A stretch of DNA of 54,880 nt from an uncultured Bacteroidales bacterium (GTDB lineage: Bacteria > Bacteroidota > Bacteroidia > Bacteroidales > Bacteroidaceae): contig CACZXN010000012.1 in NCBI GenBank assembly GCA_902785075.1, positions 1 to 54,880 on the forward strand. The letters are read 5' to 3'. Position numbers and translations under genes: made by a program. Shown here piece by piece: positions 1 to 54,880 of this stretch (its first letter is position 1; every line of letters starts with the position of its first letter). The notes under the pieces were generated by a model. That model did no database searches. It saw only the letters and a list, made by a program, of their open reading frames with translations, and was not told the DNA's origin.

Positions 1-2694
1 CTTAATTACCTGATACATGTCAAGTGGGTTTGCGTTCCATACTTCTGAGTTACCACGAGCATACTCGTTTGAAGTACCTGTGTTACCGCTCCAACCGCTT
101 GATGCGCTGCTCGTAAAGTCTGGGTTGACGATAAGTGATGTAATATCAACAGGATTGCTTTCTGATGCATTCTTACCACCTGCAGCGAGGATAGTTGCAC
201 GCTTAACGAGGAAGTTGATATCTGTCTCGTACTTCTGAAGAGTTGCAACATTGCTGTAGTTAGCCTTCAGGTCTGCTGACTGAGTTTCCATTAAAGACTT
301 GAGCTCTGGTTCGTCGAGAGCAGCTGCCTTGTCGAATGTTGAGAGATAAGACTTATAAGCATTGTAAATTTCTTTTGCAGGAGCAATCTTCTCATAGGTA
401 TCTTCCGGAACAGTACCAAGATTTGCAATATACTCCATAGGCTTTTCAAGGATCTTAGCCTGAGTTGGACCGTTTACAAAGTCTTCTGCATCTGGATTAG
501 TGTATTTTTCATACAGTTTATCATAATCTGCTGCAACAGTGTAACCAGACATTGCATTGATTACCTTCTGGAGATAATCCTTTGCTGAGTTAGTTGTAGC
601 AAATGCAGATTCGTAGCCTTCTTTCGTAGAAACAGGGAATTCAATGCTCTTGATCAAATCTATTACATATAAGGTATCACCTGCAAATGTATTGCTATAT
701 TTATCAATGAGATTTTCGTTCATCAAGGTATATACAGCATCGATTTCTTCGCGAATCATTGGAGAATAATTAGGATTCTCGCCATAGAACAAGAGGCGGA
801 AACCTGTATAGTTAGCAATCATAGAAGACTGTCCACCAATAAGGAGTCGTCCGTCAAGAGCAGAGATAATACCTGTCTTGTGTTCTGTCCAAGCATCTGG
901 ATTCCATTCATTCCATCCATACTGAGAATATCTGTATGAGTCTGTATGACCTGGCATAGATGCAACAACTTCTTCATCAGAGTTCATCGCAAAAATGTTA
1001 TGATATGGAGGAAGGGTTGTCTCATTCCAAGTGTTTGTCGCATCAGTTCCATTACCACGAAGGAGAGCCTTAATACTATAGTAACCCTTTGGCAGACCTA
1101 CCAACTGCTGGCGAATTTCCTGTGTACCAATCAAACCGCCATTCCAGCCATCAGAAACACCAATAAGGTGGCCTTGATAGTATAGGTTGAGACCTGGTGA
1201 CCAACCGCTTGTATAGTTCACATACTTGAACCATTGATTAGTTACTGTTTCGTCGGCACTAAGAACAACCTTTGATGAGATATCAGTTCTGTCACCTAAA
1301 ACGCTAGTATAGGCTCCTTGACTCATACCTTCAGTCCATCCTTCTGCTGTCAACTGCCAATTTCCATCAACGATTTCTGGAGTATACTCAGGATTTACGA
1401 ACCAAGGATACTTAATCAATGATGTGAAGTCCTTTGCACCGTTTTCGTCTGGATCACCTGTGTTGAGGTAATCTGCACGAGCCTTAGCCAATTCTTCGTA
1501 CATCACATTGAAAGCATTAACATCGTAATTAATATCTTCTGGGTTGTCAGTCGATGCTTTGCCCTCAATTTGGTCAAGATCTGATTCAAATTGAGACTTA
1601 CCTGGGAAGTCGGTAGAAATGATCATATCGTGTGAAGACTCAATCAAATCAGCAAGGCTGTAGGCAACTAGCAAAGCATTATTTGCACTCTCAACCAAAA
1701 CGTTGATTTTCTCGATACCAGCTCTGACGGATGCGAGGTCTGCTTTCTCTACTTCGTCATCAATACTCATTAATTGGTCACCAACGATAGCTGCAAGAGC
1801 ACCATAACCCTTTGATTCAATATCATTCTGGACTTCCTCAACTGACAAGCACAAATTTTCATATTCCTCATTAGCCATTTCGAGGATTGCATCCTCGTCA
1901 GCTTCGCCGTTGTAGATAATGCGGAAGTTAGTAAATACCAACCAGTCCTGAGCGATGTTAGCTGTCTTGCGGAATCCGAGGCGTACGTATGCACCCTTTG
2001 TCAAAATGATATTGAGTGAGTTGTCATATTTGCCTGCAGCAAAGTATGCGATAGCACCTGGCAGACAGCAAGGACAGTAATAAGAAGTGGTTTGTGTTAC
2101 ACCGGTCTCTGGATCCTTCACTTTCAAATCATATTTGTAGTCGTTTTTCCAATCAGATGATTCAAAAAGACGACCTTCTGTCTGTTCAGAGGTAGCCAAT
2201 GAACGAACATATTTCTGGAAAGATTCAGTTACCTCAGACTCAGGATCTTCCGATGTCAACACATCAGCATAGAGCCATGCGTTCTTCTTAATAACTTTGT
2301 TGAAATGGTTGGTGAAGTTGTCAATAGGAGTTCCTTCACGATACAGTGCCTGCACCTGGATGGTGTAATAACCTGCAGGGAAATAGACAACCTGATAAAG
2401 ATTGGTAAGAGGTCCTTCGGTTTTTCCATCGAAATAGAAGCCAACAGCAGCTGTTCCATCAACATCGTTCCACTCTGAAGGTTTTGAACCTTTCCAGTAG
2501 TCACCCATGTCGTTAATGGAATAGTCTCCATTGCTGTTGGAAGTCTTTTGGCCAGACCATGATCCATCGTAGTCACCCCAATTGAGATAAGAAGCGATGT
2601 CATCACCCTCATTCCAATTTGAAGTATCTACTTCTTGCGCATTCATCGCTACCGTAGCGAATAATGCAAAAGCAAATGTAAATAATTTTCTCAT
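1..2694 (-). CDS. Giant secreted modular protein, 5' part (C-terminus outside window)
   Basis: An open frame of 898 codons starts at the ATG read from 2694 down and runs off the left edge without a stop. The N-terminus (MRKLFTFAFALFATVAMNAQ) is a clear Sec signal peptide. Three similar beta-rich modules are visible at about residues 25-225, 430-640 and from 855 on; the last two begin with an N-P-[DE]-[FY]-T...G-W pattern. Helical, charged linkers that look like FIVAR-type spacers separate them. A CPCC cluster sits near residue 205. I recognise the architecture (repeated carbohydrate-binding-like jelly rolls and helical spacers in very long Prevotella exported proteins) but no named family or enzymatic motif. 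A TAACTTTG -7 box lies about 120 bp upstream of the start. A surface adhesin or glycan-binding protein is plausible but inferred. Confidence 0.8.
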   Translation of the reverse strand, partial: MRKLFTFAFALFATVAMNAQEVDTSNWNEGDDIASYLNWGDYDGSWSGQKTSNSNGDYSINDMGDYWKGSKPSEWNDVDGTAAVGFYFDGKTEGPLTNLYQVVYFPAGYYTIQVQALYREGTPIDNFTNHFNKVIKKNAWLYADVLTSEDPESEVTESFQKYVRSLATSEQTEGRLFESSDWKNDYKYDLKVKDPETGVTQTTSYYCPCCLPGAIAYFAAGKYDNSLNIILTKGAYVRLGFRKTANIAQDWLVFTNFRIIYNGEADEDAILEMANEEYENLCLSVEEVQNDIESKGYGALAAIVGDQLMSIDDEVEKADLASVRAGIEKINVLVESANNALLVAYSLADLIESSHDMIISTDFPGKSQFESDLDQIEGKASTDNPEDINYDVNAFNVMYEELAKARADYLNTGDPDENGAKDFTSLIKYPWFVNPEYTPEIVDGNWQLTAEGWTEGMSQGAYTSVLGDRTDISSKVVLSADETVTNQWFKYVNYTSGWSPGLNLYYQGHLIGVSDGWNGGLIGTQEIRQQLVGLPKGYYSIKALLRGNGTDATNTWNETTLPPYHNIFAMNSDEEVVASMPGHTDSYRYSQYGWNEWNPDAWTEHKTGIISALDGRLLIGGQSSMIANYTGFRLLFYGENPNYSPMIREEIDAVYTLMNENLIDKYSNTFAGDTLYVIDLIKSIEFPVSTKEGYESAFATTNSAKDYLQKVINAMSGYTVAADYDKLYEKYTNPDAEDFVNGPTQAKILEKPMEYIANLGTVPEDTYEKIAPAKEIYNAYKSYLSTFDKAAALDEPELKSLMETQSADLKANYSNVATLQKYETDINFLVKRATILAAGGKNASESNPVDITSLIVNPDFTSSASSGWSGNTGTSNEYARGNSEVWNANPLDMYQVIK

Positions 2695-2812
2695 AATTTT
2701 GAGGTTTAAAAATGTTTATAAAAAAGAATTTGACAATTATTTTATTTTCTGTTATTTGATTGGTATTAGCCTGATCGAGAACGCTATTCCCGAAATTCGT
2801 GGCAAAGTTACA

Positions 2813-2820
2813 ACTTATTA
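2813..2820 (-). promoter_or_regulatory. Probable -7 box for the giant secreted protein
   Basis: Read on the minus strand this is TAACTTTG, a full match to the Bacteroidota TAnnTTTG -7 consensus, 118 bp upstream of the start codon at 2694. No good TTTG -33 box is present at 19 bp, so the call rests on the -7 box and its position. Confidence 0.5.
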
Positions 2821-2963
2821 TTCTATCAACCTATCATATTTGATAATTAAATTATCATTTTTGAGAAAACATGAAAAATATGATGCAAAAAGAAGCTATT
2901 TGTTAATAATTCCCCTTAAATTTCTATATGATTTTACCTGTCAAAAACAATCTCCATTTTTTG

Positions 2964-3025
2964 TTTCCCTTAAGGGGAATTTTTGCAGCCCCTAGGGGTA
3001 ACAAAATTTTCCCTTAAGGGAAACA
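2964..3025 (-). repeat. Intergenic palindromic repeat, partial copy 1 (reverse orientation)
   Basis: The segment contains CCCTTAAGGG (2967-2976), GCAGCCCCTAGGGG (palindrome 2989-2998) and a second CCCTTAAGGG (3011-3020). Read on the minus strand, it matches the right-hand half of the two long copies at 16609-16745 and 49507-49643, including order and spacing of the three palindromes. The TTGCAGGTCGTGCAA array of the long copies is absent here. Confidence 0.75.
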
Positions 3026-3178
3026 GAAAAAAACTCGTAGTTTGAAGCTTATTTGTAACACCTTATTTATCTTTACCCATTTGCATATTACAATCAACAG
3101 TTTTGCTTCTAAACTATCCTTTTTTTATTTGTTTTATTCGATTTTTACTTCTTTTTAGCCTTTATTAAGTAGAAAAAA

Positions 3179-3209
3179 CTTGTGGGTTCATTCTTTTGCA
3201 CTAACTTTG
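3179..3209 (+). promoter_or_regulatory. Bacteroidota promoter for the SGNH-MBOAT pair
   Basis: TAACTTTG at 3202-3209 matches the -7 consensus exactly, and CTTG at 3179-3182 (one mismatch from TTTG) lies exactly 19 bp upstream as a -33 box. The predicted start is about 60 bp before the ATG at 3277. Confidence 0.7.
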
Positions 3210-3276
3210 CAAGCCAATCACGACAATCTGGGTTGTGCTGATTTTTCAATCGTTAGATACATTATAGATTTTTAGT

Positions 3277-4734
3277 ATGCCTAAACGCACTTTTTTTCTT
3301 GTGCTACTTATCATATTGGTGTTGATAGGACTTTATTTCCTACCTCCTTATTCTATTTTAGGATATGAATTCCGGCAAGTGAATCTCTTATCAGACGTAA
3401 TGAGAGACACAATTTCCAAAACGGAAACAGAATCTGGAATGGAAGATTCGATTCCCACTTTTATGAGCTACCAAGACAGCGTTCCCCCAAACATGGTTCC
3501 GATTGAAGATTATAGAGATTCTCTTGGAATTCATCGCGAAATGGACAAATTCTACTACGCTCTCGGCCAATCGAAGCAAAGGGTGGTACGAATTGCATAT
3601 TATGGCGATTCGTTTATAGAAGGTGACATACTCACAGCACATTTGCGAGAGCTGTTACAATCACGATTTGGGGGATGTGGAGTCGGATTAATCGATATTA
3701 AATCCCAAACTGCAGGATTCCGGACAACCGTTACAGAGTTCAGTTCCGGATGGACAGAATACAATGTTTTAAATCAGGGATCAACAGGCTTCAACTACCG
3801 CTTACAAGGTATCGACAGCAGGTATTATGTGCCTAACGGTTTGGCATATATAAATGTTAAAGGTCAAGACAGAGTGTTCCCAGGACATCTTGACACCATT
3901 CAGGTTGCAACCGTATATTTCACACCAGAAAAAGGGTTGGAAATGCAATGCTCAATCAACCAACAGCAACAGGAACATTTCTACAGCTATTCGGAAAGAA
4001 CAGATAGGGTTGATAGTATCGGCCATCCTATAGCTCAAGGTTCTCGCATTGAGAGCCAATCTGTAACAGGAAAAATAGGCAGAATTAGAGTAACGGTCAA
4101 TGGAAAAGGCCGCTTCTATGGTATTGCATTGGAGGGAAAGCAAGGAATTGTACTCGACAATTTCTCGTTACGTGGAAGTACTGGAATGCAACTAGGCTTA
4201 ATTCCAGAGGAGACACTACAACAATTCGCAACGACTCGTCATTATGATTTGATTATCATGCACTATGGATTGAATGTCGCATCACCCTCTATGGGTCATT
4301 ACGCCTCATACTGTAATCACTTCAAAAACGCCATAGGGAATTTCCAAAAGGCATTCCCAGATGCCAGCTTGCTGCTTGTAAGCGTTAGCAATAGGGATAA
4401 AAGAATGGCAGACGGAAAGTTCCAAACGATGAATGGAGTGACACAACTCGTTGATGCTCAACGAAATATGGCAAAAGAAATGGGCATTGCATTCTGGAAT
4501 TTGCAACAAGGTATGGGTGGTTCTGGAAGTATGGAACGTTTGCAAAAAGAAGGTTGTGCTAATAGGGATTATACTCATATCAACTTTAAGGGAGGAGAGG
4601 TAATAAGTAAGATTTTCTACAACGTGTTGATGAATGGTAGGATGAACTATAGCCGCAGAGTACTCAATAATCCACAGGAGTATGGAGTAAAGAAGCTATC
4701 AGTATTCGATAATCAAAAGACGAAAAACGAGTAA
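3277..4734 (+). CDS. SGNH/GDSL-type esterase-like membrane-anchored protein
   Basis: A 485-residue protein with an uncleaved-looking N-terminal membrane segment (residues 5-22) and an extracytoplasmic SGNH-hydrolase fold. Visible catalytic blocks are G-D-S at 110-112 (block I nucleophile serine), G-L-N in the HYGLN segment (block III) and D-x-x-H at 431-434 (block V). A roughly 200-residue beta-rich insert lies between blocks I and III, as in AlgX/AlgJ- or DltD-like partners. It is followed after 6 bp by an MBOAT acyltransferase, so the two are almost certainly co-transcribed. By analogy with such pairs, the MBOAT protein passes acyl groups across the membrane and the SGNH partner adds them to, or removes them from, a surface glycan. 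The substrate is not visible in the sequence. Confidence 0.85.
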   Translation: MPKRTFFLVLLIILVLIGLYFLPPYSILGYEFRQVNLLSDVMRDTISKTETESGMEDSIPTFMSYQDSVPPNMVPIEDYRDSLGIHREMDKFYYALGQSKQRVVRIAYYGDSFIEGDILTAHLRELLQSRFGGCGVGLIDIKSQTAGFRTTVTEFSSGWTEYNVLNQGSTGFNYRLQGIDSRYYVPNGLAYINVKGQDRVFPGHLDTIQVATVYFTPEKGLEMQCSINQQQQEHFYSYSERTDRVDSIGHPIAQGSRIESQSVTGKIGRIRVTVNGKGRFYGIALEGKQGIVLDNFSLRGSTGMQLGLIPEETLQQFATTRHYDLIIMHYGLNVASPSMGHYASYCNHFKNAIGNFQKAFPDASLLLVSVSNRDKRMADGKFQTMNGVTQLVDAQRNMAKEMGIAFWNLQQGMGGSGSMERLQKEGCANRDYTHINFKGGEVISKIFYNVLMNGRMNYSRRVLNNPQEYGVKKLSVFDNQKTKNE

Positions 4735-4740
4735 AGGAAA

Positions 4741-6282
4741 ATGATGAACAGCATATTTAACATAGATATTAGTAAGATACCAGAGCAACTTACTTACAAT
4801 GCTTCACAACCTATGATATTCAACAGTGGAGTATTCCTGTGGCTGTTTTTGGTATTTGTGTTCGTTTATATGCTACTTGGCAAGAAGACCACACTACGTC
4901 TATTGTTCGTAACCGCCTTCTCCTACTACTTCTACTACAAATCAAGTGGCATCTATTTCTTTTTACTAGCTGTAGTCACAATAAGCGATTTCCTAATTGC
5001 TAAAGCCATCTATAAAGTACAGCAAAAACACGATGAAATGGGCAATTTTCGCAATAATAAAGGAAAATTGCTCCTAACACTCAGCTTGCTTATCGACTTA
5101 GGATTATTGGGCTATTTCAAATACACTAATTTCTTTGGAACGCTATTTGCAAATATCACTGGGAACAATTTTGAGATGTTGGATATTTTCCTACCAGTAG
5201 GTATCAGCTTTTTTACATTCCAGTCGCTAAGTTATATTATTGATGTGTATCGTGGAACGCTGAAACCCCTAAATAACATCCTTGATTATGCTTTTTATGT
5301 CAGCTTCTTTCCACAACTAGTGGCTGGCCCTATCGTTCGTGCTCGCGATTTCATACCACAAATACGCAAACCTCTTGAAATCACCAAGGAAATGTTTGGA
5401 ACAGGCGTCTTCTTTATTGTTGGCGGACTTTTCAAGAAAGCTGTAATTAGCGATTACATCAGCATAAATTTTGTTGAACGCGTGTTCGAACAACCCTCCC
5501 TCTATAGCGGTTTTGAGAACTTGATGGGTGCCTATGGATACACCTTGCAAATCTATTGCGACTTTTCCGGATATAGTGATATGGCTATCGGTATAGCGTT
5601 ATTGCTTGGATTTAAGTTCCCTATAAACTTCAATGCTCCATATAAATCAAGCAGTATTACTGAATTCTGGCATCGATGGCATATAAGCCTATCTTCTTGG
5701 TTGAAAGACTATCTTTATATTTCGTTAGGCGGAAACCGCAAAGGAAAAATACGCCAATACATTAATCTGATGATTACAATGTTACTTGGTGGTTTGTGGC
5801 ATGGAGCATCATTCAATTTTGTTATTTGGGGAGGATTTCATGGCATCCTGCTTATCATAGATAAGATATGGAAACAGATTTGCCCAAAACTTTCATCCGT
5901 ACAATCAAAACATGATTCGAAAAAGCCAAGCAAATTCATATCATTTATCGGTGGAATCGTTACTTTTCATATAGTTTGCCTCGCTTGGATATTCTTCCGA
6001 TGCGACTCTTTCGATGCTGCAGTATCGATGATTTGGCAGATTTTCAGTCATTTCCAACCACAAGTGGCACCTCAATGGATTAGCGGATACTGGGCAGTTG
6101 CTTCCTTCATTGTTTTAGGATACTTGCTTCATTTTATGCCTCAACGAATGTCAGAGTTTACAAAGCAGATGGTCATCAAAATACCATTATTTTTGCAAAC
6201 GTTGCTTATCGTAATTGTCATTTATATCGTGATTCAGATAAAAACAAGTGATGTTTTACCATTTATCTATTTCCAATTCTAA
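4741..6282 (+). CDS. MBOAT family O-acyltransferase (AlgI/DltB-like)
   Basis: A 513-residue polytopic membrane protein with about ten to twelve hydrophobic helices. Diagnostic MBOAT segments are EFWHRWHISLSSWLKDYLY and, downstream, LLGGLWHGASFNFVIWGG, whose invariant histidine is residue 354. Length and motif order match AlgI-type alginate acetyltransferases and DltB. Such enzymes move an acyl group, usually acetyl, from a cytoplasmic donor to an extracytoplasmic polysaccharide. The gene lies 6 bp behind the SGNH gene and presumably works with it. The acceptor could be a capsule, exopolysaccharide or peptidoglycan; nothing nearby decides this. A fresh promoter follows it, so the downstream CotH gene is probably a separate unit. 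Confidence 0.93.
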   Translation: MMNSIFNIDISKIPEQLTYNASQPMIFNSGVFLWLFLVFVFVYMLLGKKTTLRLLFVTAFSYYFYYKSSGIYFFLLAVVTISDFLIAKAIYKVQQKHDEMGNFRNNKGKLLLTLSLLIDLGLLGYFKYTNFFGTLFANITGNNFEMLDIFLPVGISFFTFQSLSYIIDVYRGTLKPLNNILDYAFYVSFFPQLVAGPIVRARDFIPQIRKPLEITKEMFGTGVFFIVGGLFKKAVISDYISINFVERVFEQPSLYSGFENLMGAYGYTLQIYCDFSGYSDMAIGIALLLGFKFPINFNAPYKSSSITEFWHRWHISLSSWLKDYLYISLGGNRKGKIRQYINLMITMLLGGLWHGASFNFVIWGGFHGILLIIDKIWKQICPKLSSVQSKHDSKKPSKFISFIGGIVTFHIVCLAWIFFRCDSFDAAVSMIWQIFSHFQPQVAPQWISGYWAVASFIVLGYLLHFMPQRMSEFTKQMVIKIPLFLQTLLIVIVIYIVIQIKTSDVLPFIYFQF

Positions 6283-6302
6283 TCAAACAAAAAAAATATT
6301 AC

Positions 6303-6310
6303 TATATTTG
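6303..6310 (+). promoter_or_regulatory. -7 box upstream of the CotH/dockerin-like gene
   Basis: TATATTTG matches TAnnTTTG and lies 34 bp before the ATG at 6345, just after the MBOAT stop. No clear -33 box is seen. It suggests independent transcription of the CotH gene. Confidence 0.5.
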
Positions 6311-6344
6311 CAACATAATTACAAAAAACAAACAAGTACCTAAT

Positions 6345-8819
6345 ATGAATCGAAATCTTTTTACATTTCTTTTGAGTGTCGGCTTATTGCTAAGTCCTTT
6401 TACACTCACTATGGCAGACGAACCAGATTTCTCACCCAGTGTTTACTATCGTATATTTACGAAGAATGGAGGCACACGCTGTGTCGATATCGTAGGCGAG
6501 AAGTCATACGAAGGTGAAAAGCTATGTGTATGGTCAAACATCGCTAACCGCACCACAGAGGACTGGGCAATTAAGAAAGTAGGTAACTATTACCAATTCC
6601 TTTCACGAAACGGAGGTTGGGCCATCAATGATCCCACAACAGGCGAAGTGACTGCTACGACCAACACTGGTACACAACTAAACCTTGCTGCAGTTGACAC
6701 GAACTCTAAAAGTCAGCTTTGGGAAATTGTGGATCAAGGTGGTGGTTACTACAATATCATTAATGTCTATACCCAGCACACAATGAATCTCGAAGGAGGA
6801 AATAATGCTGACGGAACAAAGCTTATTAGCTATAAGTCTGATGGTTCGAACTCCACCAGCCAGAATCGTCAATGGAAATTCGTAGTTGGCGACTCCATCA
6901 ATGGCAATTCATCTGATTCTGTACAAGTAGATACAACGAAAAACGATACCATTATCCGCCGACTGTCCAACTTACCACATATTTATATTTATACGAAGAA
7001 CGAGGCACCCATCACAAGCAAGAAAACATGGGTAAATGCAACAATGGTTTATATTGACGAAAACGATATAATCACAAACTATGATGCACTCGAAATACGT
7101 GGACGTGGTAATTCGACCTGGAACCGTAATCCTTCAAAGAAGCCATATCGTATCAGATTTGCGAAAGCTGTTGAGTTCTTAGGGCCAGAATATGCAAACG
7201 CTCGCAACTGGACTTTAATGGCCAATACGTACGATAAGACTCTGATGCGTAATGGATTAACGAGTGAGTTGAGTGAGTTCTGTGGTATGGAATTCAATGT
7301 GGCTCACAAGTATGTAGATGTAACACTGAATGGTGAATATGTGGGTACATACCACATCAGCGACCATCCCGAAGTGGGTGACAAACGAGTAGAAGTTCCA
7401 CTGGGCACTACTGGCACAGATGTAAGCTATTTTATGGAGTGCGACGGATACGCAGAACATAACTATTTCAACACAACAACAAAGAAAGTTCCTATCCGCA
7501 TCCACTACCCGATGTCCTTAACTTCTGCTCAGAAGACTTATGCAGAAAGACTTGTCAACACATTTGAAACACGTCTTTTTGGTAACAACTTCACAGATCC
7601 GGAAAAAGGCTATAGAGCACTTGTGGATAGTGTGACACTTGCCAATTGGTATTGTACGATTGAAATCTGTGGCAACCTCGATTGCTTTTGGAGCCTTTAT
7701 TTCTATCGTAAGGCTGGTGATCCCAAACTTTATATAGGTCCTTGCTGGGATTACGATATCGCCTATGCGAACGATTCTCGTCGTGGTGACACATCCAAAC
7801 AGTTAATGTGTGATGTCGCATTTGAATTGGATCGTGCTGGATCGTGGATTAATCGTATGTGGGAAGACCCTTGGTTCCAACAACTCATCAATCGCAGATA
7901 CAACGAAATCTACAATGCAGGTGTGAAGGATTTCCTATTGTCGAAAGTAGATAGTATCGCAGCATTAATCGACAAGTCACAAGCGCTTAACTTTGCCAAA
8001 TATGGCATCCGAACCGCTGAATATAACGAGAGAGTATTCCATAATACATATAAAGAATACGTAGACGATTTGCGCAGTTTCATCAATACCCATTGCGATT
8101 ATCTCAAAACTGCATTTAAGAAAAAGATGTCTGCTGGCCCTACACCTCCATTCGTATCTGATCAAAAACATTATTATCACATCATTAGTTCTAAAGCAGA
8201 CATTGCTGTTGATGTAACGAATCAGAATATCACAGAAGGAGCTTTGATTAGTATCTATGCTAATTCAGACACACGCACCTCACAGAATTGGATGTTCGTA
8301 CCTGTTGGAGAAGCGTATCAAGTACTGACCGCAGATGCTCAGTATGCACTTAATGACCCCTCTCCAGAAGGAACCGCTGCCTCTTCGACATCTTCAGTAC
8401 AACTCAATCTGTCTAAGGCAGACAACTCCAACACTAGGCAACTTTGGACAATTGTTCCTCAAGGAACAGAAGGTTATTACAACTTAATCAACAAAAAGTC
8501 GGGACGAACGATGAACCTCAATAGCGGTAACACTTCTAACGGAACGAGTGTGATTAGTTATTCTACAGATACAGAAAAGAACAAAACTAGTCAGAACCGT
8601 TTGTGGCTTATTGAAAAAACCGCAACGGAAATTATACAAACAATTGTAGAAGACATTAATGGTGACGGAACAGTTGACACACAAGATATCTTGTCAATAT
8701 TTGACTTCATTGTTCAAGGGAAACCTGTTAACGCAACTACAATAGAAGATGTGAATAAAGACGGACTTGTTGATACACAGGATGTACTTAGTGTTTATGA
8801 TTACATCATCAAACATTAA
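6345..8819 (+). CDS. Secreted CotH-kinase-like protein with two ricin-type lectin modules and a dockerin-like tail
   Basis: An 824-residue protein with a signal peptide (cleavage near residue 24). Domains in order: a beta-trefoil ricin-like module (about 27-185, Q-x-W-type motifs such as SQLWEI and NRQWKF), a CotH-like domain (about 208-600, with the R-G-R-G-N-S-T-W and W-D-Y-D segments typical of the family), a second ricin-like module (about 615-760, NWMF, RQLWTI, NRLWLI), and a C-terminal pair of EF-hand-like calcium loops (from about D770 and D802) spaced as in type I dockerin repeats. CotH proteins are atypical kinases or spore-coat factors in other bacteria; here the lectin modules suggest a substrate-binding surface protein. 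No cohesin or scaffoldin is in the window, so the dockerin-like tail may be a simple calcium-binding end. Confidence 0.85.
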   Translation: MNRNLFTFLLSVGLLLSPFTLTMADEPDFSPSVYYRIFTKNGGTRCVDIVGEKSYEGEKLCVWSNIANRTTEDWAIKKVGNYYQFLSRNGGWAINDPTTGEVTATTNTGTQLNLAAVDTNSKSQLWEIVDQGGGYYNIINVYTQHTMNLEGGNNADGTKLISYKSDGSNSTSQNRQWKFVVGDSINGNSSDSVQVDTTKNDTIIRRLSNLPHIYIYTKNEAPITSKKTWVNATMVYIDENDIITNYDALEIRGRGNSTWNRNPSKKPYRIRFAKAVEFLGPEYANARNWTLMANTYDKTLMRNGLTSELSEFCGMEFNVAHKYVDVTLNGEYVGTYHISDHPEVGDKRVEVPLGTTGTDVSYFMECDGYAEHNYFNTTTKKVPIRIHYPMSLTSAQKTYAERLVNTFETRLFGNNFTDPEKGYRALVDSVTLANWYCTIEICGNLDCFWSLYFYRKAGDPKLYIGPCWDYDIAYANDSRRGDTSKQLMCDVAFELDRAGSWINRMWEDPWFQQLINRRYNEIYNAGVKDFLLSKVDSIAALIDKSQALNFAKYGIRTAEYNERVFHNTYKEYVDDLRSFINTHCDYLKTAFKKKMSAGPTPPFVSDQKHYYHIISSKADIAVDVTNQNITEGALISIYANSDTRTSQNWMFVPVGEAYQVLTADAQYALNDPSPEGTAASSTSSVQLNLSKADNSNTRQLWTIVPQGTEGYYNLINKKSGRTMNLNSGNTSNGTSVISYSTDTEKNKTSQNRLWLIEKTATEIIQTIVEDINGDGTVDTQDILSIFDFIVQGKPVNATTIEDVNKDGLVDTQDVLSVYDYIIKH

Positions 8820-8833
8820 CAAGAAACAAGGAC

Positions 8834-8872
8834 AAAATAAGATGAGCGACTTTTTGCCGCTCATCTTATTTT
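8834..8872. terminator. Bidirectional terminator between convergent genes
   Basis: A perfect 15-bp inverted repeat (AAAATAAGATGAGCG at 8834-8848 and its complement at 8858-8872) with a 9-nt loop gives a GC core flanked by A/T runs on both sides, able to stop transcription from the CotH gene and from pepP. Confidence 0.9.
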
Positions 8873-8873
8873 A

Positions 8874-10268
8874 TTACCCTTTAGCTTCATAAACTTCATC
8901 TATGGTCATAGGTTTCTTCTTGTGGCCCAGTACACGAGCACCATCTTCTGTGATGAGGTAATCGAGTTCGTTGCGTAGCCCTGTGAATCCCTTCCATGCT
9001 TCTAACTTATCATAGCAGATGAAATCGGTGAATGACTTCTCTGCCTGCCACTTATCAATGAGTTCGGGGATAAAATATATTCCGGGTTCTACGGTAAATA
9101 CAAAACCTGGCTCTAATGGGCGTGCCAAACGAAGCGACTTAAAACCAAACTGTTTACTCTTGGCAACTCCCTCTGGATAGCCCACATATTGCTCTCCAAG
9201 GTTCTCCATATCGTGAACATCAAGCCCCATCATATGACCAAGTCCGCAGGGGAAGAAGATTGCATAGGCTCCACTATATGCTGCTTCCTTTGGATCACCT
9301 TTCATTAATCCAATCTCTTTCATGCCTTCACAAAGTACGGTTGCCGCATTGAGGTGTGCCTGCTTGAAAGGCACTCCTGGAGCAAGTGTATCAACAGCTG
9401 CCTGGAATGTCTTAAGGTGTAAGTTATAAATCATCGCCTGCTGTTCAGTAAACTTATCACTTACAGGCATAGAAGAAGAAAGGTCACCTGAATAATGCAA
9501 AGGGTCTTCTGCTCCCGCATCGAGCAAGAAGATGTCGCCTTCCTGCAATGTATTCATAAAGGCATGCTGATGAAGTGTCTGACCTTTTGTAGTAGCAATA
9601 GTTGGGAAAGAACGGAAGCAATCCTGCGACATTACAGTCTGCTCTACAGCAGCAGCAATCTGGGCTTCAGTCTTACCTGGACGAACTTCCCTGTAAGCCG
9701 CAAGGTGCATATCTACACTGACATCAATCGCAGCTTCAATGTGTTCTATCTCTTCTGGAGTCTTGTGGTTACGCATATCGACAATCGCCTTTATCATCGT
9801 CACAGAAGCTTTTGCTGCCTGTTCAGCAGGATTGATACCCAAAAGTTCCTGCAACCATACCTGATGGTCTCCACGATAAGGAGGCAGGAAATGAATAGTT
9901 TGCCCTTTTGCTTGGGCATTCTTTACGTACGAAGCCAAATCACTAAGCGGGCGGGTCTCATAGATGCCCACTACTTCACTCTTTTCTTTAATCGTTGGTT
10001 GATAACCCATCCATACAATATCATCAATGGTCAATTCATTTCCAAAGATGATTTCTTTGTCGTTCTCGATATCAATAACTGCAGCTAATCCTGCATAGTC
10101 GCCTCCGAAATAATACAGGAATGAACTATCTTGACGGAATCGATAGGCATTATCAGCATAATTCATGCCCACCTCACCATTTCCAAGGAAAAGCATCAAG
10201 CCTTTTCCTACTCTTTGCTTAAGTTCAGCACGACGCTGAATATAAGTTTCTTTCTTAAAAGGTTTCAT
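8874..10268 (-). CDS. pepP: Xaa-Pro aminopeptidase (M24B)
   Basis: A 464-residue cytoplasmic protein of usual length for aminopeptidase P, which removes the N-terminal residue from peptides with proline second. An AMP_N domain occupies about residues 1-140 and the pita-bread catalytic domain the rest. The five metal ligands expected of M24 enzymes can be placed at D250, D262, H345 (HMMGLDVHD), E394 (TVEPG) and E434. It starts 13 bp after the upstream tandem metallopeptidase gene ends, so they are probably co-transcribed, and both follow P5C dehydrogenase. This clustering suggests use of proline-containing peptides. Confidence 0.93.
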   Translation of the reverse strand: MKPFKKETYIQRRAELKQRVGKGLMLFLGNGEVGMNYADNAYRFRQDSSFLYYFGGDYAGLAAVIDIENDKEIIFGNELTIDDIVWMGYQPTIKEKSEVVGIYETRPLSDLASYVKNAQAKGQTIHFLPPYRGDHQVWLQELLGINPAEQAAKASVTMIKAIVDMRNHKTPEEIEHIEAAIDVSVDMHLAAYREVRPGKTEAQIAAAVEQTVMSQDCFRSFPTIATTKGQTLHQHAFMNTLQEGDIFLLDAGAEDPLHYSGDLSSSMPVSDKFTEQQAMIYNLHLKTFQAAVDTLAPGVPFKQAHLNAATVLCEGMKEIGLMKGDPKEAAYSGAYAIFFPCGLGHMMGLDVHDMENLGEQYVGYPEGVAKSKQFGFKSLRLARPLEPGFVFTVEPGIYFIPELIDKWQAEKSFTDFICYDKLEAWKGFTGLRNELDYLITEDGARVLGHKKKPMTIDEVYEAKG

Positions 10269-10281
10269 GATTAATAATTGA

Positions 10282-11880
10282 TTATTTGATTTGATATAGG
10301 TTTTCTTTCTTATGTTTACCTATCTGGGCATTTGTCTCTGGGAAATATTTTGCAATTAAAGCATACAACCCAGGATCGTATTTCTTGAGTTCCTCACGTG
10401 TGTTTACAGGATTATGTTTAGTATCAGCATATGGAGTCTCTGCATTAACATTAAACCAGTCTTGCACACCTTCTGCCCAATACTCTGCATACTCAGAACC
10501 CGCATAAGTATTCTCCCATTTACCTGCAGCTCTCGCTTTCGCCAAGAGGTCTTTTAATTGGTCGTTGATGGTCGGATCGACTTGAACGATACCAATCAGA
10601 TGTATGGAGTGCGAGAACTCATGTATCAAGATGTCTTCTGCATGATACTTATCCCAAGGATATGCCATTATGTTCTCCTCAGCACACGAAGTGATAGGTT
10701 CGTGTATCGTTCCTCCAAGCCCTCTTGCCCTCAGATTCCAATTGAGGCTGCGATCGCGTACCATCCCACTATGCTCAGGTACTTGAATTGTTACTTCTTT
10801 CTGACCCATGACTACCACACGCGTGTCTACTCGAGTCATCGCATCAAGTACCGCTTGAGGTAACATACTTGTCATGCAGTAGATTGTTTTATGTGCTTGT
10901 ACGAGGCAATTGTCTGGAACTTGGTCAGAAGAAAGAATGTGAATACCATTCGCATCAACGTGTTTCTTATAAAAAGAGGTGTCAAGGTGTAGACGGGTGG
11001 CCAACTCCTCTGATAATTTTTCCACAACACAGTTTGGCACATTGATGTTTAGCTTCTTCTCCTTATGCATTTTCGCCCATGCACTTTTACTATCTTTCTT
11101 GAACAGATTATCCTTTGGATGACAACTCGGATAAAGACCGTCATACGTCATGAATTTACCGATGAAATCGAACAATTCTGGGTCATAACGCTTCAAATCC
11201 TCGTGTGTATTCACCCAGTTATGTTCTCCATTAGGAAGAGGAGATTCTGCATTCACATCAAACCAATCCTGTACTCCTTCCGCCCAATAGTCTAAAGCGC
11301 TGTTTGCTGCAAAAGTGTATTTCCATTTACCCGCAGCTATTGCTTTGTTATAGAGAGCAGTTAACTGTCGCTCTGCATCAGGATAAGATTGCTTGATTCC
11401 CATCGAAAACAAAGAACGGGCAAACGAGTTTACCAGAATATCTTCTGCATAGTTAGGATCTATCTGATAAGCCAGCACATTCTCCTCCGCACATAGCATT
11501 ACGGGCATTTCCTTTGTGGCTCCCCATCCTCGTTTATGAATATCCCACCAGGGTTCCATCCCTGGATAGTTTTTAAACTCTGGCAACTGAGTGATTCCCT
11601 CGTAGCGTCCCATTGCTACGACTTGTAGGTTTTGGCCAATCATGGCATTAATTGCCTCTTTGAACACATGATCTGACAGATAATTCAATTGCAAACCAAC
11701 TCTGACCAAACAGCTATCAGGAGCCTTGTCCGAAGCAAGAATGTGTATTTTTCCTGCATAGGCCTGTTTCTTATAATACTGACCTGTAGCCTCCTCTCCA
11801 CCTCTCCGCCTGTTCGATGGTTGTTGGGCGCTTAACGATAGGTAAAAGCAAAAAAAGAGAAAAACAAGAGATAGTTTCAT
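10282..11880 (-). CDS. Secreted tandem metallopeptidase-like protein with one degenerate copy
   Basis: A 532-residue protein with an N-terminal signal peptide (residues 1-18). It is an internal duplication: residues about 35-245 and 303-515 align throughout (HILASDKAPDSCLV versus HILSSDQVPDNCLV, CAEENVLAY versus CAEENIMAY, YWAEGVQDWF in both). Copy 2 carries HEFSH (420-424) and E470 in the conserved YWAEG segment, a plausible HExxH plus downstream glutamate zinc site of the kind seen in anthrax-lethal-factor-like domains. Copy 1 has NSFAR at the equivalent place (151-155) but keeps E201, so it cannot bind zinc the same way. Copy 1 may be a regulatory or substrate-binding pseudo-enzyme. The family assignment beyond 'HExxH metallopeptidase' is tentative. 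Confidence 0.75.
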   Translation of the reverse strand: MKLSLVFLFFCFYLSLSAQQPSNRRRGGEEATGQYYKKQAYAGKIHILASDKAPDSCLVRVGLQLNYLSDHVFKEAINAMIGQNLQVVAMGRYEGITQLPEFKNYPGMEPWWDIHKRGWGATKEMPVMLCAEENVLAYQIDPNYAEDILVNSFARSLFSMGIKQSYPDAERQLTALYNKAIAAGKWKYTFAANSALDYWAEGVQDWFDVNAESPLPNGEHNWVNTHEDLKRYDPELFDFIGKFMTYDGLYPSCHPKDNLFKKDSKSAWAKMHKEKKLNINVPNCVVEKLSEELATRLHLDTSFYKKHVDANGIHILSSDQVPDNCLVQAHKTIYCMTSMLPQAVLDAMTRVDTRVVVMGQKEVTIQVPEHSGMVRDRSLNWNLRARGLGGTIHEPITSCAEENIMAYPWDKYHAEDILIHEFSHSIHLIGIVQVDPTINDQLKDLLAKARAAGKWENTYAGSEYAEYWAEGVQDWFNVNAETPYADTKHNPVNTREELKKYDPGLYALIAKYFPETNAQIGKHKKENLYQIK

Positions 11881-11897
11881 AGGTTAGTTCATTTAAT

Positions 11898-11928
11898 ACG
11901 GACTAATCCATCTAATGGATCAGTCCGT
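11898..11928 (-). terminator. Hairpin between pruA and the tandem metallopeptidase gene
   Basis: ACGGACT(A)ATCCAT and its near-complement form a 14-bp stem with one mismatch around a 3-nt loop. The T-run on the minus strand is poor, so it may be a weak terminator or attenuator that lets some pruA transcript read into the downstream genes, which lack an obvious promoter of their own. Confidence 0.6.
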
Positions 11929-11936
11929 TTGTTTAT

Positions 11937-13562
11937 TTACTTCATATAGGAATAACGATAGTCAGAAGGCGAAACAAGTGTCTCTTTGATAACGCGTGGA
12001 AGGACCCAACGAATGAGGTTGAACTCGCCTCCAGCTTTATCATTCGTTCCTGATGCACGACTGCCGCCAAATGGCTGCATACCTACAACAGCACCAGTTG
12101 GGCGATCGTTCACATAGAAGTTTCCTGCAGTGTAGCACAAGGCTTCTGTAATCTTTTCTACTGCCAAACGATCCTGACCAAATACAGATCCTGTCAAACC
12201 ATAAGGAGAAGTTGTGTCACACAACTTAACCGCTTCCTCCACTTTGTCATCATCGTATGGATAGACGGTTAATACTGGACCGAATATCTCCTCTTCCATC
12301 GATTTGAAATGAGAATCTGTTGTTTCGATAACGGTTGGTTCTACAAAGTAACCGACACTCTTGTCATAGCCTCCACCCATCACAATCTTAGCATCCTTTG
12401 ATGCCTTTGCATATTCGATGTAGGAAGCGATATTATCGAATGATGCCTCATCAATAACAGCATTGATGAAGTTATTGCTGTCGCAAACGTCACCCATCTT
12501 GATTTCTTTAGCCCATACCTTCATTTTGTCAAGCACAGGTCCCCACAGGCTCTTTGGAATATACATACGGCTTGCTGCAGAGCACTTCTGACCTTGATAC
12601 TCGTATGCCCCTGTGAAAGCAGCATGGGCAACAGCATCGATGTTGGCCGAAGGGTGAACAAAGATGTAGTCCTTACCACCTGTCTCGCCTACCAAACGAG
12701 GATAGCTCACATAGTTAGCGATGTTTTCACCCACTGAACGCCACAATGTTTGGAATGTTGCAGTCGAGCCTGTGAAGTGAATACCAGCCAAGTCTTTGCT
12801 TGCACAACAAATCTTTCCGATTTCCGAACCCTTACTTGGCACGAAGTTTACAACACCATCGGGCACACCTGCCTCCTTGAACATCTGCATCAAGTAGTAG
12901 TTCGAAAGGATTGCTGTTGAAGATGGTTTCCAAATGGTTGTGTTTCCTAACAATACTGGGGTCATGTTGAGGTTACAAGCAATAGAAGTAAAATTGAACG
13001 GAGTGACAGCCAACACGAATCCTTCAAGTGGACGGTACTCTGTATTGTTGATATTGCCAGCTCCATCCTTTGGTTGAATGCTATAAAGTTTCGAAGCATA
13101 GTGCACATTATAGCGGAAGAAGTCGATTGTTTCGCATGCTGAATCGATTTCTGCCTGGTAGATATTTTTGCTCTGCCCCAGCATCGTAGCTGCATTCATG
13201 ATAGGACGATACTTAGTAGCAAGGAGTTCTGCACACTTCATCACGATTGCGGCCCTTGTGGTCCAATCAGTATTCGCCCATTGTTTATGTGCTTCCATTG
13301 CTGCGTCAATGGCCATCTTGATTTCCTTCTCGCCTGCTTTGTGATATCTGGCCAACACATGCTTATGGTCATGTGGGCAAACTATCTCTGCTGTATTACC
13401 GGTACGGATTTCCTTTCCACCGATGATGATTGGGATGTCGAGCACAGTCTCGCTCTGACGTTTCAACTCTGCATCAAGTGCAATACGTTCTGGGCTACCT
13501 TTCAAATAACTCTTAACCGGTTCGTTGGCCGGACATGGGAATGTTACAATGGAATTCTTCAT
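11937..13562 (-). CDS. pruA: 1-pyrroline-5-carboxylate dehydrogenase (L-glutamate gamma-semialdehyde dehydrogenase)
   Basis: A 541-residue aldehyde dehydrogenase of the P5CDH subfamily, which oxidises glutamate-5-semialdehyde to glutamate with NAD+ in proline and arginine/ornithine breakdown. Visible signatures are TPFNFTS with the oxyanion-hole Asn190, the general base E293 in GETGGKD, and the catalytic Cys327 in EYQGQKCSAASRMY. The start at 13562 (MKNSIVTFPCPANEP) is preferred to an in-frame ATG 63 bp upstream because the family begins here and because the promoter (13607-13637) would otherwise overlap the coding region. No proline dehydrogenase is seen in the window. Downstream genes encode peptidases, including a proline-specific one. 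Confidence 0.95.
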   Translation of the reverse strand: MKNSIVTFPCPANEPVKSYLKGSPERIALDAELKRQSETVLDIPIIIGGKEIRTGNTAEIVCPHDHKHVLARYHKAGEKEIKMAIDAAMEAHKQWANTDWTTRAAIVMKCAELLATKYRPIMNAATMLGQSKNIYQAEIDSACETIDFFRYNVHYASKLYSIQPKDGAGNINNTEYRPLEGFVLAVTPFNFTSIACNLNMTPVLLGNTTIWKPSSTAILSNYYLMQMFKEAGVPDGVVNFVPSKGSEIGKICCASKDLAGIHFTGSTATFQTLWRSVGENIANYVSYPRLVGETGGKDYIFVHPSANIDAVAHAAFTGAYEYQGQKCSAASRMYIPKSLWGPVLDKMKVWAKEIKMGDVCDSNNFINAVIDEASFDNIASYIEYAKASKDAKIVMGGGYDKSVGYFVEPTVIETTDSHFKSMEEEIFGPVLTVYPYDDDKVEEAVKLCDTTSPYGLTGSVFGQDRLAVEKITEALCYTAGNFYVNDRPTGAVVGMQPFGGSRASGTNDKAGGEFNLIRWVLPRVIKETLVSPSDYRYSYMK

Positions 13563-13606
13563 AATTTTGTTATTATTAATTAATGTGTTACTTTTCTTTT
13601 CGTATG

Positions 13607-13637
13607 CAAAAGTAGTGAAAAGCATTTGAAGAACAAA
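13607..13637 (-). promoter_or_regulatory. Complete Bacteroidota promoter for pruA
   Basis: On the minus strand TTTG (13634-13637), exactly 19 bp, then TACTTTTG (13607-13614) match the TTTG-N19-TAnnTTTG consensus without mismatch. Transcription would start about 40 bp before the chosen ATG at 13562. Confidence 0.85.
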
Positions 13638-13697
13638 ATAATTATGCGTTTTTTTTGCTGAACTATCACATTTTACCCTTAATGATTATAGAACTGC

Positions 13698-13733
13698 AAA
13701 AAAAGAAAGGAAAACAGACGCGCTGTTTTCCTT
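13698..13733 (-). terminator. Rho-independent terminator
   Basis: An 11-bp perfect stem (AAGGAAAACAG / CTGTTTTCCTT, 13707-13717 and 13723-13733) is followed on the minus strand by a run of T residues. It ends the transcript of the two secreted-protein genes upstream of pruA. Confidence 0.85.
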
Positions 13734-13754
13734 CCATTTAGTTCTTCATAAAAA

Positions 13755-14702
13755 CTACAAATCTTCTTTCTGTGCTTTTTTGCTCATCGTGAATCCCTTT
13801 TCACCATCCCAAATCAACCATCCATGATTGTTTGTCTTGCGAAGTGTAAGCGGACCTTGAGGGCTATCAGCACCTGAGCTGATGATATGAAGGCGAGCAT
13901 AAGTAACTCCGTTTTCTTCCAAGATTGGATCAGCTGCAGCCTCAACTACTGTAACCACATAAGGTGTAGTTGGAGTGTAGAGGTTTTCAGGAGAACTTCC
14001 TGCAAAGAAACTACGCAATCCGTTTACCTTGGGGAATCCGTTTGAATCCTTACCAACAAGATTGCTCTGAACGATGTTCTGCATATCTGCGTTGGATACC
14101 AGCGAGATACCATTCGTACCTACAGTTGCAGTATGGGTACGCAGATAATTTATCATCTCCCAAGCATCGGCACTATTGTCAGCAATACGATTCAGACAGC
14201 AAATAAACAAAGCTGCAACGAAATACTGTGACTCGAAATACTTGCGGTTCTCAACTTCCAATGTTTTCAGCTCCTCAATATTACGAGGAAGGGCATTGAA
14301 GGTATAGGTAAACTGCTTCTTGCCATTCGTATAAGTCCCTTCTTGCTCAGTGACTGTAATGGTCTCGACTGGCTGAGTATAGGCTGTTACCTTCTTGATG
14401 GCCAAAGTTCCGTCTGTATGAGCCAACTGGAAGTTTGTCTTGTCCGAAGGAGAGTTGCCGATGTAATAGTATGCATTCGCATCTACATTTCCCGACTTAC
14501 TTCCATGAGTAAATGGCAATGAACCCTTAAAGTCCAAATAGTCATAAGCAGGGTTAAAGAAGGTCTTACCGTCTGCGGCATAGGTCTTTACTTGCTCCAG
14601 ATTCTGGTCGAACTGAACGCGAAAATAAGTGACACTTTGTGCTGAAGCAGCAATTGTGGCTAATGTCAAAGCCGTTGATAAAATAATCTTTTTCATATTC
14701 AT
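13755..14702 (-). CDS. Secreted protein of unknown function
   Basis: A 315-residue protein with a signal peptide (MKKIILSTALTLATIAASAQ; the ATG two codons upstream is also possible). I do not recognise the family. The first half is beta-rich and ends near residue 130. The middle (about 135-200) looks helical and has C-C and N-Y-L-R segments. The final 90 residues resemble a small beta domain ending in WLIWDGEKGFTMSKK. No lipobox or sorting tail is present. The gene starts 30 bp after the stop of the six-repeat protein and shares its terminator, so they are likely one operon and may form a surface complex, which is inferred only from position. Confidence 0.7.
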   Translation of the reverse strand: MNMKKIILSTALTLATIAASAQSVTYFRVQFDQNLEQVKTYAADGKTFFNPAYDYLDFKGSLPFTHGSKSGNVDANAYYYIGNSPSDKTNFQLAHTDGTLAIKKVTAYTQPVETITVTEQEGTYTNGKKQFTYTFNALPRNIEELKTLEVENRKYFESQYFVAALFICCLNRIADNSADAWEMINYLRTHTATVGTNGISLVSNADMQNIVQSNLVGKDSNGFPKVNGLRSFFAGSSPENLYTPTTPYVVTVVEAAADPILEENGVTYARLHIISSGADSPQGPLTLRKTNNHGWLIWDGEKGFTMSKKAQKEDL

Positions 14703-14732
14703 TATGTTTTATGTATAGTTTGTTAAATCGAT

Positions 14733-16325
14733 TTATTTTTTGATGAATTTAAGGCTTTTACTACCCACCTTAGCGACATAAACACCCGCAGGCAGATTGC
14801 CTACCAAAATAGTAGTAGAGCCATTTGAAACTGTTGCTGTTGCAACTCTCACGCCATTCGCATTATAAACTGAGGCTTCAGTTGCATCATCACAACCTGA
14901 GAGTTTCAGTTCAAAATGAACAGGGGTAAGCAGACGTAATTCTTTACCGACCACTTGTTCTCTGATACCTGTATCATTGTTGCCAACTCGGAAAGTCACA
15001 TACTCAACTCCAGTCAAGTTGCTTCCCACTTGCAAAACCACCTCGAAACGTCCGTCTTGGTCCACATTGGCAAGCATCGAAACATTACTCAAAGGTTGTT
15101 CTTCACCTTTATTTGTAATCAGATACAATGGTCCGCTGAGCAATTGCTCTTCTTGCTCATCCTGATACGGGATAAAGCCTCCTGAACTCTCATTGAGTCC
15201 TCGAGCAAATCGGACAGTCTTCACACCTGCGACTCCATCGCCCTCACGAGTCACCACTTCAAACTTACCATCCGCATCCACATTAGCCAGCAGTTCCACA
15301 CGGCTCATCGCAATCGAGTCACCCCTGTCGGTAATCAGACACCAAGGTCCATCACCTTGCTGAGGCTGAGGCTGTTCACCTCCGGTAATCTTTTGGAATC
15401 CTCCAGATGTTGGCGAGTTTCCATGTGCAAATCTAACAAAACTTGCACCACTCACATTTGCACCATCACTCACAATCACTTCAAAAAGATTATTGCCGTC
15501 CACATTGGCAACCATCTGAACACGACTCATTGCGATGGTGTCATGCTGATCCGTAATCATACACCAAGGATTGGCAGCATTTGGATCTGTTTCAGTTTCA
15601 CCCGCTTTGATGGGGCGGAAACCTCCTGCGGTTTTACTGTCCCCATGTGCAAAACGTACAAAAGTCACACCTACGCGATTGTCACCATCAGAGGTCACTA
15701 TCTCGAACTTCCCCGTCATGTCTGCAGATGCCAACAATTGCACTCTGCTCATCGCAATTGTATCATTGGCATCCGTAATCATACACCATGGGTTGTACCG
15801 ATTAGGATCCTGAGGCTTAGGTTGAGTCGGATCAATGGGCTGGAAACCGCCACTATGATCGCTCTTTCCCCTTCCAAATCGCACCGATGTCACCCCAACT
15901 CGGTTTTCACCATCATTGGTGACCACCTCAAAACGATGGCTTTGATCCACGTTGGCCAACAACTGCACACGACTCATTGCGATAGAATCGCCTTCATTCG
16001 TAATCAGACACCACGGCCCTGTTTCAGTAATGACCAATGGATCATCGTCCTCTGGTGCTACGTAGTCCGATTCATGCAGCTCAAAGGTAATGCTCTTCAC
16101 ACCAACAGCTCCCTGACCTTCGCGAACCACCACCTCAAACGAGGCTTGGCCATCCACTGCTGCCAGCATTTCCACACGAGCCATCTCTATCAACTGTCCG
16201 CGATCAGTTTTCAAGCACCATACCTGAGGCTTATCCTGAGCACAGACATCGACAGAAAGCGTGAACAAAAACAGCAATACCATCGATTGCAAGAATCCCT
16301 GCTTTACTGTTTTAAACAGATTCAT
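14733..16325 (-). CDS. Secreted six-repeat protein with a C-terminal sorting-type domain
   Basis: A 530-residue protein with a signal peptide (cleavage near residue 29) and six tandem repeats of about 65-72 residues from residue 34 to 430. The repeat core is W-C-L/M-I-T-D-x-x-D-[ST]-I-A-M-S-R-V-x-[LM]-[LV]-A-N-V-D, then a F-E-V-V/I strand and G-V-x-x-V-R-F. Linkers between repeats are rich in P, Q, D and G. Repeats 2-5 are most alike; repeats 1 and 6 are diverged caps. The last ~75 residues (ending LPAGVYVAKVGSKSLKFIKK) look like a type IX secretion sorting domain. Single copies of a similar repeat occur in other Prevotella exported proteins, as far as I know. The role is unknown; a ligand-binding or adhesive surface protein is likely. 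A long opposite-strand open frame here is a shadow. Confidence 0.85.
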   Translation of the reverse strand: MNLFKTVKQGFLQSMVLLFLFTLSVDVCAQDKPQVWCLKTDRGQLIEMARVEMLAAVDGQASFEVVVREGQGAVGVKSITFELHESDYVAPEDDDPLVITETGPWCLITNEGDSIAMSRVQLLANVDQSHRFEVVTNDGENRVGVTSVRFGRGKSDHSGGFQPIDPTQPKPQDPNRYNPWCMITDANDTIAMSRVQLLASADMTGKFEIVTSDGDNRVGVTFVRFAHGDSKTAGGFRPIKAGETETDPNAANPWCMITDQHDTIAMSRVQMVANVDGNNLFEVIVSDGANVSGASFVRFAHGNSPTSGGFQKITGGEQPQPQQGDGPWCLITDRGDSIAMSRVELLANVDADGKFEVVTREGDGVAGVKTVRFARGLNESSGGFIPYQDEQEEQLLSGPLYLITNKGEEQPLSNVSMLANVDQDGRFEVVLQVGSNLTGVEYVTFRVGNNDTGIREQVVGKELRLLTPVHFELKLSGCDDATEASVYNANGVRVATATVSNGSTTILVGNLPAGVYVAKVGSKSLKFIKK

Positions 16326-16407
16326 TCTTGATTCTTTTTTGAATTGTTATACAATATTATAAATTAAACTATATCACACTTTAACATCATTTTTTCTATT
16401 TCTGCGA

Positions 16408-16415
16408 CAAATTTA
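16408..16415 (-). promoter_or_regulatory. -7 box for the six-repeat protein operon
   Basis: On the minus strand TAAATTTG matches TAnnTTTG, 82 bp upstream of the ATG at 16325. No convincing -33 box at 19 bp. Confidence 0.4.
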
Positions 16416-16608
16416 CACAAAAATCCACAATTATCATGCACTTTTGCTCGGAAAAAGCCCATATTTCAGAGAAAAAGGACACATATATATCAAAAACGGA
16501 TAATTCGCTCAATTTATTTGTACTTTAGCCTTCGCGTATGACGCTTCAATTCTGTATTTCTGTTACACCTTATTTATTAATAATACACCCTTACTCCTTT
16601 TTTTCCTT

Positions 16609-16745
16609 CCCCCTAGAGGAAATTTCTGTTGCAGGTCGTGCAACCTATGTTGCAGGTCGTGCAACGTACGTTGCACGACCTGCAACAGAAAATACCCTTA
16701 AGGGAAAAAACATTTTCCCCTAGGGGCTGCAAAAAAAGCTAAGGG
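16609..16745 (+). repeat. Intergenic palindromic array, full copy 2 (third unit inverted)
   Basis: Three 15-bp units with a 21-bp period lie at 16629-16643, 16650-16664 (both TTGCAGGTCGTGCAA) and 16671-16685 (TTGCACGACCTGCAA, the exact reverse complement). Spacers are CCTATG and CGTACG. Palindromes CCCTTAAGGG (16695-16704) and CCCCTAGGGG (16717-16726) follow, with CCCTAGAGG at the left edge and CTAAGGG at the right. Units 2 and 3 together make a perfect 36-bp palindrome. Copy 3 at 49507-49643 is almost identical except for the orientation of unit 3. Confidence 0.9.
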
Positions 16746-16773
16746 TGAAACTAGAATTATTCTTCAACATTTA

Positions 16774-16834
16774 CCCCCATTTCATCGTAATCCAATCGTT
16801 TGATTAGAATATGAGAACAACGATGAAATGGGGG
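16774..16834 (-). terminator. Long inverted repeat, probable terminator of the Ig/HExxH peptidase gene
   Basis: CCCCCATTTCATCGT (16774-16788) and its perfect complement (16820-16834) form a 15-bp stem around a 31-nt loop that itself contains a small TAATC/GATTA stem. It sits 16 bp after the stop codon. The T-run on the minus strand is weak, so it may serve as a 3'-end stabiliser rather than a classical terminator. Confidence 0.6.
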
Positions 16835-16849
16835 ATTTTATGTATTATA

Positions 16850-18955
16850 TTACTTAACGAGGACTTTTTTACCATCCACGATATTCAAACCTTTTCGCAA
16901 GGTTCCTATACGCTGACCTTGAAGATTGAACATCCCAACCTTTTTTTGATAAAGGGAGGTGGATGATGTGATTTCCTCAATCGCAGAAAGGTCTAAGGTC
17001 GGATCAGTAATGTTGCGCTCATAGAAAAACCACTTCTGATAGTTGTCTGCTACCGCTATACACCCTTCGTTGAGGCGAATGCGGTAGTCCCAATGGTGTG
17101 ATCGCTGTGCTTCTCCGTTTTTATCGTCATAGATATAATCGGTATTTGCGACTACACAGATGATGACTCCATTAGCAGGACGATCCGTGATGTTCATTTC
17201 CATTTTTCCGCAATAGACAGGCTGGCTATAATATGCCTTACCGCTTTTGGTTCGATAACACAACTGTGCCTCCATGTGAGTATCTTCTGGGCGGAATTCT
17301 ACAACAACTTTATCTGATGCAGGATTGACATGTATAGGAATGAAGTTCGCTCCACTCCACCCAGGATTGGTTAGGGTATCTGGGGCTAACCACCCATTCA
17401 TATCATTCTGAACAGGATGAGCATAAGGTGTCATTCGCCATTTGCCACAGTTTATATAATAAGGTTCCCACTCTGGGCCTATGGATTGTCCGAAAGAATC
17501 AGATGCGGAATTGCGATATGATTTCGAACCATATCCAAAATCATAAATTGCCATTCGAGAACGATACTGAAGAATGACTTTTCGCATCGCTTCCTCACCG
17601 ATGGAATCGCCAATTCCTTCCAATACCCGATTGCTGCAATAGCGCCAAATCCAAGGCACACTGCCATTTCCGCAAAAGGCAGACAAAATGGTTGGGAAAG
17701 AATTTCCATATTGCGTTCCTCCCAGAATATTGCGCCAAGTACAGATTTGCTTGCCATCGCTCGTGTAGCGATTTACTCCTTGCGCCTGTGGACCACCAAA
17801 CGTTCCATCTTGGAGCCAACCAGAGTAGCATTCAATCGGCATGAAAGGCGCAAGAAATGGCCCACAATCCAGCCACCCTGCTCGTGCATTATCGCTCTCA
17901 ACCGAATTACCAGCCTCTTCTGCCTTTAACTGAGCCATCTTGCTCTGCGCCCATGTGTTGCCTGCCTCATGGAACCACGATGAGCCTTTCACACCAGGCA
18001 TATCAGCAAAAGTGGCATGAATACCCTCATGAATCATTGCGTCACGTTGGTAAGCTCCATCATTCCACTTCTTATCGGCATCTAGACGGAAACGGCTGAA
18101 TGGATACCAAGATGCCCAAACACATGCCCAATTCTGCCCATCAGCACGTGTGGAGCTCTGATAACCTCCCTGTTCGGACTGTGGCGTGTTATCATTGGTC
18201 AGACCAGAACCAAAAATATAGATAATGGACTTATAACCTTTACGTGCACTAAGGTCGGGCGGCCATCCCATTTTGTTTCGTAAGTAAGCAAACTCCTGAT
18301 CAAAATAGTCGACCATACGCTTTGCTGCTCCGTAGATAGTTGCAGAGTCCTTTCCGACTTCTGGGTTGAGGTTATCCCCCCAAAAGGCGGACCACCACTT
18401 TCCGACATACATGTTAGCAGGAGCCGTACCACCATTTGCAGTTCGCTTGTAGAACGTATGAACTTTCTGAGGCTCAGGCAGTTCTGGGTATTCCGTTCGG
18501 AAGTCATAACCAAAGCGAACAGTATGTGCTTCCCAGTCATAGAACTCGCCTCTATGCTCTTGTACATCAACGAAATAATTGTAATTCTTCACTACGATAG
18601 ACCCATCTTCCTGTGTCATACGGACTTTCAATGTGTACATACCTCCATCTTCACGAGTGATGTCTGTCAGAGTGAAATCAGCTGTCTTCATATAGCTGCG
18701 TAAACTTTTTCCCTTTTCGTTCTGCCAAGCATACTTCACGGAAACGGCTGTTTCTGGTTCTGTAGCCGATAGCGTAATGCTGCTACCTGCATCAGCTTGA
18801 ATATAGTTCTTTTGACTCCAGGCTTGTTCGTTGACTCTTACCTGAGGTTTTACAACCCAAGAATCCACATAGTCCTTACGCCCCTTAGTCTGTGCAAAAA
18901 CGGCTATGGACAAAAGGAGAAGGCATCCGATAAATACGTTCTTTTTCATTTTCAT
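16850..18955 (-). CDS. Secreted Ig-like domain protein with an HExxH metallopeptidase-like core
   Basis: A 701-residue exported protein with a signal peptide (cleavage after residue 21). Residues about 35-133 look like an Ig-like domain with a C-terminal D-G-G-M-Y-T-L-K motif. The following domain contains HEGIH (309-313) and, 16 residues on, HE (329-330), which would fit an HExxH...E zinc site. It may belong to a DUF of putative Bacteroidota hydrolases (DUF6055 came to mind, unverified). A beta-rich segment (about 545-640) precedes a short tail ending GLNIVDGKKVLVK that also ends two other exported proteins in this window. It is monocistronic, with a promoter at 18990-19020 divergent from the GH127 operon. 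Confidence 0.75.
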   Translation of the reverse strand: MKMKKNVFIGCLLLLSIAVFAQTKGRKDYVDSWVVKPQVRVNEQAWSQKNYIQADAGSSITLSATEPETAVSVKYAWQNEKGKSLRSYMKTADFTLTDITREDGGMYTLKVRMTQEDGSIVVKNYNYFVDVQEHRGEFYDWEAHTVRFGYDFRTEYPELPEPQKVHTFYKRTANGGTAPANMYVGKWWSAFWGDNLNPEVGKDSATIYGAAKRMVDYFDQEFAYLRNKMGWPPDLSARKGYKSIIYIFGSGLTNDNTPQSEQGGYQSSTRADGQNWACVWASWYPFSRFRLDADKKWNDGAYQRDAMIHEGIHATFADMPGVKGSSWFHEAGNTWAQSKMAQLKAEEAGNSVESDNARAGWLDCGPFLAPFMPIECYSGWLQDGTFGGPQAQGVNRYTSDGKQICTWRNILGGTQYGNSFPTILSAFCGNGSVPWIWRYCSNRVLEGIGDSIGEEAMRKVILQYRSRMAIYDFGYGSKSYRNSASDSFGQSIGPEWEPYYINCGKWRMTPYAHPVQNDMNGWLAPDTLTNPGWSGANFIPIHVNPASDKVVVEFRPEDTHMEAQLCYRTKSGKAYYSQPVYCGKMEMNITDRPANGVIICVVANTDYIYDDKNGEAQRSHHWDYRIRLNEGCIAVADNYQKWFFYERNITDPTLDLSAIEEITSSTSLYQKKVGMFNLQGQRIGTLRKGLNIVDGKKVLVK

Positions 18956-18989
18956 TTGTTAGTTAGTTTACAAGATATGGTTCACGATG

Positions 18990-19020
18990 CAAAGTTACAA
19001 CTTTCCCCATGATTGGCAGA
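18990..19020 (-). promoter_or_regulatory. Promoter for the Ig/HExxH peptidase
   Basis: On the minus strand TCTG (19017-19020, one mismatch to TTTG), 19 bp, then TAACTTTG (18990-18997) match the Bacteroidota consensus, giving a leader of about 30 bp. Confidence 0.65.
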
Positions 19021-19197
19021 TAGGGTTTTCGTCCAAAACTTGGTGGATTTCAATCCATCGCATATTCCATAACTTACGAGTACCATTTAGTTTTCAAGTT
19101 TCCAGAAAAAAGATACAAACGCACGCTTTTCTTAATAATAATTAAGGTGTAAATCAACTTCTCACAAAAATCGCATGATAGATAACAAATAATTTTG

Positions 19198-19205
19198 TAT
19201 ATTTG
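19198..19205 (+). promoter_or_regulatory. -7 box for the GH127-to-ispG gene run
   Basis: TATATTTG matches TAnnTTTG and lies 71 bp before the chosen ATG at 19277. This placement argues against the upstream in-frame ATG at 19223 as the start. Confidence 0.5.
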
Positions 19206-19276
19206 CAGACTAAAATGCGGTAATGCATAACAAAGCGTATTTAATGGTCATAAACAAAAAAACTACATATTTTAAC

Positions 19277-22200
19277 ATGAAAACATTAACAAACATGCTA
19301 CTTACTGCAGTTGCCATCATGGTGATGGAAATGATGGGCTGCATAAAGGTACAAGCTCAAAGCGAGTTGTACCCTCAACATTTTGATTTAAAAGAGGTGG
19401 TACTGTCCGATGGACCTATGCGTACCGCACTAATCACCAACTCACGTACACTGTTGCAGTATGATGCAGACCGTCTGATGACGCCTTTTGTGCGTGAGGC
19501 TGGACTTGCAAAGACAACTGATACGAAGAACAAATATTACAACTGGCTGACAAAGCACCCTACATTCCGCAACTGGGGTGACTCAGGATGGTCGCTCGAA
19601 GGGCATGTTGGTGGACACTACCTCAGTGCACTTGCGCTATCGTATGCCGCATTGTGTAATGATGATAGCCAATCAGAACTTGCTACTCAACTGAAAAAAC
19701 GATTGGATTACTGCCTCGATATCATGAAAGACTGTCAGGATGCCTACGAAGGAAACACAAATGGTATGGAGGGGTTCATTGGAGGTCAGCCTATCACTCA
19801 AATATGGACTGCTTTATATGCAAACAACATCAGTCCTTATAAGCAGTATGGCGGATGGGTACCTTTCTATTGTCAGCACAAAGTGCTTGCAGGACTAAGA
19901 GATGCCTACATCTATGCAGAAAGCGAACAAGCAAAGGAGATGTTCAGAAAGTTGTGTGACTGGAGTGTTAACGTGGTTTCAAAACTTTCGCAAAACGACA
20001 TGCAGAACGTGTTGGGTAATGAGCACGGAGGTATGAACGAAACCTTGGCAGATGCATATAAGCTATTTGGAGACAAGAAATATCTCACAGCAGCCAAGAA
20101 GTACAGCCACGCAGAAATGGTGAACGGCATGCAGTCGCTAAACACTACATTCCTTAACAACCGCCACGCAAACACTCAGGTGCCAAAGTACATCGGTTTT
20201 GAACGTATCGCCCAACTCGACCAAACAGCAACAACATACAAAAATGCCGCTAAGTACTTTTGGCAAGACGTGGTAAACAATCGTACGGTTTGTATTGGCG
20301 GCAACTCTGTGGATGAACATTTCTTAAATCAAAGTAATGGTGAACGATACATTAACAACTTGAACGGTCCAGAGACATGCAACACCAATAACATGATGAA
20401 ACTGACCGAGGACTTGTTCGACGATACACACGAAGCCAAATATGCCGACTTCTATGAAAATGCAATGTATAACCACATTCTGTCCACTCAGGATCCTCAA
20501 ACGGGCGGATATGTCTACTTTACAACACTTAGACCCCAAGGCTATAAAATCTACTCAAGGGTCAATCAAGGAATGTGGTGTTGCGTAGGAACAGGTATGG
20601 AGAATCATAGCAAGTATGGACACTTTATCTATACCCATAGGGATGCGACAAACACATTATATGTGAATCTATTCACAGCCAGCCAACTGAAGCATGATGT
20701 TTATGCACTCACTCAGACCACAAACTTCCCATACGAAGAATCAACTAAATTGACTATCGACAAAGATGGCGAATACGAAATTGCCATACGTCATCCATTC
20801 TGGGCAGGCGAAGGCTATTCCATAAAGGTGAATGGAGACCCTATCTCCAATTTACCAGCCAAAGGAAGAGCAACCTATGTGAAACTTGAGAAAACAACGT
20901 GGAAGAAAGGCGATGTCATCGAAATTGCATTACCGATGAATCTACGCATCGAAGAATGTCCTCTGCAAAAAGAATACATCGCGCTAAAATATGGTCCTAT
21001 ATTGTTGGCTGCCAAGACTTCGAATGCAGACTTGAAAAACGAATATGCAGGAGAGGGGCGTATGGATCATGCCCCAGGCAATATGGCAAACTCTATGTCA
21101 ATCGTAAGTTCTCCGCTGCTAATTTGCGAACGCAACGAAGTATTTGACCGTATCGAGAAAACTGGTAACATGAAGTTCAAGTTCGACGTTTCACGCAAAG
21201 ATACCCAGACAGAATGGCGGACTTTGGATCTTGAACCATTTTTCTCAACCCACCACTCACGTTATATGATATATTGGTATCAGCAGACAGCCAAGCAGTT
21301 TGCAGAAAGTTCGCTTGCTGCAGAAGAGGCAAAGAATCAGGCATTCCTTGCTCGTACCGTCGATTATGTAGGAACAGGCGAACAGCAGAGCGAAGTCGGA
21401 CATCAGGCTAAGTACTCCTCAAACTCGTCGTATGGAAGCTATAATGGTGAAATCTATCGTGACGTTCAGTCAGGAGGGTACATACAATATGTACTGGCAA
21501 ATAATGACAAGATTGCATCTGATATGAGTGTCATGTGTCGATTCACAACTGCAGACAAAGACAGAGTGGCAGCCATCTATATTGATGGCACGAAGATTGC
21601 TGATTATAAAGTACCATCGTCGTTCGCCACAGCAACGAACGGGTTCTTCAACTACGAATTCCCGATTCCTGACAAACTGCTAAAGAACGCAGATGGTTCA
21701 GTAAAGTCGCAGTTGACCTTCAAGATTGTTGCAAGCGGCAGCACTCCTTGCCCAGGACTTTATTACCTGCGACTAATGAAAGATTATAGCAAGCAATATG
21801 CTACTAATTACACATTTGTGGCAGGTGAATGGGCAAAGACTGGCGATGGAGGACGAGTATCACAAAATAACATCACTGCCAACTCTGCCGCCAATACTAT
21901 CACAGTGAAGGCATCTGGCAATAATAACGTCTGTCTGAGTTTTGGAACAGAGAAATACACTATCAACACCAACGATAAGTACTTCATGATTCGGGCAACA
22001 AATATAAGTACGAATGACGGCGCTTCTTTTTTGTGGTGGTTCAATGGGACAAATCATGGTTCAAGCGTGAAACCCACCCGAACTCAGACGCTTTCAGATG
22101 GAGACGTAGTGCTTTATTGGGACATTACAGCCAGCGGACTAGACGATAAATGTAATGGTCAGTCATACGCTTTCAGTCAAGGAAACACCATCTTTGGACT

Positions 22201-22393
22201 CACCTCGACAACTGGCACTTCTGTCATCAAATATATCGGATTCAATTCTGCAATGGAAATACCCAGCGGTATCAAAGAACTCTCAATGAATCCTTTTGTA
22301 AAGCAGGGCGTTTATAGTCTTAATGGCTATCGATTATCAAATGCCCAAAAAGGAATCAATATAATGAATGGAGAAAAAGTAATCATCAAATAA
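19277..22393 (+). CDS. GH127/GH146-family beta-L-arabinofuranosidase, exported
   Basis: A 1038-residue protein from the ATG at 19277, chosen because MKTLTNMLLTAVAIMV begins a good signal peptide whereas the ATG at 19223 would put 18 polar residues before it. The (alpha/alpha)6 core follows (SLEGHVGGHYLSALA, EHGGMNE, NGPETCNTNNMMK with E366, and MWCCVGTGMENHSKYG with C435-C436). In GH127/146 enzymes a zinc-bound cysteine acts as nucleophile and a glutamate as acid/base, which these residues fit. A beta-sandwich domain (about 520-700), two further beta modules and a C-terminal tail ending KGINIMNGEKVIIK complete it. It probably removes beta-L-arabinofuranose from plant arabinan, extensin or pectin side chains. 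It is unusually followed after 13 bp by housekeeping genes. Confidence 0.9.
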   Translation: MKTLTNMLLTAVAIMVMEMMGCIKVQAQSELYPQHFDLKEVVLSDGPMRTALITNSRTLLQYDADRLMTPFVREAGLAKTTDTKNKYYNWLTKHPTFRNWGDSGWSLEGHVGGHYLSALALSYAALCNDDSQSELATQLKKRLDYCLDIMKDCQDAYEGNTNGMEGFIGGQPITQIWTALYANNISPYKQYGGWVPFYCQHKVLAGLRDAYIYAESEQAKEMFRKLCDWSVNVVSKLSQNDMQNVLGNEHGGMNETLADAYKLFGDKKYLTAAKKYSHAEMVNGMQSLNTTFLNNRHANTQVPKYIGFERIAQLDQTATTYKNAAKYFWQDVVNNRTVCIGGNSVDEHFLNQSNGERYINNLNGPETCNTNNMMKLTEDLFDDTHEAKYADFYENAMYNHILSTQDPQTGGYVYFTTLRPQGYKIYSRVNQGMWCCVGTGMENHSKYGHFIYTHRDATNTLYVNLFTASQLKHDVYALTQTTNFPYEESTKLTIDKDGEYEIAIRHPFWAGEGYSIKVNGDPISNLPAKGRATYVKLEKTTWKKGDVIEIALPMNLRIEECPLQKEYIALKYGPILLAAKTSNADLKNEYAGEGRMDHAPGNMANSMSIVSSPLLICERNEVFDRIEKTGNMKFKFDVSRKDTQTEWRTLDLEPFFSTHHSRYMIYWYQQTAKQFAESSLAAEEAKNQAFLARTVDYVGTGEQQSEVGHQAKYSSNSSYGSYNGEIYRDVQSGGYIQYVLANNDKIASDMSVMCRFTTADKDRVAAIYIDGTKIADYKVPSSFATATNGFFNYEFPIPDKLLKNADGSVKSQLTFKIVASGSTPCPGLYYLRLMKDYSKQYATNYTFVAGEWAKTGDGGRVSQNNITANSAANTITVKASGNNNVCLSFGTEKYTINTNDKYFMIRATNISTNDGASFLWWFNGTNHGSSVKPTRTQTLSDGDVVLYWDITASGLDDKCNGQSYAFSQGNTIFGLTSTTGTSVIKYIGFNSAMEIPSGIKELSMNPFVKQGVYSLNGYRLSNAQKGINIMNGEKVIIK

Positions 22394-22406
22394 AAACAAA
22401 AAGATT

Positions 22407-22715
22407 ATGGAAATTACATCACAAAACTTTCAAGAATTATTGGCTCAGAACAAGCCTGTAGTTATGGATTTCTGGGCAACTTGGTGCGGACCTTGCAAGA
22501 AAGTAGCTCCGCTAGTTGAAGAACTCGCCTCAGAATACGAGGGACAAGCTATCGTGGGGAAGGTGAACGTAGAAGACGAAGACGACCTTGCTTCACAGTT
22601 TGGAATACGTAATATCCCAACTATCCTTTTCATCAAGAATGGTGAGGTTGTTGACAAGCAAGTAGGTGCATGCCCAAAAAGCGTACTTGAAGACAAGTTA
22701 AAAGCTCTGCTATAA
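22407..22715 (+). CDS. trxA: Thioredoxin
   Basis: A 102-residue protein of classical thioredoxin length with the active site WCGPC at residues 26-30 and the cis-proline loop RNIPTILFIKNG. There is no signal peptide, so it is cytoplasmic and reduces disulfides in enzymes such as ribonucleotide reductase. It starts 13 bp after the GH127 stop, with no separate promoter visible. Confidence 0.96.
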   Translation: MEITSQNFQELLAQNKPVVMDFWATWCGPCKKVAPLVEELASEYEGQAIVGKVNVEDEDDLASQFGIRNIPTILFIKNGEVVDKQVGACPKSVLEDKLKALL

Positions 22716-22750
22716 TCTCAAATCGTCAAATCACAAATTGGAGAATTATT

Positions 22751-23068
22751 ATGGCTGCAATAGACGATGAACTGATGAAAGCCGCAGAAGAAGATGCACA
22801 GGAAGTTGCTTTCATCCTCAACGAGCTACCTCAAGACTTGAAAGAAAAGTTCACTGAGGAAGATATCTATTACTTCATTGATGTCATGCTTGAATACTTT
22901 TCAAACGCACAAGCCGACAAAGATGGATATATTGATATTGACGTAAATGATGTGGCGCAACATCTTGTAAAACAAGCAAAGAACGATCAAATGGGCAATT
23001 TTGACCCTGAAGATGTGTTCTTCGTGGTTCAGGCAGAATTAGATTACAACGAATCATTAGACAACTGA
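22751..23068 (+). CDS. Small acidic conserved hypothetical protein
   Basis: A 105-residue, strongly acidic, soluble protein without a signal peptide or known motif. It looks mostly helical, with a D-K-D-G-Y-I-D-I-D segment near residues 58-66 that resembles a single calcium-loop but lacks an EF-hand partner. It starts 35 bp after trxA and ends 1 bp before the membrane peptidase gene, so translation may be coupled. I do not recognise a named family; similar small proteins are, to my recollection, conserved next to these genes in Bacteroidales. Confidence 0.75.
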   Translation: MAAIDDELMKAAEEDAQEVAFILNELPQDLKEKFTEEDIYYFIDVMLEYFSNAQADKDGYIDIDVNDVAQHLVKQAKNDQMGNFDPEDVFFVVQAELDYNESLDN

Positions 23069-23069
23069 C

Positions 23070-23804
23070 ATGAATCCTAATTATTTTATAGGTGATGGCT
23101 ATGGAGGTATTTCTGCTTCAGCCCTTTATTGGATTATATTCATCGGCATCGCACTCGCTAGTTGGCTTGTGCAATGGAATTTGAAGAGCAAATTCAAGAA
23201 ATATTCTCAAATCCTATCATTCAAAGGCTTAACAGGAAAGGAAACTGCAGAACTGATGCTAAAAGATTTTGGCATCACAGATGTAACAGTACAGAGTGTC
23301 GCAGGTCAATTGACAGACCACTACAACCCTATCAATAAAACCCTAAACTTAAGTGAAGGCGTATATGAAAGCAACAGCATTATGGCTGCTGCAGTAGCTG
23401 CTCACGAATGTGGACACGCTGTTCAACATGCTATGTCATACGGTCCACTGACTTTACGTTCGAAGTTAGTTCCAGTAGTCAGCGCTACATCAAGGTGGAT
23501 GACGTGGATTTTGCTGGGCGGTATGTTGCTACTCAGCTATACAGGCAATCCTTACGTATTAGGTGTGGGTGTAGTTCTCTATGCCCTTACTACGATCTTC
23601 TCGCTTGTTACCCTTCCTGTCGAGATAGACGCTAGCCGCAGAGCCGTCAAGTGGTTAGACTCAAGAGGTCTGACAGATACAGACACTCACAATCATGCCG
23701 TTAGCGCTCTCCGTGCAGCAGCCTACACCTATGTGGTAGCGGCACTTAGTTCACTTGCCACACTCTTCTATTATATACTCATGTTACTTAACAACCGTAG
23801 ATAA
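23070..23804 (+). CDS. Membrane zinc metallopeptidase (YugP-like, Zn_peptidase_2)
   Basis: A 244-residue membrane protein with an N-terminal helix (about 18-35), then HECGH at 112-116 in the AAHECGHAVQHA segment typical of the neutral zinc metallopeptidase 2 family, and three more helices (about 140-230), including the family's V-E-x-x-A-S-R-R-A segment (VEIDASRRA). Length is normal for the family. Its substrates are unknown; it presumably acts on membrane or envelope proteins. It lies between the small acidic protein (1-bp gap) and rpoN (immediately adjacent). Confidence 0.9.
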   Translation: MNPNYFIGDGYGGISASALYWIIFIGIALASWLVQWNLKSKFKKYSQILSFKGLTGKETAELMLKDFGITDVTVQSVAGQLTDHYNPINKTLNLSEGVYESNSIMAAAVAAHECGHAVQHAMSYGPLTLRSKLVPVVSATSRWMTWILLGGMLLLSYTGNPYVLGVGVVLYALTTIFSLVTLPVEIDASRRAVKWLDSRGLTDTDTHNHAVSALRAAAYTYVVAALSSLATLFYYILMLLNNRR

Positions 23805-25274
23805 ATGCCACAGGGACAGTTTGAAATACAGGAACAAGTAGAGAGGCAGTTGCAAAAACTGACCCCTCTACAATTAATGACTGCACGTCTGTTAGAACTG
23901 TCCGTTGTGGAATTAGAAGATAAAGTCAAGACAGAAAGCTATGAAAATGTAGCATTAGAAGAAGGACATGGGAATGATGAGGAAATGAGTGAAGGCGAGA
24001 CCTATGATGAAAGGCCAGAACCGAATGAGAGGACGAATGAAGAATCCTATGGAGAAGACGACATACCTGTTTATGCCCCACCAACTGGGAAAAGTTATGA
24101 AGAGGTCATGCCGATTGGTGACACAAAATCGTTCATAGAAGACTTGAAACGTCAGATGTACGATTTCAATATCACAGCTAAGCAACAAGAATTGATAGAG
24201 TTCTTGATAGGGACATTGGATAATCGGGGTTTCATCGATCGTTCTCTTGCCAGCATTTCTGATGACCTTCTGTTCCATTTTAACATTGATGCTGATATTG
24301 CGGAGATTGAAGATGCATTGAAGATTCTACAACAATTTGAACCCGCTGGAATTGGCGCACGCAACTTGCAGGAGTGTCTATTGATTCAGATTGACCGGAA
24401 ACTCGAAAATTCATCTGATGAGTCACGCAAAAATCGGCTTGAACTTGAACGGAAGATTATTCTTGATCATTTCGATTTGTTACAGCATCAAAACATTGAC
24501 AGAATCGCAAAAGTCACACAGTCTTCACGCGAGCAAGTAGAAAAAGCTGTAGAGGGCATCGGGCGCCTCAATCCGCGTCCAGGGTTGGCCTTATGCGAGT
24601 CTGCAGACGATCGGTCACAAACGATAGAGCCCGATTTCATCATTGAAACCTCACCCGATGGAATGATCAACATCGAACTGAACAACGGAGAAGTACCAGA
24701 ACTAAGGGTTTCACGTGACTACGCTGATCAACTCAAACAATATCAGCAGCAAGCTGACAAAATGAATCGTGCCCAACAAGAAGCATTTGAATACACACGT
24801 CAGAAAGTAGAAGGGGCAAAAATGTTCATTGATGCGATTAAGCAACGTCAACAAACACTTTATAACACAATGAAGGCTATTGTGAAACTTCAAAAAGATT
24901 TCATCCTCACACAGGACGAATCGCAGCTTCGCCCTATGCGACTATTGGACGTTGCCGCATTGACGGGGCAGGATGTTTCAACAGTTTCACGCGTACGTAA
25001 AGGAAAGTATGCTCAGATTGATGGCCAATTATATGCACTCGACTATTTCTTCCTACGTGCTCGAACCAATGCGGATGGAGAGACCTTAGAACATAGGGAA
25101 ATCAAACAAAGAATTCGCGAAATAATTGATTCGGAAGAGAAGTCAAAACCAATCTCCGACCAGAAAATTGCAGACATTCTCACTGCAGAAAACTTCAATA
25201 TTAGTCGTAGGACTATTGCAAAATACAGAAACGAAATGGGCATTTTATCCACTTCAGAAAGGAAACGAATATGA
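23805..25274 (+). CDS. rpoN: RNA polymerase sigma-54 factor
   Basis: A 489-residue sigma-54. Region I (Q-rich L-T-P-L-Q-L-M-T-A-R-L-L-E-L, residues 16-31) interacts with activator ATPases. An acidic region II (about 40-100) follows, then the core-binding region III and the DNA-binding part with the HTH and the RpoN box (S-R-R-T-I-A-K-Y-R, near residue 472), which recognises the -24 element. It directs promoters that need AAA+ enhancer-binding proteins; none is encoded in this window. The start is directly abutted to the preceding stop and the end overlaps the next start by 4 bp. Confidence 0.95.
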   Translation: MPQGQFEIQEQVERQLQKLTPLQLMTARLLELSVVELEDKVKTESYENVALEEGHGNDEEMSEGETYDERPEPNERTNEESYGEDDIPVYAPPTGKSYEEVMPIGDTKSFIEDLKRQMYDFNITAKQQELIEFLIGTLDNRGFIDRSLASISDDLLFHFNIDADIAEIEDALKILQQFEPAGIGARNLQECLLIQIDRKLENSSDESRKNRLELERKIILDHFDLLQHQNIDRIAKVTQSSREQVEKAVEGIGRLNPRPGLALCESADDRSQTIEPDFIIETSPDGMINIELNNGEVPELRVSRDYADQLKQYQQQADKMNRAQQEAFEYTRQKVEGAKMFIDAIKQRQQTLYNTMKAIVKLQKDFILTQDESQLRPMRLLDVAALTGQDVSTVSRVRKGKYAQIDGQLYALDYFFLRARTNADGETLEHREIKQRIREIIDSEEKSKPISDQKIADILTAENFNISRRTIAKYRNEMGILSTSERKRI

Positions 25275-25894
25275 ACCAGAAATACATGATTATGTTTGCC
25301 AAAGTCTATTCGGCAATATTCTCTCCATTCTACGCTCCATTTTGGGCGTTCATGTGGCTGTTCCTATTCAGTTACCTTAAAATGTGGCCACTTGGATATA
25401 AGGCATTCATCATCGGAATCGTTGTGATGTTTACCATTATCATTCCTCGCATTACGATTGACATATTTCGTCGTATCAACAAATGGACTCATTGGCAACT
25501 GAGTCATCGTGAACATCGCCACATGCCATATTTCATCACAATAGCGAGCTATATTGCCTGCGTGTTTCTTTTCATGCAACTAAATACGGCATTATTTATG
25601 CGAGGTATGATTTTGGCTACCTTAGTAACCAGTTTAGTTTGTGCTTTGTTGAACGTCTGGTGGAAAGTCAGTACTCACATGGCAAGTATGGGTGGATTGT
25701 TTGGAACCATCATCGCATTCGGCTATTTATTCTATTTCAATCCCCTCATTCCGATGTGTTGCATGCTCATACTCTCAGGAGTGATGGGCACTAGCCGCAT
25801 GCTTCTTCGTCAGCACTCACTCTCACAAGTGATTGTAGGTTTCTTAATTGGAGCTATTACCTCAATGATATTCATCATGTTTGCGTGGGTATAA
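25271..25894 (+). CDS. PAP2-like integral membrane protein with altered active-site motifs
   Basis: A 207-residue protein with five to six hydrophobic helices. The C-terminal arrangement resembles phosphatidic acid phosphatase type 2: S-T-H (135-137 region) in place of the P-S-G-H motif, and S-R-x5-H-x3 (S175, R176, H182) in place of the third motif, but with Q186 where the charge-relay aspartate is expected. The first motif (K-x6-R-P) is not evident. It may therefore be a diverged lipid-phosphate phosphatase or a non-catalytic relative. Its ATG overlaps the rpoN stop by 4 bp, indicating translational coupling. Confidence 0.7.
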   Translation: MNQKYMIMFAKVYSAIFSPFYAPFWAFMWLFLFSYLKMWPLGYKAFIIGIVVMFTIIIPRITIDIFRRINKWTHWQLSHREHRHMPYFITIASYIACVFLFMQLNTALFMRGMILATLVTSLVCALLNVWWKVSTHMASMGGLFGTIIAFGYLFYFNPLIPMCCMLILSGVMGTSRMLLRQHSLSQVIVGFLIGAITSMIFIMFAWV

Positions 25895-25928
25895 ATTGTC
25901 AAATGTAAAACGTTAAATTGTTATATAT

Positions 25929-26333
25929 ATGGTATCAATCATCATGGGCAGTCAATCAGACATGCCAGTAATGGAGAAAGCAAAAGCTTATCTCGAAGAG
26001 AACAGTATCGCTTATGAAGTCAATGTGATGTCTGCACATCGTAATCCTGAAGCTGTAGCTGAATATGCAAAGACCGCAAAGGAACGTGGAGTGAAAGTAA
26101 TAATTGCAGGTGCAGGAATGGCTGCAGCATTACCAGGAGTTATTGCTGCATATACCACCTTACCTGTTATTGGAGTACCAATCAAATCAGGTGCACTGCA
26201 AGGAATCGATGCACTCCTTGCAATTGTCCAAATGCCTCCTGGTGTACCAGTTGCCACTATGGCGATTGACGGAGCAAAGAACGCGGCTGTATTTGCACAT
26301 AAAATTTTACAATTATGCGAAGAAAAACAGTAG
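25929..26333 (+). CDS. purE: N5-carboxyaminoimidazole ribonucleotide mutase, short form
   Basis: A 134-residue class I PurE, which converts N5-CAIR to CAIR in purine synthesis. Visible signatures are G-S-Q-S-D (7-11), the catalytic S-A-H-R (35-38) and [11 protein letters not shown] with the [12 protein letters not shown] strand. The usual length is 160-170 residues; this protein stops after LQLCEEKQ and lacks about 30 residues that form the C-terminal helix packing against neighbouring subunits in the octamer. The last 19 bp overlap the start of ispG. No other purine gene is nearby. Confidence 0.92.
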
Positions 26334-27466
26334 AAGTACAAGTTGGAAACCTTCCAATGGGAGGTGATAATCCTGTTCGTGTACAGTCAATGACGACAGT
26401 CCCCACAACAGACACAGAGGGATGTATTGCCCAAATCAAACGTATCGTAGATGCAGGCGGCGAATATGTTCGCCTAACCACACAGGGAATTCGTGAGGCC
26501 GAAAACCTGAAAAACATTAAAGAAGGGCTTCGTCGGGAAGGATATGACGTACCTATCATTGCAGATGTACACTTTAATGCCAATGTAGCTGATATAGCAG
26601 CTCTCTACGCTGATAAGGTACGCATCAATCCAGGTAATTATGTCGACCCCGCCCGTAAGTTCAAACACTTGGAATATACTGATGAAGAATATGCCGATGA
26701 AATTAAGAAAATTGAAGAACGGTTTGTTCCATTCCTCAATATTTGTAAAGAACATCACACAGCAATCCGCATCGGAGTAAATCATGGTTCGCTGTCCGAT
26801 CGTATCATGAGTCGCTATGGTGACACCCCGGAAGGGATGGTCGAGAGTTGCATGGAATTTCTTCGGATTTGCGTTAAGGAAAACTTCATGAACGTAGTCA
26901 TATCTATCAAAGCCAGCAATACGGAAATTATGGTTAGAACTGTCCGACTGCTTGTGGCTACTATGGATAGTGAAGATATGCATTTCCCTATACACCTAGG
27001 GGTGACAGAAGCAGGGGAAGGAGAAGACGGAAGACTTAAAAGCGCAGTAGGCATAGGTGCATTACTTATCGATGGAATAGGCGACACTATACGAGTTAGT
27101 CTCAGCGAAGCTCCAGAAAAGGAAATACCTGTTGCTTATGGCATTCTTCAAGCAGCAAGAGTACGAATTACCAAGACAGAATATATTAGTTGTCCTGGCT
27201 GCGGACGTACCTTGTATAACCTCGAAGAAACAATTGCAAAGATAAAAGCAGCTACCAGTCATCTTAGCGGACTCAAGATTGCCATTATGGGATGCATTGT
27301 CAACGGTCCAGGCGAAATGGCGGACGCCGATTATGGTTATGTGGGAGCCGCACGAGGAAAGGTGAGCCTCTACAAACGAAAGCAATGTATCGAAATGAAC
27401 ATTCCTGAAGAAAAAGCCGTAGATCGCCTTCTTCAATTCATAGAAGAAGACCAAAGGGGTAAATGA
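26315..27466 (+). CDS. ispG: 4-hydroxy-3-methylbut-2-en-1-yl diphosphate synthase, A*-domain-less form
   Basis: A 383-residue IspG of the non-mevalonate isoprenoid pathway, which reduces MEcPP to HMBPP using a [4Fe-4S] cluster. The TIM barrel (about 1-270) has R-L-T-T-Q-G, N-P-G-N-Y and G-V-N-H-G-S-L-S. The cluster domain has C293 and C296 (SCPGCGRT), C327 ([10 protein letters not shown]) and E334. The sequence is clearly the Bacteroidota type ([22 protein letters not shown]), but members of that type that I know carry a ~230-residue A* domain after the ...E-I-P-V-A segment. Here residue 274 joins directly to Y-G-I-L-Q-A, where the cluster domain resumes. The start overlaps purE by 19 bp and also lacks a few residues of the usual N-terminus. 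Confidence 0.94.
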
Positions 27467-27483
27467 ACATTTGTTCGTTTTTT
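27466..27483 (+). terminator. Possible weak terminator after ispG
   Basis: GAAC (27466-27469) and GTTC (27474-27477) can form a short 4-bp stem beginning in the ispG stop codon, followed by six T residues. The stem is too short for confidence. Confidence 0.3.
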
Positions 27484-27533
27484 AACGATATTTTGCTTAT
27501 TTTTGAATGATTTATGAGCAAAACGTGACTCTT

Positions 27534-27556
27534 ATGCATCAAAAAATGCATTTTTT
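27534..27556. promoter_or_regulatory. Palindrome pair upstream of the SusCD promoter
   Basis: ATGCAT at 27534-27539 is followed by the 16-bp perfect palindrome AAAAAATGCATTTTTT at 27541-27556, so two ATGCAT cores lie 12 bp apart just upstream of the -33 region. This is a reasonable place for a regulator to bind, but no regulator is known. Confidence 0.35.
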
Positions 27557-27564
27557 ATTAGGTT

Positions 27565-27598
27565 TTTGTATATTTTAATGTTTTTTTTCATAACTTTG
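27565..27598 (+). promoter_or_regulatory. Promoter of the SusCD-protease operon
   Basis: TAACTTTG (27591-27598) matches the -7 consensus. TTTG at 27565-27568 is a possible -33 box, though the 22-bp spacer is longer than the usual 19. The leader to the ATG is about 225 nt. Confidence 0.6.
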
Positions 27599-27627
27599 CA
27601 GCTTAATCAGGCACTTTTTGTGTCGTG

Positions 27628-27646
27628 ATGAGGTTTTTTGCCTCAT
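27628..27646 (+). other. Small hairpin in the SusC leader
   Basis: ATGAGG (27628-27633) pairs with CCTCAT (27641-27646) around a T-rich loop, 30 nt into the predicted transcript. It has no T-run of its own but could be part of a leader control element. Confidence 0.35.
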
Positions 27647-27826
27647 TATTATAATAATTAATAAGGTGTAAAGAATGTATGAAGTGCAAATTGTAAATAG
27701 CAATCCATCGCATTATTGCATGAAGCACTATTTGCTACAGATTCGTTTTAGACACACCCAAGCAATACAAGATAAAGCAAATTTTAACTAACACATAGTA
27801 TTAACCCAAAACAAACAAAAAAAAGA

Positions 27827-30800
27827 ATGAGTAAAAGATTATGGATTTTCCTTACTTGCTTGTTTATATCGGCAAGTATGGCATTCGCCCAGAAAACAGT
27901 AACCGGTGTGGTTATTGACAAGAGTACGGGTGAACCGGTAATCGGTGCTACAGTTCGTATTGACGGCACATCTCTAGGTATGGCTACCGATGTAAACGGT
28001 AAGTTTACGATTAACAATGTGCCAGAATCTGCTAAGTTAATCAAAGTAAGCTACGTAGGCATGGAAGACGTTACTGTTGCTGTAAAGCAAAACGTACGTA
28101 TCATTATGGAACCTATTTCGCACAACATTGACGAAATCATGGTCATTGCCTATGGTACTCAGAAAAAATCTGCCTTCACGGGTTCTGCAAGCGAACTCAA
28201 AGCAGAAGACATCGAAGCTCACGTTGCCACAAATGTCACAAGCGCTTTGGCAGGAACCACACCTGGTGTTCAGTTCATGGCACCTAACGGTGACCCTACC
28301 AGCAATGCAGGTACCATCCGTGTCCGCGGTTTTGGTTCAATGTCTGCAAGCAATGCTCCATTGATTATCTTAGATGGTGCACCTTACGACGGCGGTATCA
28401 ACTCTATCAACCCTCAGGATGTTGAGTCAATGACAACTTTGAAGGATGCTGCATCAACAGCCATCTATGGTGCTCGTGGTGCTAATGGTGTTATCCTCAT
28501 TACCACAAAGCGTGGACGTGTACAAGATGCAGAGATAAAGTTCGATGCACGTTGGGGTAGCAACTCACGCATGATGCCTCGTTACGACATCATCGACAAT
28601 CCTGGTCAGTACTACGAAACTGCTTTCAAGCAACTCTATTATTCACAGATTTATGCTGGCGAAAATGCCAACGATGCTTATCTGTTTGCTAATGCCAACC
28701 TTTACAACGAGAAGAATGGCGGTCTTGGTTATCAGGTATATACTTTACCTGACGGACAAAACCTGATTGGCCGTAACTTACGCCTGAATCCTAATGCAAA
28801 ACTTGGCTATTCAAACGGAACAAACTACTACACTCCAGATGACTGGTATGATGAGACATTCCACAACGCATTCCGTCAGGAATATAACGTTTCAATGAGC
28901 GGTGTACACGAGAAGTTGAACTATTTCACTAGTGCTGGTTATTTGAAAGATGGCGGTCTTGTTGACAAATCTGGTTTCCAACGTTACACAGGTCGTATGA
29001 ATGTTGAGTACAATGCAAAGGAATGGTTACGCATCAAGTCATCTATGGGCTTCACTCACCGTATTTCTGAGCAACCAAGCTATGATACAGATACCAACAT
29101 TTCAAGCGGTAACCTGTTCTACATCACCAATAACATTGGCCCTATCTACCCACTCTATGTACGTAATGCTGATGGTAGCATCAAGTACGACGACAATGGA
29201 CTTGTTGTTTACGATGCCAACCAAACTGCTTTCAAGCGTCCAAGTGTAGTAGGTAATGCTGTTCGTGACAACGCTCTTAATGTAACAAAACAATATTCAG
29301 ACTTGTTCAACGGTAACTGGGCTGCTATCTTCACTCCTGTTAAAGGGCTGAACCTTACAGCTAATATGGCAATTACTTCTATTAACAACCGTACAAGTAA
29401 CCTTTACAGCCGTTTCTCTTCTAGTTCTTCTAGCGATGGTGCTGCTAGCGTATCTCACGGCCGCACATTTACAGTAAACAACCAATATTTGGCTGAATAC
29501 ACTGCTACTTTCGGCGAGGATGTTCATCACCTCAATGTATTGGGCGGTTATGAGCAATATCGTCTGCGTACGAATTCACTCTATGGCTACAACGACCACC
29601 TCTTCGATCCATTCAACGGTGAATTGAGCAATGCTGATGGTACTTCAGGTAAGGACGTTTCTTCAAGCACAAACGAGTATATGACAGAAGGTTTCCTTGC
29701 ACGTGCTCAGTATGACTACATGGACAAATACTTTGTATCAGCATCTTTCCGTCGTGATGCATCTTCACGTTTCGCACCAGGACATCGCTGGGGTTCATTC
29801 GGCAGCATCGGTCTTGCATGGCTTATCAACAAAGAGAAATTCTTTAATGCTGACTGGGTTGACATGTTGAAATTCAAGATCAGTTACGGTACACTCGGTA
29901 ATGACGACCTTGGTAGTTATTATCCATACGCAGACCAATATAGCCACTCTTATAACGAAGAGACAGGTGACTACAACCTTACACTTGTTTACAAAGGCAA
30001 CCCAGAATTAACTTGGGAAACTTCTAAAACATTCAACACAGGTTTCGACTTCGAACTCTTCAAGGGTCGTCTCGGCGGTACATTGGAGTTCTTCTCTCGT
30101 AAGACTGTTGACCTACTCTACGACCTCGACACTCCTCTTTCTTCTGGTAACCCAACAGGATCTTATCCAATCAATGTGGGTAGCATTCGCAACACAGGTG
30201 TTGAACTGAGCCTCGATGGCATCATCATGAAGACTAAAGATTTCGAGTGGAAGGCTAACCTCAACCTCACTCACTACAAGAACAAGATTACTTCTCTCCA
30301 CAGTTCTGTTGCAGAAGATGGTATTAAGGGTTCTTATACGATTCGTCGCGTAGATGGTTCTCTCTACCAGTCATACATGTATAAGACAGCTGGTGTCATC
30401 CACCAGAGCGATTTGGATGCTAGCAAGAACTATGATGCTAACAAGGCTGGTAAGTATTCACAGGAATACGAAAAGCAATACACTCAGAGCGATCTTGGTA
30501 AGGAAATGTTCTATGTAACTCGTACTTACGAGAAGCGCGACAACAGCGGTAACGTTATCTACAAGAAGGATGCTGCTGGCAACGATTTGCTTGACAAAGA
30601 CGGTAACAAGATTGCTGAAACATACGAAGCAATTGAGAAGACTTCAAACTTCAGTGAAGCTACAAGATATGACTGCGGAACTACCCTTCCTGACATCTAC
30701 GGTGGTTTTGGCACATCTATCAAGTTCAAAGGCTTCGACCTCGGTGTTCAGATTCAGTTCCAATTCGGTGGTAAGTTCTATGATGGTACATATCAGAGCT

Positions 30801-31204
30801 TCATGCACACCAGTGACCAGGCTATCGGTTCTACATGGCATAAGGATGCGCTCAATGCATGGTCTCCAGACAATCCAGACTCAAACATCCCACGTCTTGA
30901 TATGAGCAACCAGTATGCTGTTGGTCAGAGTGCTATCGACCGCTATATGACAACATCTGATTATATCAGTTTCAATAATGTCACCCTCGGTTATACACTT
31001 CCTAAGTACTTCACAACTCGCTATGGAATCTCTTCATTGAGAGTTTATGTAGCAGGTGAGAACCTTGGTGTCATCAGTGCACGAAAGGGTATGGATCCTC
31101 GTTTCTCAGTAGGTACTGGTAGCTATGTATATGGCTCTGGTTCTGCTACTAATTACTACGCTATGATGCGTTCAATCACTGCAGGTTTAACAATAACATT
31201 CTAA
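27827..31204 (+). CDS. SusC/RagA-family TonB-dependent outer-membrane transporter
   Basis: An 1125-residue protein with a signal peptide (cleaved after ASMAFA), a carboxypeptidase-regulatory-like beta domain (about 23-105, KTVTGVVIDKSTGEPVIGA), a plug domain (about 110-230, with the family segment T-T-L-K-D-A-A-S-T-A-I-Y-G-A-R-G-A-N-G) and a large beta-barrel ending in an aromatic-rich strand (A-G-L-T-I-T-F). It would import oligomers across the outer membrane using TonB energy, with the SusD-like protein 10 bp downstream as lid. No anti-sigma-binding N-terminal extension (STN) is seen, so regulation by an ECF sigma/anti-sigma pair is unlikely. Confidence 0.96.
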   Translation: MSKRLWIFLTCLFISASMAFAQKTVTGVVIDKSTGEPVIGATVRIDGTSLGMATDVNGKFTINNVPESAKLIKVSYVGMEDVTVAVKQNVRIIMEPISHNIDEIMVIAYGTQKKSAFTGSASELKAEDIEAHVATNVTSALAGTTPGVQFMAPNGDPTSNAGTIRVRGFGSMSASNAPLIILDGAPYDGGINSINPQDVESMTTLKDAASTAIYGARGANGVILITTKRGRVQDAEIKFDARWGSNSRMMPRYDIIDNPGQYYETAFKQLYYSQIYAGENANDAYLFANANLYNEKNGGLGYQVYTLPDGQNLIGRNLRLNPNAKLGYSNGTNYYTPDDWYDETFHNAFRQEYNVSMSGVHEKLNYFTSAGYLKDGGLVDKSGFQRYTGRMNVEYNAKEWLRIKSSMGFTHRISEQPSYDTDTNISSGNLFYITNNIGPIYPLYVRNADGSIKYDDNGLVVYDANQTAFKRPSVVGNAVRDNALNVTKQYSDLFNGNWAAIFTPVKGLNLTANMAITSINNRTSNLYSRFSSSSSSDGAASVSHGRTFTVNNQYLAEYTATFGEDVHHLNVLGGYEQYRLRTNSLYGYNDHLFDPFNGELSNADGTSGKDVSSSTNEYMTEGFLARAQYDYMDKYFVSASFRRDASSRFAPGHRWGSFGSIGLAWLINKEKFFNADWVDMLKFKISYGTLGNDDLGSYYPYADQYSHSYNEETGDYNLTLVYKGNPELTWETSKTFNTGFDFELFKGRLGGTLEFFSRKTVDLLYDLDTPLSSGNPTGSYPINVGSIRNTGVELSLDGIIMKTKDFEWKANLNLTHYKNKITSLHSSVAEDGIKGSYTIRRVDGSLYQSYMYKTAGVIHQSDLDASKNYDANKAGKYSQEYEKQYTQSDLGKEMFYVTRTYEKRDNSGNVIYKKDAAGNDLLDKDGNKIAETYEAIEKTSNFSEATRYDCGTTLPDIYGGFGTSIKFKGFDLGVQIQFQFGGKFYDGTYQSFMHTSDQAIGSTWHKDALNAWSPDNPDSNIPRLDMSNQYAVGQSAIDRYMTTSDYISFNNVTLGYTLPKYFTTRYGISSLRVYVAGENLGVISARKGMDPRFSVGTGSYVYGSGSATNYYAMMRSITAGLTITF

Positions 31205-31214
31205 ACGAAACTAT

Positions 31215-32897
31215 ATGAAGCTTTATAAAATTTCTCTGCTTGCTTTAGCAAGCATCGCATTTACTGCCTGCGAGGACATTGACGAGCTCAAGCCGGTAAG
31301 CGGACGACTCACAGAAGAGCAGGTACAGGACGTCTATAAGGCTGTTCCAAGCCGTATTGATGCCACCTTTACTGGTATGTTTTCCATGATGGGACACGGT
31401 AATAGTGTGTTGAGCAGCGACCGTGCAGACGACTTCGGATTCATCATGTCAGCCATCTCACTCGACACAGAAGGTCCTGACTACATCTATCCTAACTCTG
31501 GCTACAACTGGTTCAGTGCTTGCGGACAATACACTTCTCGCTATGCAGACTATGCCAACCCATACATCCGTTATGGTATCGTTTACAATCAGATAAAGAT
31601 TGCCAACGACGTAATCAAGTCATATCCAGCCGATACAAAAGATCCAACAGCTATCAATAACATAGCTCAGGCTCGTGCTATCCGCGCATTTGACTATCTG
31701 AGTCTTGTTCAGTACTTCCAATACAACTACAACAAAATGGTGAATGGAAAACAAGGTAAGGATTTACCAAGTATTCCATTGGTAACTGAAGCTACGACTG
31801 ATTTCAGCAACAACCCACGTGCCACAGTTGAAGAAGTATTCAAACAGATTATTGCTGACCTTGACTATGCAATCGAGAATCTGAGAGGTTACAAGCGTCC
31901 ATCAAACGCAGAAAAGATTGAGAACAAAACACTTGTTAATCAAAATGTAGCTTTTGGTTTACGTGCACGTGCTAACCTCATTATGGGTAAATATGCTGAA
32001 GCAGCTGCCGATGCAGACTCTGCTGCTGTAGGTTATAAACCTTATTCTATGAGTGCAGTATCAACTCCAGCTTTCTGCAGCCTGAAGGATGCAAACTGGA
32101 TTTGGGGAATTGACGTTACCCAGCAGATGACTAATGACTATGGTCGTTATCCAACTCCTGCTTCTTGGGTAAGCTCATTCTCTGGATGGGGATATGCAGC
32201 AGGTGCTGGTTGCTATGCACACATCAATAAGATGCTATATGACAAGATTGAGGATACAGACGTTCGTAAAGGTTGGTGGGTTAACGAAAAACTTGAGTCA
32301 CCACTCCTTTCTACCATCTCTTGGGACGGAATCTCTGGTAACGCCATTTCAAAGTATGAGATTGACGACACCAAAATGCCTTTCGACCCTTACACAAATG
32401 TGAAGTTCGGTATGGCAAGCGGTATCGGTGCAATCGTTAACGATAATGACTGGCCACTGATGCGTGTTGAAGAGATGATTCTGATTAAAGTTGAAGGTTT
32501 GGCTAAGAGCGGCAAGGAAGGCGAAGCTCGTACACTGCTTGAGAACTTTGTGAAGAGCTATCGTAACCCAGCTTACTCAGTAGCTAAGGCAACTCAAAAC
32601 CGCACATTCGCTGATGAGATTTGGTTCCAGCGTCGTGTAGAGCTTTGGGGCGAAGGATTTGCTATGAGCGACATTATGCGTCTGAACAAGCCTGTCGTAC
32701 GCTTCCACGGTGACGACCGCGCAAACAGCAATGAACCTGATGCATTTAAGTTCAACATTAGTCCTGACGACCCATGGTTGTTACTCCGATTCCCTCAGAC
32801 AGAGCTTGACACCAACAAAGGTGTTATTGACAACGAAGGTGGTACAGCTCCTGAGATGTATCAGAATGGAGAACTTACTGACGGTGTTACTGACTAA
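31215..32897 (+). CDS. SusD/RagB-family nutrient-binding lipoprotein
   Basis: A 560-residue lipoprotein (lipobox F-T-A-C, Cys19, followed by acidic E-D typical of surface export). The helical SusD fold is shown by A-R-A-I-R-A-F-D-Y-L, the TPR-like A-D-A-D-S-A segment and a C-terminal W-F-Q-R-R-V-E-L-W-G-E-G-F with the R-F-P-Q-T-E-L motif close to the end. It caps the SusC-like channel and binds the substrate on the cell surface. Operon position is between SusC (10-bp gap) and a third lipoprotein (39-bp gap). Confidence 0.95.
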   Translation: MKLYKISLLALASIAFTACEDIDELKPVSGRLTEEQVQDVYKAVPSRIDATFTGMFSMMGHGNSVLSSDRADDFGFIMSAISLDTEGPDYIYPNSGYNWFSACGQYTSRYADYANPYIRYGIVYNQIKIANDVIKSYPADTKDPTAINNIAQARAIRAFDYLSLVQYFQYNYNKMVNGKQGKDLPSIPLVTEATTDFSNNPRATVEEVFKQIIADLDYAIENLRGYKRPSNAEKIENKTLVNQNVAFGLRARANLIMGKYAEAAADADSAAVGYKPYSMSAVSTPAFCSLKDANWIWGIDVTQQMTNDYGRYPTPASWVSSFSGWGYAAGAGCYAHINKMLYDKIEDTDVRKGWWVNEKLESPLLSTISWDGISGNAISKYEIDDTKMPFDPYTNVKFGMASGIGAIVNDNDWPLMRVEEMILIKVEGLAKSGKEGEARTLLENFVKSYRNPAYSVAKATQNRTFADEIWFQRRVELWGEGFAMSDIMRLNKPVVRFHGDDRANSNEPDAFKFNISPDDPWLLLRFPQTELDTNKGVIDNEGGTAPEMYQNGELTDGVTD

Positions 32898-32936
32898 CAC
32901 ACCTAACTTTATTAACGTCAAAACAAAGAATAAACA

Positions 32937-34760
32937 ATGAAGACAATAAAAAACATTTCATTCGCGGCTTCGTTACTTGCCATGATGTTCATCGTTTCTT
33001 GTAGCGATAACGATGATTTCAATCCAGGTGAGCAGCCACAGGCAGGATTCCAGGAGTTTGCCTTCTGTGAAGACCAAAATCTACAGTTGGCGCCTGAAGA
33101 CCCAACTACCGTTACCCTCACAGCCACACGTGTTGACTCTCTTAAAGCTGCAGACGTTCCTATCGAGGTATTAGTTAACGATGACAGCGTATTCGTAGTT
33201 CCTGCTACCATTCACTTCAACGAAGGTGACTCCGTAGCTAATTTCGACATCAACTTCCCTAATGCAGAGGTTGGAAAGACTTACAAGTTGACAATTGCTG
33301 TAAACGATCCTAAATACACTTGCGAGTACTCTACTAGCAAATCTGTTACTGTTACTTTGGTTCGTGTTAAGTGGAACGATGTAGGTTACTACCTCAATAA
33401 TGCAGGAGCAAAGATTGAAGGTTATGTAATGTTCACTGAGGACTTCGTGACAACGTTCTATGGGGTTGAGAATATTCCTTATCCTGTACGTATGCAAGAG
33501 CGTGCTGACCGTCCTGGTTACTACCGACTCGTCAACCCATTCGGTGCAGCCTATCGTTACAATGATGCAGGCGACTGGGATGATTCGAAGAACTATTACA
33601 TGTACATCAATGCAACAAATCCTGAAAAGGTATACATCGAACGCTATAATTCAGAAATGTCATGGAAGTATGGACAATTCATATTCCATAGCTTAGCTGG
33701 TTATTATTTGGAGCGTGATCGTGCAGACCTCGCAGAGGAATACTTCGGAAAAATTGAGAATGGTAGTATCACCTTCCCTACTAATTCATTGCTCATTGCG
33801 ATGACTGGCTATAACAATGGAGGATTGTATACCGCAAATACAAATGGTGCCTTCAAGATTGTGATCGACCCATCGCTTAATCTCTATGAAGCTAATGTTG
33901 ACGACGACTTCGACTACGAAGCACTTTGGGATGGACAAATTGTGTCACAGGTTCTCAATGGCAAACGTGAGATTTCTGTATTGAAGGGTGTATGCAAAAC
34001 TACAACAGACAGTTGCGATGTTCGCTTTGCTGAGGAATTTGGTACTCCTTACATCATTCAGGGAGCCTTCGCAGATGATTTCGACCTCTTGTTCTGTGCA
34101 AAGGACGATGGTACTATCAGCATTCCTAAGGGTTACGAATCTCAACCTACAGGTTTGAAAGCACCTTATGGAAAGGACATCTATGCTAATATCAATGCAT
34201 CTGCTTCTACATGGACAGGCGAATATGCTGACCTCCGTATTACATTCACAGATGAGTCTCTTGCAGACACATTTGGTGTATCAAACGAAAAGTTCGAGCA
34301 TATCACTTGGAAAGTTGTCAACACTGGAACATACACGTATTCAGACACCTTCTTTGCTGAGGAGGGTACAACAGCAGAAGATCCAGGTTTGCCACTCTAC
34401 GTTTGCGAACAAGATCCAACGAAGTTCTACATCGAACATTGGGGTTTCAACGTTCCTCTTTACTTCGAATACGATGCAGAAATGGAGTACGTAGAACTAT
34501 ATGAAAACTATGTAGGTTATGACTTTGGAGATTACGGACCTGTATACATTACTGATGCAGCCGACAACTTCAAGCCAAGCTATTTCGATGCAGAAACTAA
34601 TACATTCTATTTCAATGTAAACTACTTCTTACCTGAATATGGCAATTATTCATTTGGTAATTTTGCATACGAAACCTTCTGCATAGATGGCTCAACTGCA
34701 CCTGAGACAGAGACTAAAGCTCGTAGCCCACGTCGCCATCTTCAGGTGAAGCGTAAATAA
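32937..34760 (+). CDS. Surface lipoprotein of the SusCD operon (SusE/F position)
   Basis: A 607-residue lipoprotein (lipobox V-S-C, Cys22, followed by S-D-N-D-D, a surface-export-like signal). Residues about 35-140 form a Calx-beta-like domain (VTLTATRVDS..., H-F-N-E-G-D-S-V-A-N-F-D-I-N-F). The rest is aromatic- and aspartate-rich beta structure without a family I can name, and ends in a basic R-S-P-R-R-H-L-Q-V-K-R-K tail. Its place after SusD suggests an accessory substrate-binding protein. The basic C-terminus is unusual for such proteins. Confidence 0.8.
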   Translation: MKTIKNISFAASLLAMMFIVSCSDNDDFNPGEQPQAGFQEFAFCEDQNLQLAPEDPTTVTLTATRVDSLKAADVPIEVLVNDDSVFVVPATIHFNEGDSVANFDINFPNAEVGKTYKLTIAVNDPKYTCEYSTSKSVTVTLVRVKWNDVGYYLNNAGAKIEGYVMFTEDFVTTFYGVENIPYPVRMQERADRPGYYRLVNPFGAAYRYNDAGDWDDSKNYYMYINATNPEKVYIERYNSEMSWKYGQFIFHSLAGYYLERDRADLAEEYFGKIENGSITFPTNSLLIAMTGYNNGGLYTANTNGAFKIVIDPSLNLYEANVDDDFDYEALWDGQIVSQVLNGKREISVLKGVCKTTTDSCDVRFAEEFGTPYIIQGAFADDFDLLFCAKDDGTISIPKGYESQPTGLKAPYGKDIYANINASASTWTGEYADLRITFTDESLADTFGVSNEKFEHITWKVVNTGTYTYSDTFFAEEGTTAEDPGLPLYVCEQDPTKFYIEHWGFNVPLYFEYDAEMEYVELYENYVGYDFGDYGPVYITDAADNFKPSYFDAETNTFYFNVNYFLPEYGNYSFGNFAYETFCIDGSTAPETETKARSPRRHLQVKRK

Positions 34761-34780
34761 TTGGACACGAATTTAATGAA

Positions 34781-36322
34781 ATGAAGAAATCCATTTTATT
34801 AACTACTACATTACTGGTCCTCGCCTTGCACTGCTTGGCAGGACCAGTTGATTCTGTAAAGGCTCTTCGCATAGCTGAACGATTGCTGCAGAAGCCTATG
34901 ATGGCTCCTATGCCTATCAGCAAGTTCTTTGCATCTGATGCAAAGGAACAGGTTCTTGTGCGATTACCTAACAACATTTTCCTTGTTACTGCAACCGACG
35001 AGAAAAGTTTTGCTATCATCGCATCTGATGGAGAGAATCAACGTGTAATCGGTTATTCCAAAACCAACGCTCCCAAAAAGGGCGAACCTATACCCGAAGC
35101 GTTAGCTCAGATTCTTAGCTCAACATGGGGACAAGGCATGCCTTATAATTACTACACACCAGCAGGCAATCCCGTTGGTTGTGTTGCAACAGCAATGGCA
35201 CAGATAATGTATTATTGGAAATGGCCTAAACAAGGAAAAGGACGTTCCAGCTATCGACTCAACGGAGAGGTCTTATCTGTAAACTTTGCCAACAGCCATT
35301 ATGACTGGGACAATATGCACGACACCAATGATGAAAACTCATCTTCTGAGTCGCAGCAAGCCGTAAGTAAGTTGTGCTATGATTGTGGTGTTGCTATCCA
35401 GATGCAATACTCTGCCGAAGGTAGCGGAACCTATACTCAATATGTCTTGAGAGCACTTCACACATTTTTTGGCTATAGAGCCTCAACACTACAAGAATTG
35501 CATCGTGAGTTCTTTCCATCTAAAGAAGCGTGGAATGCCGTGATAACCGACGAATTAGTTGCAGGTCGTCCAGTTATCTATGCAGCAACAGCACCAAAAG
35601 GCGGCCACGCATTTGTGCTTGACGGATATGATAAAGATGGTCTTTTCCATGTGAACTGGGGATGGGATGGAAATTATAACGGCTATTATGATGTATTGAT
35701 ATGTAATGTCAATGGTTATACATTCGATGCAAACCATCGTATCATTACAGGAATTGAACCCGATTATGAAGGTACTGATACTAAGCCACAACAATTAAGA
35801 CTTGTATTAGACAAAGGACCGACAATTGTCAGTTCAGAGGCCATCACCACGGGAACACCATTCACTGTCAATCCTGGTTATATCTACAGTTTAAACTATC
35901 TTAATGCTGTCTGGAAAACGGCAATAGCACTCTACGACATCAAAGGCCATTTTATCGATATCATCTGTTCAAAACCCTTTTCTGACGGACTGCCATATGG
36001 TTATGGATTCGATGAACGTACAATGGAAGTAACAATTCCTGAAAACACTCCAAATGGTTATTACACCCTTCGTACTGTCATTCGTCAGGATGGCTATGAT
36101 ACATGGATGCGACCATTTGTGAAGAACGGAGAGGAGATAGACATTATGTTCATTCAGGTAGAGAACGGCAACGTTACAGCCCCGGTTTCCCCTCCAACGG
36201 CTATCAACGAGATCACGACAAATACATCATCTCATGTTGTTTACAACTTAAAAGGCCAACAGCAACGTAATTTACAACGTGGCATCAACGTCGTAAACGG
36301 AAAAAAGATTCTAGTGAAGTAA
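34781..36322 (+). CDS. C10-family cysteine peptidase (streptopain/interpain-like)
   Basis: A 513-residue preproprotein: signal peptide (1-20), an N-terminal prodomain (about 22-115, with S-D-A-K-E-Q-V-L-V and F-A-I-I-A-S-D segments typical of Spi/C10 propeptides), and the papain-fold domain with nucleophile C134 (GCVATAMAQIMYYW) and H276 (GGHAFVLDGY) before V-N-W-G-W. A beta domain (about 340-460) and a tail ending G-I-N-V-V-N-G-K-K-I-L-V-K follow. The closest described relatives are interpain A and streptopain. As last gene of the SusCD operon (20-bp gap) it probably digests proteins at the cell surface, and the resulting peptides are taken up by the transporter. Confidence 0.94.
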   Translation: MKKSILLTTTLLVLALHCLAGPVDSVKALRIAERLLQKPMMAPMPISKFFASDAKEQVLVRLPNNIFLVTATDEKSFAIIASDGENQRVIGYSKTNAPKKGEPIPEALAQILSSTWGQGMPYNYYTPAGNPVGCVATAMAQIMYYWKWPKQGKGRSSYRLNGEVLSVNFANSHYDWDNMHDTNDENSSSESQQAVSKLCYDCGVAIQMQYSAEGSGTYTQYVLRALHTFFGYRASTLQELHREFFPSKEAWNAVITDELVAGRPVIYAATAPKGGHAFVLDGYDKDGLFHVNWGWDGNYNGYYDVLICNVNGYTFDANHRIITGIEPDYEGTDTKPQQLRLVLDKGPTIVSSEAITTGTPFTVNPGYIYSLNYLNAVWKTAIALYDIKGHFIDIICSKPFSDGLPYGYGFDERTMEVTIPENTPNGYYTLRTVIRQDGYDTWMRPFVKNGEEIDIMFIQVENGNVTAPVSPPTAINEITTNTSSHVVYNLKGQQQRNLQRGINVVNGKKILVK

Positions 36323-36393
36323 TCTTAATTAGGTGTATAGGTTCTATAAGCCAAATAGGTCTTATAAGTCCTACAAGTTCAATAGTAAAAAGG

Positions 36394-36425
36394 TGCTCAG
36401 GCAATGCCTGGGCATCTTGTTTTTA
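36394..36425 (+). terminator. Terminator of the SusCD-protease operon
   Basis: TGCTCAGGC (36394-36402), loop AAT, GCCTGGGCA (36406-36414) form a 9-bp stem with one G-T pair, followed by TCTTGTTTTTAT. Confidence 0.8.
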
Positions 36426-36506
36426 TTCCCAGTATGGGAACGTTTGATTCCCAGTATGGGAACTAATCAGTCCCAGAGTGGGAACGTTTTGTTCCCTTAC
36501 TGGAAA
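36426..36506 (+). repeat. Four-unit short-palindrome array, 22-bp period
   Basis: Four 15-bp units occur at exact 22-bp steps: TTCCCAGTATGGGAA at 36426-36440 and 36448-36462, GTCCCAGAGTGGGAA at 36470-36484 and TTCCCTTACTGGAAA at 36492-36506. The 7-bp spacers are CGTTTGA, CTAATCA and CGTTTTG. Each unit is an inverted repeat (TTCCCA/TGGGAA) with a 3-bp centre. The array begins directly after the operon terminator and ends 19 bp before the stop of the convergent DUF4491 gene. Confidence 0.9.
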
Positions 36507-36525
36507 AATAGGAAGCAAGACGAGA

Positions 36526-36819
36526 TTAGCAGTTATACTTGCGTTTCGGGTTCTTCGGAAACCATCCTTTTTCGACACGTCTCTTTTGAGCGAAAAGCTC
36601 ACCAATACCCCAAAGTGCGGATGCGCCAAATACTCCCAGAAATGATGAGAGATAGACGTTTTCGATGAAAAGCGCAGTTCCGCAACAGCCAATGCCGATA
36701 AACAGATAGATAATCCACGGACGAGTTCCCCAATAGTATTCTGTTTTGATAACAATTGGATGCCAAATTCCAATTGTGACAAATGTCATGATTGCGATAA
36801 TTATACCTGTAAAAAACAT
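36526..36819 (-). CDS. DUF4491 family small membrane protein
   Basis: A 97-residue protein with three hydrophobic helices and a basic C-terminus. The segments H-P-I-V-I-K-T-E-Y-Y-W-G-T-R, F-I-E-N-V-Y-L-S-S-F-L-G-V and the end R-V-E-K-G-W-F-P-K-N-P-K-R agree with what I remember of DUF4491, a Bacteroidota family of unknown function. The start at 36819 (MFFTGIIIAIM) is chosen over an ATG 63 bp upstream because the family begins here and the promoter -7 box (36850-36857) would otherwise be inside the gene. Confidence 0.85.
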   Translation of the reverse strand: MFFTGIIIAIMTFVTIGIWHPIVIKTEYYWGTRPWIIYLFIGIGCCGTALFIENVYLSSFLGVFGASALWGIGELFAQKRRVEKGWFPKNPKRKYNC

Positions 36820-36849
36820 CTTACGTTCAATGAATTGATTATTTGAGTG

Positions 36850-36857
36850 CAAAGATA
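36850..36857 (-). promoter_or_regulatory. -7 box for the DUF4491 gene
   Basis: On the minus strand TATCTTTG matches TAnnTTTG 31 bp before the chosen start, with TTTG at 36880-36883 as a possible -33 box at 22 bp. Confidence 0.55.
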
Positions 36858-36936
36858 CAAAATCTCTGCTAAGTGAGCACAAAAAAGAAGCGAGTTTTGC
36901 TGTTGAACATGGGAATTAAGTCAAAATCATCTACAA

Positions 36937-36977
36937 GAACAAAAATAAGAGGTGCCAAATAAAATTGACACCTCTTA
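36937..36977 (-). terminator. Terminator of groESL
   Basis: A 9-bp stem (TAAGAGGTG 36946-36954 / CACCTCTTA 36969-36977) is followed on the minus strand by TTTTTG, 24 bp after the groEL stop. Confidence 0.85.
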
Positions 36978-37000
36978 CTAAATATAGTTATTGTCTACTA

Positions 37001-38635
<1,635 letters not shown>

Positions 38636-38682
38636 TTATCTTTCGTTATTACGATATTACGTTATTTCATTACATGGATTCT

Positions 38683-38955
38683 TTAAGCGAGAATAGCAAG
38701 AACGTCACTTTGACGCATAATCAGGTATTTAGTTCCTTCAAACTCAAGTTCTGTACCTGCATATTTGCCATACAGCACTTTATCGCCTACCTTCAACACC
38801 ATTTCTTCATCTTTAGTACCGTTGCCTGCTGCAACAACTTCACCCTGTAGGGGTTTCTCCTTTGCGGTATCTGGGATGATGATACCACCAACTGTCTTTG
38901 TTTCTGCTGGAGCAGGGAGAATAACCACCCTGTCAGCTAATGGTTTAATGTTCAT
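38683..38955 (-). CDS. groS: Co-chaperonin GroES (Hsp10)
   Basis: A 90-residue GroES, the heptameric lid of GroEL. The mobile loop ([12 protein letters not shown]) and the dome/core strands ([20 protein letters not shown]) are intact. It is the first gene of groESL. I could not identify a convincing promoter in the ~200 bp upstream. Confidence 0.98.
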
Positions 38956-39114
38956 AATTTTTTATTTTAAAGATTTACTAATAGTTTTCTTTTCTGATAA
39001 TCCCGAAAGATTTCAATAAACATAGTTGCAAACATCGTGCCAAGATGACAAACGATAATTACCCAGTCAAAAGTATGTCAGTTTGTCACGAACAGAATGG
39101 CGCAACCGTAACAA

Positions 39115-39144
39115 CAAAAAAAAGGGGATGTGACATTCACATCC
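39115..39144 (-). terminator. Terminator of the tRNA-Phe transcript
   Basis: An 8-bp stem (39126-39133 / 39137-39144, GGATGTGA/TCACATCC) is followed on the minus strand by a long T-run (39115-39123). It begins 14 bp past the tRNA 3' end. Confidence 0.85.
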
Positions 39145-39158
39145 TCCTCTTGCCGAAG

Positions 39159-39231
39159 TGGTACCTCCAGGATTCGAACCGGGGACACACGGATTTTCAG
39201 TCCGATGCTCTACCTACTGAGCTAAGGCACC
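39159..39231 (-). tRNA. tRNA-Phe (GAA)
   Basis: A complete 73-nt cloverleaf on the minus strand: acceptor GGTGCCT/AGGTACC with discriminator A, D-arm containing AGCTCAGTAGGTAGAGC, anticodon loop CTGAAAATC with GAA, and T-arm with GGTTCGAATC. The CCA end is not encoded (the next bases are CTT), which is usual in Bacteroidota. Confidence 0.97.
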
Positions 39232-39248
39232 ATTTTCATTTGCGGGTG

Positions 39249-39256
39249 CAAAGGTA
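39249..39256 (-). promoter_or_regulatory. -7 box for tRNA-Phe
   Basis: On the minus strand TACCTTTG matches TAnnTTTG, 18 bp before the tRNA 5' end. Confidence 0.6.
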
Positions 39257-39355
39257 CGAAATAATTATGACTTAAATGGTAGATTTACTGTTTTTTTTCA
39301 AAAAATGTGCGAAAAAAGCTGTTTCCTCATGGATTTTTATCCAAAACAGACTGAG

Positions 39356-40132
39356 TTATATATGGAAATAACGTTTTAGTGCTTGCGCTACTCCGTCCTC
39401 ATCAACTGAGGCAGTAACATCATCTGCAGCCGCTTTCACCTCCTCTCTTGCATTCCCCATCGCAATGCCAAGACCTACATGCTGAAGCATCGTAATATCA
39501 TTTCCCCCATCGCCAAAGGCCATCGTTTCTTCGAGAGAAATGCCATAATGGCCGATAATGGCATCGATACCGATTGCCTTGTTATTTCCTTGACAGATGA
39601 CATCCGCAAAATATGGGTGCCAACGCTGTGCAGAACAACCTTGAAGTACTTCCGTCATGATGCGAGGATCATCCATATCCTTAAAGAAAGCAATAATTTG
39701 CATCACGTCCATCTCCAGACAGCGTTCGATGGGTGACATTGGAGGACATTTTAGATTAAGAATACTCAAAACCTCAAGGGCTTCGGGCGATGTCATCGTA
39801 ATAAATATATCATCGTTCGCAGCAAAAGCTAGAGGGAAAGGATGACTATGGTAATAATCAATAAGGCGTAACAAATCATCACGATGTATAGGTTGATGGC
39901 GTATGACGGTACCATCGGCCGTCCGACAACTTGCACCGTTAACGGTCATGATACCATCATACTCAAGTTCACCCAGATTATCTACGAATGGCAAAGGACG
40001 CCCCGTAGCAATAAAAACTTTCACACCTTGTTGCCGTACCTGATGGATAGCATTTATTGTTGATGGTGGAATCTGATGAGTGTGAAACGACACCAACGTA
40101 CCATCTATATCGAGGAAAATGGCTTTAATCAT
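39356..40132 (-). CDS. HAD-superfamily hydrolase, Cof type
   Basis: A 258-residue Cof/YidA-like HAD phosphatase (class IIB cap). Motif I F-L-D-I-D-G-T (D8, D10), motif II I-A-T-G-R-P, and motif IV G-D-G-G-N-D-I-T-M are intact, so it should be an active Mg-dependent phosphatase on small sugar or cofactor phosphates. Its start overlaps the threonine synthase stop by 4 bp, making it the last gene of the threonine operon. A role on a phosphorylated intermediate of that pathway is possible but not shown. Confidence 0.93.
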   Translation of the reverse strand: MIKAIFLDIDGTLVSFHTHQIPPSTINAIHQVRQQGVKVFIATGRPLPFVDNLGELEYDGIMTVNGASCRTADGTVIRHQPIHRDDLLRLIDYYHSHPFPLAFAANDDIFITMTSPEALEVLSILNLKCPPMSPIERCLEMDVMQIIAFFKDMDDPRIMTEVLQGCSAQRWHPYFADVICQGNNKAIGIDAIIGHYGISLEETMAFGDGGNDITMLQHVGLGIAMGNAREEVKAAADDVTASVDEDGVAQALKRYFHI

Positions 40133-41469
40133 TTATTCATCAAATATGCCTTGAAATCCTTGAAGTCTTTTGACATCTGCACACTTTGCTTTGTACCTTG
40201 CATGAAAGCTTGCAACTTAGCCGGTATTTCTATATCGATACCCAAAATCTCATCAACCGTAATCTTGAACTTCGCAGGATGAGCAGTTTCAAGAAAAACG
40301 CCCATTTCATCAGGTTCCAATCCTTCGGAAAGGGCACGATAGCCACATGCACCGTGTGGATCACAAATATAACCAGCATTGCGATAGACCTTACGCATCG
40401 TATCCGCTATCTGCTCATCCGTGTAAGTTGCTCCGCTAATATCTTTGCGGATAGCTTCATACTCCTTATTATATAAATCGTATACGCGCGCAAAATTACT
40501 TGGGTCACCTACATCCATCGCATTAGCAATCGTTTGAATGGATGGACGAGGGTTATAAATACCATTCTGAAGGTATTCGTAGAATACGCTATTTGCATTA
40601 TTGGCTGCGATAAAACGCTTCACAGGTAGTCCCATTCGTTTTGCAAACAATCCTGCGCAAATGTTACCAAAGTTACCAGATGGCACACACACAACTAAAT
40701 TGGAAGACTGAGCCGAGCCTCTTTGTTCATTTCTTATGACCCCCTTCTTCATTAATTGGGCATAAGCATAGAAATAATAGAAAGCTTGAGGCAGGAAACG
40801 TGCCACATTGATACTGTTAGCGGAAGTAAGTTTCATGTGCTGGTTCAGTTCTTCATCCATGAAAGCATTCTTCACCAATGCTTGGCAGTCATCAAATACG
40901 CCATCAACCTCAATAGCTGTTATATTCTTGCCCAAAGTGGTAAACTGACACTCTTGAATCGGACTCACCTTGCCTTTCGGATATAATACATATACATGTA
41001 TACCATCAACTCCGAGAAATCCGTTCGCAACCGCACTACCAGTATCGCCACTCGTAGCTACTAGAACGTTTACCTCGCCTCTCGTCGCTAACCGCTCACC
41101 TCTAATAAAATACTGCAGCAGGCGCGCCATGAAACGTGCTCCTACATCTTTGAATGCAAGGGTAGGTCCGTGAAAGAGTTCCAATGAATAGATATTGTCT
41201 GTCACTTTTACAACAGGACAATCGAACGAAAGAGTGTCATATACAATATCCTGCAAGGCATCGCCATCTACATCTTCACCAAAGAACGCACTTGCTACAT
41301 TGTAGGCAATATCACGGAAAGACATGCTCGCTATGTCATTGTAAAACTCTACGGGTAATGTCTTTATTGTTTCGGGCATATACAATCCCTTATCCTCAGC
41401 AAGTCCTTTCACGACTGCCTTCCGCAAATCGGCCATTGGAGCCTTACCATTAGTACTATAATATTTCAT
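40129..41469 (-). CDS. thrC: Threonine synthase
   Basis: A 446-residue PLP enzyme that makes threonine from O-phosphohomoserine. The PLP lysine is K107 in H-G-P-T-L-A-F-K-D-V-G, the phosphate-binding A-T-S-G-D-T-G-S-A-V loop follows, and the N-terminal S-T-N-G-K-A-P segment is of the long thrC class. It starts 2 bp after the putative homoserine kinase and overlaps the HAD gene, so translation is probably coupled. Confidence 0.97.
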   Translation of the reverse strand: MKYYSTNGKAPMADLRKAVVKGLAEDKGLYMPETIKTLPVEFYNDIASMSFRDIAYNVASAFFGEDVDGDALQDIVYDTLSFDCPVVKVTDNIYSLELFHGPTLAFKDVGARFMARLLQYFIRGERLATRGEVNVLVATSGDTGSAVANGFLGVDGIHVYVLYPKGKVSPIQECQFTTLGKNITAIEVDGVFDDCQALVKNAFMDEELNQHMKLTSANSINVARFLPQAFYYFYAYAQLMKKGVIRNEQRGSAQSSNLVVCVPSGNFGNICAGLFAKRMGLPVKRFIAANNANSVFYEYLQNGIYNPRPSIQTIANAMDVGDPSNFARVYDLYNKEYEAIRKDISGATYTDEQIADTMRKVYRNAGYICDPHGACGYRALSEGLEPDEMGVFLETAHPAKFKITVDEILGIDIEIPAKLQAFMQGTKQSVQMSKDFKDFKAYLMNK

Positions 41470-41471
41470 AT

Positions 41472-42740
41472 TTAAAACTTCATAAATTCTTTAATAAAAT
41501 CATCTAATTTCAGCAAGCCATAACAGCCAGTCATACAAGAAATCTCATCGTATTGCTGCACCTCATCGGGTTGAATCCCCTTGTACCAAATCAAGAATGG
41601 AACAGGTTTGCCTACATGAATACGCAACTCTACAGGTGTAAGATGATCAGGCAACACAGCGATGCAAACTGGGGTGTCCCAATTAACTACTTCTTGATAA
41701 ATGGGAGAAATCAGTCTGCTATCAAGATATTCTATGGTCTTAAGTTTCAAATCCAGATCCCCATCATGTCCCGCCTCATCACTAGCTTCTACGTGAACAA
41801 ATACAAAATCTTCATGTCTCAATGCTTCGATAGCCGCTTGTGCTTTCCCTTCATAGTTCGTATTGGAAAGACCTGTTGCTCCTTCAACCTCAACAATCTT
41901 CAATCCGGCATAATGTCCTATGCCTCGAATGAGATCTACTGCAGAAATGACAGAACCCGACTTCACCTGAGGGTATTGTTCCATAAGTGTCTGCATCGAA
42001 GGGCGGTAACCTCCACTCCAAGGCCAGATGCTATTTGCCTGACGCGCTCCCTTTGCGGCTTTCGCAACATTATAAGGATGCTTACTCAACAATTCCTGAG
42101 ACTTCAAGATAAGCTCATTGATAAGGTCAGCCGTTTGCTGGGGAGAGAGACGCTGATTGTTTGCCACAGAACTACTGCTATCTGAAGCAGGTTTGACCAA
42201 TAGAGGTCGCCACAACTCGTTAGGATGGTCGTGAGGTGGGGCACATTCAATATGTTTATTGCCACCTTTGATGACCAACAAATGACGATACTGGATGCCT
42301 GTGATGAACTTTACACGTTCACAACCCTCCCTCTCGTTGATAGGCTTAGCGAGGTTCTCGTTGAGATACTCAATGAGCACACGGGCATCATTGGTTTCCA
42401 AATTACCTCCATTATGGGTGATAATCTTACCGTCTTCGAGCGTAATGATATTACACCTTATGGCAAAATCATCCTCAGCCATCTCATAACCAATGGAAGC
42501 TGCTTCGAGGGGACCACGTCCCTCATACACCTTATTTAAATCATAACCGAGAATCGCAGTATTGGCAACCTCAGAACCAGGCGAGAAACCTTCTGGGATT
42601 GTTATCAGCCGTCCCGTCTTTCCTTCACGTGCCAACTGGTCCATCATTGGCTTTTGTGCATATTGTAGTAAGGTCTTACCTCCCAGTCTTTCAACAGGAA
42701 GGTCGGCCATTCCATCTCCAAGAATGATAATATGTTTCAT
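41472..42740 (-). CDS. Phosphoglycerate-mutase-like protein, proposed homoserine kinase
   Basis: A 422-residue alkaline-phosphatase-superfamily enzyme of the archaeal-type cofactor-independent phosphoglycerate mutase (apgM) group. Metal-binding D9 (I-L-G-D-G-M-A-D), nucleophile S56 (G-S-E-V-A-N) and H-x-E-A-S-D-E-A-G-H-D-G-D are visible. A subfamily of these proteins (TIGR02535, 'proposed homoserine kinase') occurs beside thrA and thrC. Here it lies exactly between them, with a 2-bp gap to thrC, and no GHMP-type thrB is in the window. I therefore infer it phosphorylates homoserine. A glycolytic mutase role is the alternative. Confidence 0.85.
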   Translation of the reverse strand: MKHIIILGDGMADLPVERLGGKTLLQYAQKPMMDQLAREGKTGRLITIPEGFSPGSEVANTAILGYDLNKVYEGRGPLEAASIGYEMAEDDFAIRCNIITLEDGKIITHNGGNLETNDARVLIEYLNENLAKPINEREGCERVKFITGIQYRHLLVIKGGNKHIECAPPHDHPNELWRPLLVKPASDSSSSVANNQRLSPQQTADLINELILKSQELLSKHPYNVAKAAKGARQANSIWPWSGGYRPSMQTLMEQYPQVKSGSVISAVDLIRGIGHYAGLKIVEVEGATGLSNTNYEGKAQAAIEALRHEDFVFVHVEASDEAGHDGDLDLKLKTIEYLDSRLISPIYQEVVNWDTPVCIAVLPDHLTPVELRIHVGKPVPFLIWYKGIQPDEVQQYDEISCMTGCYGLLKLDDFIKEFMKF

Positions 42741-42814
42741 AAAACGATGTTTTATGCATTATCAGCTTCACCTCAGCAGAATACTTCTACATTCGGATAG
42801 CACGATAATTCATT

Positions 42815-45292
42815 CTATATATTGGCGATAGACATAATGTTAGCGAAAACACCGGCAGCCGTAACTGCTGCTCCTGCACCATAGCCCTGAATCAGCATAG
42901 GATATTCCTTATAGCGCTCAGTAGTGAGTAGCACGATGTTGTTCGAACCTTCCAATCCGTAGAATGGATGTCCATAAGGCACCTCCTTTAGGGCAACGCT
43001 GGTCTTGAATGACGACGGATCGTTCTCATCAGCTTCCATCGTGGCAACAAAACGCCAGCGCTTGTTCTCTGCCTCCAAGACCTTACGACGAGCCTCAAAG
43101 TCTGCATCTAATTCTGGCAAACGCTTCCAGAAATCCTCTATGCTACCTTCAAAGTAACTGTCTGGTACAAACAAATGCTTCTCCACATCGTCTTGTTCTA
43201 CCTTGTAGCCAGCTTCACGAGTCAGAATGACCAATTTGCGGATTACATCCGTACCACTGAGATCTATACGAGGATCCGGTTCACTATAACGCTGCTCCTT
43301 AGCACGCTTTACGGTTTCTGAGAATGGTACATCTGCTGCTATTTCGTTGAAGATAAAGTTGAGCGTACCACTCAAGATTGCTTCTATTTTCAGAATCTTA
43401 TCGCCTGAGTTACATAAGTCGTTGATGGTGCCGATGATAGGCAGACCCGCTCCTACATTGGTCTCATAACGGAACCACACACCTCTGTCTCTGGCTGTTT
43501 GCTTCAGTTTCAAATAGCTGTCGTAATCGCTTGAAGCCGCAATCTTATTGGCTGCTACTACTGATATATTGTGTTCTAAGAATGTCTGATACAGCATTGC
43601 AATCTGACGACTTGCAGTACAATCAACGAAGACGCTATTGAAAATATTCATCTTCACGATCTCGTCGCGCATATGTTCTGTATTAGCTGGGAATCCAGCA
43701 CGCAGAATCTTCTCGTAGTTGTCCAAGTCGATTCCATCGCGATCTAGCACGAAGTTATCAACATCTGAAATGCCGACCACATTCAGTTTTAAGCGTCTCG
43801 ACTGCATCAGGAACTGCTGCTGAGTACGGATTTGCTCAAGTAGCATACCTCCAACCGTTCCGATACCACAGATAAAGAGGTTCAGCACCTTATATTCTGA
43901 AAGGAAGAATGAATCGTGGAGCACGTTGAGCGACTTACGCAGGAACTTGCCGTCCACTACAAACGAAATATTCGTTTCTGAGGCCCCCTGAGCACAAGCT
44001 ATCACAGAGATACCCGAGCGTCCCAAAGTACCAAACAACTTACCAGCGATACCTGGAGTCTGCTTCATATTCTCACCCACGATAGCGATGGTAGCCAAGC
44101 CGCTCTCTACTAACATTGGGTACATTGCCCCTGTCTCTATCTCCTTGGCGAATTCAGCGTTCAACACCTCTGCTGCAGCAGCTGCATCCTCATCGCGCAC
44201 ACCAATACTGGTGGAGTTCTCCGAAGAAGCCTGAGATACCATAAATACAGAGATTCCCTTATTAGCCAATGTGGTGAAGATACGGCGGTTCACACCAATC
44301 ACACCCACCATAGAGAGACCCGTAACGGTAATCAGCGAAGTACCTTTGATACTCGATATACCCTTGATGGGCTTATTGTCATCTTCAATCTTATCTTTGA
44401 TGAGGGTTCCTGGATGCCCAGGGTTAAAGGTATTTTTTACCTTGATAGGTATATTCTTCACGCAGACAGGATAGATGGTCGGTGGATAAATCACTTTCGC
44501 ACCGAAGTTACAGAGCTCCATTGCCTCTACGTATGAGAGTTCATTGATTGTATAGGCGCTCTTAATCACTTTCGGATCAGCCGTCATGAAGCCGTCCACA
44601 TCTGTCCAGATTTCCAATACTTCGGCATCCAACACAGCTGCGATGATAGCGGCAGTATAGTCACTTCCACCACGTCCCAAGTTGGTTGTCTCGTGGGTAT
44701 CACGGTCGCGAGCAATGAAGCCAGGTACCACATAAATAGACCTTACCTCTGATTTCTTGCTGTTGATCTCGGCAAAGGTCTCCTTTACCAATTGCTTGGT
44801 CAGCTCTGTGTCGAGTACATGTCGGCCCTGTTTCTTCTCCGTACGAATAAAGTCGCGGCTGTTCATGCGAACACCGTTTTTCACCATACCTGCCACGATA
44901 TGCGAACTCAGACGCTCACCATACGACACGATGGTGTCCTCCGTCTTTTTCGACAAATCGTGAACCAGATACACACCATAGAGGATGCTCTTCAACTGGT
45001 CGAAGAGCTGATCTACATTGTTGATTAAGTCTACGCGCTTATTGATGTCGTGGATGATAGTGTCTATCATCAAGTGGTGGCGTCTTACCATCGCATCAAA
45101 TTCTTCGCGATAGTGCTCGTCGCCCTGTTTTGCCATCTGCGACATTGCAATCAGCTTGTCTGTAATGCCGTCGAGTGCGCTTACTACTACTATGACAGGT
45201 TGCGTCCGAGCCTCTGCCTCCACAATCTCTTTTAAGCTCAAAATGCTTTTTACGGAACCTACGGACGTTCCGCCGAATTTCATTACTTTCAT
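42815..45292 (-). CDS. thrA: Bifunctional aspartate kinase / homoserine dehydrogenase
   Basis: An 825-residue ThrA that catalyses the first and third steps from aspartate to homoserine. The kinase domain (about 1-290) has K-F-G-G-T-S-V-G-S. Two ACT regulatory domains (about 310-460) include the V-T-G-L-S-M-V-G-V segment. The dehydrogenase domain (about 465-825) has the NAD(P) loop G-I-G-T-V-G-G and the S-G-T-L-N-F-I-F motif. The start at 45292 (MKVMKFGGTSVG) is preferred; the longer frame has an arginine-rich 23-residue extension over the leader. Aspartate semialdehyde dehydrogenase, needed between the two activities, is not in the window. Feedback inhibition by threonine via the ACT domains is expected. 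Confidence 0.97.
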   Translation of the reverse strand: MKVMKFGGTSVGSVKSILSLKEIVEAEARTQPVIVVVSALDGITDKLIAMSQMAKQGDEHYREEFDAMVRRHHLMIDTIIHDINKRVDLINNVDQLFDQLKSILYGVYLVHDLSKKTEDTIVSYGERLSSHIVAGMVKNGVRMNSRDFIRTEKKQGRHVLDTELTKQLVKETFAEINSKKSEVRSIYVVPGFIARDRDTHETTNLGRGGSDYTAAIIAAVLDAEVLEIWTDVDGFMTADPKVIKSAYTINELSYVEAMELCNFGAKVIYPPTIYPVCVKNIPIKVKNTFNPGHPGTLIKDKIEDDNKPIKGISSIKGTSLITVTGLSMVGVIGVNRRIFTTLANKGISVFMVSQASSENSTSIGVRDEDAAAAAEVLNAEFAKEIETGAMYPMLVESGLATIAIVGENMKQTPGIAGKLFGTLGRSGISVIACAQGASETNISFVVDGKFLRKSLNVLHDSFFLSEYKVLNLFICGIGTVGGMLLEQIRTQQQFLMQSRRLKLNVVGISDVDNFVLDRDGIDLDNYEKILRAGFPANTEHMRDEIVKMNIFNSVFVDCTASRQIAMLYQTFLEHNISVVAANKIAASSDYDSYLKLKQTARDRGVWFRYETNVGAGLPIIGTINDLCNSGDKILKIEAILSGTLNFIFNEIAADVPFSETVKRAKEQRYSEPDPRIDLSGTDVIRKLVILTREAGYKVEQDDVEKHLFVPDSYFEGSIEDFWKRLPELDADFEARRKVLEAENKRWRFVATMEADENDPSSFKTSVALKEVPYGHPFYGLEGSNNIVLLTTERYKEYPMLIQGYGAGAAVTAAGVFANIMSIANI

Positions 45293-45358
45293 ATTCCTAT
45301 GCAATTTATCTTTCCGAATGGTTCCCCTCAACGAGCGGGGCTTTCTCCATTGGCGGTG

Positions 45359-45366
45359 CAAAGGTA
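45359..45366 (-). promoter_or_regulatory. -7 box for the threonine operon
   Basis: On the minus strand TACCTTTG matches TAnnTTTG, 67 bp before the thrA start. The ~60-nt leader contains a CCCC...GGGG hairpin (45325-45341) but no leader peptide rich in threonine codons was found. Confidence 0.55.
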
Positions 45367-45466
45367 CAGAATTTTATTTAATCTGAATGCATTTATGTCG
45401 ATTTATTTATGTTTTACATAAATCCTACTACGGAATCTGTCCAATTAGCATACCTCTTATGACAAA

Positions 45467-45496
45467 ACAAAGGGAATACACACGCATTCCCTTTGT
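45467..45496 (-). terminator. Terminator between the lipoprotein/TMEM43 pair and thrA
   Basis: A perfect 11-bp stem (ACAAAGGGAAT 45467-45477 / ATTCCCTTTGT 45486-45496) around an 8-nt loop, followed on the minus strand by TTTTGTC, 49 bp past the stop of the lipoprotein gene. Confidence 0.8.
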
Positions 45497-45545
45497 CTTT
45501 TCGTTCATACTGTTGCCCTATCAAAAGAGGCTTCAACCACACGAG

Positions 45546-46127
45546 TCAAACTCCTGTATTGTTTTCAATAAACTCCTTCATGTGAACCTTGTAGTCATAC
45601 ACATATTCAGTATAGTTTTCGTCACCTTGTAAGAAGTTATGAATCAACCACTTGCCGTCCACCTTCTGCATCTCCCACTTAATCAGGATATTATCGCTTT
45701 CAGCAGGTTTCAAGATGAAGTAAACGTCTGCTGTCGAATCGTTCGAAAACTCCACACTCTTGAATTCGGTAGTAAAAGGAATATTGAACGAACCCATTGT
45801 CCACACATTACCACCTTCAGCAAAATAGACGTTTTCATCGTTGCCCGATTTCAAATTCTCCGATTCTATCGAACGCAGTTGATTATACACCTCTTGCCAT
45901 TCCTTCGTGGTATACAGTTCCTCCAACGAGTTAGCGTAGTCGTTTCCTTCGCTGTCGTTAGCCCAGCGTAGATTCACTTCTTTATAGATCTCATCTACGA
46001 GTGCCTTGATGGTTTGTTCTTCTTGCTGCTTATCGAACTCAGGCTCCGACGTTTGTGCTTGTTTCTGTCCAGAGTTACAACTTGCTAGCAGAAGTGTGGC
46101 AAACAGTACGATATAGATTTGTTTCAT
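45546..46127 (-). CDS. Lipoprotein of unknown function (DUF3828-like)
   Basis: A 193-residue lipoprotein with a good lipobox (L-L-A-S-C, Cys17) and a low-complexity Q/E-rich linker (about 20-40). The soluble part (about 45-190) looks like an NTF2-like or DUF3828-type alpha+beta fold, with W-E-M-Q-K-V-D-G-K-W-L-I-H-N-F as its clearest segment. No catalytic motif is visible. It starts 11 bp after the TMEM43-like gene ends and shares its transcript. Confidence 0.8.
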   Translation of the reverse strand: MKQIYIVLFATLLLASCNSGQKQAQTSEPEFDKQQEEQTIKALVDEIYKEVNLRWANDSEGNDYANSLEELYTTKEWQEVYNQLRSIESENLKSGNDENVYFAEGGNVWTMGSFNIPFTTEFKSVEFSNDSTADVYFILKPAESDNILIKWEMQKVDGKWLIHNFLQGDENYTEYVYDYKVHMKEFIENNTGV

Positions 46128-46138
46128 ACCTTATTATT

Positions 46139-47404
46139 TTATGCTTCGGCAGCTGCTTCGTCTTTCTTGCTGGCCAACTGCTTAATCTTGTTCTTTCCAC
46201 CGAAGGCAAAAATCCAGATGAGCAGACCTGCGATGACAAGCAAGATGATTCCGAGTACAGGACGATAGAATATCCATGCAATAGCGATTACAAGGAGTGA
46301 CCATACAATACCTACGACTGTACAAACGAGACCTACACCCCATCCAACAATGTTGGCAATGAATGGAACAACCTTCAAGAGGGTTTCGATGATGCCGAAG
46401 ATACCTCTCAGACCTGCGATAACGAGGACAATACCCAGCAGACGTAATACCCAAGTCAATATGGTGTTACTCATGTTTTCTGCATCAAAGATCTCTTCAA
46501 TTGACTGCTTACCCATTACCAAAGTCTGGAAAAGCTCACCATTCTTTGCCTTGTAAGCCTTGAAGGTGTCTCCTGTAACCTGTGAAATGATTGTTACTTT
46601 CGCAGGAACGACCTTAGTGAACGTCACACGTACATCACCAATCTGAGGTACTGATGGGTTTACACCATAATAGAGCACATTATCTTTCACGTGAATATAC
46701 TGATATCCGCTGTCTATATCTGTTGAATCAACAACTACAGCTGGTTTACCGTGGAAGCGTACATAAGCATCTTTGGCATTCTTGTCTAACTGACTAAGCA
46801 GGTTGTCGCTGATTGTCAGATCAAAATCCTCAGTCGATGAAATGCTAGTAATCAGGCTTGAGTTCAGCATATAAGCACCGAAGTTGACGTTCTGTGCCCA
46901 CTGTTCATTCTCCTCGACATTTGCCAATACTGCATTTTTGTTCTGATAAGCTGGGTCCTCGAAGTCTGCTGAATTTTGAGGAGTGCTTACCCATTCCGTC
47001 GTATAGGTATAAGTGTAGGTGGTCTCTTCACCTCCGCCGAGTTTGTCCTCTGTCTCTTTGTGTTCGTGCTCAACCCACTGATAGTACTCCACAGTACGCT
47101 TAATACCTATTGCAGTTACTCCTACGCCATAGTCTTTGTCAATCAAAGAGTCTGTCGTTGTAGCCATTGCAGTTGCGCAAACCAATTCACCTTCCAGCGA
47201 AGCATCTTTCTTGTCCGGGTTTGGCATTTCAACACATACTTCTTGAGCTTCTTCAAGCATGTCTGCAGTTCTTACTGCTCTACCTTCGTTCCACCACAGC
47301 AGTATTGTGGCACCGATAAAGAGAATGAAACCTCCTCCAATACCAGCACACGAGCTTTTTACGCGTGAGCCATAACTTGTTTTTGTTGTCTTTGTGTAAG
47401 CCAT
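46139..47404 (-). CDS. TMEM43-family membrane protein
   Basis: A 421-residue protein with one N-terminal membrane helix (about 15-37), a large hydrophilic extramembrane region (about 40-305) and three to four C-terminal helices (about 315-410). The layout and the G-G-G-F-I-L-F-I-G-A...L-W-W-N-E-G-R-A-V signature match TMEM43/LUMA, a family first known from animal nuclear-envelope proteins and also found in bacteria, where the role is unclear. The start at 47404 (MAYTKTTKTSYG) is chosen because the upstream in-frame codons lie between it and the promoter and read as polar leader. Two adjacent helices are rich in G and V. Confidence 0.85.
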   Translation of the reverse strand: MAYTKTTKTSYGSRVKSSCAGIGGGFILFIGATILLWWNEGRAVRTADMLEEAQEVCVEMPNPDKKDASLEGELVCATAMATTTDSLIDKDYGVGVTAIGIKRTVEYYQWVEHEHKETEDKLGGGEETTYTYTYTTEWVSTPQNSADFEDPAYQNKNAVLANVEENEQWAQNVNFGAYMLNSSLITSISSTEDFDLTISDNLLSQLDKNAKDAYVRFHGKPAVVVDSTDIDSGYQYIHVKDNVLYYGVNPSVPQIGDVRVTFTKVVPAKVTIISQVTGDTFKAYKAKNGELFQTLVMGKQSIEEIFDAENMSNTILTWVLRLLGIVLVIAGLRGIFGIIETLLKVVPFIANIVGWGVGLVCTVVGIVWSLLVIAIAWIFYRPVLGIILLVIAGLLIWIFAFGGKNKIKQLASKKDEAAAEA

Positions 47405-47543
47405 TTTCTTTGTGCTTTTAATGTTAATATTGTGTAATTGATTGTTTCGACTGTTCTGTTCCTTGAGTTGCTGACCCTTCTTTTCGTTCATCATCCGCTC
47501 TCTAAGATACCATCTTCAACTTTTTTATATCTTAACGACACTG

Positions 47544-47551
47544 CAAAGTTA
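47544..47551 (-). promoter_or_regulatory. -7 box for the TMEM43-lipoprotein operon
   Basis: On the minus strand TAACTTTG matches the consensus. It predicts a leader of about 130 nt to the start at 47404. Confidence 0.55.
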
Positions 47552-47717
47552 CAAATTATTTACCATTTAACCACTTACTAGTCACTTTTTTCGAATAATC
47601 CGCACTATTTTGAGCCAAAAACTGTCGAAATACACCTTTATAAGCCATTTTGTGAGAAAAAACAAGGCAGCACATGAAAAAAAGAAGAATTTAACAAGTG
47701 TTATTATTTTTTTGTTG

Positions 47718-47725
47718 TAACTTTG
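47718..47725 (+). promoter_or_regulatory. -7 box for the rightward lipoprotein operon
   Basis: TAACTTTG matches the consensus, about 100 bp before the ATG at 47828. Confidence 0.55.
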
Positions 47726-47827
47726 CAGTCAGAAAAGAACAGGTTACCAAACCAAATCAACATTCAATCGCATCAATAACATCAAAAAACTAAAACAATG
47801 TCTAACCCTTTAAAAACTCAAACGATT

Positions 47828-48421
47828 ATGAAAAAAGCATTATTCAGCTTCGCCATTGTAGCAGCAAGCATGCTGATGTTTTCTTGTGGTAACACAGGTA
47901 ACAATAACGGGCCATCATTCGCAACAGATTCTTTGACTTACGACCACTATTCTTGGTTCACCTTGAAGGCATCTGTTCCTCAGGGAAAAGGTTATGTGAT
48001 TACTGAAGATCAGCCAAAAGCAATCGCAGATGTTGCTGTCAGCAGTATGTTCTATATTGTAGGAGACAAGGTCGTGATTGCAATAATCGATTTCGACAGT
48101 TACACCATCGCAGAAAGAAAAGAATTGCTCCAGAAAAATGGACTCGAGAAAGAGAAACAAGGCATCGAGGATGTCAAGGTTGCTGGTCGTAATGCCTTCC
48201 GTTGGCCTTATATGTTGTTAGAAGGAAATGAGCTGACTAAATACGGCTACTACTATGAAGTAGATTTCTCCGAGTACAGCCAAGCTGGTTGGGGAGGTTA
48301 CAACATGTTCGAATTGATAGTTTACCCTGCTGATGGTCAACCCAATAAAATCGACGACCTGCTCAACGACGAAGAAGTGAAGTACATACTCGACAGTCTT
48401 GTCTTTACTCCAAGAGAATAA
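47828..48421 (+). CDS. Lipoprotein of unknown function
   Basis: A 197-residue lipoprotein from the ATG at 47828, chosen because MKKALFSFAIVAASMLMFSC forms a standard lipoprotein signal (Cys20), whereas the ATG at 47798 adds ten polar residues in front. The mature part (about 35-195) looks like a single alpha+beta domain ending in L-D-S-L-V-F-T-P-R-E. No family is recognised. It is followed after 7 bp by a secreted-protein gene in the same operon. Confidence 0.75.
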   Translation: MKKALFSFAIVAASMLMFSCGNTGNNNGPSFATDSLTYDHYSWFTLKASVPQGKGYVITEDQPKAIADVAVSSMFYIVGDKVVIAIIDFDSYTIAERKELLQKNGLEKEKQGIEDVKVAGRNAFRWPYMLLEGNELTKYGYYYEVDFSEYSQAGWGGYNMFELIVYPADGQPNKIDDLLNDEEVKYILDSLVFTPRE

Positions 48422-48428
48422 TAGCGAT

Positions 48429-49388
48429 ATGAAACATTCCGTTCTATTCATACTATGCCTGTTTACCCTTGCTGGTATGCAAGCACAGGGCATTCGTACA
48501 GGGTCGAAATGGAACGTAGGGTCTATGGACTATACGGCTAAAGTCAACTCCGACCGCACCATCACGTTCTCAGCTACGGCTGAAGGTGAAGAATTGGCAT
48601 TCCGACTCACTCCCACACCAGGCAAGACTGACGAATACACCATTGGTACCGACCCCAATAGCGATGGATTCAACCCCTTCGAGAAATCAACCCGAGCCAA
48701 GTTCATCAATCAACAAGGCTGGCGACTCCTATGTCTCTACGACGCAAACAACTATCTGCTCAACATACTCGATGCCACACAGAGTATAAATGGAGAGAAA
48801 GTAGCAGTAGGCAAGTGGATGGAACAAATCTCGGGAAAGTATATCGACCACTATGGCGACACTCTCCAAATCGGCCACGAAACTATCTACGAACGGGGTG
48901 TGGCACGAGCCACCTATGAGAATATCACCTTCAACGGATGCGTAACAGGAGTGGTCAAGATAAGCGGACTCACCAACCTCGAAGGCAAATGGGAGATTGT
49001 ACAAACCCTCAACGGACTCACCCTCTATCAGGTAGAGCAAGACGAATACGGTATGTTCACCCGTAAGGGAGAGAAAGAAACCCTTACTTGGGTCAACTCC
49101 GAACCACGATTCGGATATGCCAACCGCATCCTGCTCAACGACCGTGAGTTCTCCAAACTGAAGAAATCCACACTCCGCATCATGCGAAACTCAATACTGG
49201 CTGTCCATAGCTACATGGTATCCTCGCCCGACCTCGTTGAGTATTTCGGCAACCAGCCTTGGTTCAGTCCCCGACCCTCGAACGACGATGTGTACGACGA
49301 ACTCACACTCGTGGAACGTCTCAACATCGAACTCATCAAAGCAGAGGAAAACAATCCCAATCACGACGATTATATCAAAGAGCCTTAA
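48429..49388 (+). CDS. Secreted protein of unknown function
   Basis: A 319-residue protein with a signal peptide from the ATG at 48429 (MKHSVLFILCLFTLAGMQAQ). This start is 7 bp after the previous stop; the ATG at 48399 lies inside that gene. The mature region alternates beta strands and ends in a helical, acidic segment (about 265-319). No catalytic motif or family is recognised. Pairing with the upstream lipoprotein suggests a joint envelope role. Confidence 0.75.
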   Translation: MKHSVLFILCLFTLAGMQAQGIRTGSKWNVGSMDYTAKVNSDRTITFSATAEGEELAFRLTPTPGKTDEYTIGTDPNSDGFNPFEKSTRAKFINQQGWRLLCLYDANNYLLNILDATQSINGEKVAVGKWMEQISGKYIDHYGDTLQIGHETIYERGVARATYENITFNGCVTGVVKISGLTNLEGKWEIVQTLNGLTLYQVEQDEYGMFTRKGEKETLTWVNSEPRFGYANRILLNDREFSKLKKSTLRIMRNSILAVHSYMVSSPDLVEYFGNQPWFSPRPSNDDVYDELTLVERLNIELIKAEENNPNHDDYIKEP

Positions 49389-49433
49389 CCCAAACAGTTA
49401 ACATTTTTTTGATTTACAACTTACAGATTGAAG

Positions 49434-49459
49434 GCAGCCTCACGGGGCTGCTTTTTTTT
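49434..49459 (+). terminator. Rho-independent terminator
   Basis: GCAGCC (49434-49439) and GGCTGC (49446-49451) form a GC-rich stem followed by eight T residues, 45 bp after the stop of the secreted-protein gene. Confidence 0.88.
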
Positions 49460-49506
49460 CTCCCTATTCATAAATTATTCAATCTCCCAATCTATTTGTT
49501 TTAAGT

Positions 49507-49643
49507 CCTAGGGGAAATTTCTGTTGCAGGTCGTGCAACCTATGTTGCAGGTCGTGCAACGTACGTTGCAGGTCGTGCAACAGAAAATACCCTTAAGGGA
49601 AAAAACATTTTCCCCTAGGGGCTGCAAAAATTCCCCTTAGGGA
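49507..49643 (+). repeat. Intergenic palindromic array, full copy 3 (all units direct)
   Basis: Three identical units TTGCAGGTCGTGCAA lie at 49524-49538, 49545-49559 and 49566-49580 with the same CCTATG and CGTACG spacers as copy 2. CCCTTAAGGG (49590-49599), CCCCTAGGGG (49612-49621) and a final CCCCTTAGGG (49633-49642) follow, with CCTAGGGG at the left edge. The distance from unit 1 to the first CCCTTAAGGG is 66 bp in both copies. Unit 3 has the opposite orientation to that in copy 2. Confidence 0.9.
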
Positions 49644-49878
49644 TTTCATCTTTGTAATAGAAAGAGGAAACGAAACAAGAGGCTTTGTTTTACTGAAAAA
49701 ATCTAGAAAAAGTAGCTGAATATGCGAAAAGTTCCGCCATTTTCCATACCCCGACCAATTACTTTCCATAGGTTGCAGAACGGGTTTCTGTGTAAGTGTC
49801 TGATTTCGTGGGAATTGTATTTTTTCATGTCTCATTAATTTTCCATAGGTAAAGCATACAAGTATCAAAACTATTTCG

Positions 49879-49886
49879 TAACTTTG
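49879..49886 (+). promoter_or_regulatory. -7 box for the TPR regulator gene
   Basis: TAACTTTG matches TAnnTTTG, about 25 bp before the chosen start at 49912, so the leader is very short. Confidence 0.6.
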
Positions 49887-49911
49887 CAACCGAAAATCAA
49901 TAACTATGCAC

Positions 49912-51345
49912 ATGAAACGAAGTATCATACTCATCATCGGCATTTTGCTTGCTCTGTATAGTTGCAAACAGCAAGGCCAACAGACTCAGACAGCGAAGGC
50001 TTGTCTTGAAGAGGCCGAACGTGCTTTGCAGGATGACAGCATACGTCTTGGCGAGACGCTCTTACGCCAAGCCATCCGTCAGTCAGAATCCGAAGGTGAC
50101 TGGCACACCTATTATATATCCTATCAACGATTGGCAGCTACTCTGTCGCAAGGCAACGCTGAAAAGGCGCTTCAACTGATGAAGAAAGCTCTGCAAGCAT
50201 ACGAGCAACATCCTGACGATGAGCGAAACCACATCATCCTACTCGACTATGCGGGCACATACGCAGCTCAAGTAGCTTATGCATCTGATGAGTCTTACGA
50301 TGAAGCGCTTGGATTCATCGAAAAGGCATACGAACTCGCTGCTCAAAACAGAATAACTGACTTGATGTGTCAAACCCTCACCAGTCTTGCCAATATCACT
50401 TGGGCAGAGGGGAAGTATCGTGAAGCACTCGACGAGGCACAACGGGCTGAGACATTAGCCACAGTAGATCTTCTGCCTGGCACCCTTCAGGTGATGGGTC
50501 GCTGTTACCTAAGCCTCAACATGCTCGATTCTGCAGAAAACATCTACAAGCAGATTGAGCCAGGAGATGATGTTCATCTGGCATATATCGTTCAAAGCAG
50601 CTTGGCTAAAATCGCCTTACGACGTATGGGAGCTACAAAGCTGGAGGACGATATCGATGAGACCTTCGAACAGATAGAAGATTTCTACTTCAATGCCTTG
50701 CAGCAGAAAGACGACTACTATCAGGAAACACTTCGTCAGGAGGTAGAGAACCAGCAGCTCACCTACCGCTCGAATCTATTCCGCTACTTGCTCATCATCT
50801 CTATCGTTGCAGGTGCCCTCATCATCATAGCTGTTGTGATGGTGTTCCGTTATCGCATGCGGTTGATTCGTCAGCACCAAGCATACGAGAAGTCGGAACT
50901 GAAGAACGAACTGCTGATTCAGGAACAAGAGAAACGTCAGTTACAACAAGAGAAAGAATACCAGCAAGCACAGTTGCAGCAAACGGGCGAAGTAGTAGCC
51001 TTCCTGCAAAACTACATCCTCGAACGTACAGAGGTCATCAAAAAACTAAACCTTAGCAATGACTCTCGAGTCGTCCTCAATCAACGCGAATGGGCTGAAG
51101 TGGAGCGTACCCTCAATGCAATCGACGGCAATCGCTTCGCCAATATCCGAGAGCAATATCCTGAGATGCAGGAAGATGATATCCGACTATGCATCCTCAC
51201 CCGTCTGGGTCTCAGCAATCGGGCAATCGGCAACATCTACTGCATCACCATCTCAGCAGTACAACACCGCAAGCTCAAGTTAAAGAAAGACTTGTTTGGA
51301 GAAACCAATCCAGATGTTACGTTGGAACAGATATTAACGAAATAA
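49912..51345 (+). CDS. Membrane-anchored TPR regulator with C-terminal helix-turn-helix
   Basis: A 477-residue protein from MKRSIILIIG (the ATG two codons upstream is also possible). An N-terminal lipoprotein-like signal (Y-S-C-K) is followed by four to five tetratricopeptide-like repeats (about 25-250), one membrane helix (about 290-312), a coiled coil (about 315-365, rich in Q, E, K) and a LuxR-type helix-turn-helix (about 420-462, with D-I-R-L-C-I-L-T-R-L-G-L-S-N-R-A-I-G). Such Bacteroidota one-component proteins are thought to sense a periplasmic signal by the TPR part and bind DNA in the cytoplasm. A lipobox and a spanning helix together are odd; the cysteine may be fortuitous. It probably regulates the giant gene 50 bp downstream. 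Confidence 0.85.
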   Translation: MKRSIILIIGILLALYSCKQQGQQTQTAKACLEEAERALQDDSIRLGETLLRQAIRQSESEGDWHTYYISYQRLAATLSQGNAEKALQLMKKALQAYEQHPDDERNHIILLDYAGTYAAQVAYASDESYDEALGFIEKAYELAAQNRITDLMCQTLTSLANITWAEGKYREALDEAQRAETLATVDLLPGTLQVMGRCYLSLNMLDSAENIYKQIEPGDDVHLAYIVQSSLAKIALRRMGATKLEDDIDETFEQIEDFYFNALQQKDDYYQETLRQEVENQQLTYRSNLFRYLLIISIVAGALIIIAVVMVFRYRMRLIRQHQAYEKSELKNELLIQEQEKRQLQQEKEYQQAQLQQTGEVVAFLQNYILERTEVIKKLNLSNDSRVVLNQREWAEVERTLNAIDGNRFANIREQYPEMQEDDIRLCILTRLGLSNRAIGNIYCITISAVQHRKLKLKKDLFGETNPDVTLEQILTK

Positions 51346-51395
51346 AAGAGAATATAAGGATAAAAGAGTGTTTAATAACTAAAAACAAATAAGAT

Positions 51396-54300
51396 ATGAA
51401 ACGGACATTTATTACATTCATTAGTGCTCTGATGCTTTTCGTGTTGCAATCAGAGACCATTCAGGCCCAGCGGTCTATGTTGGACGGAGATCCTGTATGG
51501 GTATATCGGCAGGAAGTATGGTTCCGCGTCAAAAATGCGCCAGAAGATGTTATGGTGATGTTTGGCTATCCTGTTTTATTTTATCACACCTATTACATAA
51601 AGGGTGATACCACCATTAATAATCGTGTATACAAGAAACTCTATCATGAGTATTTGAATGAGAATGGTGAATATGCCTTTGGGACACAAGGGGCCGAGTT
51701 GGTAACCCCTATCCGTGAAGAGGGTGATAAAATACTGGTACCTCGTGATTATTATCAAAAACAATGGGGTGATGCCGATTGGTATTTCGAAATGCCTGGC
51801 TCAACTGCCAACGAGATAAAAATATATGACTTCGAGATGTTTCTGACGGGATACAAACAACTTGCAGAGCCGTCTTCAGTGGAATTGATAGACAAAACAT
51901 CTCGTAAGGTGTTTTCATTTGGAGACAACAATCAAGTTGTTCAGGTTATCGATGGTATTGGTTGTAGCCAGAATAATGTTTTGCTGTTCGCTCCATTTGG
52001 TAATGATCGCTTTCTGGTGCCTAACGAAACAGAGGCAGAAATGACTGTTGTAGAGAACAGCAGCTATTTAATTCCATACTACAATATACAAGGCGGCACA
52101 TCGAATAGCCAAATTTACTATTGCACATGGGATTGGGGCAAGGCATGGTTCTGTATTCTCAATAAAAATATGATATCGACTGACTCCTCATGGGTTACAT
52201 CTACTGCTGATGGCAAGATGATGGTTTCGTTGGAAAAGACATACGAATCTTCCACTCTCCGTTACTATGTACAAAATGGGAAGATTGCATATCAATATCT
52301 GGATAATAACAATGATATTGACCCAAGCTACGACTTTGTTGAGAAATATCTGAACTACCATATCAATGACGAAGAAGAGATGGTTGATTTAGGCCTGAGC
52401 GTGAAGTGGTCTACGCATAATGTTGGTGCAGCCTCGCCTACCGACTTCGGACAATATTTCTGTTGGGGCGACACCACAGGTATCATAGCACCAACTAATC
52501 GCCAGGAAGAAGTTCCTTATACAGGCCATTATCAGGATTTCGATTCGCGCTTGCAAAATCATATTGCTAAAACGAAATATGATGCTGCTTATCAGTTGCA
52601 AGGTAAGAACTGGCGTATGCCGACTGCCTATGAATTTAGAGAATTGGTCAATAACTGTACCTCGGTGAGAATCCGAGTCAATGATGTCTATGGGTATTTG
52701 TTGACTGGTCCAAATGGCAATACGCTATTCTTGCCCGGAGCCGAAGGTCTGCGACAAGGTAGGGATGGAATGAGATATAATGAGCCGTCTGAACATATTT
52801 ATTCTGCACTTTATTGGACAGAAGAAGCAGAAAAAATCATACAGGAGAGAGTGTATAATGTGTATATTTATAATAATAATCGAATCGAAAGTGATTATCG
52901 GAATAATAACTGGACAGCTAATGCGAATGCTCTCAAAGCTCTGCCCATCCGTGCCGTCTATGACGAAAGCGGTGATAAATGGCTGAGTGTGAAAGAATAC
53001 CTCTATTACGATCGTTACGACCTTATTGAGTGGGGATGGAACGAAGAGGATGTCGTAATACCAACCATTGATGCTTGCAATGGCTTCCTTACGCGTCACA
53101 AGGATTTGTTTGATGCAAATGGACTTCTCAAAGATAAGGTCATCAATGTTATGTTCTGCGAGCATTACAGGCAATATATAGCAAACCGTCTCGAAGCCTA
53201 TAAAGCACGAGCTATCGAGACGTATGAAGGCTCGGATGGCAAGACTTTGTATTTTGTCGACTGGATTGATGATGATTTCCTGGATTACTTCGATACCCAA
53301 ATAGGGCGGATTGACTTGTTGACAGCCATCAATCTGGAAGAAGACGCGAAGGGAAGTACTATGTATACGAAGAATTGTACATACACAATGGAAGATATCG
53401 ATCCTAAGTTCGGAGTGCCAGACAACCAGTATATACGTGTAATACCACAATCCGATACGTCACAGCCATATATCACCTTCAATTTGCCTGTCCTGATGGC
53501 AAATACCAACTATACACTTCGCATCACGATGGCCCCAGAGACATTTGATAGCATCGCACCTCTGGGTAATCAGTTCCGAATCAATATGTTCATCAAGAAT
53601 CCTTATGGTCAATGGCCAAAGACACGCAACTATGTGTACAAGAATCCACTCGACCCAACAGGAAAGACCCAGAACTTTACGTCTTCGGCCGATACATTGA
53701 CCGTGATTGACCTCCCTTTGACTTTAGACTATGCTACCGATGTGATGGTTCAGTTGCAGTCGTATGTTTCTTCGGCAGAAACCAAGACCTATACCCGCCA
53801 TTTGAGGATAGCCAATATAGAAATTATAAAACAAGATACACAAAACAATGAAAACGTCCAGAATGACAGTTTAGCCCAGTACCTTCCCTTTGTGCAAGCA
53901 GGAAAAAGGTGGACAGTCAATCAATCCTATGTGGGCAAAGAAAACTTGGACGAAATGACATACGCGTTGTCCTACGATGAGGTATCCGAAAATGGGAATC
54001 AATACTATAGTATGTCGAGAAGCCTCAATGGTAATCTTGTGGATGATGAACCCTTTATGATACGTGAAAAGAACCGCAAAGTATACTTACACTTCCCTTA
54101 CACAGAATATGAATATCTGTTGTTCGACTATTCTTTGAAGGCTGGCGATACATACTGGACTTATTCGTTAGATGAGCAGAAGGCTGTGGAATATGAGGTG
54201 TTGTCTGTCAGTGACTTTACAGACGGTCCCGAGTTCGTCTATCGTGAGTATGATGAAAAGGGCGATAGCATGAAAACCTATGCGCGCTATCTGCGTAAAT

Positions 54301-54880
54301 GGGTGGTTGAGCGAATCAACAAGCCTATACAAAAGACTTGGATAGAGGGTATTGGCAGTATTGAAGGCCCTTTGGCAAACTTCTATGATGCTGCCCGAAC
54401 TTCAGGCAGAGACTATCTGGCATACGTTGAACTGGGTAGGTTGGATTACCTGCCATTCGAGTTCAATGACACAGTAAACTATCGATGGCACGGATGCAAC
54501 TTGCCAACAGGAGCAGAGGATAACTGGGAGGAAGACTTCCACAAACTCACTTACGAACTAGAAGGCGACCGCTTGCATGTCTATGGGGAAGCACTTACAC
54601 AATGCGGTCCAAACAACTATGCCTATTTCAAGGAAGAACCGACCGATGATCCACTCACATATCGAATCCGTTTCTACATACAAGAGGTGGAGCCAACGAT
54701 GGACTGCATGGCTCTCCATGCCACAAACTTCTATGTCTCAGGTTTCAATCCAAACCTCAACTACATCATTGTTGACAATCATGGCGAGGAGCATCCTGTC
54801 ATCAACAGGACTCCACAGATGGCTTATCGTCCGTTCGTCGAAGACGGAAAGGTGTGGAAGGTGAAGGTCATCTCTGACGG
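51396..54880 (+). CDS. Giant secreted protein with FISUMP-like domain, 5' part (C-terminus outside window)
   Basis: An open frame of 1161 codons from the ATG at 51396 runs off the right edge. The N-terminus is a signal peptide (cleavage near residue 25, ETIQAQ). Residues about 328-525 resemble the Fibrobacter major paralogous (FISUMP) domain: V-D-L-G-L-S-V-K-W-S-T-H-N-V-G-A near the start and N-W-R-M-P-T-A-Y-E-F-R-E-L later. The region before it is unassigned beta structure, and the regions after (about 530-800 and 800 on) are beta-rich without a recognised family. It follows the TPR regulator by 50 bp and may share its transcript. A surface role is likely; no enzyme motif is visible. Confidence 0.8.
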   Translation, partial: MKRTFITFISALMLFVLQSETIQAQRSMLDGDPVWVYRQEVWFRVKNAPEDVMVMFGYPVLFYHTYYIKGDTTINNRVYKKLYHEYLNENGEYAFGTQGAELVTPIREEGDKILVPRDYYQKQWGDADWYFEMPGSTANEIKIYDFEMFLTGYKQLAEPSSVELIDKTSRKVFSFGDNNQVVQVIDGIGCSQNNVLLFAPFGNDRFLVPNETEAEMTVVENSSYLIPYYNIQGGTSNSQIYYCTWDWGKAWFCILNKNMISTDSSWVTSTADGKMMVSLEKTYESSTLRYYVQNGKIAYQYLDNNNDIDPSYDFVEKYLNYHINDEEEMVDLGLSVKWSTHNVGAASPTDFGQYFCWGDTTGIIAPTNRQEEVPYTGHYQDFDSRLQNHIAKTKYDAAYQLQGKNWRMPTAYEFRELVNNCTSVRIRVNDVYGYLLTGPNGNTLFLPGAEGLRQGRDGMRYNEPSEHIYSALYWTEEAEKIIQERVYNVYIYNNNRIESDYRNNNWTANANALKALPIRAVYDESGDKWLSVKEYLYYDRYDLIEWGWNEEDVVIPTIDACNGFLTRHKDLFDANGLLKDKVINVMFCEHYRQYIANRLEAYKARAIETYEGSDGKTLYFVDWIDDDFLDYFDTQIGRIDLLTAINLEEDAKGSTMYTKNCTYTMEDIDPKFGVPDNQYIRVIPQSDTSQPYITFNLPVLMANTNYTLRITMAPETFDSIAPLGNQFRINMFIKNPYGQWPKTRNYVYKNPLDPTGKTQNFTSSADTLTVIDLPLTLDYATDVMVQLQSYVSSAETKTYTRHLRIANIEIIKQDTQNNENVQNDSLAQYLPFVQAGKRWTVNQSYVGKENLDEMTYALSYDEVSENGNQYYSMSRSLNGNLVDDEPFMIREKNRKVYLHFPYTEYEYLLFDYSLKAGDTYWTYSLDEQKAVEYEVLSVSDFTDGPEFVYREYDEKGDSMKTYARYLRKWVVERINKPIQKTWIEGIGSIEGPLANFYDAARTSGRDYLAYVELGRLDYLPFEFNDTVNYRWHGCNLPTGAEDNWEEDFHKLTYELEGDRLHVYGEALTQCGPNNYAYFKEEPTDDPLTYRIRFYIQEVEPTMDCMALHATNFYVSGFNPNLNYIIVDNHGEEHPVINRTPQMAYRPFVEDGKVWKVKVISD

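Follow-up and report, generated by a model that had tools for sequence, protein, structure and literature searches.

Arrays of short near-palindromic units that lie dispersed between the genes of an uncultured Bacteroidales bacterium are probably tandem operators, spaced by two helical turns, for proteins of the HU-winged-helix type. We give this reading, in which the binding is deduced from sequence and the arrays serve both autoregulation and other chromosomal sites, a probability of about 0.77. The arrays came to attention in a stretch of 54,880 nucleotides, here called the window. Each array would be a row of two to four near-palindromic 15-bp putative binding sites 21 bp apart, and because 21 bp corresponds to two turns of the helix, the bound proteins would align on one face of the DNA. 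The winged helix would read the half-sites, and the HU part may bend or bridge the DNA. The gene of the protein, P0001, would be autoregulated, and the dispersed arrays may be nucleoprotein sites shaping local chromosome structure or transcription.

Anatomy of the arrays

The window contains two near-identical arrays that differ by the exact inversion of unit 3, as the first-pass annotation had reported with correct sequences and coordinates (Table 1). The window has seven matches to TTGCANNNNNTGCAA, where shuffled sequence would give 0.13; the seventh, at 34929, is solitary and outside both arrays.

Table 1. Coordinates of the parts of the two arrays in the window
Feature	Position	Strand	Remark
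Array 1, left arm; CCCCTAGAGG-type palindrome, TTTCTG at end	16607..16628	+	common to the 16 arrays, with changes
Array 1, unit 1	16629..16643	+	+ orientation
Array 1, unit 2	16650..16664	+	+ orientation
Array 1, unit 3 = TTGCACGACCTGCAA, inverted unit	16671..16685	-	- orientation
Array 1, right arm: CAGAAA, palindromes CCCTTAAGGG and CCCCTAGGGG, then GCTGCAAAAA	16686..16735	+	
Array 2, left arm	49507..49523	+	
Array 2, unit 1	49524..49538	+	+ orientation
Array 2, unit 2	49545..49559	+	+ orientation
Array 2, unit 3 = TTGCAGGTCGTGCAA	49566..49580	+	+ orientation
Array 2, right arm	49581..49630	+	

The flip is restricted to the 5-bp core, as had been claimed, but it does not alter the whole core: three of the five bases change, because core bases 2 and 4 complement each other. 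Only with the flipped unit do units 2 and 3 form a perfect palindrome, again in agreement with the first-pass annotation. In array 1 this palindrome spans 36 bp, or 40 bp counting neighbours, whereas the corresponding stretch of array 2 is 85% complementary. Folding of a 69-base span gave -34.2 kcal/mol for array 1 against -24.5 kcal/mol for array 2 with DNA parameters, and -53.0 against -41.8 kcal/mol with RNA parameters.

In the whole genome (G000) 16 arrays were found, the window pair included, and none when the two-unit pattern was run backward as a control. Spacers of 6 bp separate the units. The arrays are flanked by inverted-repeat ends and are intergenic by naive ORF calls, although a naive ORF of 167 aa spans one of them, L069.

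HU-winged-helix genes and their upstream arrays

Judged from sequence, the most likely cognate protein of the 16 arrays is P0001, in which an HU-like domain is joined to a winged helix and whose gene belongs to the same genome (G000:C50). An array, L073, lies 84 bp before this gene and 17 bp behind TATCTTTG, and every one of its units, just past the promoter of the presumed regulator, has the minus orientation. By its Pfam score P0001 belongs to the HU-HIG family (PF18291; 59.2 bits, gathering cut-off 26.2), whose description mentions fusion to a wHTH, and the L112 orthologue scores 50.5 bits with the same profile; against TIGR01201 (HU_rel) P0001 reaches 58.2 bits, under the NCBIfam cut-off of 68.6. 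The AF2 model, with a mean pLDDT of 93, contains a winged helix, and its Foldseek matches include chains of the HU/IHF and of the winged-helix type, with 4fmr as the best (E 5.8e-4, TM 0.40). HU-HIG proteins were reportedly predicted by Burroughs et al. in 2017 to act against invading elements. A phage or plasmid source of the protein was rejected, phages giving one weak match and plasmids seven, and a scan of IMG/VR with the own-unit pattern gave no matches.

The association of gene and array recurs among homologues. A repeat with a period of 21-23 bp is present upstream in 77 of the 86 homologous genes that have at least 150 bp of upstream sequence. Setting aside seven genes met earlier, several of them via their arrays, leaves 79 chosen by protein similarity, and self-arrays were found in 70 of these, against 5 of 238 control ORFs. 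The controls come from naive ORF calls, so that many of their windows are coding, where repeats are rarer, and the five positives may include further genuine arrays. By the period measure the other 9 of the 79 have no self-array. Unit palindromicity in 70 period-21 arrays was 5.33 of 7, against 3.84 of 7 after shuffling of positions, and 55 of the 70 outscored at least 95 of 100 shuffles; several upstream repeats of period 22 or 23 are poor palindromes. Most of the orthologues and paralogues that were examined thus own an array in a comparable place, with a spelling that differs from that of P0001.

Within the genus, arrays of the P0001 kind occur in all four genomes with a close orthologue and in one, G013 (69% complete), of the 13 without. 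In the other 12 the searched spellings were absent beyond stray mismatch matches, the TTCGT spelling having been searched in eight of them. A blind prediction made for five loci, L108 included, proved correct for three genomes, those of L110, L113 and L117 (the self-array of L117 being weak, score 13), and at L129 the result was consistent, via a 47% homologue.

Unit spelling also follows the recognition helix to some extent. Among close orthologues, an ASRELK helix goes with TTG units at three of three loci and an AS[ANSY]DLK helix with TTC units at seven of seven (one array weak), counts that refer to loci in an unresolved tree and not to independent changes of helix and unit. The distance between units correlates with that between helices once HU distance is removed (partial r 0.215; none of 2000 permutations as high). 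This correlation is modest, and since a stretch of the HU domain, residues 68-80, reaches an equally high score, common descent may account for some of it. The rule of TTG and TTC units is confined to close orthologues, because paralogues with R in the helix can have TTTC units, as L199 does with R at the same position; L309, with an ASRDLK helix, has no clear array.

Dispersed arrays and rival explanations

For the searched spellings, copies of the array are dispersed in their own genome. For a second array family in G000, TTTCRTAGTAYGAAA, the cognate gene is G000:C15. Searching other genera for unit pairs with at most two mismatches (controls 0-2) gave 124 matches in G089, 23 in G130, 16 in G095, 10 each in G074 and G023, and 4 in G061; the same search gave none in G075, G000 and G010. 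A scan of named genomes returned 26 stretches, three of which (Fibrobacter, Leptolyngbyaceae, Betaproteobacteria) were discounted as likely coincidences. The dispersed arrays do not clearly favour promoters: among 24 arrays of both families, 11 were scored as co-directional, 8 as divergent and 5 as convergent, the last class including the array W2, scored on a doubtful ORF.

It is improbable, though the strongest of the alternatives, that the arrays are passive MITE-like or BrickBuilt-like repeats spread by a transposase, one of which the HU-winged-helix gene merely acquired. The arms common to the copies, made of inverted repeats and palindromes, would suit such an element, as would the right-arm palindromes found without arrays in relatives and the position of W2, which is absent from G001, where the neighbouring gene differs. 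A passive element does not, however, account for the differently spelled array that most homologous genes own at the equivalent place, nor for two positions, each kept in three species while the units differ, one ahead of purL in G000, G001 and G013 and the other upstream of a BlaI-like gene in G000, G013 and G014 (at the latter locus gene sharing between species extends to one side only).

By description, the closest known systems are the HU-HIG family and an element of Porphyromonas gingivalis, BrickBuilt. BrickBuilt, named also in PMC5771137, is described as a MITE/minisatellite in 19 copies with a 23-nt period, a leader, a tail and inverted-repeat ends, and BrickBuilt_14 adjoins PGN_0872, a DNA-binding protein listed under PF00216, the HU family in Pfam (PMC4596501). 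Compared by that description, the two have in common a host among the Bacteroidales and tandem repeats scattered between genes, with a similar period and inverted-repeat ends, but in place of a spacerless 23-nt tandem repeat we found a 21-bp period made of a 15-bp palindrome and a 6-bp spacer. The parts of PMC4596501 that describe the element mention neither a cognate HU-winged-helix protein, nor one array per protein, nor conserved positions with a new spelling. PINSR of Prevotella intermedia, a 188-bp repeat present 177 times in one strain and 184 times in another, with about three quarters of its sites common to both, resembles the arrays in being intergenic and from Prevotella (PMC4755523); it differs in that its description there includes no terminal inverted repeats, and section 3.4 names no cognate protein.

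Less probable still is that the arrays are transcribed hairpins, part of a leader RNA, small RNA or terminator, with paired changes at unit ends that preserve RNA stems. The predicted hairpins are strong, and 25 of 70 self-arrays start 13-17 bp behind TAnnTTTG and hence would be transcribed. Against this, the motif stands solely between array and gene in 30 of the 70 (a side that has no shuffled control), 15 of the 16 arrays have none within 40 bp, L073 being the exception, and the spacing is constant near 21 bp. An Rfam scan of the window at gathering score found tRNA only and left its arrays without a match. The FopS/RbpB small RNAs, multicopy in Bacteroides, were also rejected, as their description in PMC11697453 includes no tandem palindromes.

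Unit inversion and significance of the arrays

Exact inversion of a single unit recurs through the genome. When orientations were tabulated for the 49 units of the 16 arrays, 45 were exactly plus or minus and the three bases altered by a flip nearly always switched jointly. Such joint changes are explained better by hairpin inversion, or by conversion with a different unit as donor, than by stepwise mutation; a core change by stepwise point mutations was rejected, one possible intermediate (CGTCG) being present among the 49 units. The orientation pattern equals that of the nearest copy by flank sequence in 1 of 16 arrays, and flips are therefore faster than point mutation. No array of the 16 breaks an order of plus then minus, two units of L063 being unassignable and the two-unit L070 without a sure direction, but we do not rely on this rule because L333, of the second family, runs -, +, +, - by central base.

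The site-specific inversion switch proposed in the first-pass annotation is very improbable: single-unit inversions do recur and shift hairpin strength by about 10 kcal/mol, but the unit arms are just 5-6 bp around 5 bp, the copies show all orientations (unit positions 1, 2 and 3 each occur in both, and the array at the presumed regulator's gene is all minus), and two strains have equal unit orientations at one locus. At this single comparable locus, where the second strain (L124) is 99% identical over 5.4 kb, the sole difference within the array is one 6-bp spacer, explained as an inverted spacer with one substitution or as two substitutions.

The best reading of the inversion would be a near-neutral flip of a quasi-palindromic putative site. 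A flipped unit would be a reversed copy of an almost symmetrical site, probably produced when the template is switched within the hairpin or when one unit converts another. We propose that it persists because both orientations can still be bound, and orientation should matter little because the units resemble symmetric dimer sites. Short, recurrent loop flips are also known from plastids, where loops of 5 and 9 bp invert among relatives (PMC6342102); there they lie in introns between inverted repeats of 18-19 bp, while here the loop is part of presumed binding sites that form a tandem array in a bacterium.

HU-like fusion proteins are widespread in genomes of the Bacteroidaceae, many of which encode them, and no functional description of these proteins was found in the literature searched. 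That search returned no report of HU-HIG binding sites, and the domain name appeared only in an annotation line of PMC11035120. In the mostly open-access literature on HU-type proteins no paper linked them to upstream arrays, which is weak evidence of novelty. If our reading is correct, the array upstream of a gene would predict the binding site of its protein, and a genome scan would then give its other sites; matched pairs of protein and site would form a natural series for a recognition code, and the arrays would hint at a role for BrickBuilt-like repeats. More tentatively, the HU-winged-helix proteins of the Bacteroidaceae may form a set in which every member has a private address, a helically phased palindrome array placed both beside the gene for that protein and at other chromosomal sites, up to dozens in number; a change of the recognition helix would then lead to all addresses being re-spelled at the same positions. 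Were this true, parallel chromosome-organising systems would coexist within one cell and diverge between species.

Arrays of the source genome

Both of the near-identical arrays that the first-pass annotation described in the window are present. Their difference in unit 3 is, as claimed, an exact inversion, but it does not alter the whole 5-bp core: because core bases 2 and 4 are mutual complements, just three bases change. The flipped form makes the stronger hairpin: DNA folding of matching 69-base spans gave -34.2 versus -24.5 kcal/mol.

A two-unit pattern search of the source genome (G000; 105 contigs, 2.9 Mb, 86% complete) found 16 arrays, and the backward control of the same pattern found 0. 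Judging by the named relatives, the host is probably a rumen Prevotella relative. The arrays hold 2-4 units at a period of 21 bp, the single exception being one 20-bp step in array L065, and CCTATG and CGTACG predominate as spacers. The arms end in TTTCTG / CAGAAA or near variants and contain palindromes like CCCTTAAGGG and CCCCTAGGGG; such pairs of palindromes also occur in relatives with no array adjoining. On the stored strand, the 49 unit cores read GGTCG in 31 cases, CGACC in 14 and otherwise in 4. No common function is evident among the flanking genes (20 of the 32 nearest flanking proteins scanned).

A second dispersed family, TTTCRTAGTAYGAAA, occupies eight loci, that of its own gene, an HU-winged-helix paralogue, included. 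The pattern TTAGSCTAA, drawn from self-arrays (repeats upstream of the HU-winged-helix gene itself) in other genera and the sole spelling scanned genome-wide there, was matched at a 21-bp period, with at most 2 mismatches, by the following numbers of unit pairs: 124, 23, 16, 10, 10 and 4 for six of the seven genomes that supplied it, and 0 for the seventh (G075), for G000 and for G010; its backward controls gave 0-2.

Loci of arrays and related repeats
Feature	Position or loci	Genome or contig	Remarks
Array copy 1	16609-16745	window	unit 3 flipped
Array copy 2	49507-49643	window	
Genes flanking the arrays		G000	recG, DJ-1-like gene, purL, release-factor gene, prephenate dehydratase, MoxR-like gene, others
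TTTCRTAGTAYGAAA family	L328-L335	G000:C7, C13, C25, C26, C14, C48, C1, C15	cognate gene at C15
Array-less palindrome pairs	L019-L022, L026-L028, L038	relatives G006, G013, G014, G010, G001	
purL array spelling		G000, G001, G013	TTGCA units; TTGCTCGCCCTGCAA type; TTCGT type, respectively
rplS-like locus arrays	L329 from 3000; L284 from 4055		4 units each; same place, different paralogue type, two species
Chance-looking 21-bp repeat	L119, 2026-2061	Fibrobacter MAG	flanking gene 45% identical to gene near array L074

Self-arrays of HU-winged-helix genes

P0001, the presumed cognate protein of the TTGCA units, has 223 aa and scores as HU-HIG (Pfam). Its AlphaFold2 model (mean pLDDT 93; alignment of 74 sequences) has winged-helix helices at residues 158-172, 177-184 and 188-200, and its top-scoring solved structure is 4fmr of Bacteroides vulgatus, titled just "putative DNA-binding protein". 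Upstream of the P0001 gene, at 84 bp, lies array L073, which follows TATCTTTG at a distance of 17 bp. Among 11 other close orthologues, in genomes of which the majority were first met through their arrays, an upstream array is clear in 8, weak in one (L304), absent in one (L309) and cut by the contig end in one (L134).

Our 87 homologous genes comprised 80 of the 99 places that protein similarity gave within the family, the lowest-scoring ones and fragments making up most of those dropped, together with 7 already known, several of them via their arrays. In the 350 bp upstream, the top self-repeat period was 21 bp in 63/87. A score of at least 14 at period 21-23 was found for 77 of the 86 genes with at least 150 bp upstream (70/79 without the seven) and for 5 of 238 control ORFs, which were naive ORFs of at least 200 aa drawn from the retrieved loci after removal of known arrays, with windows that are partly coding DNA; the 21-bp score never exceeded 11 in 870 shuffles. 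Unit sequence varies gene by gene. In the 70 period-21 arrays, units average 5.33 palindromic positions of 7 against 3.84 when position-shuffled, and 55 arrays are more palindromic than at least 95 of 100 shuffles.

Upstream of some HU-winged-helix genes (L216, L232, L238, L248, L259, L263) the repeat period is 22 or 23 rather than 21. These repeats come nearer than the 21-bp arrays to the 23 of BrickBuilt and are less palindromic, several of them poorly so.

The motif TAnnTTTG occurs within 60 bp before 28 of the 70 arrays, at 13-17 bp in 25 of these (shuffled expectation 5%), solely between array and gene in 30, and at neither place in 12. At L111, L128 and L130 (RUG036, RUG10880), dispersed arrays have this promoter-like motif 17 bp ahead, as at the protein's own gene, and some may form transcripts of their own.

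In the close orthologues that have a self-array, TTG units pair with the helix ASRELK (3/3) and TTC units with AS[ANSY]DLK (7/7; the array of L304 is weak), an association with Fisher p 0.008, kinship disregarded. ASRELK is found as well at L134, in a genome (G003) with dispersed TTG arrays. Across 63 non-redundant proteins, unit and helix are correlated given HU distance (partial Mantel r 0.215; 0/2000 permutations as high), and a window in the HU domain scores equally in this comparison. These sequence associations support, but do not prove, reading of the units by the winged helix.

Conserved positions and orientation turnover

An array stands before purL at the same place in G000 and relatives G001 and G013, both flanking genes being common to all three. 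Another lies ahead of a BlaI-like gene in G000, G013 and G014, in three spellings, with common genes on one side only. In G014, the regulator's self-array lies between the regulator gene and purL. Behind an rplS-like gene, the array is of the second family in G000 and of the TTCGT family in G013. In the purL leader at L286 and L296 there is another, separate repeat, whose units resemble GAAGTTAACGGCCTA; the region upstream of L286 scored at period 22 in the control scan.

Unit orientations, tabulated as had been proposed, with the spacers serving as ruler, vary among arrays, the patterns including ++-, +++-, +++, +--, --- and ----. With closeness measured over 67 flank bases, the pattern matches that of the closest copy in 1 of 16 arrays (L065), and arrays W1 and L074, 4 flank bases apart, nevertheless read ++- and ----. 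Unit orientation thus turns over faster than the flanks mutate.

One locus was compared in two strains. Between L062 and L124 (CACZUS010000061.1, in MAG RUG12969), 98.97% identical across 5,363 bp, units are oriented alike and one spacer differs, CCTATG in L124 versus CATAAG in L062. The usual spacer in that reading direction, CATAGG, is the exact inverse of CCTATG; inversion plus one substitution would explain the difference, as would two substitutions. A pattern search found no other such array in RUG12969, so the L124 contig may have entered that MAG as contamination from a different strain of the source species. Flips probably originate in hairpins, like the plastid loop inversions of PMC6342102, or else through conversion by another unit; the symmetry of the outer half-sites would let flipped units be tolerated.

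Proposed pairing of protein and private array

These comparisons establish the architecture of the arrays, their self-location, dispersal and conserved positions, and the recurrence of flips. HU-HIG proteins and dispersed tandem arrays in Bacteroidales (BrickBuilt) were already known, separately; the pairing of one private array with each HU-type protein was not found in the literature searched. BrickBuilt may be another case, as the position of BrickBuilt_14 suggests: it adjoins a gene that PMC4596501 lists as encoding a DNA-binding protein of PF00216. Each cognate protein would bind its arrays, HU-winged-helix genes would be autoregulated, and the dispersed arrays would have a structural or regulatory role. 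The mixed placement of dispersed arrays of both families (six --, five ++, eight -+ and five +-, one of the last doubtful) agrees no less well with chromosome-structuring sites than with ordinary promoters.
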